A stretch of DNA of 43,408 bases from Prevotella sp. (GTDB taxonomy: Bacteria > Bacteroidota > Bacteroidia > Bacteroidales > Bacteroidaceae): contig JAFTGH010000038.1 in NCBI GenBank assembly GCA_017458005.1, positions 1 through 43,408 on the forward strand, written 5' to 3'. The notes below the pieces were generated by a model. The model was given only the letters and a program-made list of their open reading frames with translations. It was not told the DNA's origin and ran no database searches. The position numbers were made by a program, and so were the translations under genes. This document shows, in pieces, positions 1-43,408 of this stretch. Within the stretch, counting starts at the first letter, position 1, and the number at the start of each line of letters is the position of its first letter.

Positions 1-130
1 CTTGTTTCGAAGTATTGATGTAAACCCAAATTATGACTAACGTAAAGTCGAGTCAACGTGAATTAAAAATTAAGTTTAACCAGGGTCAACCCTTATTGTG
101 AGTAAGACTACAAGTAGTCAACTAAAATCG
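1..130. repeat. Degenerate ~32-bp repeats next to a cut-off gene
   Basis: This A+T-rich stretch carries the hexamer GTMAAC at about positions 20, 52, 85 and 117, so 32-33 bp apart. The A+T-rich stretch after each of the first three copies is also alike (ATTatgacTAA, ATTaaaaatTAA, ATTgtgagTAA). Two short palindromes are present, AGGGT-CA-ACCCT near 83-94 and GACTAC-AA-GTAGTC near 106-119. The block starts where the neighbouring nucleotidase gene loses its reading frame, so it may be the end of an inserted element. No element family was recognised. Confidence 0.35.
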
Positions 131-352
131 TTAAACTACATAATCGCCATTCGACACCAGACAGACATCTGCTGTATCAGCAATGGCATCACGCAGTCCG
201 GCTAATTTGGCATAGCCGTCCACTGCACAGTGTACATCGTTCTCATAGAGAATTACGATGCTCCTCTGTTTCTGGCATTGGCTGTATGCTGGTCCCGTAT
301 ACCCTAGCATCATCGTATACGCCAATGCCGCAATCCATAAAATCCTCTTCAT
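131..352 (-). pseudogene. N-terminal fragment of a UshA-like 5'-nucleotidase / metallophosphatase
   Basis: The 73-residue product has a signal peptide (hydrophobic stretch, cleavage near AYSQC) followed by IVILYENDVHCAVDGYAKL and then LVSNGDYV. This is the start of the calcineurin-like metallophosphatase domain of UshA-type 5'-nucleotidases, where Asp and His of NDVH and the NGD motif bind the two metals. Full-length members run to several hundred residues, while this one stops right after NGDYV. The DNA beyond the stop does not continue the domain in any frame I checked. The ATG at 352 was preferred to one nine codons upstream because it puts the signal peptide at the N terminus. The gene follows the M15 peptidase by 33 bp and was probably cotranscribed with it. 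Judged a truncated, non-functional remnant. Confidence 0.65.
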
Positions 353-385
353 ATTCTCATTTTGATTGATTAATCTCATTCATTT

Positions 386-946
386 TTAAGGCTTCTCGAA
401 ATGCTGGTAGTCCTTGACGGTGCGCCAGTTGCCTCCCCACTTGAAACCGTGCTGGATGAAAAGGCGGTAACAAAGATCGTCCTTCGTAATCCGATAGGCA
501 AACTTCTTCGTACGGTTGACATAGGGCTTGCCTGTAGCGGGCTGGACAAGTATGGTACCGTCTTTCTTCCTGCGGACACAGGGGTTATAGAGCGGGTTGA
601 CATCGATAGCAAGACCACGAGCATGGTTCGAGAGTTTCGTGCTGCCCTCCACTACCCTGTAGCAATAGCAGGAAGTATTGTTGGCACGCATCGACCGCTC
701 ATCGTCATCGCCATACTCGGAGATGGGACGGATGCGCTCAATGGGGTATTTCGCCTTATAGAGTTCAGCGAAAATCTCCTGTAGGTCCTTGGATATCCGC
801 TTATTACAGATGATCACTCCTACCTGCGTCTGCCCCTTGCCGTCGACATGTCGGACATGAAGCGTATCGAGGGAAACACCAGCGGGCTGCGCCGACACGC
901 TAAGCGACAACAGGCAGCCCGCCAGTAACATGAAAATCCTTCTCAT
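386..946 (-). CDS. Secreted M15-family (VanY-like) D-Ala-D-Ala carboxypeptidase
   Basis: This 186-residue protein starts with a signal peptide (MRRIFMLLAGCLLSLSVSAQ). The second half holds the M15 zinc-peptidase motifs: SNHARGLAIDVNP supplies the first His and the Asp ligand, and YQHFE near the C terminus gives the last His. Such enzymes cut the terminal D-alanine or the peptide stem of peptidoglycan in the periplasm. Length and motif spacing fit the compact peptidase_M15_4 type common in Bacteroidales. Its start abuts the stop of the next gene upstream at 947, so it belongs to the minus-strand unit that begins at 3124. Whether it is a true carboxypeptidase or a stem endopeptidase cannot be read from the sequence. 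Confidence 0.85.
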   Translation of the reverse strand: MRRIFMLLAGCLLSLSVSAQPAGVSLDTLHVRHVDGKGQTQVGVIICNKRISKDLQEIFAELYKAKYPIERIRPISEYGDDDERSMRANNTSCYCYRVVEGSTKLSNHARGLAIDVNPLYNPCVRRKKDGTILVQPATGKPYVNRTKKFAYRITKDDLCYRLFIQHGFKWGGNWRTVKDYQHFEKP

Positions 947-1186
947 CTATTTCTTCAGTAATGAGGCGACATAGAGGATAGCAACAGCACCGATGATAGC
1001 GGTACCCAACTGTCCGAGCACGCCACCCCACTCGATGCCTAACTGCTCAAACAGCCAGCCACCTACCAAACCTCCGAAGAGACCCAAGACAAGATTCATG
1101 ATGATGCCGAAGCCACCACCCTTCATCAGTTTACCAGCACAGAAGCCGGCGAGACATCCAATAATAATTGAACCAATTAATCCCAT
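947..1186 (-). CDS. GlsB/YeaQ/YmgE-type transglycosylase-associated membrane protein
   Basis: This 79-residue, very hydrophobic protein has three glycine-rich membrane segments: IGSIIIGCLAGFCAGKLMKG, NLVLGLFGGLVGGWLFEQLG and LGTAIIGAVAILYVASLL. That is the standard size and layout of the Transgly_assoc family (YeaQ/GlsB), small inner-membrane proteins linked to envelope stress whose chemistry is unknown. It sits between the DUF554 gene (13 bp upstream) and the M15 peptidase (no gap), in one same-strand run. The name transglycosylase-associated is historical and shows no enzyme activity. Confidence 0.9.
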   Translation of the reverse strand: MGLIGSIIIGCLAGFCAGKLMKGGGFGIIMNLVLGLFGGLVGGWLFEQLGIEWGGVLGQLGTAIIGAVAILYVASLLKK

Positions 1187-1199
1187 AATGCAATAATAT

Positions 1200-1895
1200 T
1201 TAAAAGTTAAACATTGATTTCAACAAGAACCATAACACTGGCACGAGCAGGGCTGGCAGGAGGTTGAGTGTCTTACAGTCTTTCAGACTCAACAGGGCGA
1301 GACCCGAGCCTGTAATCATCAAGCCACCCACTATCAACAACTCTGCCATCAACGCCTCACTGATTGCGGAACTGGAGATATAGGCTATCAGGTAGAACAT
1401 GCCCTGCCAGCAGAACAACACGGGAGCCGCCAACACCATACCCAGTCCGTAGGTAGAGGCAAAGATGGTGCTGCTCACAAAATCGAGTGTGGCATTGGTG
1501 AACAAGAAGGTATGGTCACCCTTCAAGGCGGAAATAACAGGACCCAACATCGATAATGGACCGATGCAATACAGCAGGATTGCCGTAGCAAGTCCGTCAC
1601 CCAGTCTGTTCGTGTTCCCTTCCTTCGAGTGCCGATTGACCAGTCGTTTGAAACGTCCGTCAATATCCAACCACGTGCCGAAGACACCCCCAATGGCGAT
1701 GGCGACGATGAAGAGCACGGGATACTCGCTCTTGGGGAAATTAGAAATAGTGGCATTCAGTCCGATGGCGAGGGAGGCGAGTCCCAAGCCCGTATATAAT
1801 ACCTCTTTATATTTCTCCTTGATGCCACGGTGCATCCATGCGCCAAGGAGTGTTCCCGCAATGATGGTGCAGGTATTGACAATAGTACCTATCAT
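1200..1895 (-). CDS. DUF554 (YdfK/YqgA-like) membrane protein
   Basis: The 231-residue protein starts MIGTIVNTCTIIAGTLLGAW, the usual N terminus of DUF554 proteins, and continues with about six hydrophobic segments and the conserved stretch LGDGLATAILLYCIGPLSMLGPV. The C terminus ends in two more membrane helices. The function is unknown; the family is thought to be an inner-membrane transporter-like protein. Its start overlaps the stop of the upstream gene by four bases (ATGA), which indicates translational coupling inside the 3124-to-386 unit. Confidence 0.9.
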   Translation of the reverse strand: MIGTIVNTCTIIAGTLLGAWMHRGIKEKYKEVLYTGLGLASLAIGLNATISNFPKSEYPVLFIVAIAIGGVFGTWLDIDGRFKRLVNRHSKEGNTNRLGDGLATAILLYCIGPLSMLGPVISALKGDHTFLFTNATLDFVSSTIFASTYGLGMVLAAPVLFCWQGMFYLIAYISSSAISEALMAELLIVGGLMITGSGLALLSLKDCKTLNLLPALLVPVLWFLLKSMFNF

Positions 1896-3124
1896 GGTGT
1901 CTTTACGCTCTTCTTTAGTTTGCCGATGGCATGTTCCAGACTCTCCGTCGGCTCGATGATGTTATAGTCTGCCCAGAAATCCGGGTCGTCGAAATACTCC
2001 ACTTTGTCATAGAAACGCTCACGGATGCCGAACGAGTCACGTCCTCGTGGTCGTCTCACGCCATCGCCCTGTTGCTGGCGGTCAGTCACCACCATCTCAC
2101 TCACCGTGGTAAACGGAGCCGTGAACAAGCGTCGCTTCCAGTCGCAGTTGAAGCGCATCTCATTCCGTACATAACTCATACGGGTAACGCCCTGCATGTC
2201 TGTCTCATAGACCACCGTCACAGTCAGTTCCTTGGGACGGAAGCGCAGTCCCAGTGGTTTATGAACCAACATATAGTCGGAGGCGGCACGCCAGTCTCTC
2301 ACATCGAGTTGCAGTTCCGCACGGGTAAACGCCAACGTCTCTTGGTCGATAAACACCTTCCCATACATCAACGGGAAAAGTGTCACACTCTTGGGTTGCA
2401 GGAATACGACATACTGCAAGCGGTCGTCAATCTTCACAGGCACCTCCATATGGAGTACACAACTATTCAGCACGTCCTCGTTGAGCAGATAATCAGGATT
2501 CTTCGCCACATCGACCATCAGGGGCATCACAGGACCTCCCTGTATCTTCACGCCCAACGTGTCCTTTGCCTTCATGCTCATCAACCGTCGTCCCTTGAGG
2601 ATAGCGACAGCATCACGCTCAGGACCACGGCTGTAATCCGACTTATACATATCCGTCACCGCCTCAGCGACAGAGATAAAGCGGGAGCCACGACGAGCCG
2701 TCTCCCGATAGAAGCAGCGCACCAGTTCTGGACGGTCGGGATAGTTTTTCTCGATACGCTGCATAGCGGCGTGAACAATAGAGAGTGGATCGCCCAGTGA
2801 TATGACCACCTCGTCCAGTTCCACCATACTACCCAACATCATAATCTGCAAATTCTCCGTCTGCCCCTCCTTGAGTTGCTGGCGACGGGTCTTATAACCG
2901 ATATGACTAAGTTGCAGGTATTTAGGCAACAAGGGGGTCTTCAGCACAAAGCGTCCCTCATCATTAGTAACGGTATGGGTACCTCCCTCCGCCGTCACAC
3001 TCACATGGCTTAACGGCTTACCTGTCTGGCGGTCGCTCACCAAGCCACTGACCACTGACTGCGCCCTACCTATCAGGAGGACAGCCAGCATCACCACCAT
3101 CATGAATACTCTCCTTGTCGTCAT
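1892..3124 (-). CDS. Exported protein with carboxypeptidase-like regulatory domain
   Basis: With the ATG at 3124 the product is 410 residues. A longer frame exists upstream but contains no signal peptide and would run through the promoter, so the short start MTTRRVFMMVVMLAVLLIGRA, which is a good signal peptide, is preferred. After it comes a carboxypeptidase-D regulatory-like beta domain (VVSGLVSDRQTGKPLSHVSV to HIGYKTRRQQL), the module that also opens SusC proteins. The remaining ~300 residues match a Bacteroidales family of unknown function and end in an acidic and basic tail. No TonB barrel follows. Predicted periplasmic or outer-membrane. It heads the unit with DUF554, GlsB-like, M15 peptidase and nucleotidase fragment, a set that suggests envelope upkeep. 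Confidence 0.75.
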   Translation of the reverse strand: MTTRRVFMMVVMLAVLLIGRAQSVVSGLVSDRQTGKPLSHVSVTAEGGTHTVTNDEGRFVLKTPLLPKYLQLSHIGYKTRRQQLKEGQTENLQIMMLGSMVELDEVVISLGDPLSIVHAAMQRIEKNYPDRPELVRCFYRETARRGSRFISVAEAVTDMYKSDYSRGPERDAVAILKGRRLMSMKAKDTLGVKIQGGPVMPLMVDVAKNPDYLLNEDVLNSCVLHMEVPVKIDDRLQYVVFLQPKSVTLFPLMYGKVFIDQETLAFTRAELQLDVRDWRAASDYMLVHKPLGLRFRPKELTVTVVYETDMQGVTRMSYVRNEMRFNCDWKRRLFTAPFTTVSEMVVTDRQQQGDGVRRPRGRDSFGIRERFYDKVEYFDDPDFWADYNIIEPTESLEHAIGKLKKSVKTP

Positions 3125-3147
3125 AGTCTTGCGTTGCTTTGTCGTTA

Positions 3148-3178
3148 CAAAGATACGCATTAATTTTGTAATGACAAA
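3148..3178 (-). promoter_or_regulatory. Bacteroidetes-type promoter for the 3124 gene
   Basis: Read on the minus strand there is TTTG (3178-3175), 19 bases, then TATCTTTG (3155-3148). This matches the Bacteroidetes -33/-7 consensus TTTG-N19/21-TAnnTTTG. The start codon at 3124 follows the -7 box by 23 bases. This separates the 3124-386 unit from the efflux operon. Confidence 0.75.
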
Positions 3179-3182
3179 GATA

Positions 3183-4262
3183 TTAGGAGTTTTTCTTATA
3201 ACTAAGCACTGCCCATACTGCCATCGCTGAGGAGAGACCGAGGAGGGCAAGCACCTGATGGGCGACGCTCTCAATACCTCCTCCACGGACGAAGACGGTG
3301 CGGATGGCATCGATGAAATAGTGCATGGGATTGACATAGGTAGTGGCATACGCCCAGTCAGGCATGGAACGAGTCGGGGTGAACAGTCCACTGAGCAGCA
3401 TCAGGCAGACCACAAAGAACCACATCACGAGCATTGCCTGCTGCATGGTGTCGCTATAGTTGGAGATGATCAGTCCTAACGACGAGAAGAAAAGGGCAAG
3501 AAGTATCGCCAACAGATAGACCAACACCAACGGCCCCTGACAGGTGATGCCATAGACCGCCCACGACAGCACGAGGCAGACAGTGAGCACCAGCATGCCG
3601 ATGATCCAGTAGGGAATGAGTTTCGCCAAGATAAACGCCCATTTCGAGACAGGGGTGACATTGATCTGCTCAATGGTGCCCTTCTCTTTCTCACCCACGA
3701 TATTCAGTGCGGGCAGGAAGCCACAGAGCATCATCATCAGAATACCCATCAGTGCCGGTATCATAAAGACCTTATAACTCTGGCTCTTGTTATAGAGGTG
3801 AAGAGTGGCAATAAGCGACTGCTCTGCCTGTGAGGCACTATTCGCCATGACAATCTGCGAGAGGTACGACGAGCCGATGGCGCCTTTCGTGCCATTGACG
3901 GCATTGGCGGCTATCAACACCTGAGAGGGGTGTCCCTTGGTACGGTTACGGCTATAGTCCTGTGGAATGACCAGTATGATATCAGCATGCCCCTGCTCTA
4001 TCTCCCTCAGTGCCGCGTTGTACGTCGCCTTCTGACCTCCAAAGATAAAGTAAGGACTGGACTCGATGCGATGCACCAACTGCCGGGAAAGGACACTACG
4101 GTCATTATCCACGACATCCACCACGATATTCTTCACCTCCTGATTCATCACCCATGGCATCACACACATGATGACGATGGGGAAGATGAAGATGACCTTC
4201 GGCATGAACGAGTTACGGCGTATCTGCAGGAACTCTTTTTGGATGAGGTATCGTAGCGTCAT
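3183..4262 (-). CDS. ABC-2 type transporter permease (YbhR-like)
   Basis: The 359-residue protein has one N-terminal membrane helix (VIFIFPIVIMCVMPWVMN), a periplasmic domain of about 140 residues, then five more helices, the ABC-2 permease plan of the YbhR/YhhJ type. The conserved cytoplasmic segment GEKEKGTIEQINVTPVSKW follows the second helix, where it contacts the ATPase. It is the last gene of the efflux operon and overlaps the previous permease by four bases. It should pair with the 4259-5320 permease to form the membrane channel for the double-ATPase subunit. The substrate is unknown; relatives export cationic drugs or lipids. Confidence 0.9.
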   Translation of the reverse strand: MTLRYLIQKEFLQIRRNSFMPKVIFIFPIVIMCVMPWVMNQEVKNIVVDVVDNDRSVLSRQLVHRIESSPYFIFGGQKATYNAALREIEQGHADIILVIPQDYSRNRTKGHPSQVLIAANAVNGTKGAIGSSYLSQIVMANSASQAEQSLIATLHLYNKSQSYKVFMIPALMGILMMMLCGFLPALNIVGEKEKGTIEQINVTPVSKWAFILAKLIPYWIIGMLVLTVCLVLSWAVYGITCQGPLVLVYLLAILLALFFSSLGLIISNYSDTMQQAMLVMWFFVVCLMLLSGLFTPTRSMPDWAYATTYVNPMHYFIDAIRTVFVRGGGIESVAHQVLALLGLSSAMAVWAVLSYKKNS

Positions 4263-5320
4263 GAGGCAAGTCGTTTATTAAAAGTCTTTAATGCGATAAG
4301 CAGCAAAAGGAGGGTCATGCCACAGAGTACCATGACCTCTGGCAGCACCTCACGGATGCCGACACCCATAATCATCAGTTTGCGCATCGCCTGGATATAA
4401 TAGCGAGGCGGAATCACTGCCGATATCCATCGCAGTATCTGGGGCATCGACTCCACAGGGAAGAGCATACCCGACAGCATGACAGTGGGCAGCAACAGCA
4501 CCATCGCTGAGACAAGCAACGCCACGAACTGCGTCTGGGCGATGTTCGAGATCAGCAACCCCAACGAGAGGGCAAGGAGGATATAGATGAGTGACACGAG
4601 GATGATCCACCCTAACGAGCCTGCCAGCGGCACCTCAAGGACGGTCGCCGACATCACCAAGATGATGACAAGGATAAGGAATGCCTGCAAGAGATAAGGC
4701 ACCGCCTTCGCCACGATGATCATCAATGGACGGACAGGAGAGACCAGCAGCACCTCCATCGTGCCACGCTCTTTCTCACGGACAATAGACACAGAGGTCA
4801 TCATGGCACAGATTAGCAACAGGAGCATTCCCATGATGGCAGGCACGAAGTTATAGGCGGACTTCATGCGAGGGTTATAGAGGAGTTTAGAATTGACGGC
4901 GGCATGTGTGGGGTTGACGATAACCTGCTGGGCATATGCCGTCCATTGCTGTGCCATGTTAGGGTCAGAGGTGTCCACCATCAACTGAACTCCACTCTTC
5001 TTCGAGGCGAAGTCTTTGGCGAACACCACGGCAAGGTCTGCCTGCTGATGGCGGATCATCCGCTCCGCCTCCCTCGGGCTACTAACAGTTGCCGTGATAA
5101 TGAAATACTCCGAGGCAGCGAGACGGTCGACCGCCTGACGGGTCTGGTGGTCCATCTGCGAGGTGACCACCACCGTCCGTACGTCCTTCACGTCATTGGT
5201 GATGGCGAAGCCGAAGAGTAGCATCAGCACGATAGGCATGCCAAAGAGTATCAGCATCGTACGCTGGTCGCGCAGGATGTGCCTTGTCTCTTTGATGATG
5301 AAACTCACGAACTGTCTCAT
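4259..5320 (-). CDS. ABC-2 type transporter permease (YbhS-like)
   Basis: This 353-residue protein has the same layout as its downstream neighbour: N-terminal helix (TMLILFGMPIVLMLLFGFAI), a large extracytoplasmic loop, then five C-terminal helices. The signature VREKERGTMEVLLVSPVRP lies after the second helix. Four-base overlap with the next permease points to coupling and a heterodimer. Between this gene and the ATPase lies a 41-bp gap filled by AATATCG repeats, unlike the tight joins elsewhere in the operon. That gap may tune expression of the permeases against the ATPase. Confidence 0.9.
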   Translation of the reverse strand: MRQFVSFIIKETRHILRDQRTMLILFGMPIVLMLLFGFAITNDVKDVRTVVVTSQMDHQTRQAVDRLAASEYFIITATVSSPREAERMIRHQQADLAVVFAKDFASKKSGVQLMVDTSDPNMAQQWTAYAQQVIVNPTHAAVNSKLLYNPRMKSAYNFVPAIMGMLLLLICAMMTSVSIVREKERGTMEVLLVSPVRPLMIIVAKAVPYLLQAFLILVIILVMSATVLEVPLAGSLGWIILVSLIYILLALSLGLLISNIAQTQFVALLVSAMVLLLPTVMLSGMLFPVESMPQILRWISAVIPPRYYIQAMRKLMIMGVGIREVLPEVMVLCGMTLLLLLIALKTFNKRLAS

Positions 5321-5328
5321 TCTTTTTT

Positions 5329-5361
5329 ACGATATTGCGATATAACGATATTACGATATTG
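5329..5361 (-). repeat. Short AATATCGn tandem repeat in an operon gap
   Basis: On the minus strand the gap between the ATPase stop and the permease start reads as imperfect copies of AATATCGN (caatatcg, taatatcg, ttatatcg, caatatcg). The same unit, in coding-strand orientation, fills the gap between rlmN and pdxA at 18081-18118. It lies about ten bases upstream of a start codon, so changes in copy number would alter the leader. Confidence 0.7.
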
Positions 5362-6828
5362 TTAGTCTGACGAACGTGTCGCCTGTCGGGCGAGATAGGT
5401 AAACACATGGTCAATATCCGGCTGGTGGTATTGCCGTTTCAGTTCCTCTGGGGTTCCCATGGCACTGATCTTTCCATCCACCATGATAGAGATACGGTCG
5501 CAATACTCCGCCTCATCCATATAATGGGTGGTCACAAAGACGGTGATGCCTCGTCCTGCCGCCTCGTAGATCAGTTCCCAGAACTGACGGCGTGTCGCCG
5601 GGTCTACCCCACCCGTCGGCTCATCGAGGAATACGATGTCAGGCTCATGGAAGATTGAGACGGAGAAAGCAAGTTTCTGTTTCCAGCCCAAGGGCAGGGA
5701 GCCTACAAGGTCGTCCTTATGTGCCGAGAAATGCAACTGCTCCAGCAACTGGTCAGTCTTACGGGCTATCTCGTCATCGTTCATGCCATAGATTCCTGCG
5801 AAGAGACGGATGTTCTCCTTGACGGTCAGGTCCTCATAGAGTGAGAACCGTTGACTCATATAGCCAATATGTCTCTTGATCTGCTCATGCTCCGTACGGA
5901 TGTCAAAGCCTGCCACGGTACCAGTACCAGAGGTGGGTTGGTTGAGTCCTGTCAGCATGTGCATCGCCGTCGTCTTACCTGCCCCGTTGGCACCCAAGAA
6001 GCCGAAGATCTCCCCACGCTTCACACTGAACGAGATGTCATCAACGGCATGGAAAGTGCCGAATGCCTTCACCAAGTGGTTTACCTCGATGACGTTCTGC
6101 TCTGTGTGTTGCTGTGACACAGCAACAGACTTGACAATCGGTGGAGGATTGAAGATATCGGAGAAACGGTCGAGGATGATGTCTGGCTTATCGATGCCCT
6201 GAATCTTTCCTTCGTGAAGGAAGGCGACACGCTCACAACAACGTACCTCATCGAGATAGGGTGTGGAGGCGACGATGGTGATGCCACGCTCCTTCAGCGT
6301 ACCCAACATCTCCCAGAACTCCTTACGGCTGACTGGGTCCACACCCGTCGTGGGCTCGTCAAGGAAGAGGATGCTGGGACTATGCACCAAGGCACACGAC
6401 AGGGCAAGTTTCTGTTTCATACCTCCTGAGAGGGCACCCGCCTTGCGATTGGCAAACCGCTCTATCTGGGAATAGACGGCACGGATACTGTCATAGCCCT
6501 CCTCTACGGTAGTGCCGAAAAGGGTGGCGAAGAATTCTAAGTTCTCACGGACGGTCAGGTCTTGATAGAGGGAGAAACGACCCGGCATATACCCTACCCG
6601 ACTACGGATCTCCGACATCTGGCGCACGACATCATAGCCATCCACCATTGCCGTCCCCTGGTCGGCAAGCAACAGGGTACAGAGGATGCGGAACAAGGTG
6701 GTCTTGCCTGCCCCGTCAGGACCTATCAAGCCAAACACCTCGCCCTTGCCAACGGAGAACGACACCTCGTCGAGTGCCTTTACCCGCTTGTAACTCTTAC
6801 TGATACCGTTTACCTCTATCGCATTCAT
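5362..6828 (-). CDS. Fused double ATP-binding ABC protein (YbhF-like)
   Basis: The 488 residues hold two complete ABC ATPase domains. The first (about 1-235) has Walker A GPDGAGKTT, signature LSGGMKQKLAL and Walker B ILFLDEPTTGVD. The second (about 245-485) has Walker A GANGAGKTT and Walker B IVFLDEPTGGVD, but its signature reads LPLGWKQKLAF instead of LSGGxxQ. This degenerate second signature is also usual in E. coli YbhF, so it is a family trait and not decay. It powers the two permeases at 3183-5320 with the HlyD and TolC proteins as the envelope-spanning path. Its start codon overlaps the stop of the HlyD gene by one base. Confidence 0.92.
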   Translation of the reverse strand: MNAIEVNGISKSYKRVKALDEVSFSVGKGEVFGLIGPDGAGKTTLFRILCTLLLADQGTAMVDGYDVVRQMSEIRSRVGYMPGRFSLYQDLTVRENLEFFATLFGTTVEEGYDSIRAVYSQIERFANRKAGALSGGMKQKLALSCALVHSPSILFLDEPTTGVDPVSRKEFWEMLGTLKERGITIVASTPYLDEVRCCERVAFLHEGKIQGIDKPDIILDRFSDIFNPPPIVKSVAVSQQHTEQNVIEVNHLVKAFGTFHAVDDISFSVKRGEIFGFLGANGAGKTTAMHMLTGLNQPTSGTGTVAGFDIRTEHEQIKRHIGYMSQRFSLYEDLTVKENIRLFAGIYGMNDDEIARKTDQLLEQLHFSAHKDDLVGSLPLGWKQKLAFSVSIFHEPDIVFLDEPTGGVDPATRRQFWELIYEAAGRGITVFVTTHYMDEAEYCDRISIMVDGKISAMGTPEELKRQYHQPDIDHVFTYLARQATRSSD

Positions 6829-7718
6829 CAGAACTTCACCTCTCCATACATACCTATTTTAATATACCCGTCATTCTGGACGGCTATCTTGACAGCATAG
6901 ACGAGGTCAGCACGCTCATCGTCTGTCAGGATTGTCTTGGGCGTGAACTCCGAACGGCTCGAAATCCATGTCACCGTACCCTCATAACCCTTCTTCTGGT
7001 TGTCGCCATAGTCGGCAAACACCTTTACTTTCTGTCCGAGTTTGATGTTTTGCAACTGTGCGGTAGTCACATAGGCACGAATGAACATCTTATGGACATC
7101 GGCAAGTTTGAAGAGGGGTTTCCCCGTTGCCACGAACTCACCAGCCTCCACGTATTTCTCCAAGACCGTTCCTGCTGTGGGAACGACGATATGGCATTTC
7201 CGCAACTGGTCGGCAAGTTGTGCCACCTGCGTGTCCACTGTAGCGGCTTGGGAGTTGAGTGTTGAGAGTTGTGTGCCCAATGCGGAGATCTGTGCGTCGA
7301 GTTGCTTTTGAAGGACAGCGACCTGATTGGTGGCGTCATCGAGCATCTTCCTCGGAGCCGCCCCGTCGTTGACCAGTTCCTGATACCGTTGTTGCTCCGT
7401 CTTCGCCTTGGCAAGTTGCTGGCGGGTAGCGGCAATCTGCTTCTCCATATCAGGTTTCTGACTCTGGCAGACAGACTTGGTAGCACCTAACTGCTTGATC
7501 TTCAGCAATATCTGGGTGGTGTCCACCAGACCCACCTCACGACCCTGCGGCACCTCATCACCCTCATGGATGTTCAGGCTCAGCAAGGCACCACTCTGTT
7601 CTGCCGACACCACTGTCTCCGTAGCCTCGAAGGTCCCCGTGGCATCGTATTCTTTCTCCTGGTTTCCGCATTCTGTCAGCATGACGGCAACACTCGCAAG
7701 GACAACTATCTTTCTCAT
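6828..7718 (-). CDS. HlyD-family membrane fusion (periplasmic adaptor) protein
   Basis: The 296-residue protein starts with a membrane anchor (MRKIVVLASVAVMLTECGN). The Cys could be lipidated, although Glu at the -1 position is unusual for a lipobox. Then come a biotinyl-lipoyl half (VSAEQSGALLSLNIHEGDEV), a long coiled coil rich in Gln, Lys and Ala (about 75-170), the second lipoyl half (HIVVPTAGTVLEKYVEAGEF) and a beta-barrel domain. This is the adaptor linking the inner-membrane ABC transporter to TolC, like E. coli YbhG. It lies five bases from the TolC gene and overlaps the ATPase gene by one base. Confidence 0.9.
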   Translation of the reverse strand: MRKIVVLASVAVMLTECGNQEKEYDATGTFEATETVVSAEQSGALLSLNIHEGDEVPQGREVGLVDTTQILLKIKQLGATKSVCQSQKPDMEKQIAATRQQLAKAKTEQQRYQELVNDGAAPRKMLDDATNQVAVLQKQLDAQISALGTQLSTLNSQAATVDTQVAQLADQLRKCHIVVPTAGTVLEKYVEAGEFVATGKPLFKLADVHKMFIRAYVTTAQLQNIKLGQKVKVFADYGDNQKKGYEGTVTWISSRSEFTPKTILTDDERADLVYAVKIAVQNDGYIKIGMYGEVKF

Positions 7719-7723
7719 ATCGT

Positions 7724-9001
7724 CTAATTATTCAAGGTGAATTTCAAATCATAAATCTCTTTCAGCATCTCTATCTCATGGACCGACTGCTGGACCTTCG
7801 CCGCATTCTCTGAGTTAATCTCCCGCACGAGGTCGTTCACATCGATGATGCCATGCTGCATCTTCGACTCAGCCGCCTTACGGACAGCACTGCGCAACTG
7901 GATAATCTCCTCGTCATCCGCCATCAGCCTCTGGTAGCGGAGGATGTTCTCGTTCTGTTGAATTTGCTCTAAGTGGTTATTAAACAGGAACACCTCCCGA
8001 CTGTTCTCTGCCAACTGGCGTTGCAACTGGATCCTCGCCTTGTCGTTCTTGCGGGTATAAAGGGCTCCGATGTTCCATGTCAGTCGGGCTCCGATAATTC
8101 CATTCAACGACCAGTCGTGACGCATCATGTCCTCAAACATATTCAACCCTGGATAGCCATAATAGCCTTGGGCGAAGACCCCAAACTTAGGCATCAGGGC
8201 GGCATCCAAGGCTTTCTCCTGGGCATTGGCAAGGCGCAGTTTCGCTTCAATCGCTTTCAGTTCGGGACGCAGTCCTGCTTGTTGCTGTGTCACAGCAACA
8301 GACAGGACAGGTTTCTCCACCTGCTTCACCTCCATGCCACAGAAGACGGAGAGCATCCGCTGCAACGCCTGTCGTTGCGACTCCAACCCCGTTTTCTGCT
8401 GTATCACGTTCAACCGCTCCGCCTTCACACTGAGGTAGTCGCTCTCTGCTGCCGTTCCATTCTTATACATCGAACTCAGTTTCTTCTCGTTGGCACTATA
8501 GAGTTCCTGCAAGTCGTTGTTCAACTGAATCTGGTCTTCCAACAGCAGTAGTCCGAAATACATCTCATTGACCCGTTTACGCACCTGATACAGGCTGACC
8601 TCGTTCTGTGCCTCCTGTATCTTTCCCTGTTGGCGTGCTATCTCCTTCTGACTGCTGATAGCACCACCATCATAGATGGTCTGCTGCACATCGATGCCCA
8701 CACGGTACTGGTCTTTCCTCAACCCCTTCAAGTCGACACCCATTGTCTGCAACATCGTTCCCAACTGTTCCGGCCATGCGGCGACATCACTCTGATAGGT
8801 AGCCTGCGCCGATGCAGACACCTGCGGCAGCCACCCCTTGCTGATGTTCCTCACCGTCAGGTCGGTGGTCTTACCAATCAACTCATACTGTCGTATCAAC
8901 GGAAAGTTGCGCTCCGCAGCCTCCTGACACTCCATGAGACTCTGCGCATTCGCCATTACTGGCAGCATGAGCACCAAACTCAGCCATCGTATGTTCATCA
9001 T
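7724..9001 (-). CDS. TolC-family outer-membrane efflux protein
   Basis: The 425-residue protein has a signal peptide (MMNIRWLSLVLMLPVMANAQ) and the two-fold repeated helix-rich structure of outer-membrane factors. Regions such as VGIDVQQTIYDGGAISSQKEIARQ (the first ends of the barrel strand and alpha-barrel) and the C-terminal LNGIIGARLTWNIGALYTRK mark the paired strands. It is the first gene of the operon, so the outer-membrane exit duct, adaptor, ATPase and permeases are made together. The length is typical. No sign of damage. Confidence 0.88.
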   Translation of the reverse strand: MMNIRWLSLVLMLPVMANAQSLMECQEAAERNFPLIRQYELIGKTTDLTVRNISKGWLPQVSASAQATYQSDVAAWPEQLGTMLQTMGVDLKGLRKDQYRVGIDVQQTIYDGGAISSQKEIARQQGKIQEAQNEVSLYQVRKRVNEMYFGLLLLEDQIQLNNDLQELYSANEKKLSSMYKNGTAAESDYLSVKAERLNVIQQKTGLESQRQALQRMLSVFCGMEVKQVEKPVLSVAVTQQQAGLRPELKAIEAKLRLANAQEKALDAALMPKFGVFAQGYYGYPGLNMFEDMMRHDWSLNGIIGARLTWNIGALYTRKNDKARIQLQRQLAENSREVFLFNNHLEQIQQNENILRYQRLMADDEEIIQLRSAVRKAAESKMQHGIIDVNDLVREINSENAAKVQQSVHEIEMLKEIYDLKFTLNN

Positions 9002-9029
9002 TCGTTAGTCTTTAATAATATTGATATGG

Positions 9030-9037
9030 CAAAGGTA
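9030..9037 (-). promoter_or_regulatory. -7 box of the efflux operon promoter
   Basis: TACCTTTG on the minus strand lies 28 bases upstream of the TolC start codon. A clear TTTG at the -33 position was not found. The 167-bp gap is shared with the AraC gene reading the other way, so the regulator may act on both promoters. Confidence 0.55.
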
Positions 9038-9134
9038 CGGACTTTTCACTTATCCCCTATTATCCTTCCCTTGCTAAAAATGTTCTTTTTGTACGATTTG
9101 TGGATAAAAAGACAGATCCTATCGGATATTTTGT

Positions 9135-9142
9135 TATCTTTG
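9135..9142 (+). promoter_or_regulatory. -7 box of the araC-type gene promoter
   Basis: TATCTTTG on the plus strand lies 26 bases upstream of the ATG at 9169. No good -33 TTTG at the right spacing was seen, which fits a promoter that depends on a regulator. Confidence 0.55.
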
Positions 9143-9168
9143 CATCGCATTAACAGACGAAACCGCCT

Positions 9169-10068
9169 ATGAACAAGTCGCCCAAACTGATGGACTTCTC
9201 CAAGATGCAAGACATCTTCAGTCCTACTCCTGCAGAGATACGCGAACATCTTTATATAGACAATCATATCGCCATCATCCATGGTAGTCCTAAAGTGTTT
9301 AAGTTGATGATGCAGCAGAACCCTCCTTTCATCATCAACGACCATCGCTTAGGGATTATCGTAAGAGGAGAGATCAAGGCGATTATCAATCTGGTGGAGA
9401 AAAGGATAACTGCCGGTATGCTGCTGTTCATCGGTCCTGGTACTATCATCACGCCCTTGGAAATCTCACCCGACTTACAAATCTATGGCTTTGGCATCGC
9501 CAGCGACTTCCCACTCCCCTTCCCACCGGGACAGGTTCCACCAGCCTTCAATGGACAGGTACGTGACTTCCAACTGCCTGTGGAAGAGAATGATATCACG
9601 ATGGCTCGGCAAATCTTAGAGACCATCTGGCAACTCGTTCACCAAAAAGACTATAACGCTAAGACACTCGGCAGTCTTGTTGCCGCCCAGATGCAACATT
9701 ACAACGGGGTCTACCAACAGCATTTCGACAATATCCAGAACACACAATCACGAGAACAGACCATCTTCGACCGCTTTATCTACCTCATTAACCAACATGC
9801 CACCCAGGAGCATCAGATCCGCTTCTATGCCGATAAGATGTGTCTTACGGAGCGTTACCTCGGCACTGTCATCCGTCAGGCAAGTGGGACAACGGCAAAG
9901 GAATGGATTGACCGTTCACTCCTCAACCATATCAAGGCAGAACTCCGCCACACCGACAAGTCTGTCGCGCAGATAGCCGAGGAAATGAATTTCCCTAATC
10001 CTTCCTTCTTCTCCAAGTACTTCAAACGCCTCACGAATATGACTCCTGCGGAGTTCAGGGAGGGATAA
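9169..10068 (+). CDS. AraC-family transcriptional regulator
   Basis: The 299-residue protein has an N-terminal cupin-like sensing domain (about 20-170) and a C-terminal AraC double helix-turn-helix (about 200-297), seen as IRFYADKMCLTERYLGTVIRQ and then KSVAQIAEEMNFPNPSFFSKYFKR with the usual TPAEFR ending. It reads divergently from the TolC-led efflux operon across a 167-bp shared gap, the common arrangement for a regulator of its neighbour. The inducer is unknown. An alternative is that it controls only itself and distant genes. Confidence 0.88.
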   Translation: MNKSPKLMDFSKMQDIFSPTPAEIREHLYIDNHIAIIHGSPKVFKLMMQQNPPFIINDHRLGIIVRGEIKAIINLVEKRITAGMLLFIGPGTIITPLEISPDLQIYGFGIASDFPLPFPPGQVPPAFNGQVRDFQLPVEENDITMARQILETIWQLVHQKDYNAKTLGSLVAAQMQHYNGVYQQHFDNIQNTQSREQTIFDRFIYLINQHATQEHQIRFYADKMCLTERYLGTVIRQASGTTAKEWIDRSLLNHIKAELRHTDKSVAQIAEEMNFPNPSFFSKYFKRLTNMTPAEFREG

Positions 10069-10109
10069 AACTATAGATAAGGGGCTAAAACGAGAAAACT
10101 AACCGAAAA

Positions 10110-10141
10110 TTTGGTATTTCGGTCTATTTAGATTATCTTTG
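10110..10141 (+). promoter_or_regulatory. Bacteroidetes-type promoter for cysE
   Basis: TTTG at 10110-10113, 20 bases, then TATCTTTG at 10134-10141. This is a good -33/-7 pair, 21 bases ahead of the ATG at 10163. It also argues for that ATG over a frame extension that would begin inside the -7 box. Confidence 0.8.
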
Positions 10142-10162
10142 CAGCCAACTAAACTAAAAGTT

Positions 10163-11080
10163 ATGGAAAAGAATACGAATGAGATACTGCTGAAGAATGT
10201 TGCCTTGTTGTCAAAGCAGTCGCAACAGGAGGTGGATATGATGCCTGCTGTAGAGGCTCCACTGCCCTCAGTAGTACAGGTTGAGCAGATTGTATCGCTG
10301 GTGAAGAGCATTATCTTCCCTGACTATTTCAATAAAAGACAGTCGGACGAGTCGATTCGCTCGTACTATATCGGTGTACACATGGAGGAACTCTTTGGCT
10401 TGCTTGTCAAACAGATTGCCCACGGACTGCAGTTCTGTGAGGACTGTGAGGAGATTACCACTAAGGAGAAAGTTTACAAGGAGGCAGAGCGACTCGCAGT
10501 GGAGTTCGTCAATGAGTTGCCAGAGATCAAGCGTGTACTGTATACCGATGTACAGGCGATGTTCGAAAACGACCCCGCCGCCACCAACTATGGGGAGGTG
10601 ATTTTCTGCTATCCTGTGGTGAATACGATGATTCACTACCGTATTGCCCATAAACTGTTTGAGTTAGGAGTGCCCGTCATTCCCCGTATCATCACGGAGC
10701 AGGCGCATTCCGAGACAGGTATCGATATCCATCCGGGAGCCACCATCGGCGAGTATTTCGCCATCGACCACGGCACGGGTGTCGTGATTGGCGAGACCTG
10801 TATCATCGGCAACCACGTGACACTCTATCAGGGTGTGACATTAGGTGCCAAGAGTTTCAAGTATGATGAGAACGGTAATATGCTGAACGTGCCCCGTCAC
10901 CCGATTATCGAGGATAACGTCACGGTCTATTCCAACGCCTCTATCCTCGGACGTATCACCATCGGACACCATAGCGTCATCGGAGGTAACATCTGGGTGA
11001 CTAACGATGTCCCACCCTACTCCCGCATCCAACAGTCGAAGGCTGTCGATGCCTCGTTCAGTGGAGGATTGGGAATATAG
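10163..11080 (+). CDS. cysE: Serine O-acetyltransferase
   Basis: The 305-residue enzyme transfers acetyl from acetyl-CoA to L-serine, giving O-acetylserine for cysteine synthesis in the cytoplasm. The first ~150 residues are the helical SATase N domain. The rest is a left-handed beta helix of hexapeptide turns (IDIHPGATIGEYFAIDHGTG, VVIGETCIIGNHVTLYQGVT), with the catalytic Asp-His pair in AIDHGTG. The C terminus GGLGI is a plausible feedback tail. The length matches the longer Bacteroidetes form. It stands alone, with a promoter in front and a bidirectional terminator behind. Confidence 0.9.
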   Translation: MEKNTNEILLKNVALLSKQSQQEVDMMPAVEAPLPSVVQVEQIVSLVKSIIFPDYFNKRQSDESIRSYYIGVHMEELFGLLVKQIAHGLQFCEDCEEITTKEKVYKEAERLAVEFVNELPEIKRVLYTDVQAMFENDPAATNYGEVIFCYPVVNTMIHYRIAHKLFELGVPVIPRIITEQAHSETGIDIHPGATIGEYFAIDHGTGVVIGETCIIGNHVTLYQGVTLGAKSFKYDENGNMLNVPRHPIIEDNVTVYSNASILGRITIGHHSVIGGNIWVTNDVPPYSRIQQSKAVDASFSGGLGI

Positions 11081-11087
11081 ACACTAT

Positions 11088-11117
11088 AAAAAAGAGAGCC
11101 TTGACGCTCTCTTTTAT
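11088..11117. terminator. Bidirectional intrinsic terminator between convergent genes
   Basis: AAAAGAGAGC (11090-11099) and GCTCTCTTTT (11106-11115) form a perfect 10-bp stem with a 6-base loop, flanked by A and T runs. It sits between the stops of cysE and of the lipoprotein gene, so it can end both transcripts. Confidence 0.85.
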
Positions 11118-11120
11118 TCT

Positions 11121-11633
11121 TTATTTAAACTCTTCCTTGGAGACCCTAACGGCACCTTCCTCATCTGCTACCGATCGCAAGCCCGCTACTTTCACCAGGT
11201 CGAACGACGCTATCGAGGAGCCATCCCAGGCATCATCAAAGTAGCCACGGAAGTGGGTTGTCCTACCCATGTCGTATATCTCATAGTCTCTGATGATAAT
11301 CTCATAGCCATCATCATAATAGATATGTATACGACCATTGCTTACTCTCCATTCAAACTCGAACTCGGTATAACGTCTGGTATTGCGGTTGCGGTCTATC
11401 TGATAACCCGTACCACCTCTGGAGAAGTCACCATCCTGATAGAAACAGATCTCCGTATCGTAAACCTCCTCTACCAAGCCATAGCGGTCGTAGTAGTAGT
11501 CACCAACAATAACACCAGACCATACGCCATCCAGGTCGTAAGCCAATTGTGTGTCGCTGTCACAACTTGTAAATGTCGTCATCGCCAGTGCACTCATGAG
11601 TGCCATCATTGCGTAAGTATAAAACCTCTTCAT
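11121..11633 (-). CDS. Hypothetical lipoprotein
   Basis: The 170-residue product has a lipoprotein signal (MMALMSALAMTTFTSC, Cys at about residue 24). The mature part is rich in Tyr, Asp and aromatic residues (LDGVWSGVIVGDYYYDRYG) and looks all-beta, with two WxG-type strands that recall small lipocalin-like or DUF4847-like proteins of Bacteroidales. I did not recognise a family with certainty. The aspartate just after the lipidated Cys and its neighbours may favour surface export, but that is inference. It has its own promoter at 11660-11691. Confidence 0.7.
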   Translation of the reverse strand: MKRFYTYAMMALMSALAMTTFTSCDSDTQLAYDLDGVWSGVIVGDYYYDRYGLVEEVYDTEICFYQDGDFSRGGTGYQIDRNRNTRRYTEFEFEWRVSNGRIHIYYDDGYEIIIRDYEIYDMGRTTHFRGYFDDAWDGSSIASFDLVKVAGLRSVADEEGAVRVSKEEFK

Positions 11634-11659
11634 AATCTTTGTATTTTATGTTTCTAGTG

Positions 11660-11691
11660 CAAAGGTAAGGAATATTTCCCATACTGCCAAA
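11660..11691 (-). promoter_or_regulatory. Promoter of the lipoprotein gene
   Basis: On the minus strand TTTG (11691-11688), 20 bases, then TACCTTTG (11667-11660), an excellent match to the Bacteroidetes consensus, 27 bases ahead of the ATG at 11633. Confidence 0.8.
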
Positions 11692-11918
11692 GTGAAATAC
11701 CTATAATTAGATAGGGATTTTCCTATTTAGCAGGAAGAAAAAGATGTTATGCAACATAATTCATTCATTTTGTCAAGAAAAAATATGGCGGAATGAAAAA
11801 TAAGACGTACCTTTACCACACGAAAAACAACTACTATTAACATATAAAGCGTAAAAACTAATAAATAAGATACATAAAATTTCTTTTCCATTATTAATAC
11901 TATCATTAGGATTATAAA
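11692..11918. other. Gene-free A+T-rich spacer
   Basis: Between the lipoprotein promoter and the terminator at 11919 I see no convincing open frame, repeat or RNA gene. A GTACCTTTA on the plus strand near 11809 resembles a -7 box but lacks the final G and no gene follows it. Confidence 0.5.
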
Positions 11919-11954
11919 AGCGGCACGGTTGTGAAACCCTGCCGCTCATTTTTT
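11919..11954. terminator. Terminator of the AmpG-like/SpoIID-fusion unit
   Basis: AGCGGCA-C-GGTT (11919-11930), loop GTGA, AACC-C-TGCCGCT (11935-11946): an 11-bp stem with one C-C mismatch. On the minus strand it is followed by TTTTATAAT, on the plus strand by a run of six T. It lies 16 bases after the stop of the MFS gene. Confidence 0.8.
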
Positions 11955-11969
11955 ATGTTGACGAGGTGT

Positions 11970-13241
11970 TTACCCTTCCGTCTTCTTGCCAAACTCAGGG
12001 TCTATCCGTAGGAATGCCGTGACGATATAAGTCAACGAGCATGCCGCGATGACGATCAGGAAGAATGCCTGATAGCCTACCGCCTCCTGTAAGGCTCCCG
12101 CAAACATGCCAGGAATCATCATCGAGAGTGCCATAAAGGCGGTACACAACGCATAGTGACTAGTCTTATGGTCGCCCTGACTATAATATATAAGGTATAG
12201 CATATAGGCTGAGAAGCCAAAGCCATAGCCAAACTGCTCGATAAAGACACAGACATTGATGACCAACAGGTCGGAAGGCATCACATACGAGAGATAGACA
12301 TATACAAGATCGGGCAGTGTGATGGCAAGCACCATAGGCCATAGCCAACGCTTCAGACCGTCACGACTGGCGGCGATACCTCCCAAGATGCCACCAAGAG
12401 TCAGTCCTATCACGCCTACCGTCCCCTGCACCAGTCCATACTCTCCGTCAGAGAGTCCTAGTCCTCCATTATGAGGGGCGTCTACCAAGAAGAGTGCCGA
12501 TACCTTCGCTAACAATCCCTCTGGCATACGATAGAACAGCATAAAACAAAGTCCTGCCCATACCTGTGGCTTCTGGAAGAAGGTGACAACTGTCATCTTG
12601 AACTCATCCACGATCTCCCCCACTGTCTTCTTCGATTTCTCCCCATCCTCTGAAGGCTTTGGCAATGCCCAGTGATGGTAGAGCCATAGTGCTATAAATA
12701 GCCCAGCCATCAGATAGAACACCAGACTCCAGGAGTAGCGGATATTACGGGTGATAACCTGCAAGGCGCCTGCCAGTCCTACCAGCAGTCCAGAAGAGAA
12801 GATGGTGGCGATACGGTAAAAGGTGGAGCGGATGCCCACAAAATACGCCTGCTCATGCTGGTCGAGACCAAGCATATAGAAGCCGTCAGCGGCAATGTCA
12901 TGGGTGGCACTGCAAAACGCCATCAACCAAAAGAAGCAGAGGGAGCCTTGCAACCACCAAGGTCCTGGTATGGTGAAGGCGACACCACCCAAAGCCGCCG
13001 CTATCAGTATCTGCATGGTGATAATCCACCAACGCTTAGACCGCAACATATCCACGAAGGGACTCCACAGGGGTTTGATCACCCAAGGCAGATAAAGCCA
13101 CGAGGTATATAACGTGATGTCTGTGTTCGACAGCCCCAGTCGCTTATACATAATCAGCGAGATAGTCATCACGGCAACATAGGGTACGCCTTCCGCGAAA
13201 TAGAGTGTGGGCACCCAAGCCCACGGAGTTTTTTTAGTCAT
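11970..13241 (-). CDS. AmpG-like MFS permease (muropeptide importer type)
   Basis: The 423-residue protein has 12 hydrophobic segments and opens PWAWVPTLYFAEGVPYVAVM, followed by LYTSWLYLPWVIKPLWSPFVD, both hallmarks of the AmpG/PAT branch of the major facilitator superfamily. AmpG carries GlcNAc-anhydroMurNAc peptides into the cytoplasm during cell-wall recycling. The cytoplasmic loop after helix 6 (KPSEDGEKSKKTVGEIVDEF) is typical. The gene follows the GT2-GalT-like-SpoIID fusion by six bases, so the two are cotranscribed, and a SpoIID partner fits wall recycling. A sugar substrate cannot be excluded. Confidence 0.8.
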   Translation of the reverse strand: MTKKTPWAWVPTLYFAEGVPYVAVMTISLIMYKRLGLSNTDITLYTSWLYLPWVIKPLWSPFVDMLRSKRWWIITMQILIAAALGGVAFTIPGPWWLQGSLCFFWLMAFCSATHDIAADGFYMLGLDQHEQAYFVGIRSTFYRIATIFSSGLLVGLAGALQVITRNIRYSWSLVFYLMAGLFIALWLYHHWALPKPSEDGEKSKKTVGEIVDEFKMTVVTFFQKPQVWAGLCFMLFYRMPEGLLAKVSALFLVDAPHNGGLGLSDGEYGLVQGTVGVIGLTLGGILGGIAASRDGLKRWLWPMVLAITLPDLVYVYLSYVMPSDLLVINVCVFIEQFGYGFGFSAYMLYLIYYSQGDHKTSHYALCTAFMALSMMIPGMFAGALQEAVGYQAFFLIVIAACSLTYIVTAFLRIDPEFGKKTEG

Positions 13242-13247
13242 TTGTGT

Positions 13248-16200
13248 TTAGTATAACTTTTTGATTTCCGCACCACGATAGTAATGCAGCAATATCTCAT
13301 CGTATTTATAACCTTTCTGTCCCATGACGGCAGCACCAATCTGGCAGAGTCCGACACCATGTCCCCATCCCTTGCCATTCAGGCGGAAACCTTTTGCCGT
13401 TTTCTCCACATCGAAGGCAGAACTGTACAGATGGCTCTCACTGAGCGCACGCCGTATCTCCAGTTCCTTTCCAATGGTGAGTGTCTTCTTCGTACCTACT
13501 ATCTTCAGTTTCCAGATACGTCCGCTCTTACCACGCTCCACAGGGACAAGGTCGGTAATCATCCCAAAGTCGTCCTTCAGTTTCTCATTGACGAGTTTGG
13601 ACAATTCCTCGGTGGTATATTCCACTGTCCAGCGATAGAAATCGTTGGTCTCCAAATCGTAGTCGTTAAGCACTTGCGAGAGTACTTCCTTGTCGTTGGT
13701 GTTGCAGAAAGGATCCTCGATAGAGACCAGATAAGGTTTGGGCGTGTCTTCCCAACAATACTGGAACTCCTCCGTCACACCACCACAGCACTTCGAGAAG
13801 CGGGCATCACAGATCTCATCACCATAGCAGAGGATGCGTCCACGTGTTGCCCTCAATGCTTGCTCGACAGCCTTGCTGGTCTGCTTGGTGATTCCCTGAT
13901 AACGCTGGCAGTGGTCATCGGCACAGACATCAAAGATGGTATGGTCCTCACGGTCGTACCAACGAATGACCTCATCGTCTTTCTTGATGAAAGAGAAGAA
14001 GCCATCTTTCTTCTCACTGTTCTCCTCCCTCCGCTTCATCTGCGCCAACAGCCACGAGCGGCTAATGACGGCATGCGCCTTCAACAATTCCAACCCTGCC
14101 GTCGCTTTCATCTCACTGGAGATGACACTGGCAAGATACTGCTCAACGGGCAACTGGTTGATGGCGGTGATCTTATCCGCCTCCACCACCAAGCGCAGCG
14201 TACCGAGGAACACCTGTGTCTCCTTGCGCTCCCAATGGAAGTTCACACCGATAGTCACATCGTGCAGGGAGAAAGAGGCTGTAGGCATCTTTGGGGTGAA
14301 AGTCAACTCACGATACTGCATACCTCGCCAGAGGATGCCACCCTCCGAGAACTCCACCGCCTGCTCGCCCTCTATCAACTCACCCTTAGCCATATAAGGG
14401 GCATTCAAAGCAAATTCTATTTTCTGTCCACTCACAATACCCACTGTCACATCAGGTTCTTTAGAGGCGGCAGGAGTAGTCTGTGCATTTAGGGAATAGT
14501 GTCTCAGTTTCTCTATCACTTCCTTCATCTGTTCGGAGGTAAGTGACACTTCCTCATAGATATGAAGAGCCACCTCTGGGGTAATCTTGCGGAAGTCTTC
14601 CTCACGAGGAGTGATCAGAAGTCCTCCCATATCCACGGCACCAGGACTGATGATAAACTGCCCCTCGCCTTCTGCCGTATAACAGGCAGGACGATGCTGA
14701 CGACGCGGGAGTACCACACTCAGCAACGTATCGCCTTGTCGCCATGCGATAATATTCATCATAGGCTCTGTCTCGCCCTCCCGTTGGGGAAGACAAGCAT
14801 AAAGACGCTTGAAGAGTTGCTCGCTGACCTCCTGAGAGTGACTACGTATCAACAAGGCGGCAGCAGGATAGTCTGCAATATGCCATATACCATCCTCCTC
14901 GTCTTCTTTGACGACTTCCACCAAGTTACGACTCAGTCGCTGCCATGTCTTCTGCAAAGGCAGGATACCTGTGCTGACTGCTTGCAGATGGGCGTGGTCT
15001 GGAGCGGATGCGCCACACTTGGGACCATTATATAATATGGTGAGTTCGGGATTGTCAGCCAACAGGTTACCAATCTCCTTATACATGGGAAGTATCGCCT
15101 GAGGCTGGTGTCTCAGCGTAGGAAGTGTAAAATGTATTGGCAAGATAGGGAATGGGTTGACCAATAACTCATACTTGCCATCTATCACCCGATGAATCTG
15201 TTCTTTCGGACGGTTTTCGGCACATAGGAAACAAGGGCGCTCAGCCAAGGAACGGGCGTCAATCTTCGCACCTGTGGAACGGATGCGGGCAGGGTTCCAC
15301 TGTACCTCCAAGGCGATGGTGTCGCCCACCAGTTCACGGGTCTCAACCTGTTGTAAGTCACGATAACGCTGACGCACCTCATCCCATGTCTTCAACTGTC
15401 GATGGAAGAAGCGCTGCAACGGCGACTGGCTCATGATGGTCTTTGCCCCTTTGCTTACTTGTTGGCGTGCCACGATCTCCATCGTACGCAAACGGTCTTT
15501 ATAGAGATTGTTGGCATTAACCTTCTCCACCGATAGCGCCGCATCGGAGTTGCCACCCCAACGGCGACAGAGATATAGTTCTGTGTAGATGCGCCCAATG
15601 CGATAGCGACGGGAGAACAACAATCCCAAGGCATAGTCCTCGCCATAGGAGGTATTGGGAAACTGCACCTGACGGAGCAAGGGGGTGAAGAAGGCACGGG
15701 GCGCTCCCAAGCCATTGATACGCAAGGCGTTATTAGGTCCATTCTCTTCTGTCCACTCCTTATGGTCGATGAGTCCTGGGGGCAGCGTGTTCAGATCGAA
15801 ATCACACATCCTATAAGAGCCTACTATCATGGCTGCCTTTTGCTTATGGAAAGCATCCACGATTGTCTGTAATGTCTTGGGCGAAGAATAGAGGTCGTCG
15901 GAGTCCAACTGTACGGCAAAACGTCCGCAATACGGACTGTTGATCGCCTCGTTCCAGCAGCCGCCTATTCCTAAGTCACGGCGTTCTGGCACGATGACAT
16001 ATAGTTTGTCGCTATGGCATAGCGACAGACTGGACAGGATCTCACCAGTCTTATCTGTGGAGTGGTTATCCACCACGATGACATTATACTTAAAGTTTGC
16101 TTTCTGCGAGAGTGCGCTCTCCACAGCATCCTTGATGGTCTTCTCGCGATTGAACACAGGGATGATGACAGATGCCTCCTTCTCAAACTCCTGTTCCTCA

Positions 16201-16922
16201 AAATCCACCTCCAGATACTGACTCGTATCCACCAGAGCACCAATCTGGCGAAGATGCGCCGTACAAGCCTGCTCCATCTCTATCTGCACTTCCCTATTGG
16301 CTGGGTTCACATAGTCGAACTGCTTCACACCAGAGGCTCGCAGGTCAGTCTCCTCCTCAGTATAGAGATACTCATTCAAATGGAACAGCGTTCCTTCCCT
16401 GCTCAAGAACAAGCGAAGGTCATAGAAGCCAGCCCACTGGTAGTCACGCTCACGGTCTGTCGTAGCATATTTATGGATTAAGGAAGTACGTATCAATACC
16501 AGGCTTCCGAAATCAAAGTCGTCACGCAAAGAGCCTGCTTGATAGTCAATGACGGGATGCGCCTTGCGCTCCCCTTTCTCCATCTGCCAACGATCACTAT
16601 AAATCATAGCGGCTGCGGTATCCTCTGCCACCAGCATCATACGTTCCAAAGTGGTGGCCCCCAAGGAAACGGGTGTCGGTTTCGTCACCAACAAGGTATA
16701 GGGAGCAACAGCATGTTCCGCTATCTGCATCATAAAGTGGCTACTCTGCAACTGCTCCACCACCAACAGCGTACAATCCTGTGGAACTTCCTCATTTGCC
16801 AGTTCCTGACTAACCATCAGAAAGATATGGCGAACGACTGGACTCTTCCGCAACTGTGCGATAGTCTCTGCTAGCGAATCCACTGATTGGCAGGCAAGAA
16901 AGCAATCTATTTTTTGTCTCAT
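13248..16922 (-). CDS. Three-part fusion: GT2 glycosyltransferase, DUF4922 (GalT/HIT-like), SpoIID
   Basis: With the ATG at 16922 the protein has 1224 residues and no signal peptide, so it should be cytoplasmic. Residues about 250-460 are a GT-A family 2 transferase, starting SVIIPVFNRE and holding the nucleotide-sugar metal motif DSDD at about 340-343. Residues about 560-770 match DUF4922: a CFLC pair at 564/567 and HAHLQ (His643, His645, Gln647) mimic the zinc CxxC and the HxHxQ active site of galactose-1-phosphate uridylyltransferase and related HIT enzymes. Residues about 920-1200 are SpoIID/LytB, a peptidoglycan glycan-strand lyase, with SSEM (Glu937) and GKGWGHGVGLCQIGA at the C terminus. 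The first ~240 residues look like a second, degraded GT2-like fold. A start 20 codons upstream would lie in the promoter repeat and is rejected. Cotranscribed with the AmpG-like gene. Confidence 0.85.
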   Translation of the reverse strand: MRQKIDCFLACQSVDSLAETIAQLRKSPVVRHIFLMVSQELANEEVPQDCTLLVVEQLQSSHFMMQIAEHAVAPYTLLVTKPTPVSLGATTLERMMLVAEDTAAAMIYSDRWQMEKGERKAHPVIDYQAGSLRDDFDFGSLVLIRTSLIHKYATTDRERDYQWAGFYDLRLFLSREGTLFHLNEYLYTEEETDLRASGVKQFDYVNPANREVQIEMEQACTAHLRQIGALVDTSQYLEVDFEEQEFEKEASVIIPVFNREKTIKDAVESALSQKANFKYNVIVVDNHSTDKTGEILSSLSLCHSDKLYVIVPERRDLGIGGCWNEAINSPYCGRFAVQLDSDDLYSSPKTLQTIVDAFHKQKAAMIVGSYRMCDFDLNTLPPGLIDHKEWTEENGPNNALRINGLGAPRAFFTPLLRQVQFPNTSYGEDYALGLLFSRRYRIGRIYTELYLCRRWGGNSDAALSVEKVNANNLYKDRLRTMEIVARQQVSKGAKTIMSQSPLQRFFHRQLKTWDEVRQRYRDLQQVETRELVGDTIALEVQWNPARIRSTGAKIDARSLAERPCFLCAENRPKEQIHRVIDGKYELLVNPFPILPIHFTLPTLRHQPQAILPMYKEIGNLLADNPELTILYNGPKCGASAPDHAHLQAVSTGILPLQKTWQRLSRNLVEVVKEDEEDGIWHIADYPAAALLIRSHSQEVSEQLFKRLYACLPQREGETEPMMNIIAWRQGDTLLSVVLPRRQHRPACYTAEGEGQFIISPGAVDMGGLLITPREEDFRKITPEVALHIYEEVSLTSEQMKEVIEKLRHYSLNAQTTPAASKEPDVTVGIVSGQKIEFALNAPYMAKGELIEGEQAVEFSEGGILWRGMQYRELTFTPKMPTASFSLHDVTIGVNFHWERKETQVFLGTLRLVVEADKITAINQLPVEQYLASVISSEMKATAGLELLKAHAVISRSWLLAQMKRREENSEKKDGFFSFIKKDDEVIRWYDREDHTIFDVCADDHCQRYQGITKQTSKAVEQALRATRGRILCYGDEICDARFSKCCGGVTEEFQYCWEDTPKPYLVSIEDPFCNTNDKEVLSQVLNDYDLETNDFYRWTVEYTTEELSKLVNEKLKDDFGMITDLVPVERGKSGRIWKLKIVGTKKTLTIGKELEIRRALSESHLYSSAFDVEKTAKGFRLNGKGWGHGVGLCQIGAAVMGQKGYKYDEILLHYYRGAEIKKLY

Positions 16923-16949
16923 GATGTTTTCTTTCGTTAGATTTAGCCA

Positions 16950-17007
16950 CAAAGGTACAACTTTTTCCAAACAATCGGGCATTTATGCAGAAAAAGTTGT
17001 ACCTTTG
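16950..17007. promoter_or_regulatory. Divergent promoters built into an 18-bp perfect inverted repeat
   Basis: Left arm 16950-16967 (caaaggtacaactttttc) is the exact reverse complement of right arm 16990-17007, with a 22-base spacer. Each arm ends in a -7 box TACCTTTG pointing outward: toward the fusion gene (start 16922) and toward rlmN (start 17013). No -33 TTTG at normal spacing was seen for either. The rlmN ATG begins five bases after its -7 box, so its transcript would have almost no leader. Confidence 0.75.
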
Positions 17008-17012
17008 CACAC

Positions 17013-18062
17013 ATGAATTCTAAAAAGAGACTACTGGCAATGACTCCGACGGAACTGAAAAGTGTCGTCTGCGAACTTGGTATGCCTGCTTTTACGGCTA
17101 AGCAGATAGCCCAGTGGCTCTATGAGAAACATGTGCGGAGCATCGACGAGATGACGAATCTCTCGAAGCAAAACCGCCAACGCCTTGCTGAGGAATATGA
17201 GGTGGGACTGATGGAGCCCATCGACTGCCAACGCTCAAAGGACGGCACCATCAAATACCTCTTCCCTGTTTGTTGCGATGGCATTGCAACAAACGGAACT
17301 GACCGCTTCGTAGAGACCGTCTATATCCCAGACGGCGACCGTGCCACCATCTGCGTCTCGTGCCAGGTGGGTTGTAAGATGAACTGTCTGTTCTGTCAGA
17401 CGGGCAAACAGGGATGGCAAGGTAACTTGACCGCCGCCGACATCCTCAACCAGATATACGCACTGCCAGAGACTGACTCCCTAACGAACATCGTGTTCAT
17501 GGGACAAGGGGAGCCGATGGACAACCTCGATGCCGTACTGAGAGTCTGTGAGATCATGACGGCTCCATGGGGCTGTCAATGGAGTCCCAAGCGCATCACG
17601 GTAAGTTCGGTAGGTGTTCGTGGAAAACTGAAGCGCTACCTCGATGAGAGCGACTGCCATGTCGCTATCTCCCTACACTCTCCGCTCCACGAGCAACGCC
17701 TACAACTGATGCCCGCAGAGAAGGCAATGCCCATCACTGAGACGATAGAACTGTTGCGCCAGTATGACTTCACACACCAGCGTCGATGCTCTTTCGAGTA
17801 TATCTGCTTCGGAGGTCTTAACGACTCCCCTGTATATGGTCGCGAGATCGTGAAACTGCTCCATGGACTTGAGTGCCGTGTCAATCTCATCCGCTTCCAC
17901 GAGATTCCCGACGTCAACCTGCCGTCATCCAACGAGAGCAGGATGGAGGCACTGCGTGACTACCTGACCCATCATGGTATCACCACCACCATCAGAGCCA
18001 GCCGAGGACAAGACATCCTCGCCGCATGCGGCTTGCTCAGCACAGCAAAGCAGTCGCAGTAA
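17013..18062 (+). CDS. rlmN: 23S rRNA (adenine2503-C2)-methyltransferase, radical SAM
   Basis: The 349-residue enzyme methylates C2 of A2503 in 23S rRNA and A37 of some tRNAs. The radical SAM cluster motif CX3CX2C is CKMNCLFC (Cys121, 125, 128). The second essential cysteine, which carries the methyl group, is Cys339 in DILAACGLL at the C terminus. The N-terminal domain (about 1-95) starts LLAMTPTELKSVVCELGMPA as in other RlmN proteins, which supports this start although it leaves almost no 5' leader. Both cysteines are present, so it should be active. The Cfr resistance variant is unlikely, because the sequence follows the housekeeping RlmN pattern. pdxA follows after a repeat-filled gap. 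Confidence 0.95.
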   Translation: MNSKKRLLAMTPTELKSVVCELGMPAFTAKQIAQWLYEKHVRSIDEMTNLSKQNRQRLAEEYEVGLMEPIDCQRSKDGTIKYLFPVCCDGIATNGTDRFVETVYIPDGDRATICVSCQVGCKMNCLFCQTGKQGWQGNLTAADILNQIYALPETDSLTNIVFMGQGEPMDNLDAVLRVCEIMTAPWGCQWSPKRITVSSVGVRGKLKRYLDESDCHVAISLHSPLHEQRLQLMPAEKAMPITETIELLRQYDFTHQRRCSFEYICFGGLNDSPVYGREIVKLLHGLECRVNLIRFHEIPDVNLPSSNESRMEALRDYLTHHGITTTIRASRGQDILAACGLLSTAKQSQ

Positions 18063-18080
18063 AAGAATCTCGCAATCTCG

Positions 18081-18118
18081 AAATATCGGAATATCGGAAT
18101 ATCGGAATATCGAAATAT
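18081..18118 (+). repeat. (AATATCGG)n tandem repeat before pdxA
   Basis: Between the rlmN stop and the pdxA ATG the unit AATATCGG/A repeats with an 8-base period for about 4.5 copies. The same family of repeat, in the same orientation to the following gene, sits at 5329-5361. It ends eight bases before the pdxA start codon. Confidence 0.85.
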
Positions 18119-18126
18119 AAAAAACT

Positions 18127-19236
18127 ATGGAAGAAAGAACAATTCGCGTGGCTATCACGCAAGGAGATACCAACGGTGTCGGCTATGAAGTGATCCTCAA
18201 GACATTTGCCGACCCTGCTATGTTAGAACTTTGCACTCCTATCATCTATGGATCACCCAAGATTGCAGCCTACCACCGCAAGGCACTCAATCTGGAGACG
18301 AACTTCAGCATCATCAACTCAGCAGAGGAGGCTCGTAGCGGAAAACTGAATATCCTCACATGCTTCGACGAGGAAGTGAAAGTAGAACTCGGACAACCTT
18401 CCGAGGAAGCAGGACTGGCAGCCTTTAAGGCACTCGACCGTGCGATGGCGGATTATCGTGCAGGACTGTTCGACGTCCTCGTAACAGCACCTATCAACAA
18501 GGCGACAATCCAGAGCCCAGGCTTCCATTTCCCTGGACACACAGAGTATATCGAGACGAGCGTGGGTGACGGTGCCAAGGCACTGATGATCCTGATGAAC
18601 GAGAACCTGCGGGTGGCTTTGGTGACAACCCATCTGCCCATCAAGGAGGTGTCCAAGGCAATCACCAAGGAGGCGGTTGTCGAGAAGGCTTCTATTTTCC
18701 ACAAGAGTCTGAAACGCGACTTCCGCATCTCTAACCCCCGTATCGCCGTCCTCTCACTGAATCCCCATGCAGGTGACAACGGACTGTTGGGGTCTGAGGA
18801 GCAGGATGTTATCAAGCCAGCCATCGACGAGTTAGAGAAACAGGGCATCCAGGCTTTTGGTCCCTACCCTGCTGACGGCTTCTTTGGCAGCAATGCCTAC
18901 TACCATTTCGACGGCGTGCTTGCCATGTACCACGACCAAGGACTGGCACCCTTCAAGACCATCGCTCTGGATAGTGGTGTCAACTTTACGGCAGGACTAC
19001 CCATCATACGCACCTCGCCTGACCATGGTACCGCATTCGATATCGCAGGACAAGGGAAAGCCGACGAGAACTCGTTCCGCCAGGCAGTCTATACCGCCAT
19101 CGATGTGTTCCGTAATCGCCAGAACTACGACGAGCCTTTAAAGAACCCATTGCCAAAACTCTTCCACGAGAAGCGGGACGACAGTGAGAAAGTGCGCTTT
19201 GCCATTCCAAAGGCGAAAGAACAGGCAGAAAATTAA
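18127..19236 (+). CDS. pdxA: 4-hydroxythreonine-4-phosphate dehydrogenase
   Basis: The 369-residue enzyme oxidises 4-phosphohydroxy-L-threonine to the substrate of PdxJ in pyridoxal phosphate synthesis. Recognisable blocks are ITQGDTNGVGYEVILKT at the N terminus, FPGHTEYIE (substrate and metal His), LSLNPHAGDNGLLG and the C-terminal MYHDQGLAPFKTIA with a metal-binding His, then GLPIIRTSPDHGTAFDIAG. The length is slightly above the usual ~330 because of a C-terminal extension rich in charged residues. Followed by a 55-bp gap with a new promoter, so it probably ends its own unit. Confidence 0.95.
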   Translation: MEERTIRVAITQGDTNGVGYEVILKTFADPAMLELCTPIIYGSPKIAAYHRKALNLETNFSIINSAEEARSGKLNILTCFDEEVKVELGQPSEEAGLAAFKALDRAMADYRAGLFDVLVTAPINKATIQSPGFHFPGHTEYIETSVGDGAKALMILMNENLRVALVTTHLPIKEVSKAITKEAVVEKASIFHKSLKRDFRISNPRIAVLSLNPHAGDNGLLGSEEQDVIKPAIDELEKQGIQAFGPYPADGFFGSNAYYHFDGVLAMYHDQGLAPFKTIALDSGVNFTAGLPIIRTSPDHGTAFDIAGQGKADENSFRQAVYTAIDVFRNRQNYDEPLKNPLPKLFHEKRDDSEKVRFAIPKAKEQAEN

Positions 19237-19275
19237 ATTTCTGCCAAAGTATGCCATTATGTCAGTTTTTATTCT

Positions 19276-19283
19276 TACCTTTG
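19276..19283 (+). promoter_or_regulatory. -7 box of the sigma-54 activator-lptE-secG operon
   Basis: TACCTTTG ends eight bases before the ATG at 19292, so the mRNA would have a very short leader. No -33 TTTG at standard spacing was found. Confidence 0.55.
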
Positions 19284-19291
19284 CAGGCTGA

Positions 19292-20503
19292 ATGAAGAAT
19301 TCGGAACTACAGAGCATCAAACAGCGGTATAATATCGTAGGCAACTGCGAGGCATTGAACCATGCGCTGGATGTCGCCTTACAGGTGGCACCCACCGACC
19401 TGAGTGTGCTCATCGTAGGAGAGAGCGGTGTGGGTAAGGAGATCATTCCCCGTGTCATTCACGACAATTCCCCCCGCCGCCGCGAGAAATATTTCGCCAT
19501 CAACTGTGGCTCCATCCCAGAAGGCACTATCGACAGCGAACTGTTCGGACATGTGAAGGGCTCTTTCACAGGTGCCATCAACGACTCTCCCGGCTATTTT
19601 GGTGTCGCCAACAAGGGAACGCTGTTTCTCGATGAGGTGGGCGAACTGCCTTTAGCCACACAGGCACGACTGCTTCGTGTCTTGGAGACTGGTGAGTATA
19701 TCCCAGTAGGAGCCACCGAGGTCCGTAAGACGGATGTACGCATCGTCGCTGCCACCAATGTCAATATCCGACAGGCTATCAGCGAGGGACGCTTCCGCGA
19801 GGACCTCTACTATCGTCTGAACTCCATTCCTATCCAGATACCGCCTCTGCGCGACCGTGGTGAGGACATCGTACTGCTGTTCCGCCTTTTCGCCATGCAG
19901 ATGGCAGAGAAATACCGCATGGACAAGGTGGTGCTCACAGAGGAGGCCAAGCAGATGCTCATGCGCTACAAATGGCCTGGCAACGTGCGACAGTTGAAGA
20001 ATATCACTGAACAGATCTCCATCCTCTCTACAGAGCGGCAGATCACGCCGGAGATCCTGTCCCACTTCATCCCACAGGACCAGGAGACGACACAACTCGC
20101 CACCATCCATAGCGAGGGCGACCACTCGTTTGAGAACGAGCGCGAGATACTTTACAAGATACTGTTCGAACTGCGCAGCAATGTCAATGACATGCGTCGT
20201 GAGATGAGCACGCTGAAAAAGCAGATAGAGGATGTACAGACGACACCTGCCGCCATCCCTACCACTCAACTCGCTCCCATCCAGCCTCTCCAACCTATCA
20301 GTTCTGCTGAGGATGCTGTGGCGGAGGAGTATGTGGAGCCTGTCAAGGAGCCCGAGAACCTCAACCTCGACGCATGGAGCCGACAGGCACTGGAGAAAGC
20401 ACTCGACCGTAATGGGGGCAATCGCAAGAGAGCCGCACAGGAACTGGGCATTAGTGACCGTACCCTGTACAGAAGACTGAAACAATATGGACTGGACAAA
20501 TAA
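19292..20503 (+). CDS. Sigma-54 interaction domain activator with Fis-type HTH, no receiver
   Basis: The 403-residue protein is an AAA+ enhancer-binding protein. Walker A is GESGVGKE (43-50), the sigma-54 contact loop reads GSFTGA (90-95) in place of GAFTGA, Walker B is LFLDEV (111-116), and the sensor/arginine region continues to about 260. The C terminus (about 360-400, NGGNRKRAAQELGISDRTLYRRL) is a Fis-type helix-turn-helix. Only ~20 residues precede the AAA+ domain, so there is no receiver, PAS or GAF sensor; control may come through expression level or a partner. A variable Pro/Gln-rich linker (about 300-350) separates the AAA+ part from the HTH. It overlaps lptE by 17 bases. Confidence 0.9.
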   Translation: MKNSELQSIKQRYNIVGNCEALNHALDVALQVAPTDLSVLIVGESGVGKEIIPRVIHDNSPRRREKYFAINCGSIPEGTIDSELFGHVKGSFTGAINDSPGYFGVANKGTLFLDEVGELPLATQARLLRVLETGEYIPVGATEVRKTDVRIVAATNVNIRQAISEGRFREDLYYRLNSIPIQIPPLRDRGEDIVLLFRLFAMQMAEKYRMDKVVLTEEAKQMLMRYKWPGNVRQLKNITEQISILSTERQITPEILSHFIPQDQETTQLATIHSEGDHSFENEREILYKILFELRSNVNDMRREMSTLKKQIEDVQTTPAAIPTTQLAPIQPLQPISSAEDAVAEEYVEPVKEPENLNLDAWSRQALEKALDRNGGNRKRAAQELGISDRTLYRRLKQYGLDK

Positions 20504-21008
20504 CATACGTCGCATCTGGCTTTGCCTGACAGCCGCCCTGCTGCTGTCGGCATGCTCCGTCAGTTATAAGTTCAACGGAGCCAGTATCGACTATACGAAG
20601 ACAAAGACCATCCAGATCAGCGACTTCCCAATCCGCTCCAGTTATGTGTGGGGACCTATGGGTCCTATGTTCAACAACCAGTTGAAGGATGAGTTCGCCA
20701 ACCACACCCGCCTTGAGCAGGTGCGACGCAATGGCGACCTGAAGATTGAGGGTGAGATCACCCAATACCAACAGCGCAACAAGTCAGTGTCAGCAGAGGG
20801 CTATTCCGCTCAGACGGAACTCTCCATGACAGTCAACGTGCGCTTCACCAATAATGTCAACCACAAGGAAGACTTTGAGCGCCAGTTTACGGCGACATCG
20901 ACATACGAGACGACACAATCGCTCAACTCCGTACAGGAGGAACTCGTGACACAGATGGTCAAAGACCTCTGCGAACAGATATTCAATGCCACTGTGGCTA
21001 ACTGGTAA
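20487..21008 (+). CDS. lptE: LptE-like lipopolysaccharide assembly lipoprotein
   Basis: The 173-residue protein has a lipoprotein signal peptide ending LLLSACSVSYKF (Cys at about 23) and the Bacteroidetes LptE motif NGASIDYTKTKTIQISDFP. LptE plugs the LptD barrel and helps place LPS in the outer leaflet. The conserved segment GPMGPMFNNQLKDEFANHTRL and the closing LCEQIFNATVANW fit the family. It starts inside the 3' end of the activator gene (17-base overlap in another frame), so translation is probably coupled. Confidence 0.85.
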   Translation: MDWTNNIRRIWLCLTAALLLSACSVSYKFNGASIDYTKTKTIQISDFPIRSSYVWGPMGPMFNNQLKDEFANHTRLEQVRRNGDLKIEGEITQYQQRNKSVSAEGYSAQTELSMTVNVRFTNNVNHKEDFERQFTATSTYETTQSLNSVQEELVTQMVKDLCEQIFNATVANW

Positions 21009-21020
21009 TAGAAAAAGGAT

Positions 21021-21779
21021 ATGGAGATAGTAGAGATGATCAACCACCCCGAGCGAATGGATCGCGACACACTCTATGAGTTGCGTTCTATGCTGGCTCT
21101 TCATCCCTACTTCCAGACAGCACGACTGCTGATGCTCCAGAACCTATACCTGCTCCACGACCCCTCTTTCGATGAGGAACTGCGACGCGCCGCTATCTAT
21201 ATCACCGACAGGAGAAGTCTCTTCAACCTCGTCGAGGCGGCACACTACCAGTTACAACCTCAGGCAGGCAAGCAACAGCCAACGGCTAATAGCAAGACGG
21301 AGAGCCGCACAATGGCACTCATCGACACCTTCCTCGACTCCATCCCTGTAGAGACAGAGGAGAAAGAAGAGAAGAAAAAGCGTCGTCCAACCCCCAAAGA
21401 CGCAACGGTCGACTATGTCGCCTATCTGTTGGAGAGCGAGGGGACGAATGTCACTGCCGATGCGCCACAGATGCAAGGACAAGACCTCATCGACCACTTC
21501 CTGCAAGAGGAGCGAGGTCGCATCCTGCTCAATGAGTTGAAAGACGAGAGAAACGAGGAGAAACCCGCAGAGGTTCCTGTTGAGGAGGAAGAGCCCGCCG
21601 AAGAGGAATACTTCACAGAGACCCTTGCCCGCATCTACATCAAACAAGAGCGTTACCAGAAGGCTCTCGACATCATCCAACGGCTCAGCAGCAACTTCCC
21701 AGAGAAGAACGCCTACTTTGCCGACCAGATACGATTCTTAGAGAAATTAATAATAAATAGTAATAAAAAACAAAAGTAA
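21021..21779 (+). CDS. Hypothetical TPR-like protein of the lptE-secG operon
   Basis: The 252-residue protein lacks a signal peptide or membrane segment. It starts with a helical region (LYELRSMLALHPYFQTARLL), has a charged linker rich in Lys and Glu (about 110-125 and 185-200), and ends in a TPR-like helix pair (TLARIYIKQERYQKALDIIQ). The middle stretch DLIDHFLQEERGRI is conserved in Bacteroidales proteins found in this position. The function is unknown; the constant neighbours LptE and SecG suggest a link to envelope protein or LPS assembly. It ends one base before the secG ATG. Confidence 0.75.
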   Translation: MEIVEMINHPERMDRDTLYELRSMLALHPYFQTARLLMLQNLYLLHDPSFDEELRRAAIYITDRRSLFNLVEAAHYQLQPQAGKQQPTANSKTESRTMALIDTFLDSIPVETEEKEEKKKRRPTPKDATVDYVAYLLESEGTNVTADAPQMQGQDLIDHFLQEERGRILLNELKDERNEEKPAEVPVEEEEPAEEEYFTETLARIYIKQERYQKALDIIQRLSSNFPEKNAYFADQIRFLEKLIINSNKKQK

Positions 21780-21780
21780 C

Positions 21781-22185
21781 ATGTACACATTATTTGTAAT
21801 TCTTATCGTGATTGCAGCCATACTGATGATCGGTATCGTGCTGATTCAAGAGTCAAAAGGTGGTGGTCTGTCATCCAGTTTCGCCTCCTACAACCAGATT
21901 GGCGGTGTCCGCAAGACTACCGACTTCGTAGAGAAAGCAACATGGGGACTTGCTATCGCCATGGTGCTCTTCAGTGTCGTATGCGCTTGGGTAGCCCCCA
22001 CAGCCACTACAGAGAGTTCCGTCATGGAGAACTACCAGGCACCTGCCACCAATCCTAACAACTTGCCAGGCTTCGGAGCCAGCCAGACCAAGGACGCTGC
22101 CACACCAGCCGCCCCTGCCGCAGAAGGTGCCGCTCCCGCAGCACCTGCAGAGACTCCAAAGGTACCTGCTCAGCCTGCTAAGTAA
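21781..22185 (+). CDS. secG: Protein translocase subunit SecG
   Basis: The 134-residue inner-membrane protein has two helices, about 2-20 (LFVILIVIAAILMIGIVLIQ) and 58-78 (GLAIAMVLFSVVCAWVA), joined by the conserved loop ESKGGGLSSSFAS. SecG assists SecYE in protein export. The C-terminal 50 residues are a low-complexity Ala/Pro tail, common in Bacteroidetes SecG and longer than the ~110-residue E. coli protein. It is the last gene of the operon, ended by the hairpin at 22204-22238. Confidence 0.92.
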   Translation: MYTLFVILIVIAAILMIGIVLIQESKGGGLSSSFASYNQIGGVRKTTDFVEKATWGLAIAMVLFSVVCAWVAPTATTESSVMENYQAPATNPNNLPGFGASQTKDAATPAAPAAEGAAPAAPAETPKVPAQPAK

Positions 22186-22203
22186 AGAAAATCAGCAAAA
22201 AAC

Positions 22204-22245
22204 AAGGGAATTATTTGGTCAATTCAAATAATTCCCTTACCTTTG
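22204..22245 (+). promoter_or_regulatory. secG terminator hairpin overlapping the tRNA-His promoter
   Basis: AAGGGAATTATTTG (22204-22217) and CAAATAATTCCCTT (22225-22238) form a perfect 14-bp stem with a 7-base loop. The same bases hold a promoter: TTTG at 22214-22217, 20 bases, TACCTTTG at 22238-22245, about 31 bases ahead of the tRNA. The only T-rich tail is the -7 box, so end of secG and start of tRNA-His are physically fused. Confidence 0.8.
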
Positions 22246-22276
22246 CACTCGCTTTTCGAAAGAACAGCGCACGATG

Positions 22277-22350
22277 GTGCCCGTAGTTCAGTTGGTTAGA
22301 GCGTCAGATTGTGGTTCTGAATGTCGACGGTTCGAGTCCGTCCGGGCACC
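22277..22350 (+). tRNA. tRNA-His (anticodon GTG)
   Basis: The 74-base gene folds into a full cloverleaf. Acceptor GTGCCCG/CGGGCAC, anticodon stem TCAGA/TCTGA around loop TTGTGGT, variable region ATGTC, T stem GACGG/CCGTC around TTCGAGT. The base after the acceptor is C, as expected at position 73 of tRNA-His, and a G precedes the acceptor for the extra G-1. CCA is not encoded. Its 3' half is the left copy of the island's direct repeat. Confidence 0.97.
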
Positions 22351-22353
22351 CAA
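22309..22353 (+). repeat. Left attachment-type repeat (in intact tRNA-His)
   Basis: This 45-bp copy runs from the anticodon loop to three bases past the tRNA. The first 18 bases are identical to 42006-42023, which marks the probable crossover core in the anticodon loop and stem. The only four differences from the right copy form two compensated T-stem pairs. Confidence 0.8.
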
Positions 22354-22356
22354 GAT

Positions 22357-22390
22357 AAAGGCTTGTAGGTCAAACACTTACAAGCCTTTT
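22357..22390 (+). terminator. Terminator of tRNA-His
   Basis: AAAGGCTTGTA (22357-22367) and TACAAGCCTTT (22379-22389) make a perfect 11-bp stem with an 11-base loop and a short T tail. By the island model this terminator came with the element, while the original one now lies at 42055. Confidence 0.8.
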
Positions 22391-22469
22391 CTGTTTCCTT
22401 TTTAGAACATAGTTTTAAGTTAAAATTAACTCAATTTCTGCTAAATTACTGTTAAATTGTATGCTTTTG

Positions 22470-22500
22470 GCGCAAAATCGCCGCAAAATCGCCGCAAAAA
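22470..22500 (+). repeat. Putative integrase arm-type sites, left end
   Basis: Three direct 11-bp units of the form CGCAAAATCGC follow each other, about 120-150 bp inside the left end of the island. A matching trio at 41914-41947 lies inside the right end in the same orientation. Such repeats flank cores of Bacteroidales tyrosine-recombinase elements; here the role is inferred from position. Confidence 0.6.
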
Positions 22501-22578
22501 TCCATTACCCTATTTTTATCCATTCCTAAGACATTTTTATGCCTATTTTATTTTCAAAAATGAATCTCATAACCAAAA

Positions 22579-22710
22579 ATGGAAACGAAAATTGTGAAGA
22601 CACGACATTCAGACGTGTATTCTGAATGTTGCGACACTCAGACCCTCCGTAAGCTTATTGATACAAATATTTCACTCGTGTCCACTAAAAATAAGCGGAG
22701 ATGTTTGTAG
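22579..22710 (+). CDS. Possible 43-residue fragment of an unrecognised gene
   Basis: An ATG-led frame encodes a mixed, protein-like sequence (METKIVKTRHSDVYSECCDT then LRKLIDTNISLV). The last eight residues come from the left end of the IS remnant at 22679, so any real gene was cut there. A hairpin lies inside it (CATTCAGA/TCTGAATG). I did not recognise a family. It lies where an integrase gene would be expected, but shows no integrase motif. It may equally be chance. Confidence 0.2.
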   Translation: METKIVKTRHSDVYSECCDTQTLRKLIDTNISLVSTKNKRRCL

Positions 22711-22937
22711 GTTACTTAAATATAGAGTTTTAGAGCGAAAAATTGACGATGACGATTTGAATTGACTACCTTTGCAATCCAGAAGCAAATTAGCCATTCG
22801 ATGAACACCGGAAAATATCTATTCGCCCAGTTCATAGAGTTCTTGCCGCAGAGTTTTTTTTGACGAATTGCAATGAAATACGAAGGGAACAAATACATGA
22901 AGCATTTCAAAGAACGCTTAGCGATTATTAGTGGACA
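22679..22937 (+). mobile_element. MITE-like remnant of an IS4-type insertion sequence
   Basis: The left end TGTCCACTAAAAAT at 22679 and the reverse complement of the right end, TGTCCACTAATAAT (22937-22924), match at 13 of 14 bases. Between them lie about 120 bases of leader with a TACCTTTG box and only the first ~36 codons of a transposase, so the middle of the IS is gone. This 259-bp internally deleted copy with both ends resembles a MITE. The right end contains the last codons and stop of the hybrid regulator gene. No target duplication was seen. Confidence 0.7.
22801..22910 (+). pseudogene. Broken N terminus of an IS4-like (DUF4372) transposase
   Basis: Translation gives MNTGKYLFAQFIEFLPQSFF, then a frameshift at a run of eight T, and in another frame KYEGNKYMKHF. 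This matches the N-terminal DUF4372 region of IS4-like DDE transposases of Bacteroidetes, which normally continue with a TCWNQL-type motif. The match ends after KHF, at the internal deletion. Not functional. Confidence 0.75.
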
Positions 22938-25900
22938 GCAATGTTATCAGAAAAAAGATACTCTTTGGGTAAAACTCCAAATTCCTTAGCAAAACTCCTT
23001 GAAAAATAAGAAGCACTACTGAAACCAACTTGATACATAACTTCAGAAACAGTGAATCTCTCTTGTTTCAAAAGAACCGCAGCTCTTTGTAACCGCTGCT
23101 TGCGAATAAAACTGACGGGGGTTTCACCTGTAAGCTGTTTAAGTTTACGATAAAGTTGTTTCTGATCCATACAAAGCAAGTCACACAACTTTGTAACGTT
23201 AAACTCTTCGGAATGCATGTTTGAGTTAATCAGGCTAATAATCCGTTCCATCAGTTCCTCGTCGTTGGATAATACTGGTGCGACATCCTTGACGGCCTGC
23301 ATACTTTCTATTCTTGTGTTCTGTTCTATGGCTTTTCTTTTGGTCAGTAACTGAACTATATGGAGCTGTAGCTTACGAAGGTCGAAGGGCTTGGGCATAA
23401 ACACATCAGCACCACTACGTATGCTTTTCAACTCGGTATTGGAGTCATCTTTTGCCGTCAGCATAATAATGGGAATCAACTCCGTGGAGTGATTATGACG
23501 AATGCGGTGACACAACTCGGTTCCATCGATTCCAGGCATCATCTGGTCTGTTATGATGATGTCTGGAATGCGTTCTTCGACGGTTTTCAAGGCTTGTTCG
23601 CCACTTAATGCAGTGATGCACTGATATGAGGTTTCCAAAGCTGTGGTTAGGAAATCAAGTATTTCGTGGTTGTCGTCGACTATCAATACTATCGGCTTTT
23701 CTGAAGTACCGTCTTTAATGTTTTTTTCCGTCACGACAGAAGTAAGAACATTCAAAGGTATTGAGAAAGTCACCTTCAGACCATTGTTATTCTCTGCCTT
23801 GACTTCTCCACCATGCAGTTCCACATACTTCTTGACTACTGATAAGCCAATGCCCGATCCATCACGGGAATTCTGTCCCATATAATATCGGTTGAACAGT
23901 TTTGGCAAATCACTATCAGACACCCCAGGGCCATTATCTTGCACCGACACAAGAACTTCGGATGCTCTTTTTTCCAATGAAACGAGTATCTTTCCTTTCT
24001 CATCGTCTGCATATTTCAGAGCATTTGACAAGATATTACGCATAACCATCTGTATCTTAACCACATCAACATCCATCAAAACAGACGTTTCTGTAGGCTG
24101 AAACACCATGCTTATATTGCGTTCCTTTGCCGATGTCTCAAATTCGCTAATACATCCTGAGATCAAGCTACACAAGTCGATATAGGAACTAAGAATCTGA
24201 GTTTCACCCTCAGCTTCAAGTTGCTTGAAGTCTAAGATGTGATGAATCAGGTCATTGAGCCGTGAGGCATTGTTCTGGATAGACTTCAGGCTATCCCTTA
24301 ACTTCGCATTTGAGGTTTCTGAAAGCAGTTTGCTTAGGGGAGCAATTATCAAGCTCAATGGAGTTTTCAGTTCATGTGACATGTTTACAAAGAAATCCAT
24401 TTTCTCTTGCGTCAATGCCATTACACGTTCGCGCTCACGTTGCTCAAACAGCGCATTCTCACGTCTTTTGTAGTAGTTTATCAAGTAATAAACAACAGAT
24501 AAGGCGATTAGTGTATAGACTACCCAAGCCCACCATCTGAAAAACCACGGATAAGGAACCTTTATAGTATATTTGCTAACAGATTCTTCTTTAAAGTCTG
24601 AATCCGTAGATAGATATATTTCATAACTTCCTCCTGATAGATGCGATAACAAAATACGGTTTGTTCCATTTGGCAGAGAATGCCATTCCCCATCTTCATT
24701 TATTTTATACCAAAACACTTCGGAACCCTTTCGGTTGTATGCAAAAGTGGACAAATCAAGCGCAATGTCCTCCCTGCCGTCCAGTGAAATATTATTTTCA
24801 AATCGGGGGACACAATCACTTATTGGAATTCCGCCAACCATGATGGAAGAAATGAACACCTTCGAAGGTTTGTCGCCAGAAGACGTTGTATTAAGGAATT
24901 GTTTACATATGAAATCCTCTCCACCCCATAAGATAGTATTATCTGAGGGGACATAAGAACCTGCAGTAAAATTGTAATTCGGTCTTACGTAGAAATGTAT
25001 GGTATTACCTGCTGTTTCAATATAGAATAGCCCATGGGAGGTAGACATCCATACTCTATTGTTATCATGAACAAAAGATTGAATCATGCCGTCTTTTACT
25101 TGGAAATCGGTTTCTTCCAGCCTGTCTGTCTGAGTGTCGTATTTGTAAAGTTTCCCCTGTACATCAATCCAAATAACATCATTTACAAGAATCATGTTGT
25201 CAATATACATCCGTTTTTTCAGAGTAACCTTACCCGAATTAGTATTGATGGAGGCCAACCCTTTACTGGTATTTGCCCACAACACGCCACTTTTATCGGG
25301 AATGAATCTGCAAATCGTGTTGACGATACTGTCCACATCATCAAACTGGTTATCTTTTAAAATGAACGATCCATTACCTGACAACAATGCAGTCTTGTCA
25401 ACGACATATAGACCACCCATATAGGTCGCTATCCATAACCGGTTCTTATTATCTTCATAGATGTCGTAGGCCCAATTAGCATTTCTGCCCTTCTGGTCGG
25501 ACAAGGAGAAATAGTCGAAGACATCACGCTGCCTGTTATACCTTGCTATGCTGGCATCTGTGGCAATCCATATCTCATGTTCACGATCCTCATAAATGCT
25601 CCTGATAATACTCTTTTTCAAGCCATTTCCCACTTTGAACCATTTATTGCCGTGGTCAGACAGGTGTAGTAAACCATTATCACCGCCCATCCACTTATCC
25701 CCTCTGGAGTCAACAAGAATATTACTAAAGACGTTACCGTCATTAGATTTTGAAATGATGGGAAGACTCGTTACCTCAAATAAGTTATCTTGTTTGGTTA
25801 AAGCCACTCCCCTGTCGGTAGCTACCCAGATGTTGTTCCCCTCGCAGAATATCTGATGAATCGAGTTGCTTGGCAACCCATATTGAGGTGTAGACGCATC

Positions 25901-26722
25901 ATGAGCGATGGTCTGCACAACACCAGTTTGAGGATTCAAGATTTTCAAGCCAAATTCAGAAGCTAACAGGATGTCGCCAGAAGGAGAAGGAACTATCTGA
26001 TTGAATGTACTACCAGATGCCACAACCTTTGTAGTCGAGTCCTTTACATTCTGGCAAAGCAAATGATGTTCCGTACCAATCCACAGATTACCATTTGGTC
26101 GATCATACCACAATGCATAAACATTATCATCTATCCCTAAATCAAATATACCCCCTTTGTTATCCAAACAAGCAAGTCCTCCATAATGTGCAACATACAA
26201 CCTGTCATTAACAGGTTCAATTGAATAGATAATATCATCCTTCCCGCTTGGAAGGGTGTACCGTTGCCATATTCTTTTATCTAAATCAAGACAGAACAAA
26301 CCATTTGACTTCGTTCCTACATATAAAACACCATTATCACATTTAAGTGAACGAACCTCTCCAATTTCTGGAACATCTCCAAATGGCGTAACAAACTGTT
26401 CTGTCCTCAGGTTTAGCCACCTAAGACCAGCATCTCCTCCAAGGCATAGGGTCTCTTCATCAACTATCAGAACAGCATAATAACTTCCTTCATATAGCCG
26501 TCGGATATTGTAGCCGTCATAAGAGAACAAACCACGTCTTGTAGCAAACCACATCATGCCCAGGCTGTCCTTGCAAACGCTCTCCACGACATTAGCATCG
26601 TATGGCAGCACTATCTTATCAAACTGCATCTGTTTGGTGTCAGACGCCGTTGATGCAGATGCCGACAAGAGGACAAATAATGCCATCATGCATCTGTTCA
26701 AATATAGTTTTACGCCATTCAT
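22928..26722 (-). CDS. Hybrid two-component system regulator of the galactan locus
   Basis: The 1264-residue one-protein sensor and activator has a signal peptide, a periplasmic sensor of about 700 residues made of two seven-bladed propellers of Reg_prop repeats (blades such as GNLWIGTEHHL, NNIWVATDRGVAL), a Y_Y_Y domain, and a membrane helix at about 730-750. Inside are HisKA (NMSHELKTP, His783), HATPase (DNGPGVSDSDL, GSGIGLSVVKKY), a receiver (Asp1059 in ITDQMMPG) and an AraC-type HTH at the C terminus (about 1150-1260). In Bacteroides such proteins bind oligosaccharides released from the target polysaccharide and switch on susCD. The ATG at 26722 is preferred to an upstream TTG that overlaps the -7-like TATTTTTG. 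The final AVH and stop lie in the IS end. Confidence 0.92.
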   Translation of the reverse strand: MNGVKLYLNRCMMALFVLLSASASTASDTKQMQFDKIVLPYDANVVESVCKDSLGMMWFATRRGLFSYDGYNIRRLYEGSYYAVLIVDEETLCLGGDAGLRWLNLRTEQFVTPFGDVPEIGEVRSLKCDNGVLYVGTKSNGLFCLDLDKRIWQRYTLPSGKDDIIYSIEPVNDRLYVAHYGGLACLDNKGGIFDLGIDDNVYALWYDRPNGNLWIGTEHHLLCQNVKDSTTKVVASGSTFNQIVPSPSGDILLASEFGLKILNPQTGVVQTIAHDASTPQYGLPSNSIHQIFCEGNNIWVATDRGVALTKQDNLFEVTSLPIISKSNDGNVFSNILVDSRGDKWMGGDNGLLHLSDHGNKWFKVGNGLKKSIIRSIYEDREHEIWIATDASIARYNRQRDVFDYFSLSDQKGRNANWAYDIYEDNKNRLWIATYMGGLYVVDKTALLSGNGSFILKDNQFDDVDSIVNTICRFIPDKSGVLWANTSKGLASINTNSGKVTLKKRMYIDNMILVNDVIWIDVQGKLYKYDTQTDRLEETDFQVKDGMIQSFVHDNNRVWMSTSHGLFYIETAGNTIHFYVRPNYNFTAGSYVPSDNTILWGGEDFICKQFLNTTSSGDKPSKVFISSIMVGGIPISDCVPRFENNISLDGREDIALDLSTFAYNRKGSEVFWYKINEDGEWHSLPNGTNRILLSHLSGGSYEIYLSTDSDFKEESVSKYTIKVPYPWFFRWWAWVVYTLIALSVVYYLINYYKRRENALFEQRERERVMALTQEKMDFFVNMSHELKTPLSLIIAPLSKLLSETSNAKLRDSLKSIQNNASRLNDLIHHILDFKQLEAEGETQILSSYIDLCSLISGCISEFETSAKERNISMVFQPTETSVLMDVDVVKIQMVMRNILSNALKYADDEKGKILVSLEKRASEVLVSVQDNGPGVSDSDLPKLFNRYYMGQNSRDGSGIGLSVVKKYVELHGGEVKAENNNGLKVTFSIPLNVLTSVVTEKNIKDGTSEKPIVLIVDDNHEILDFLTTALETSYQCITALSGEQALKTVEERIPDIIITDQMMPGIDGTELCHRIRHNHSTELIPIIMLTAKDDSNTELKSIRSGADVFMPKPFDLRKLQLHIVQLLTKRKAIEQNTRIESMQAVKDVAPVLSNDEELMERIISLINSNMHSEEFNVTKLCDLLCMDQKQLYRKLKQLTGETPVSFIRKQRLQRAAVLLKQERFTVSEVMYQVGFSSASYFSRSFAKEFGVLPKEYLFSDNIAVH

Positions 26723-26743
26723 GCTGCAAAAATACAAAAAAAA

Positions 26744-27757
26744 TCAGAACCCCCAGTCTTTATGCCAAATGATTTTTGGTTTGTCGCCTTCAAAAGTCAA
26801 TGGAAGCCATATATAGCGTGAATCTGGCAAATCTGTCTTCTTCCATCGATCAAACATGGCAACATATGTGTCTGGGCGACCAATGACAGGCTGAACGTAA
26901 GTACTTTGACCATAGAAGGTTTTGTCTGCTTCTTCACCTATACATGGATTCCCCAGTGATTTCCATTCTCCAAGCATAGAGTCTGCAACAGCTATATCAG
27001 CAACATTGGGATCCCATCCAGAGCAGCCAGATGTAAGCAGATAGTATTTCCCATGATGTTTGAATACAGCAGGAGCCTCACGATATTTCTTCTCGAAGTT
27101 CCGTGTGAAGGTCTTAGTAGGCTTCAGATAGTCGTCAGTCAATAAATGAATATACATTGTTGCATTGTCTTCTGACGAACATATCTGATATGCTTTTCCG
27201 TCGTCATCGACAAAAAGTGTCTGGTCGCGGCTCATTTCTCCGTTAGGTCTAAAACTATCCAAATAGGTGAATGGCCCCGTAGGAGTGTCTGATACTGCCA
27301 CCCCTGCACTGGCCTTGGAATAGTCGGCACTGTCGATGTGCATCCACATGACAAACTTCTTAGTTTTAGAATTATATATAACTTTAGGACGTTCCACAAC
27401 CTTTGAGGTGTGCAGGTCATGAAGCGAGTCAGTTTTTTCAGCTCCGAGGACAATTCCTTCGAAATGCCAATTAAGGAGGTCTTTTGAGGAGTAGCAACTT
27501 ACACCTGTTACTTCAGTACGGTAACACTCCCATGTTGCCCACTCCGGCAAGACGGTCTTGCCCTGTTTGTATTCTCCATACCAGTAATAGGTGCTGCCGT
27601 GGTAGAGCATTCCCCCGCCATGGGCGTTAATGACATTGTGTTCATCATCAAGCCAGACCTTTCCAGGGTTGAACCTAAAGTTTCTTTCCTGAGCAAAGCA
27701 AGGCTCAGCGATTATCAGTATGAATAACATAACAAGTTTTGTTTTCATAGATTTCAT
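26744..27757 (-). CDS. GH43 glycosidase, resembling exo-beta-1,3-galactanases
   Basis: The 337-residue protein has a signal peptide (cleavage near CFAQE) and a single five-bladed GH43 propeller. INAHGGGMLYHGSTYYWYGE occupies the place where typical GH43 enzymes keep the base Asp, so that residue seems missing. VERPKVIYN provides the likely general acid Glu and SRDQTLFVDDDGKAY the third carboxylate. These traits recall subfamily 24, the exo-beta-1,3-galactanases and their kin, but an arabinofuranosidase of a close subfamily is possible. It would act on arabinogalactan side or main chains. The start overlaps the GH2 stop by four bases, and the regulator follows 22 bases later. Confidence 0.75.
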   Translation of the reverse strand: MKSMKTKLVMLFILIIAEPCFAQERNFRFNPGKVWLDDEHNVINAHGGGMLYHGSTYYWYGEYKQGKTVLPEWATWECYRTEVTGVSCYSSKDLLNWHFEGIVLGAEKTDSLHDLHTSKVVERPKVIYNSKTKKFVMWMHIDSADYSKASAGVAVSDTPTGPFTYLDSFRPNGEMSRDQTLFVDDDGKAYQICSSEDNATMYIHLLTDDYLKPTKTFTRNFEKKYREAPAVFKHHGKYYLLTSGCSGWDPNVADIAVADSMLGEWKSLGNPCIGEEADKTFYGQSTYVQPVIGRPDTYVAMFDRWKKTDLPDSRYIWLPLTFEGDKPKIIWHKDWGF

Positions 27758-30195
27758 TGTATTGTTTTCAATGTAACAGTATTTAATATCTTCCGCTGCG
27801 AATCTCTTACCTTTAGTGTGAGGTTACCAGCCTTCTTGTCACTACGCACAACGACCACAAGCTGACCGCAGAACAACCTCATGGTAGGTTTCGTGAACGA
27901 TTCCAGACTGGTGGCATCGCCATTACAGACTGCCTCGAAACGACCTGCTCCAGACACCTCAAAGGTCAGACGGTCGTTGGCATCGGGTATAACAGTTCCC
28001 TTTGCATCGGTTAGTGAGACTGTAATAAAAGCGAGGTCTTCTCCATCTGCCTTCAGCCATTCGGCATCATGCTGTGTCCACACGTCAAGTTTCAACTTGG
28101 ATGGTTTCCCTGCTGTGCTGACAACCTGTTCGCCTGCTTGCTTTCCCTGCTCATCATAGACGACTACCTTCAGCTGGCCCGGTTCATACTTGACATCATT
28201 CCACCGCAAGCGGTAACGGTCAAGGCGCTCTTTCGGATTCTTACTGATTTTACCCTGACTCTTGCCATTGACAAACAGCTCGGCTGTAGGATAATCGGTA
28301 TAGCAATAGACAGGCGTCACCTGTCCACGGCGTTGTTTACCCCAAGTCCAGTGAGGCAGCAAGTGGATGGTGTGGTCTTCCTTCTGCCACTTTGAACGAT
28401 ACAGATAATATCTGTCCTTAGGCAGTCCGGCCAGATCGCATATACCAAAGTACGAACTGCGCGACGGCCAGTACTCATCGTAGGGCGAAGGCTCACCAAG
28501 ATAGTCATATCCTGTCCATACAAACTCGCCAATGACCCAGTCCTTGTCATCCTGCCATACCCAATCGTCATCGGGCAAATTAGACCAAGAACAATACTGC
28601 ACGTCATAACTGGAGCACTGCCCGTTGTAATGGTGCTTGCGGAGTTCTGACGATTCCGTGTCAACGGCTTCAGCGACAACAGGGAACTGATATACGCCAC
28701 GACTGCTGACGGTAGATGCCGTCTCGGATCCCAAGAGGAATCCTTGCGGAAGTTTCTCGATATTATTCTGATACTTATGAACACGGTAGTTGAATCCAGG
28801 TACTTCCATAGTCTGGGCGAAGCCACTGCTCAAAGCTGCATCGGCCCTGTCCATACCCTGGGTAACAGGTCGGGAGGGGTCCAGCGCATGGCAGAGGCCT
28901 TGCAGACGGACGGCTATTTGCCGACCCTCCTCGCTCCATTGTTCAGGAATCTCATTGCCTATAGACCACATGACAATACTCGGATGGTTGCGATTGGCTA
29001 ACACCAAGTTGGTTATGTCCTTGTCGCTCCATTCTCTGAAAAAGCGTGCATAGCCGTTCTTGCACTTTGGATATATCCACATATCGAAGCTTTCTGCCAT
29101 CACCATCATACCCAAAGAGTCACAAATATCCATCTGCCACTGACTCGGCATATTGTGCGCTGTGCGAATAGCATCACAGCCCATCTGCTTCATCATCTTT
29201 ATCTGACGGATAAGTGCGGCCTTATTGACAGCAGCACCCAAAGGCCCCAAGTCATGATGCAGGCAAACACCTTTCAGTTTGCGTGTCTGTCCATTCAGCT
29301 GGAAACCCTTTTCACGGGTTACCCGTATGGTGCGGATGCCCGTTTTGATGCACTTCTCATCGACAACCTTACCTTTCCTGTCAGTAATAGTGGTTATCAG
29401 GTTATAAAGATATGGAGTCTCTGGTGTCCACAATTTAGCATCTTCCACATTGAGAGTCGTGTGGAAACTTCCATCATCATTGATATGAATTTCTCTGTTT
29501 GTAACAGCAGAATGATCATCAGGAGAGACTAAAGCCACATTTGCAAATACGTTATGATCTGGTTTTAACACCCTGCCTTCTACCTCCAAGATAGCATTGC
29601 CATTTTTCTGGCTAACAGTTCGTATATAAATGCTCCAATCGTCGAGATGTGTTTGCTGTGTCAATAAAAGCGTAACAGGACGGTAGATTCCTGCTCCTGG
29701 GTACCACCGGCTACTCTCCTCTACATTTTTAAGGTCTACTTCAAGCAGGTTATCACCTTTCTTGACGAATGGTGTTATATCCACTCGGAAGGCGTTATAT
29801 CCATAAGCCCAGTAACCCGCTTGCTGTCCATTGACGGACACAACAGGTTCTGCCATTGCCCCGTCGAAAATCAATTCTGCATGCTCGTAGCTAGATGGTA
29901 TAGTCAGCATACGGCGATAATGCCCATCTCCGATCCATGGCAAAGCACCTGAACGCCCACTTTTCTCGGTAGCCTCAGTCTCTCCGTTCTGTTCAATAGC
30001 GACCTCCTGAAGGTCCCATTTCTTGTCGAAGGGACCAGCTATGGCCCAGTCGTGTGGAATACTCACATTCTGCCAGGTCTTCTTGTCCTGAGAGAATTGC
30101 CAGTCATCGGTCAGCGTTATCTCTTGTCTTACCTGAGCCGATGCAATAACCGTTACCGTTGCCGTAAGAAAAGCAACTAATAGTCCTTTCTTCAA
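27754..30195 (-). CDS. GH2 beta-galactosidase, periplasmic
   Basis: The 813-residue enzyme has a signal peptide (MKKGLLVAFLTATVTVIASA), the sugar-binding jelly roll (DDWQFSQDKKTWQNVSIPHDW), an Ig-like domain and the TIM barrel (about 300-600), then C-terminal DUF4982-like and Ig-like domains. The acid/base Glu415 lies in MWSIGNEIPEQ and the nucleophile Glu557 in VIGEFVWTGYDYLGEP. It should free galactose from the ends of galactan oligosaccharides in the periplasm. The plan fits GH2 enzymes of Bacteroidetes galactan loci. It lies three bases after the nucleotidyltransferase gene and overlaps the GH43 start. Confidence 0.9.
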   Translation of the reverse strand: MKKGLLVAFLTATVTVIASAQVRQEITLTDDWQFSQDKKTWQNVSIPHDWAIAGPFDKKWDLQEVAIEQNGETEATEKSGRSGALPWIGDGHYRRMLTIPSSYEHAELIFDGAMAEPVVSVNGQQAGYWAYGYNAFRVDITPFVKKGDNLLEVDLKNVEESSRWYPGAGIYRPVTLLLTQQTHLDDWSIYIRTVSQKNGNAILEVEGRVLKPDHNVFANVALVSPDDHSAVTNREIHINDDGSFHTTLNVEDAKLWTPETPYLYNLITTITDRKGKVVDEKCIKTGIRTIRVTREKGFQLNGQTRKLKGVCLHHDLGPLGAAVNKAALIRQIKMMKQMGCDAIRTAHNMPSQWQMDICDSLGMMVMAESFDMWIYPKCKNGYARFFREWSDKDITNLVLANRNHPSIVMWSIGNEIPEQWSEEGRQIAVRLQGLCHALDPSRPVTQGMDRADAALSSGFAQTMEVPGFNYRVHKYQNNIEKLPQGFLLGSETASTVSSRGVYQFPVVAEAVDTESSELRKHHYNGQCSSYDVQYCSWSNLPDDDWVWQDDKDWVIGEFVWTGYDYLGEPSPYDEYWPSRSSYFGICDLAGLPKDRYYLYRSKWQKEDHTIHLLPHWTWGKQRRGQVTPVYCYTDYPTAELFVNGKSQGKISKNPKERLDRYRLRWNDVKYEPGQLKVVVYDEQGKQAGEQVVSTAGKPSKLKLDVWTQHDAEWLKADGEDLAFITVSLTDAKGTVIPDANDRLTFEVSGAGRFEAVCNGDATSLESFTKPTMRLFCGQLVVVVRSDKKAGNLTLKVRDSQRKILNTVTLKTIQ

Positions 30196-30198
30196 ATG

Positions 30199-31110
30199 TC
30201 AAAACAGTTTGTTAGGATATACCCCGTCGTCAACGAGTTTCTGGATGCGAGCAACAGTAGCGTCGCGATCAGCTGCATAGGTAACTCCGAACCATTTGCT
30301 GGTGGTGTCGAGGACCTCACAGGTGGCTGTACCCTCGGTAATGAGCTTGTTGACCATCAGTGGGATAAAGAACTCGGCTTTCAGGTTCTCCATGTTTTTG
30401 GGGTCGCTGAGGAACTCGCGGAAATAAGCCTCGCTATGCTCGAAGTAGTCGGGTGTGAAGCCCCACATGTTCATTGAGACGGGAACGTTCTCCTCCAGTG
30501 GTTGCCACTCGCCCTGCTCGTCCTTATAAGAAATAACACCATCAATGCGAAGAATCTCTGTACGCTCCACAACATCCGTCAGGTGTCGCTTGTCGTTATA
30601 GGCACAAACACCACGGGCCACAGAGCCGTTTTCCGACAGCGTATTGCACACGCGGAAGCCCACCATCGCATACTGGTTCTTGGCTCCCTCAGGCAGGTTG
30701 CTCAGGAACTTGCCAATCTGCATAAAGGCATCACGACCGTAGAAGTCGTCGCAGTTGATAACACAAAACGGCTCCTTAATCACTTCCTTACCCATCAGTA
30801 CAGCGTGGTTTGTTCCCCAGGGTTTCACACGACCTTCTGGAACAGAGAATCCTGCTGGCAGTGCGTCGAGTGCCTGGAAACAGAGTTCACACTGCACCTT
30901 ACCCTCGTACTTCGAGAGAATCTGCGTGCGGAACTGCTCCTCGAAATCCTTACGGATGACCCATATGATTTTGCCAAATCCTGCCTGGATGGCATCGTAG
31001 ATACTATAGTCCATAATGGTCTCACCGTTGGGTCCCAGACCGTCGAGCTGCTTGAGGCCGCCATAACGGCTGCCCATGCCTGCTGCTAAAAGAAATAATG
31101 TCGGTTTCAT
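30199..31110 (-). CDS. Sugar-phosphate nucleotidyltransferase
   Basis: The 303-residue cytoplasmic protein opens with TLFLLAAGMGSRYGGLKQL, the GxGxRxGxxKQ pyrophosphorylase signature, and has the substrate motifs LGPNGETIMDYSIYDAI, KPWGTNHAVLMG and VINCDDFYG (metal Asp pair). This fold makes NDP-sugars from NTP and a sugar 1-phosphate. It sits between galE and the GH2 gene, and the locus has GalK and GalE but no GalT, so a role as UTP:galactose-1-phosphate uridylyltransferase is a fair inference. A glucose-1-phosphate specificity is the main alternative. A start 47 codons upstream lies inside galE and is rejected. Confidence 0.85.
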   Translation of the reverse strand: MKPTLFLLAAGMGSRYGGLKQLDGLGPNGETIMDYSIYDAIQAGFGKIIWVIRKDFEEQFRTQILSKYEGKVQCELCFQALDALPAGFSVPEGRVKPWGTNHAVLMGKEVIKEPFCVINCDDFYGRDAFMQIGKFLSNLPEGAKNQYAMVGFRVCNTLSENGSVARGVCAYNDKRHLTDVVERTEILRIDGVISYKDEQGEWQPLEENVPVSMNMWGFTPDYFEHSEAYFREFLSDPKNMENLKAEFFIPLMVNKLITEGTATCEVLDTTSKWFGVTYAADRDATVARIQKLVDDGVYPNKLF

Positions 31111-31117
31111 ATTTTGT

Positions 31118-32146
31118 CTAACCTTTAATGTTACGTACTCGTTTTTCCCATTTCCATGCGGCTGCAAGTGTCTCTTCGAGTGTGCGCTCTGCCTTCCAGC
31201 CCAGTTCCTCGTTAGCCAACTTAACATCGGCCCAGACGGCAGGAACATCACCAGGGCGACGACCTACAATCTTGTAGTTCAACTTCAGATTGTTCACCTT
31301 TTCGAACTTCGTCACCAGTTCCAAGACGGAGACAGGACAGCCTGTGCCGACATTGAATATCTCGTAGTCCTGGCGCATCTTACCCTGAGTCATACGGTTG
31401 ATGGTAGCCACATGAGCCTTGGCCAAATCCACCACGTCGATATAGTCGCGCAGACAAGTGCCGTCTGGCGTATCATAGTCATTGCCAAATACAGACAGGC
31501 ATTCACGGATGCCAGCAGCTGTCTGGGTGACAAAGGGCAGCAGATTGTTGGGTACGCCACGGGGCAGTTCACCAATCAATGCTGATGGATGGGCTCCTAC
31601 AGGATTGAAATAGCGCAGAGCAACACCGTGAAGTACAGGATAAGCCCTGCAACTGTCGCGCAGAATGTCCTCGGCCATCTGCTTCGTATTGCCGTAGGGT
31701 GATGTAGCAGGCTGTCGCTCAGTTTGCTCGGTCACGGGCAGATGTTCTGCATCGCCATAGACGGTAGCCGATGATGAGAACAGGATGTTCGGACGATTGT
31801 ACACTACCATCAACTGGCAGATGTTCATAAACGAGGTCAGGTTGTTCTGGTAGTACATCAGCGGCTTCTCCATCGACTCGCCCACAGCCTTGTAGGCAGC
31901 GAAGTGAATGACCGAGTTGAACTTATACTTGTCAAAGACCTTCTTCAGTGCTTCTATATCACAGGTATTCACCAGTTCAAATGGCACATCCACACCTGTT
32001 ATCTGACGGACACCCTCCACGGCAGCCATCTCCGAGTTCGACAGGTTGTCGACAATCACCACATCATAGCCAGCCTCAATCAGTTCGACGGCAGTGTGCG
32101 AGCCGATATAGCCCGCACCGCCTGAAATTAATACACACTCTCTCAT
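31118..32146 (-). CDS. galE: UDP-glucose 4-epimerase
   Basis: The 342-residue enzyme interconverts UDP-galactose and UDP-glucose. The NAD-binding Rossmann motif is GGAGYIGSHTAVELI, the catalytic dyad is Tyr and Lys of SPYGNTKQMAED with Ser/Thr from FSSSATVYGD, and the family stretch NPVGAHPSALIGELP follows. Its length is typical. It starts one base before the galK stop, which implies coupled translation, and is followed after seven bases by the nucleotidyltransferase gene. A longer frame into galK lacks conservation and is rejected. Confidence 0.95.
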   Translation of the reverse strand: MRECVLISGGAGYIGSHTAVELIEAGYDVVIVDNLSNSEMAAVEGVRQITGVDVPFELVNTCDIEALKKVFDKYKFNSVIHFAAYKAVGESMEKPLMYYQNNLTSFMNICQLMVVYNRPNILFSSSATVYGDAEHLPVTEQTERQPATSPYGNTKQMAEDILRDSCRAYPVLHGVALRYFNPVGAHPSALIGELPRGVPNNLLPFVTQTAAGIRECLSVFGNDYDTPDGTCLRDYIDVVDLAKAHVATINRMTQGKMRQDYEIFNVGTGCPVSVLELVTKFEKVNNLKLNYKIVGRRPGDVPAVWADVKLANEELGWKAERTLEETLAAAWKWEKRVRNIKG

Positions 32147-32147
32147 T

Positions 32148-33317
32148 TTATAACAGTTTTCTTGCACCGTCACCAATGACCACATCATACACCAATGGCT
32201 CCTTGCCGTAGGCTTCCTGATATTTCTCCTTTGCCGTAGCGATAAAAGCATCATAGAGGTTATCCTTTACCAGGTTGATGGTACAACCACCGAAACCACC
32301 GCCCATCATGCGAGAACCTGTAACACCGCACTCACGGGCTATGTCATTAAGAAAGTCAAGTTCAGGACAAGATACTTTATATTCCTGGCTAAGTCCCCTG
32401 TGCGTCTCGTACATCAGACCGCCAACGATATCATAGTATCCTTGGTTCAAAGCATTTGAAACGAGCAGAACACGCATACGCTCGTCAATCACATATTTGG
32501 CACAAAGATAGTCCTCCTCAGAAACATCTTTCCTGACCTCTTCCAGCATCTCTATGGATGCATAGCTCAAGGCCGGCACATTAGGATGGTTTCTCTTGAT
32601 ACGCTCGTAAACATTCTCACAACTGCGACGGCGGTCGTTGTAGGCAGATGATGCCAGTTCGTGTTTCACCAAGGAGTTGAGTAGAACCAAACGATAGCCC
32701 TGAGGGTTGAAGGGGAAGTAATCATATTCCATCGTATGGCAGTTCAGGCGAATCAGATAGCCCTTGCGACCAAAGACCGAAGCAAACTGGTCCATGATAC
32801 CGCAGTTCACGCCGATATACTTGTGCTCTGTAGCCTGACCAGCGTATGCCATCTCCACCTTCTCCACCTTATTGTCGCCAAAGAGGTCGTTCATCGCAAA
32901 AGCATAACAACTCTCAAGGGCTGCCGATGATGACATGCCAGAACCAAGGGGCACGTCACCAGCGAAAGCCGTATCGAATCCCTTCACCTCGACACCACGC
33001 GCCTTCATCTCCTGACAGATGCCGAAGATATAGCGTGCCCAACTTTGCTTGGGACCTTCCGCATCATTAATATTGAACGCTACATCTTCATTCAGGTCAA
33101 TGGCAAAAGCCCTCACCTTGTCAGTACCGTTGGGCTTGATTTCTGCAACCATCCCCTTATCTACTGCACCTGGAAACACGTAGCCACCGTTGTAGTCGGT
33201 ATGCTCACCAATCAGATTGATACGACCTGGTGCTGCATAGACGTTACCCTCTACATCACTGAATTTTGTTTTGAACTGGTTACGGACATCTTGAACCATC
33301 TGTTTATTTTGTTGCAT
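32148..33317 (-). CDS. galK: Galactokinase
   Basis: The 389-residue GHMP kinase phosphorylates galactose at C1 with ATP. The galactokinase signature GRINLIGEHTDYNGG is at about 31-45, the ATP loop PLGSGMSSSAAL follows at about 125, and the third motif GGGFGGCTINL lies near the C terminus. It heads the galK-galE-nucleotidyltransferase-GH2-GH43 run. A 131-bp gap separates it from GH53; I found no clear -33/-7 promoter there, so transcription may come from the susC promoter or an unusual site. Confidence 0.95.
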   Translation of the reverse strand: MQQNKQMVQDVRNQFKTKFSDVEGNVYAAPGRINLIGEHTDYNGGYVFPGAVDKGMVAEIKPNGTDKVRAFAIDLNEDVAFNINDAEGPKQSWARYIFGICQEMKARGVEVKGFDTAFAGDVPLGSGMSSSAALESCYAFAMNDLFGDNKVEKVEMAYAGQATEHKYIGVNCGIMDQFASVFGRKGYLIRLNCHTMEYDYFPFNPQGYRLVLLNSLVKHELASSAYNDRRRSCENVYERIKRNHPNVPALSYASIEMLEEVRKDVSEEDYLCAKYVIDERMRVLLVSNALNQGYYDIVGGLMYETHRGLSQEYKVSCPELDFLNDIARECGVTGSRMMGGGFGGCTINLVKDNLYDAFIATAKEKYQEAYGKEPLVYDVVIGDGARKLL

Positions 33318-33448
33318 AACTTCAAATTTTAAAAGTTCTTAAAATGGAAGGCACGGTACCTTATCCGAGCATTCCTTCGTTTTTTGCGAAATCCTTACCG
33401 ACAATTCTATTTACTTAAGTGTCAACAAATAATTACTAACTAATATAA

Positions 33449-34495
33449 TTATTTATATGCATCTAAAGCAACTGTTGGCATGCCATTTTCAAAGCATCCT
33501 TTACTATAGCCTCCATTATAGCCAGCTGGTGCCTGTGGTTCCCAATAGAAGATTCCTTCCAAATGACCAGTGGCCTGTCCTTTGCTGATTAGTGATGCAA
33601 TACAGTCACGGCACTTTTCTGCCAGATTATAGTCCATACCTATCTCGCAAACCATTACTGGTACAGCGTACTTCTGATAGAGTGAGTTAATGTTGTTGAC
33701 ACAGGCATCCACCATTGAAACCCAGGTATCCTCCTCTGGATAAAGAGACATGCCTATCATATCGAACTTTCCGCCATTGGCTTTCAGGTTGTCGAAGATA
33801 TTGGTGTAATACCAGAGGTTGTCACCGCTATCCAAATGTACGATGACCTTGGCATCTGAGAAGATGGCTTTCACGGTATCGTATCCGGCAGTCACCAACT
33901 CCGCAAAATTGCTTCCGTTGTCCAGATTACCCAATGGCCACATCATACCCCAGCGGGTCTCGTTGCCTATCTGCACCCACTCAGGTTCGATGTCATACTG
34001 TTTCAGCAGCGATAACATCTCTGTGACGTGGGATGCAACAGCGGCCTTTGCCTCGCCAAGTGAATACTCTGCCCAAGCAGCAGGAATATTTTGATGACCA
34101 GGATCTGCCCAAGTGTCGCTGAAATGGAAGTCTATCATCAGTCTAAGCCCAAGTGCGTTGGCACGACGTGCCTTTACCAGCACATCACTGATGTTATTCC
34201 ATCCCTCTGCGGGATTTACCCAAACACGCAGACGGATGGAGTTGACGCCACAGTCTTCCTTCAGGAGTTTCATGCACTCTGTAGCCACACCTTTCTTGTT
34301 AGTGAAAGTCAGCCCTTCGCTCTCCATCTGTGTGAGCCAGCTGACATCTGCACCTTTGGCAAACGTTCCACGCTCAATCTCTATGGTATTATCTGCCTGC
34401 TTTGGATTAGTGATAGGACTTTCCTGTGTGCAGGAAGCCTGCACACAAGAGAGAGTCACAAAAGATACTATTATCCCAAAATATTTTCGAATCAT
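33449..34495 (-). CDS. GH53 endo-beta-1,4-galactanase lipoprotein
   Basis: The 348-residue enzyme cuts internal beta-1,4 bonds of pectic galactan (type I arabinogalactan). The TIM-barrel family markers are AKGADVSWLTQMESEGLTF, IRLRVWVNP and MIDFHFSDTWADPGHQ. The acid/base is Glu179 in IGNETRWG and the nucleophile Glu284 in VCEIGMDY. The signal peptide ends in a Cys-containing stretch (SCVQASCTQE), so lipid anchoring on the cell surface is likely. It follows the SusE-like gene by 13 bases, the order found in the B. thetaiotaomicron pectic galactan locus (BT4668 is its GH53). Confidence 0.93.
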   Translation of the reverse strand: MIRKYFGIIVSFVTLSCVQASCTQESPITNPKQADNTIEIERGTFAKGADVSWLTQMESEGLTFTNKKGVATECMKLLKEDCGVNSIRLRVWVNPAEGWNNISDVLVKARRANALGLRLMIDFHFSDTWADPGHQNIPAAWAEYSLGEAKAAVASHVTEMLSLLKQYDIEPEWVQIGNETRWGMMWPLGNLDNGSNFAELVTAGYDTVKAIFSDAKVIVHLDSGDNLWYYTNIFDNLKANGGKFDMIGMSLYPEEDTWVSMVDACVNNINSLYQKYAVPVMVCEIGMDYNLAEKCRDCIASLISKGQATGHLEGIFYWEPQAPAGYNGGYSKGCFENGMPTVALDAYK

Positions 34496-34508
34496 AATCT
34501 TCTCATTT

Positions 34509-36215
34509 TTATTCTGTTAACGAATAGGTACATTTACATAAATCAACGGTGAGGGTATATGTCTTCCCACTTTCCCAACCAACAGGATTGCCGTCGTTCT
34601 TCTTAGTCCAACGGAGAGAACCATCACTGCAGGTGCCGAACCAGTAGTCCCATGAACCGTTAAGCAAAATCTGTGCGCCCCATGGTGTATCACCTGTAGC
34701 GGTTACCTGAGCGGTATAAACACCGGGCTGACCTTCAACGGCTGTCATGTCGGTTAGATTCCAGTCATCATTGAAGCCCGTATAGGATACCTGCGTGATA
34801 GGATCGGCCATGCCATACCAGTACGACATCCAACCAAGTGAGGCGATAGTGACATACAAGCCCTTGCCAGGTGCCTGGATGTTGTTGTCGTCAGTGCCGC
34901 CAATAATCAGTTTCCATTCAGATGTACTTGGATCCTGGTTGACGTGTGTCCAGTCATCCTTTGCCTGTGAGAAGTAGTAACCCCATGAGCAGTTGAAGTT
35001 GACGGCAGCTGCATAGCAGAGATTATCCTCATCGTAAAGGGTAAGATACTGGTCGAAGTTCCATGTATCGTCATTACCAAGGATATAGAGAATCTGCGGA
35101 ATCTCAGTTGGAGTATCACTGCCTTCAGTCACCTCACATTTCCATTCCTTCGGGTTAGAGAGGTCGATTGACAAGGTTACATCTCCTGCTGACGGAATGT
35201 TCACTGTGATATTTGAAGCAGTCTCACCAAAGGTTAGTTCACCATTCTCATATCCAAATGCAACAGGTGTGTCAATGGCAGCTGCATCATCCGTACCAGT
35301 GGCATAGTTGTATTGCTTACCAGTGCCTGCTATTTGGATAGTAACAGAACCAGCCTGAGAGGCCTGATAGGCAAGTGTCCACTTGTTTGCCTTGCGGTCG
35401 TAGGTCATCTCGCCAGTTATGTCACCGCTGACTGTCAGCGACGGGATATAGAGAGCCGACCACTCCTGACGGACTGTATTGACAATAGTATAGTAACAGC
35501 CCGACTGTCCCGGATACCAGAAGTTCCAGTGCTGGTCATTGCTGCTGATGACGAAAGGTTTACCACCGCCATCATCGCCAATATTACCCCATAGCACTCC
35601 ATTACCTTCTTGCAACCACCAGTTGTACCAGCCGCCCACACCGAGGAATCCGCTGTAAACTCCGTCTGAGTTTGGAGATGCCAACGTATTACCAGTATCA
35701 GCACGGCTTGCATCAAGAACGAATCCAATAGTCATATCGATGCTATATGGTGTTACCTGAATCTGGTAGATATTACTGTACTGGGGATCTACATTATTTG
35801 CCAATACAGAACGCATACGGATATATAATGTGGACGCTACATCACTCTCCAGACCAACTCGTCCCACAAGGGAGTTCAGATATTCAGCAGTAAACTGCAT
35901 AGAAGTAGTACCAGTCTCTGTCAGAATCTCGATAGGAGCATCGAACGTGCTCGTATTTGCGAACTGGAGCGTGTTGACTGTCGTTCCGATAGGAGTCTGC
36001 ACACGTTCGTCATTGGTCGTCAGACGACTGTTGTCAGTCCAATTAAGGGTCAAAGCCAGTCCTGTGGCATAATCTTTGTTGATGACGACATCACCGGAGC
36101 CACTAAGCACAACAGGCTGAGCACCTGATGTGGTGATGGTGTCACCGTCTTTGTTGCATGCAGTAAAAAGCATGACAGCAAAAAGCGATGCTATGATATA
36201 TTTTATCTGTTTCAT
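34509..36215 (-). CDS. SusE-like surface glycan-binding lipoprotein
   Basis: With the ATG at 36215 the protein has 568 residues and a clean lipoprotein signal peptide (MKQIKYIIASLFAVMLFTAC). A longer start seven codons upstream overlaps susD and lengthens the signal. The N-terminal part is a SusE-type Ig-like domain (VLSGSGDVVINKDYA to IQVTPYSI). Two or three beta-sandwich, tryptophan-rich modules follow, such as GVGGWYNWWLQEG and LGWMSYWYGMADP, and a final SusF/SusE-like domain with LNGSWDYWFGTC. Exposed Trp and Tyr suggest glycan binding at the surface to feed SusCD. In other galactan loci this place holds a DUF5114-type binding protein. Confidence 0.82.
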   Translation of the reverse strand: MKQIKYIIASLFAVMLFTACNKDGDTITTSGAQPVVLSGSGDVVINKDYATGLALTLNWTDNSRLTTNDERVQTPIGTTVNTLQFANTSTFDAPIEILTETGTTSMQFTAEYLNSLVGRVGLESDVASTLYIRMRSVLANNVDPQYSNIYQIQVTPYSIDMTIGFVLDASRADTGNTLASPNSDGVYSGFLGVGGWYNWWLQEGNGVLWGNIGDDGGGKPFVISSNDQHWNFWYPGQSGCYYTIVNTVRQEWSALYIPSLTVSGDITGEMTYDRKANKWTLAYQASQAGSVTIQIAGTGKQYNYATGTDDAAAIDTPVAFGYENGELTFGETASNITVNIPSAGDVTLSIDLSNPKEWKCEVTEGSDTPTEIPQILYILGNDDTWNFDQYLTLYDEDNLCYAAAVNFNCSWGYYFSQAKDDWTHVNQDPSTSEWKLIIGGTDDNNIQAPGKGLYVTIASLGWMSYWYGMADPITQVSYTGFNDDWNLTDMTAVEGQPGVYTAQVTATGDTPWGAQILLNGSWDYWFGTCSDGSLRWTKKNDGNPVGWESGKTYTLTVDLCKCTYSLTE

Positions 36216-36222
36216 AAGGTTA

Positions 36223-37800
36223 TCAATAGTTTTCATTCTTCAAATTCGGATTTGCTGAAAGTTCTGCTGTAGGAATGGGATAAACGTTATACTTACTTTC
36301 CGTTGCACGACCATCAACAACACCACCCTTCCATTGCCATTTATAAGAACCACCGGTAAACTGACCAAAACGGATAAGATCAGTACGGCGACAACTCTCC
36401 CAATAGAGTTCACGAGCACGTTCGTCAAGGATAAACTGCAAAGTAAACTGTGCTTCGTTAATGTTACCATCAGCAGTGCCGAAAGCACGCTCACGCAATT
36501 TATTTACTAATTGTAATGCCTCATCACGGGTAGCACCAGTTCCGCCACGCAATACGCTCTCCGCCAGCATCAAATATACATCAGCCAAACGGAATACGGG
36601 ATAATCGATGTCTGCACCTACGGCACCAGTATTAGATGCTGCCTCTCCGGCATCTGTCAAGTTAGAGAACTTCTCTCCAAAGAATCCCTGACTTTGGTCG
36701 TCAATAGCTTTTGTAAGCCACTGCTCCTGACCGTCAGTATAGAACATATAACGGCTGTCACTTGTTTCGCTTCCAGAGAACATATTAGGCAGTTCACCAC
36801 GTACACGGAACATTCCCCATCCACCTGTCAGACCATACTTCGCAGGATCCTGAGAACTGGAGTTGCCACACTCACCGCAAACGATATAGGTGGTAGCTCC
36901 CCATGATACCGTATTTACTGCATCTACTATGAATGGGAAAATAATCTCATTAGTGCGCTTGTCATTGTCAGCATTGAACAATTTACTGTAATCAGACTCT
37001 AATGAATAGCCAGCACTCATAATCTGTTTGCAATAGGTAATACAGTCCGTATAATGGTTCCCTGCATGATAAACTTCAGCATTCAGATATAACTTGGCGA
37101 GCAATGCCCATGCTGCAGCCTGAGATGCGCGTCCATACTCTACCTCATTGGGAGCGAGCAGGCCATTAGTCGCAATATCCTTCAGTTCATTTTCTATAAA
37201 TGTAAAGAGCTGACTGTTACTATAGCATTCTGGTGTATAAGCTCCTACTCCCATCGTTTCATCTACAAAAGGACCTTTGCCAAATAAATCCAATACGTAG
37301 TAGTATGCCAAAGCACGCAAGAAACGGGCTTCTGCCCTATAGGCAGTCAAGTTTGCATTGCCGGAAACACTTTCTGCCGTGGCATGACCAAGAAACTCAT
37401 TACATAGAGCGATGGTATAGTATGCCCTATAGTATGTGTCAGCAACCCAAGGATCATTGGCATCCCAAGTCATATAGGTCAATCCTTCTATCTTATCGCC
37501 TGAAAGCCATGTTCCAGCCATCTCGTCCGTAGGAGCTTCTTGTAGGTTAAAGTAACCTCTCAGGAAATCATGACCATTATTGCTCGAAATATCTGCATTA
37601 CCACCGCCTTGCTCTTGACCCACTATGACATATGAGGCATAAAGCTTGGCCAAAGCCATTTTATAACCTTGCTCTGAGCCATAAACTACATCTGCGGTAG
37701 TCTGACTGTCTGTCTGGGGCTGTTGGTCCAGGTCGCCTGTGCAAGACATCAGTCCACAGGCTGTAAATAGTATTAAATATATCTTTTTCATATTGCTCAT
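36223..37800 (-). CDS. SusD/RagB-family surface glycan-binding lipoprotein
   Basis: The 525-residue lid protein has a lipoprotein signal (MKKIYLILFTACGLMSCTGD; a start three codons later at 37791 is equally plausible). It has the SusD hallmarks: N-terminal DLDQQPQT, helical TPR-like parts (AEARFLRALAYYYVLDLFG, AAAWALLAKLYLNAEVY) and the C-terminal LDERARELYWESCRRTDLIRFGQ. It covers the SusC barrel and traps oligosaccharides. It begins four bases after the susC stop and ends seven bases before the SusE-like start. The length is normal. Confidence 0.95.
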   Translation of the reverse strand: MSNMKKIYLILFTACGLMSCTGDLDQQPQTDSQTTADVVYGSEQGYKMALAKLYASYVIVGQEQGGGNADISSNNGHDFLRGYFNLQEAPTDEMAGTWLSGDKIEGLTYMTWDANDPWVADTYYRAYYTIALCNEFLGHATAESVSGNANLTAYRAEARFLRALAYYYVLDLFGKGPFVDETMGVGAYTPECYSNSQLFTFIENELKDIATNGLLAPNEVEYGRASQAAAWALLAKLYLNAEVYHAGNHYTDCITYCKQIMSAGYSLESDYSKLFNADNDKRTNEIIFPFIVDAVNTVSWGATTYIVCGECGNSSSQDPAKYGLTGGWGMFRVRGELPNMFSGSETSDSRYMFYTDGQEQWLTKAIDDQSQGFFGEKFSNLTDAGEAASNTGAVGADIDYPVFRLADVYLMLAESVLRGGTGATRDEALQLVNKLRERAFGTADGNINEAQFTLQFILDERARELYWESCRRTDLIRFGQFTGGSYKWQWKGGVVDGRATESKYNVYPIPTAELSANPNLKNENY

Positions 37801-37804
37801 ATTT

Positions 37805-40777
37805 TTAGAAATCAAGACCAATGGTAAGTGAATAGATCCGTGGACGTGGATAAACAGTCATGTCGATACCACCTTGATTCTCTGGATCTACGCCCTTGTA
37901 ATTGGTAATAGTAAAGACATTCTGAACCATCAAAGAAGCATTCATGGAGAACCACTTACATACTTGTCCGAAATTGTAAGAGAGTTGGATATTGTCCATT
38001 TTAAGGAAAGAAGCATTCTCCACATAATGGTCACTCTCATGCTGACGTTTCTGAAAACGTGTAGTCATATAGCTGTTGTTCAGACGGTTCAGTTGATAGT
38101 CATTATATGACATGGTTTCCCAAGCTCCTGTATTCATAGCCATACCATTGTAGAGGTAGTTGCCCACGTTTGCACGGAGTGAAGTGCTCAGCGTCAGTTT
38201 TTTCCAGCGTAGAGAGGTAGAAAAACCGAAAATCCAGTCAGGAGCAGGAGAGTGATAGTGGTAGAGGTCATTGGAATCGACCACACCATCACCGTTGAGG
38301 TCTGCATAAAGACCTTCGATGGGCATTCCTTTCTCATCATAAATCTGCTTATATACATAGTAACTGTATGGGGCATACCCTTCTGATAGTACCTGAACAT
38401 AGTGTGACTCGATGGCACCAGCCGGGGTGTTTGGCGATTCTGCTAAGTCGTTCAAACGGAGATTTGTAATTTCGGTCTTCTGATAGGTTGCATTAGCACT
38501 CATATTCCACTCCCAATTTTCTTTTTTAATGGGTGTGGCAGAAATAGACACCTCAACACCTTTGCTTTTGATATTTCCGACATTACTCAGCATCTGCTTG
38601 TTGAAGTTTGTGCCTGCTGCAACAGGAACCGTTGCCAACAAATCCTCTGTCTTACGATTGTAATAGTCAAACGAACCTGTAACTCGGTCACCAATGATAC
38701 CAAAATCAAAACCGAAGTTCCAGGCCTTAGTAGTTTCCCATTTCAGATTGCTATTATAGGCTGCTGGGCGATAAGTGTGTATGGGGGTACCGCCAAACAT
38801 ATAGTAGGCACCACTTTGGCTTTCAGTATACAGTGGTAAATAGCTATAGTTAGCAATACCATCTTGCTGACCAGTCACACCAAAACTTGCACGTAGTTTT
38901 AAACTATTGAAAATAGGTTTCAGTCCTTTGAAGAAACCTTCCTCTGACACTCTCCATCCTAAAGCCACAGACGGGAACGAGCCCCAACGGTTATCCTTGC
39001 TGAAACGTGAAGAACCATCTCGGCGAATGCTGGCTGACAATAGGTACTTGCCATCATAGCTATAGTTCAATCGTCCATAATAAGAGAGCAAAACATGTCG
39101 CTGGTCATCAGCAGCCGATGCAGCCTGCTGCTCTGCGGGAGTCATGTCGTTCAATTCCAAATAGGCAGCATTAGTGTATTTCCAGAACTGATAGTCATAA
39201 CCTGCCGTTATCTCAATATTACTCTTGATACTTTCTATATACTTATTATAATTGAGGTAGAATGTTAGCAGGCGGTTGTTGTTTTTCTGCGGACCGTATG
39301 TGTAGTTACGTCCACCTGTATTATAATACTGATATGCTTCTTTTGGTACATAGATCTTACCCTTTCCCTTAGAGTAGTCGTAACCTAAGGTAAGATGGGC
39401 GTGCAAGTCAGGAAGGAAGTGCATACTATAGTCTGCATCGAAACTTCCCACAAAACGATACACATCACTTGTCGAACTATAGTTGTTCAATAGCCCTACA
39501 GGGTTGCCTGTAGCACCGGTAATGGGTACTCCATTGGCATCAGCAGCCTCATAATAGCCGAGGAAGGCGTCTGTTCCGGAATAAATAGGAGAACAGGGAT
39601 TGTGAGTAGCACCGCCCCAAATGGCATTCGTATTGGCAAAACGGGTGTCGCTGTATGTACCTTTCAGGTTGATGTTCAGTTTCAGATGGTTGTCAAACAG
39701 TGTAGGTGTCAGTGAAAGGCTACCTGTATAACGTTTCATATTATCTGTTTTCAGAATACCATTTTGATTGCTATATCCAAAAGACAGGCGATAGGGTAGA
39801 AAATTGGATATTTTGCCTGAGATTCCTAGGTTATTGTCTGTTCCAAAAGCTGTTCGGAATATTTCGTCATTCCAGTCGGTATTCACATTGTCATTAAGTA
39901 GCGACTTCTGACGGTCTGTTCCGTATGTGTTCACCAAATTATACATATCATTACGACTAATCATATCCGCAGTCTTTGTACGAGTCTGTAGCGAATTGGT
40001 CGTCGAGAAACTGATTCTGGGCCTATTTGAGTCAGTTCCTTTTTTTGTCGTAATGATGATAACACCATTAGACGCGCGCGAACCATAGATAGCAGTAGAA
40101 GATGCATCCTTCAGAATGGTCATGCTCTCAATATCGTTCGGGTTAATCAAACTCAGGAAGTTTCCGCTACCACTGACACTGCCTCCCACTTCCATAGGAA
40201 CACCGTCAAGAACAATCAGCGGGTCATTGGAGGCATTCAGCGAAGCACCTCCACGAATACGGATGGTGCTGCCCGCTGACGGTGAGCCGCCACCATTGAC
40301 AATCTGCACACCGCTTACCTTACCATTAATCAATTGTTCGGGTGAATTGATGACACCCTGATTAAAGTCCTTACTGCTCACGTTTGAGACGGAACCTGTC
40401 AGGTCACTCTTACGTTGCACACCATATCCGATGACCACCGTCTCTTGCAACACGGTTTCATCAGACTCCAAACGAACCGTCAGTTTCCCTGATGCAGGGA
40501 TGTTGACGGTCTTCGTCTTGTAACCAACATACGAAACTTGGATAGCTGTTGCTTTGCTGCTTACTTCCAGTTGGAAGTTGCCATCGAAGTCCGTAATCAC
40601 TCCTTTTGCGCTCCCTGATTCGGTGACTGTAGCACCAATCAGTGCCTCACCAGTCTCGTCGATAACTGTTCCTGTCACCTTTTTGGCATTCTGAGCCAGA
40701 ACAGATGCAGGAAGGAACATCAACAAGAACATTAGGCACCATGAACGCATCAATGTTTTCGTCTGTTTGAACTTCAT
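37805..40777 (-). CDS. SusC/RagA-family TonB-dependent outer-membrane transporter
   Basis: The 990-residue protein takes up galactan oligosaccharides across the outer membrane with energy from TonB. After the signal peptide (ending LPASVLAQ) come the carboxypeptidase-like domain (VTGTVIDETGEALIGATV), the TonB box region (ETVVIGYGVQRKSDLTGSV), the plug (VSGVQIVNGGGSPSAGSTIR, MTILKDASSTAIYGSRASNG) and a 22-strand barrel ending in an aromatic residue (LTIGLDF). The ATG at 40777 is preferred because a longer frame crosses the 5' leader. It is the first gene of the operon behind the promoter at 40808-40838. Confidence 0.95.
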   Translation of the reverse strand: MKFKQTKTLMRSWCLMFLLMFLPASVLAQNAKKVTGTVIDETGEALIGATVTESGSAKGVITDFDGNFQLEVSSKATAIQVSYVGYKTKTVNIPASGKLTVRLESDETVLQETVVIGYGVQRKSDLTGSVSNVSSKDFNQGVINSPEQLINGKVSGVQIVNGGGSPSAGSTIRIRGGASLNASNDPLIVLDGVPMEVGGSVSGSGNFLSLINPNDIESMTILKDASSTAIYGSRASNGVIIITTKKGTDSNRPRISFSTTNSLQTRTKTADMISRNDMYNLVNTYGTDRQKSLLNDNVNTDWNDEIFRTAFGTDNNLGISGKISNFLPYRLSFGYSNQNGILKTDNMKRYTGSLSLTPTLFDNHLKLNINLKGTYSDTRFANTNAIWGGATHNPCSPIYSGTDAFLGYYEAADANGVPITGATGNPVGLLNNYSSTSDVYRFVGSFDADYSMHFLPDLHAHLTLGYDYSKGKGKIYVPKEAYQYYNTGGRNYTYGPQKNNNRLLTFYLNYNKYIESIKSNIEITAGYDYQFWKYTNAAYLELNDMTPAEQQAASAADDQRHVLLSYYGRLNYSYDGKYLLSASIRRDGSSRFSKDNRWGSFPSVALGWRVSEEGFFKGLKPIFNSLKLRASFGVTGQQDGIANYSYLPLYTESQSGAYYMFGGTPIHTYRPAAYNSNLKWETTKAWNFGFDFGIIGDRVTGSFDYYNRKTEDLLATVPVAAGTNFNKQMLSNVGNIKSKGVEVSISATPIKKENWEWNMSANATYQKTEITNLRLNDLAESPNTPAGAIESHYVQVLSEGYAPYSYYVYKQIYDEKGMPIEGLYADLNGDGVVDSNDLYHYHSPAPDWIFGFSTSLRWKKLTLSTSLRANVGNYLYNGMAMNTGAWETMSYNDYQLNRLNNSYMTTRFQKRQHESDHYVENASFLKMDNIQLSYNFGQVCKWFSMNASLMVQNVFTITNYKGVDPENQGGIDMTVYPRPRIYSLTIGLDF

Positions 40778-40807
40778 ATTTTTAGGTTTAAAAAATGTTA
40801 TTGGCTG

Positions 40808-40838
40808 CAAAATTAGTTCAAATTACCCTATATACAAA
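40808..40838 (-). promoter_or_regulatory. Promoter of the susC-susD-susE-GH53 operon
   Basis: On the minus strand TTTG (40838-40835), 19 bases, TAATTTTG (40815-40808), then 30 bases to the ATG. The -33/-7 spacing is right. The hybrid regulator's target would be expected upstream of it, in 40839-40906, which is A+T-rich and holds TTTGTCC/TTTGTCT near-repeats. Confidence 0.75.
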
Positions 40839-40906
40839 AAACAAATCAGACAAAACTTTGCCCATTTTGGACAAACTAATAATCTATAGTATATAATTAA
40901 TCTTTA

Positions 40907-40961
40907 CCAACAATATGGAGATACCAGCCACACAGGTCGCTCTCCTTCTAAATATTGTTGG
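40907..40961. repeat. 10-bp inverted repeat with 35-base loop
   Basis: CCAACAATAT (40907-40916) is the exact reverse complement of 40952-40961. A second inner stem GGAGA/TCTCC is possible. It lies between the DUF6169 stop and the susC promoter. It could be a terminator of the DUF6169 unit, although the T tail is poor, or a regulator site. Confidence 0.45.
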
Positions 40962-41085
40962 CGCGTAGAGCTCTTCTTTTATGGGTACATAAACTGACGA
41001 TTTCAACCTGTTGCAACTCATCAATTGTGAGCACATTGTATCTGCTTAAAGTGCTGAAATTGCCTCTAAAAAAGACGTAAGAAGA

Positions 41086-41592
41086 TTATTTATCTCTTGG
41101 TGTATACAATTGTGGCACATGTTTCAAGAAGTCCTGGTAGTATGAGAGAATCATATCGTGCAATGGATGATCGTGACGCATAAGAATTCCTGCATAGTAG
41201 TTAACCTTCTTGAATGTGACAGAATCGCTGTATAGGGTCATTTCATGGCTACGGGCATAATCGTAGAACCAAAGATGGTAGAGACGGTCGCGAGCTGCCT
41301 GACGATGGTCGGTAGAGTCACAGATATAGAGCATGACTGTAGGCTCCTGACTGAAGAATTCTTCCAAAATGACGGTCACTACATCAAGAATCTTGGGATC
41401 ATACGATCCATGTTCATGCTCACTATTGTCTATGAAAAAATGATAGGCACCATCATCCATAAAGATAGTGTCTTTATAAAAGCCTACAATATAATGAATA
41501 TCCTGATCGGTAACAAAACGAAAAGTAAACTCACCCAACTGACTTAACTTGTAGGGTGAGCGCTGGTTTAGTATGTCTGCAGAAAGTGTCAT
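41086..41592 (-). CDS. DUF6169-like hypothetical protein
   Basis: The 168-residue soluble protein has no signal peptide. The segments FRFVTDQDIHYIVGFYKD, VVTVILEEFFSQEPTVMLYI and CDSTDHRQAARDRLYHLWF match a Bacteroidales family annotated as DUF6169, of unknown function. Its ATG overlaps the stop of a 42-residue reading frame (ATGA), so the pair should be translated together. It lies inside the island beside susC but reads from its own promoter, and no tie to galactan use is seen. Such small pairs often behave like toxin-antitoxin or phage-defence genes; that is a guess. Confidence 0.65.
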   Translation of the reverse strand: MTLSADILNQRSPYKLSQLGEFTFRFVTDQDIHYIVGFYKDTIFMDDGAYHFFIDNSEHEHGSYDPKILDVVTVILEEFFSQEPTVMLYICDSTDHRQAARDRLYHLWFYDYARSHEMTLYSDSVTFKKVNYYAGILMRHDHPLHDMILSYYQDFLKHVPQLYTPRDK

Positions 41593-41717
41593 TGTGCGAT
41601 CTGGGCCTCCTGCTCACGTACTTGTTCGCGCCATTTTTCACGAGCATCTATCATCTGCTGGAAAGCTTCAGCATACTGCTCAGGGCTGTCGTAGCGTTTA
41701 AATTTGTTTTGCTCCAT
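41589..41717 (-). CDS. Small 42-residue protein coupled to DUF6169
   Basis: A short ATG frame encodes MEQNKFKRYDSPEQYAEAFQ and then a charged helix (MIDAREKWREQVREQEAQ). Codon-like composition, a -7 box 28 bases upstream and the ATGA overlap with the next gene all favour a real gene. It is predicted as one or two amphipathic helices. The family is not known to me. Confidence 0.65.
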   Translation of the reverse strand: MEQNKFKRYDSPEQYAEAFQQMIDAREKWREQVREQEAQIAQ

Positions 41718-41744
41718 AATCCATTTAATTGATGATCTCGGCTG

Positions 41745-41802
41745 CAAAGATACAAAAAGTTTTAGAAAGTTATACGCATTTACAACTTTTTTTATATCTT
41801 TG
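41745..41802. promoter_or_regulatory. Divergent -7 boxes ahead of the small gene pair
   Basis: CAAAGATA at 41745-41752 (TATCTTTG on the minus strand) serves the 41717 gene. A mirror TATCTTTG lies at 41795-41802 on the plus strand, with similar A/T-rich arms, about 200 bp before the right island end. Only a 30-codon frame (41831-41923) of doubtful reality follows on the plus strand. Confidence 0.55.
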
Positions 41803-41913
41803 CAATCAGATTGAATAATAGTTCGTCTTTATGATGACTATTATAGGTTCAAGCGTGAATCTTCTATTCTGCATTAGCAGATTTCGAGAATTATTGAAAA
41901 AGAATCGGTCCTT

Positions 41914-41947
41914 GCGTAAATAGCCGCAAAATAGCCGCAAACAAAAA
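41914..41947 (+). repeat. Putative integrase arm-type sites, right end
   Basis: Three direct units GCGTAAATA, GCCGCAAAATA and GCCGCAAACA lie about 60-95 bp inside the right end of the island. They match the trio at 22470-22500 in sequence, 11-bp period and orientation. Confidence 0.6.
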
Positions 41948-42005
41948 ATCGAAAATTGCGGAAACACCGATGAATACAGGGTTTATGAGACATTCGCAAG
42001 TCTGC

Positions 42006-42050
42006 TTGTGGTTCTGAATGTCGTGGGTTCGAGTCCCACCGGGCACCCAA
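42006..42050 (+). repeat. Displaced 3' half of tRNA-His (right attachment-type repeat)
   Basis: The sequence holds anticodon-loop to 3'-end of a tRNA-His: TTGTGGTTCTGAATGTCG, T stem GTGGG/CCCAC around TTCGAGT, acceptor strand CGGGCAC. The 5' half (acceptor 5' strand and D arm) is missing, so it is not a tRNA gene. It differs from the intact gene only at two T-stem pairs, both compensated. Confidence 0.85.
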
Positions 42051-42054
42051 AAGG

Positions 42055-42083
42055 AGACATCGCCGAATGGCAATGTCTTTTTT
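42055..42083 (+). terminator. Terminator after the tRNA-His fragment, copy 1
   Basis: AGACATcGCC, loop GAAT, GGCaATGTCT, then six T. It lies a few bases after the half tRNA and is probably the original chromosomal tRNA-His terminator. Confidence 0.8.
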
Positions 42084-42101
42084 GTGAGAGGATGCGAACA
42101 G

Positions 42102-42131
42102 AGACATCGCCGAATGGCAATGTCTTTTTTT
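42102..42131 (+). terminator. Terminator copy 2 (tandem duplicate)
   Basis: The same hairpin and T run as at 42055-42083 repeat 47 bases downstream, with identical flanks (GTGAG). A tandem duplication of the terminator. Confidence 0.75.
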
Positions 42132-42137
42132 GTGAGA

Positions 42138-42386
42138 TTAGTACCATCCTTTTCCGACATCTTTTCCGACATCTTTTCCGACATCTTTCAGGACATCGGG
42201 GATATTCTTGTCTACTTTCTGAGAACTATCTGGTGTTTTTTCTCTTGTCGCTATGTCAGCAATGATATTGCCAGCCGCCTCATGGCAAGGGATGGTGATA
42301 CGGAAGAAGGTGTGCTCTTCGTATGACTTGCGTCGATTCAATATCTCAATGTGACATGTGAATGAGTTCGACAGTATTGGGGGCAT
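42138..42386 (-). pseudogene. C-terminal fragment of an AlbA/HATPase-type regulator
   Basis: The 82-residue frame reads FFRITIPCHEAAGN, similar to the closing strand of HATPase_c_4 domains in AlbA_2-type ATP-binding regulators, followed by a linker of DVGK repeats (LKDVGKDVGKDVGKG) common in those Bacteroidales proteins. The usual winged helix after the linker is missing, and the start is internal. Judged a remnant. The assignment rests on the linker style and one short motif. Confidence 0.35.
42150..42197. repeat. 12-bp tandem repeat, four copies
   Basis: TTTTCCGACATC repeats three times exactly and once with changes (TTTCAGGACATC). On the minus strand it encodes the DVGK linker in one frame and MSEK repeats in another. 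Confidence 0.9.
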
Positions 42387-42403
42387 TGTTGATCAAAGGT
42401 CTA

Positions 42404-42730
42404 TCAAATTGTGTAATTGGCGATTGCACAATTTCGTTTAGGGGTAATTGTGCAGTCATCGCTTGCATAATTATTACAACATTCATTTAATTTGCCCTCA
42501 ACATGGGAGAATTGCAATTTGATGACACTTTCACCCCACCTTTCTTCAACGTGCATCTCTACGATGTCTCTTCCAAGCATAAAGTTATACATCAATTGCT
42601 CTGTATTCACTTCGAAAGACTCCTTGATTTGACTCTGGTGGTGGCGCACAACAAAGGATTTCACCCATTGTTTGTAATCTTTGCCTAATATGGATATTGT
42701 TTTTCTCAATTTTTTATGATTATGCCACAA
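42404..42730 (-). pseudogene. N-terminal remnant of a DUF1016 (YhcG-like) nuclease
   Basis: The frame encodes GKDYKQWVKSFVVRHHQSQI, then KESFEVNTEQLMYNFMLG, RDIVEMHVEERWGESVIK. This matches the N-terminal helical domain of YhcG/DUF1016 proteins, where QSQIKAAVxVN and WGxxxIxxLSxDL are usual. After WGESVIK the similarity ends and the PD-(D/E)XK nuclease half is missing. No ATG precedes the domain; the frame opens with TTG inside a -7 box (CAAAGATA, 42728-42735), and a likely original ATG now reads ATA. Broken at both ends. Confidence 0.55.
42425..42454. repeat. 9-bp inverted repeat
   Basis: TGCACAATT (42425-42433) and AATTGTGCA (42446-42454) form a perfect stem with a 12-base loop. A third AATTGTG lies at 42409-42415. 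It may be a site for the nearby recombinase or simply the decayed end of the DUF1016 gene. Confidence 0.4.
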
Positions 42731-42777
42731 AGATAGTAAATATTGGCAATAATTTGTTATCTTGAGGGAAAAAAGTT

Positions 42778-43389
42778 ATGATTTACGGGTATATTAGAGT
42801 GAGCAGTGACAAGCAGACTGTCGAAAATCAGCGATTTGAGATTAACAACTTCTGTGAACGTGAGAAGATGAAGGTTGATGGATGGATAGAAGAAACCATC
42901 AGTGGCACTAAGGCGTATAACAAACGGCAGTTGGGGTCGTTGCTGAAACGAGTAGAAAAGGATGACGTTATCATCTGTGCAGAACTATCTCGTTTAGGCC
43001 GAAACTTGTTTATGATTATGGAGATTCTAAATATCTGTATGACGAAAGAGTGTAAGGTGTGGACCATCAAGGACAACTACCGATTGGGTGAGGATATACA
43101 AAGTAAAGTCTTGGCTTTTGCATTTGGACTTTCTGCTGAAATTGAGCGAAACCTGATTAGCCAACGAACAAAAGAGGCATTGGCAAGAAAGAAGGCAGAA
43201 GGTGTTGTTTTGGGTAGACCAAAAGGAAGGAAGAGTGCGCCAGACAAATACAAACTTCATGGTAAGCAGACGCTTATATCCGAACTGTTGACCGCCAATG
43301 TCTCTAAGCGTAAAATAGCAAAAATATGTAAGGTAGACAGGAACACCTTAGACCGCTATATCCATACTTTTATATCTGTAAAGAAATGA
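42778..43389 (+). CDS. Serine recombinase (Mpi-like DNA invertase/resolvase)
   Basis: The 203-residue protein opens IYGYIRVSSDKQTVENQRFE, with the catalytic Ser9. ELSRLGRNLFMIMEIL carries the active-site Arg residues and FGLSAEIERNLISQRTKEAL the long E helix. A Hin-like helix-turn-helix (NVSKRKIAKICKVDRNTLDRY) ends it. This size and the YIRVSSDKQTVENQ start resemble Mpi of Bacteroides fragilis, which inverts many promoters, though a local resolvase or invertase is possible. It is intact and lies 390 bp beyond the island end plus two gene remnants. No clear inverted repeat with a promoter between was found next to it. Confidence 0.88.
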   Translation: MIYGYIRVSSDKQTVENQRFEINNFCEREKMKVDGWIEETISGTKAYNKRQLGSLLKRVEKDDVIICAELSRLGRNLFMIMEILNICMTKECKVWTIKDNYRLGEDIQSKVLAFAFGLSAEIERNLISQRTKEALARKKAEGVVLGRPKGRKSAPDKYKLHGKQTLISELLTANVSKRKIAKICKVDRNTLDRYIHTFISVKK

Positions 43390-43408
43390 GCGATTTCGTG
43401 CAGCAACA

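Follow-up and report, generated by a model that had tools for sequence, protein, structure and literature searches.

A galactan utilisation island in a Prevotella tRNA-His gene that may move by means of a borrowed integrase

Main finding

A tRNA-His gene of Prevotella sp. carries an island whose cargo is mainly a galactan utilisation locus (PUL). It appears that this island is a CIME-like, non-autonomous element which is mobilised by a tyrosine integrase (Phage_int_SAM_5 type) acting in trans, and that cargo is exchanged between islands of this kind; we give this reading a probability of about three in four. The window, i.e., the whole stretch of DNA that was analysed (43,408 nucleotides), is the whole contig (C8). 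Because the contig ends at 43408, the right flank of the island is known for only ~1.36 kb.

According to the proposed mechanism, the 19.7 kb of cargo is bounded on each side by a core site and a set of arm sites, and recombination would most likely be performed by a Phage_int_SAM_5-type tyrosine integrase supplied in trans. We infer that strands are exchanged within the 7-bp anticodon loop TTGTGGT and that the DNA passes from cell to cell; no transfer genes were seen. On integration the tRNA would be completed by the 3' half that the island brings (T-arm A), and the resident 3' half (T-arm B) would be shifted to the right along with its terminator. The features of the island are collected in Table 1.

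Table 1. Features of the island and its flanks, with positions in the window
Feature	Position	Strand	Remarks
tRNA-His(gtg), intact, left end (attL)	22277..22351	+	core loop TTGTGGT 22309-22315; T-arm type A
Left end module L1 (terminator-like hairpin, arms)	22352..22604	.	common to G082, G216, G324; variant in G050
Left arm-type repeats, three, 11-bp: TTGGCGCAAAA, TCGCCGCAAAA (twice)	22467..22499	+	162-184 bp from core
Palindrome ACATTCAGA-CGTGTAT-TCTGAATGT, 25 bp, left switch point between end module and cargo	22605..22629	.	candidate internal recombinase core site
Putative IS4/DUF4372-type insertion sequence remnant	22672..22946	.	sequence read by eye
Hybrid two-component system regulator (HTCS)	22928..26737	-	
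GH43	26744..27757	-	solved relatives deposited as beta-glucanase (6eug, 6euf) and galactan 1,3-beta-galactosidase (7bys)
GH2 beta-galactosidase-like	27754..30195	-	best NCBIfam model GalB, below cut-off
Nucleotidyltransferase-like protein	30199..31251	-	true start probably near residue 47
UDP-glucose 4-epimerase GalE	31118..32254	-	true start probably near residue 39
Galactokinase GalK	32148..33317	-	
GH53 endo-beta-1,4-galactanase	33449..34495	-	
SusE-like protein (SusE, DUF5111, DUF5114)	34509..36236	-	
SusD-like protein	36223..37821	-	
SusC/RagA TonB-linked outer-membrane receptor	37805..40810	-	
DUF6169 protein, right-hand cargo gene	41086..41592	-	
Conserved promoter-like patch, right junction of cargo and end module	41739..41811	.	
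Right end module R1	41812..41999	.	98% identity to G327 C58
Right arm-type repeats, two, 11-bp: TAGCCGCAAAA	41921..41942	+	81 and 70 bp from core
tRNA-His 3' half, right end (attR)	42000..42050	+	core loop 42006-42012; T-arm type B
Terminator-like repeat, two copies	42054..42130	+	probably native flank

Layout of the island

The initial annotation placed the island between an intact tRNA on the left and a half tRNA on the right. The ARAGORN call, in which tRNA-His(gtg) is the sole tRNA of the window, and the alignment of the repeat bear out this layout, with a regenerated target gene at one end and a displaced fragment at the other. The direct repeat, described there as 45 bp long, is real, but it is not a perfect 45 bp; it spans 51 nt (22303-22353 and 42000-42050), 45 of which are identical. 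Of the six mismatches, two are close to the left edge (AGA vs TGC); the others are in the T-stem, where two pairs are altered on both sides (ACGG..CCGT vs TGGG..CCCA); four of the six keep pairing. The two cores start 19,697 bp apart. GC content falls at the tRNA from ~0.50-0.53 to ~0.40-0.42 and is ~0.5 again over much of 28-33 kb. The terminator-like repeats beyond the half tRNA probably belong to the native flank since related terminators lie directly 3' of tRNA-His in several relatives.

Both T-arm types are found in whole tRNA-His genes of relatives, and the type tracks the downstream end. The pairs compared are not independent, and among those with ends at least 85% alike 16 of 17 agree (8.6 expected), while at 70% end similarity the number that agree, 54 of 93, does not clearly exceed the 46.7 expected. 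The exceptions to this linkage are the ends of G190 (B) and G034 (A), which are 96% alike, and G360 (B), which resembles A-carrying ends. Neither the use of the T-arm type as a plain species marker nor its strict linkage to the end sequence was borne out. T-arm A stands next to native-type terminators in G085, G023 and G020. As T-arm A is found in G035 and G037, the relatives next in closeness, the ancestral type of the window is not certain.

A search of relatives for an empty tRNA-His site, proposed in the initial annotation, gave no clean one. The nearest are G360 (94% identity over part of the backbone, 7% contamination), with T-arm B, no PUL here and other sequence behind the tRNA, and G019, whose tRNA is of the window's right-half type with a related native-type terminator within a few bases. 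As a marker of the native right flank, a conserved gene behind tRNA-His was sought; except for the integrase family, no protein group recurred in at least three other loci (ORFs of at least 120 aa in the fetched stretches).

Cargo

Pfam, NCBIfam and PDB matches support the earlier identification of the cargo as a galactan locus: a SusC/SusD pair, galactan-active enzymes and a regulator are all present. The further claim that the island holds nothing but the catabolic system is mainly right and slightly too strong, given the DUF6169 gene and, by eye, the IS4-type remnant. The DUF6169 region also adjoins right ends in G327 C58 and G197 and is truncated in G190. GalT was not seen, and the nucleotidyltransferase-like protein may stand in for it. 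The galactan PUL of B. thetaiotaomicron has HTCS, SusCDE, GH53 and GH2 genes, all of which are common to both loci. Unlike it, the present PUL has GH43, GalK, GalE and the nucleotidyltransferase-like gene, and lies in a tRNA island.

Attachment sites and integrases

Arm repeats with CGCAAA at 11-bp spacing are kept at both ends of the island. The pattern GCCGCAAAATNGCCGCAAA occurs in the window only at 22480 and 41923 (0 in 100 shuffles), and it is likewise confined to these positions in the whole own assembly. The distances of the right arms from the core are the same in the window, in G190 and in the integrase-bearing element of G344 at tRNA-Arg. In seven islands the left arms lie 160-184 bp from the core; for the integrase-bearing elements measured the range is 143-323 bp, with most values at 155-220. 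Since the arms are thus in register with integrase-bearing elements at both ends, the attachment sites look complete. In 8 of 299 genomes there are ten half tRNAs that resemble the right end and have arms or related sequence (the damaged tRNA of G315 excluded); many of the comparison islands run off contig ends.

The island lacks an integrase, as first annotated. PF00589 (tyrosine recombinase) has 11 matches in the own genome and none on the island's contig, a Pfam scan of 19 window ORFs found no integrase, relaxase or conjugation domain, and the window has no match to an integrase-family profile. This profile was used in place of a search seeded with the genome's own integrases, which gave one weak match. 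At E 1e-40 the own assembly, which is 92% complete, has no match to the integrase family. No integrase gene adjoins attL or attR as in an autonomous integrative element, and the ORFs scanned hold neither the conjugation module of a PUL-bearing ICE nor any integrase or transfer gene, as is characteristic of a CIME or a tRNA genomic island. Excision, a circular form or a helper integrase was not seen, the own assembly being 92% complete. A Mpi-type invertase at 42778-43389 was set aside as mover because of its class (serine recombinase), its place beyond the right repeat and the name of its model, which refers to DNA inversion.

The integrase family, that of the G344 element, is present in 42 of 299 genomes. 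Its members in relatives, of the Phage_int_SAM_5 type, stand just inside tRNA-His or tRNA-Arg(ccg), next to the same kind of arm; the tRNA-His core lies beside the integrase in 12 of 30 fetched loci, and other tRNA ends beside many of the remaining ones. G344 has a small element with defence-like cargo whose integrase matches PF13102. Stretches whose ends are of the same kinds (G190, G034, G082, G197, G081 and three in G327; several of them short or partial) have no integrase-family match. The initial annotation had offered either decay of a larger element or movement by a foreign integrase. Because of the register of arms and core with integrase-bearing elements, and because of these same-ended stretches, movement in trans fits better and decay of one unit less well. 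Counting against this preference, G324 has one distant integrase-family match (1.5e-12) ~7 kb inside its island, and behind the half tRNA of G316 comes a second element whose integrase is broken.

Relatives of the G344 integrase include 2 partial ones in viral contigs, 10 in phage records and 3 in plasmid records. As these searches gave only partial relatives or, for all phage and plasmid records, relatives of <60% identity, no helper is named. The palindrome is absent from the viral contigs. The core is present in one contig, together with a tRNA-His-like end.

Probable exchange of cargo between islands

In G190, a different species, the tRNA-His gene likewise carries this cargo. Over 22600-33399, 23 of 27 400-bp windows reach an identity of at least 97% and 20 of 27 one of at least 99%, whereas the backbone block, which lies on another contig in G190, is 70-71% identical. 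Both terminal segments differ between the two islands. The G190 locus also has the half-tRNA repeat, so that the case named beforehand as refuting, a locus in place without the repeat, was not encountered there. From these comparisons it looks as if island ends and cargo are reshuffled between species, and exchange of cargo between islands with different ends would be a third route, one unforeseen in the initial annotation.

The palindrome at the left switch point is the half-site of the tRNA core, with which it shares TCTGAATGT, inverted around a 7-bp spacer, as expected of a tyrosine recombinase core site (inverted half-sites of the att core, spacer of 6-8 bp). Eight palindromes with the CGTGTAT spacer have variable flanks on both sides. 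In G216 the likeness ends right at the right arm of the palindrome; in G324 the palindrome occurs twice in direct orientation, the copies being separated by 57.6 kb and identical over 40 bases. Judged by sequence, the palindrome may tentatively be seen as a second, internal site of the same integrase system, with CGTGTAT as overlap, where cargo modules are swapped as a whole between islands and the attachment module in front of them stays fixed; the odds are rather against this. If true, tRNA islands would form a modular platform that mixes ends bearing arms with varying cargo (PULs included) between species, though the islands carry no recombinase.

Alternative explanations

The strongest competitor, to which we allow a little less than an even chance, is transfer of the cargo from one resident tRNA-His island to another by homologous recombination at short conserved patches (on the left the palindrome plus ~45 bp, on the right the promoter-like patch), with no recombinase acting at the palindrome. 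Conserved patches do occupy both switch points, and mosaic blocks of 80-88% identity inside the cargo, window vs G190 (25400-26199 and 32200-32999), indicate that homologous recombination occurs here. However, the flanks vary on both sides of the eight palindromes, the likeness in G216 stops at the right arm, and the direct copies in G324 fit a site-specific event.

It is unlikely that the island is a decayed relic, once autonomous and now fixed, whose integrase disappeared through a deletion or when cargo was replaced and whose likeness to others reflects descent and old transfers. The ORFs scanned are devoid of integrase and transfer domains, as a relic would be; in integrase-bearing elements the integrase match starts ~280-380 bp from the core, roughly where the palindrome lies in the islands; and the G190 copy of the PUL is decaying, GH53, SusE, SusD and most of SusC being gone. 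Yet arms and core are in register at both ends in several species, and cargo that is mostly 97-100% identical in species whose backbones are 70-71% alike calls for recent movement. Far less probable still is an ordinary chromosomal PUL beside a chance half-tRNA duplicate. Related PULs do occur at sites without arms or half tRNA-His, in G279 and in bacterium P3. The G279 PUL, near tRNA-Lys, was considered as an island; it looks like an ordinary locus as it has no arms and its far side has only a 14-bp tRNA-Lys match (60 kb read). Among the best 80 of 558 named relatives, two have >5 kb aligned to the window, bacterium P3 (L160, ~86%) and L161 (the same contig as G279), and none has the tRNA-His core. 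Arms at both ends, the same architecture in a different chromosomal neighbourhood in G190, and the ten half tRNAs in 8 of 299 genomes all speak against coincidence.

Relation to known systems

Known CIMEs are mostly those of Streptococcus and Streptomyces. The present island resembles CIMEs (cis-mobilizable elements) as defined in PMC5704250 in that attL and attR are kept, integrase and transfer genes were not found, and, in the relative G316, one tRNA has elements one behind the other (half tRNA, then an integrase-bearing end). It differs in that its group comprises several related islands without an integrase-family match, with arms in register and with ends and cargo reassorted, for which mobilisation would be in trans. 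Similar to the tRNA islands of Islander, a regenerated tRNA and a displaced fragment mark the ends; those islands, as described in PMC4383910, are integrated by tyrosine integrases, and the present one carries none.

PUL-bearing ICEs of gut Bacteroides are covered in PMC8845570, which names tRNA as an ICE target and reports that mobile-DNA functions were missing from most of the variable regions found there. By comparison, the present island likewise puts a PUL on a mobile unit, but is compact, is without integrase or conjugation genes and has arms in common with small integrase elements such as that of G344. For PULs that travel between gut Bacteroidota without adjoining mobility genes, one route suggested here is that integrase-less islands with complete attachment sites borrow an integrase, with the candidate internal site serving to swap cargo; the arm motif and the half-site palindrome could be used to find such islands elsewhere. 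Tycheposons are likewise tRNA-proximal cargo islands with metabolic genes, and those described in PMC10872708 carry a tyrosine recombinase, unlike the present island.

Anatomy of the island

The window, 43,408 bp long, is the whole of contig C8; the assembly totals 3.05 Mb in 66 contigs and is 92% complete. Most named relatives of the window genes are from Prevotella and Prevotellaceae. The island, a galactan utilisation locus (PUL), lies between an intact tRNA-His on the left and a copy of the tRNA 3' part on the right. A regenerated tRNA together with a displaced fragment typically marks tRNA islands (PMC4383910), and the anatomy here matches the definition of a cis-mobilizable element (CIME) in PMC5704250. 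No integrase-less or tRNA-His islands in Prevotella were found in the literature searched, a set with most subscription journals outside it.

The two tRNA copies are identical at 45 of 51 positions. Of the six mismatches, two are close to the left edge of the repeat and four alter two T-stem pairs on both sides, giving ACGG..CCGT on the left (type A) and TGGG..CCCA on the right (type B). Both T-arm types occur in whole tRNA-His genes of relatives.

Features of the island, its ends and its right flank
Feature	Position	Strand	Remarks
tRNA-His(gtg)	22277-22351
tRNA-His 3' part, second copy	42000-42050
Arm pattern GCCGCAAAATNGCCGCAAA	22480; 41923
Palindrome ACATTCAGA-CGTGTAT-TCTGAATGT	22605-22629		left switch point
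HTCS regulator		minus	hybrid two-component system
GH43		minus	relatives with solved structures are named beta-glucanase and galactan 1,3-beta-galactosidase in their depositions
GH2		minus	top NCBIfam model GalB, under its cut-off
Nucleotidyltransferase-like protein		minus	PDB relative 3pnn
GalE		minus
GalK		minus
GH53 endo-1,4-galactanase		minus
SusE, SusD, SusC		minus
DUF6169 gene		minus
Mpi-type master DNA invertase	42778-43389		serine recombinase, above NCBIfam cut-off; at contig end, just outside right repeat

All main island genes share one strand. GalT is absent among the window ORFs scanned, and the nucleotidyltransferase-like protein may serve in its place. A second relative of the PUL in the same genome (contig C59, locus L112, 3856-16156) is 70-78% identical and is without the GH2-to-GalK block; it is common to the comparison genome G360, at 98% and 85%. 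The invertase may be part of a neighbouring element.

Shared cargo and switched ends

Of 398 genomes in the genus, 26 (the window's own included) carry SusCD DNA like that of the window at E 1e-50. In one relative, G190, the island sits at that genome's own tRNA-His on a 318 kb contig, with the half tRNA on the right. Compared with window positions 22600-33399 in 400-bp windows, G190 is at least 97% identical in 23 of 27 and at least 99% identical in 20; the remaining four, 25400-26199 (sensor part of the HTCS regulator) and 32200-32999 (galK), are at 80-88%. These patches, which interrupt cargo of 97-100% identity, are mosaic recombination. GH53 through most of SusC is lost in G190. The backbone block is 70-71% identical and lies on a separate G190 contig, thus the tRNA neighbourhood differs between the two genomes. 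The left end of G190 is 78% identical to window 22200-22599 over the 54% that is alignable, and the right end 72% identical to 41800-42199 over 62%. The left switch falls at 22601, and the right switch comes after a conserved promoter-like patch.

The end modules of the window (L1, R1) and the alternatives in relatives (L2, R2) are found next to other cargo as well: L1 in G082, G216 and G324, with a variant form in G050; L2 in G034; R1 on contig C58 of G327; and R2 in G197, G081 and contig C15 of G327. The right end of G277 is an R1/R2 hybrid. In a second cargo type, G034 (L2) and G324 (L1) are 91% identical in cargo and 73% in their left ends, switching at the palindrome, and G050 starts with the same cargo sequence. 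These comparisons show recent sharing of cargo and switched ends.

Ends without an integrase

The 19 window ORFs scanned gave no integrase, relaxase or conjugation domain, none of the 11 own-genome matches to PF00589 is on this contig, and the profile of the Phage_int_SAM_5 tyrosine integrase family has no match in the window. This integrase was first met directly behind tRNA-His in G031, and its relatives occur in 42 of 299 genomes (E 1e-40 or better); the G031 type has no own-genome match at E 1e-40 in the 92% complete assembly. Most comparison genomes are fragmented, and absence of an integrase from a single partial stretch is weak evidence. The tRNA-His core, the anticodon loop TTGTGGT, adjoins the integrase in 12 of 30 fetched loci (one of the 12 with an unusual 5' part), and many of the remaining loci show ends of other tRNAs.

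The arm pattern occurs at exactly two places in the genome, one at each island end, and shuffles gave 0. Arm spacing is 11 bp in most fetched integrase-family loci. The window, G190 and an integrase-bearing G344 element at tRNA-Arg(ccg) all have right arms that begin 81 and 70 bp ahead of the core; G190 has an additional arm at 57 bp. Five other right ends, those of G327 C58, G327 C15, G197, G081 and G277, show these distances too after one base is added for the offset of the search word. In G316 and G327 C50 the arms are off by 2 bp, and G352 has only one arm. In seven islands the left arms are 160-184 bp away from the core; among the integrase-bearing elements measured this distance is 143-323 bp, for the most part 155-220. 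With arms in the same register as in integrase-bearing elements, the island ends have what such an integrase needs, and the integrase itself is absent.

The G344 element (L281, G344:C8:48500-68400) is compact, with defence-like cargo (ApeA, N6 methylase, AAA_15/21, RhuM). On G316:C127 (L276, 3477-4676), a half tRNA-His is followed by an integrase-bearing end with a broken integrase, that is, tandem elements at one tRNA.

Native sites and T-arm linkage

G360 (contamination 7%) matches the window backbone at 94% over 2.5 kb and 85% over another part; its match to the window runs through the tRNA, which has a type B T-arm, and ends shortly after it, and the PUL is missing there. A 165-bp piece of the window right flank follows at 88% about 1.4 kb farther along, and because other sequence intervenes, G360 is not a clean empty site. 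In G019 a terminator akin to that at window 42054 stands a few bases at most behind a type B tRNA, and G315 has a terminator of similar kind behind a damaged tRNA-His. The latter (L244 and L284, G315:C199) is without most of its 5' half and adjoins an apparent secG end, either real damage or an assembly error. As counter-cases, type A tRNAs stand beside native-type terminators in G085, G023 and G020, and G035 and G037, the next closest by backbone, are type A.

T-arm type was compared with the end that follows at 67 distinct sites, of which 53 have an intact 5' part and 14 do not; the pairs are not independent. Agreement is found in 16 of 17 pairs (8.6 expected) for ends at least 85% alike, 24 of 28 (14.1) at 80% and 33 of 44 (22.2) at 75%; at 70%, 54 of 93 against 46.7 expected is no clear excess. 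This suggests that the 3' half usually arrives with the element, with exceptions.

In G085 (L075, about 115-240), the type A tRNA-His and its terminator are followed by a 15-base remainder of a type B tRNA 3' part, the scar of an earlier event. Further direct-repeat pairs (GATGGAACATTGATGGAAC; TTGTAGGCACATTGTAGGCAC) just behind tRNA-His in L288 (G360), L048, L049, L054 and L061 suggest additional element types at this tRNA.

The palindrome and a possible mechanism

The right half of the palindrome, TCTGAATGT, is also the stretch immediately 3' of the tRNA-His anticodon loop. When 3 mismatches at most are tolerated and the sequence of the 7-base spacer is left free, the window has two matches to the motif, the palindrome and the tRNA core (0.01 expected). 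TTCAGA-N5..9-TCTGAA is confined to six such islands within the fetched loci, a 2.9 Mb set that contains overlaps and was picked with this question in mind. The strict motif is present in 12 of 338 genomes, seven of which have the spacer CGTGTAT or TGTGTAT, at eight places; at seven of these places a tRNA-His core lies some 300-440 bp away. The eighth, in G324, has the orientation of the first, 57.6 kb away, and by eye the two share 40 identical bases; the segment between them has one distant integrase-family match.

On the boldest reading of these sequences, the palindrome is a candidate site-specific recombination site; homologous recombination over short common patches would account for the switching about as well. 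We infer that the island moves: a tyrosine integrase of another element would act on its ends, with crossover inside TTGTGGT, and islands would exchange cargo in or close to the palindrome and the right patch.

Among the other genomes with the strict motif, three have it in one common coding-like sequence, and in G219 it is also coding-like. In G075 it lies away from tRNA-His in a terminator-like hairpin with spacer TTGTGGT (L297 near 1500, G075:C4:77036). Some 19 bases of this hairpin match the tRNA-His core exactly.
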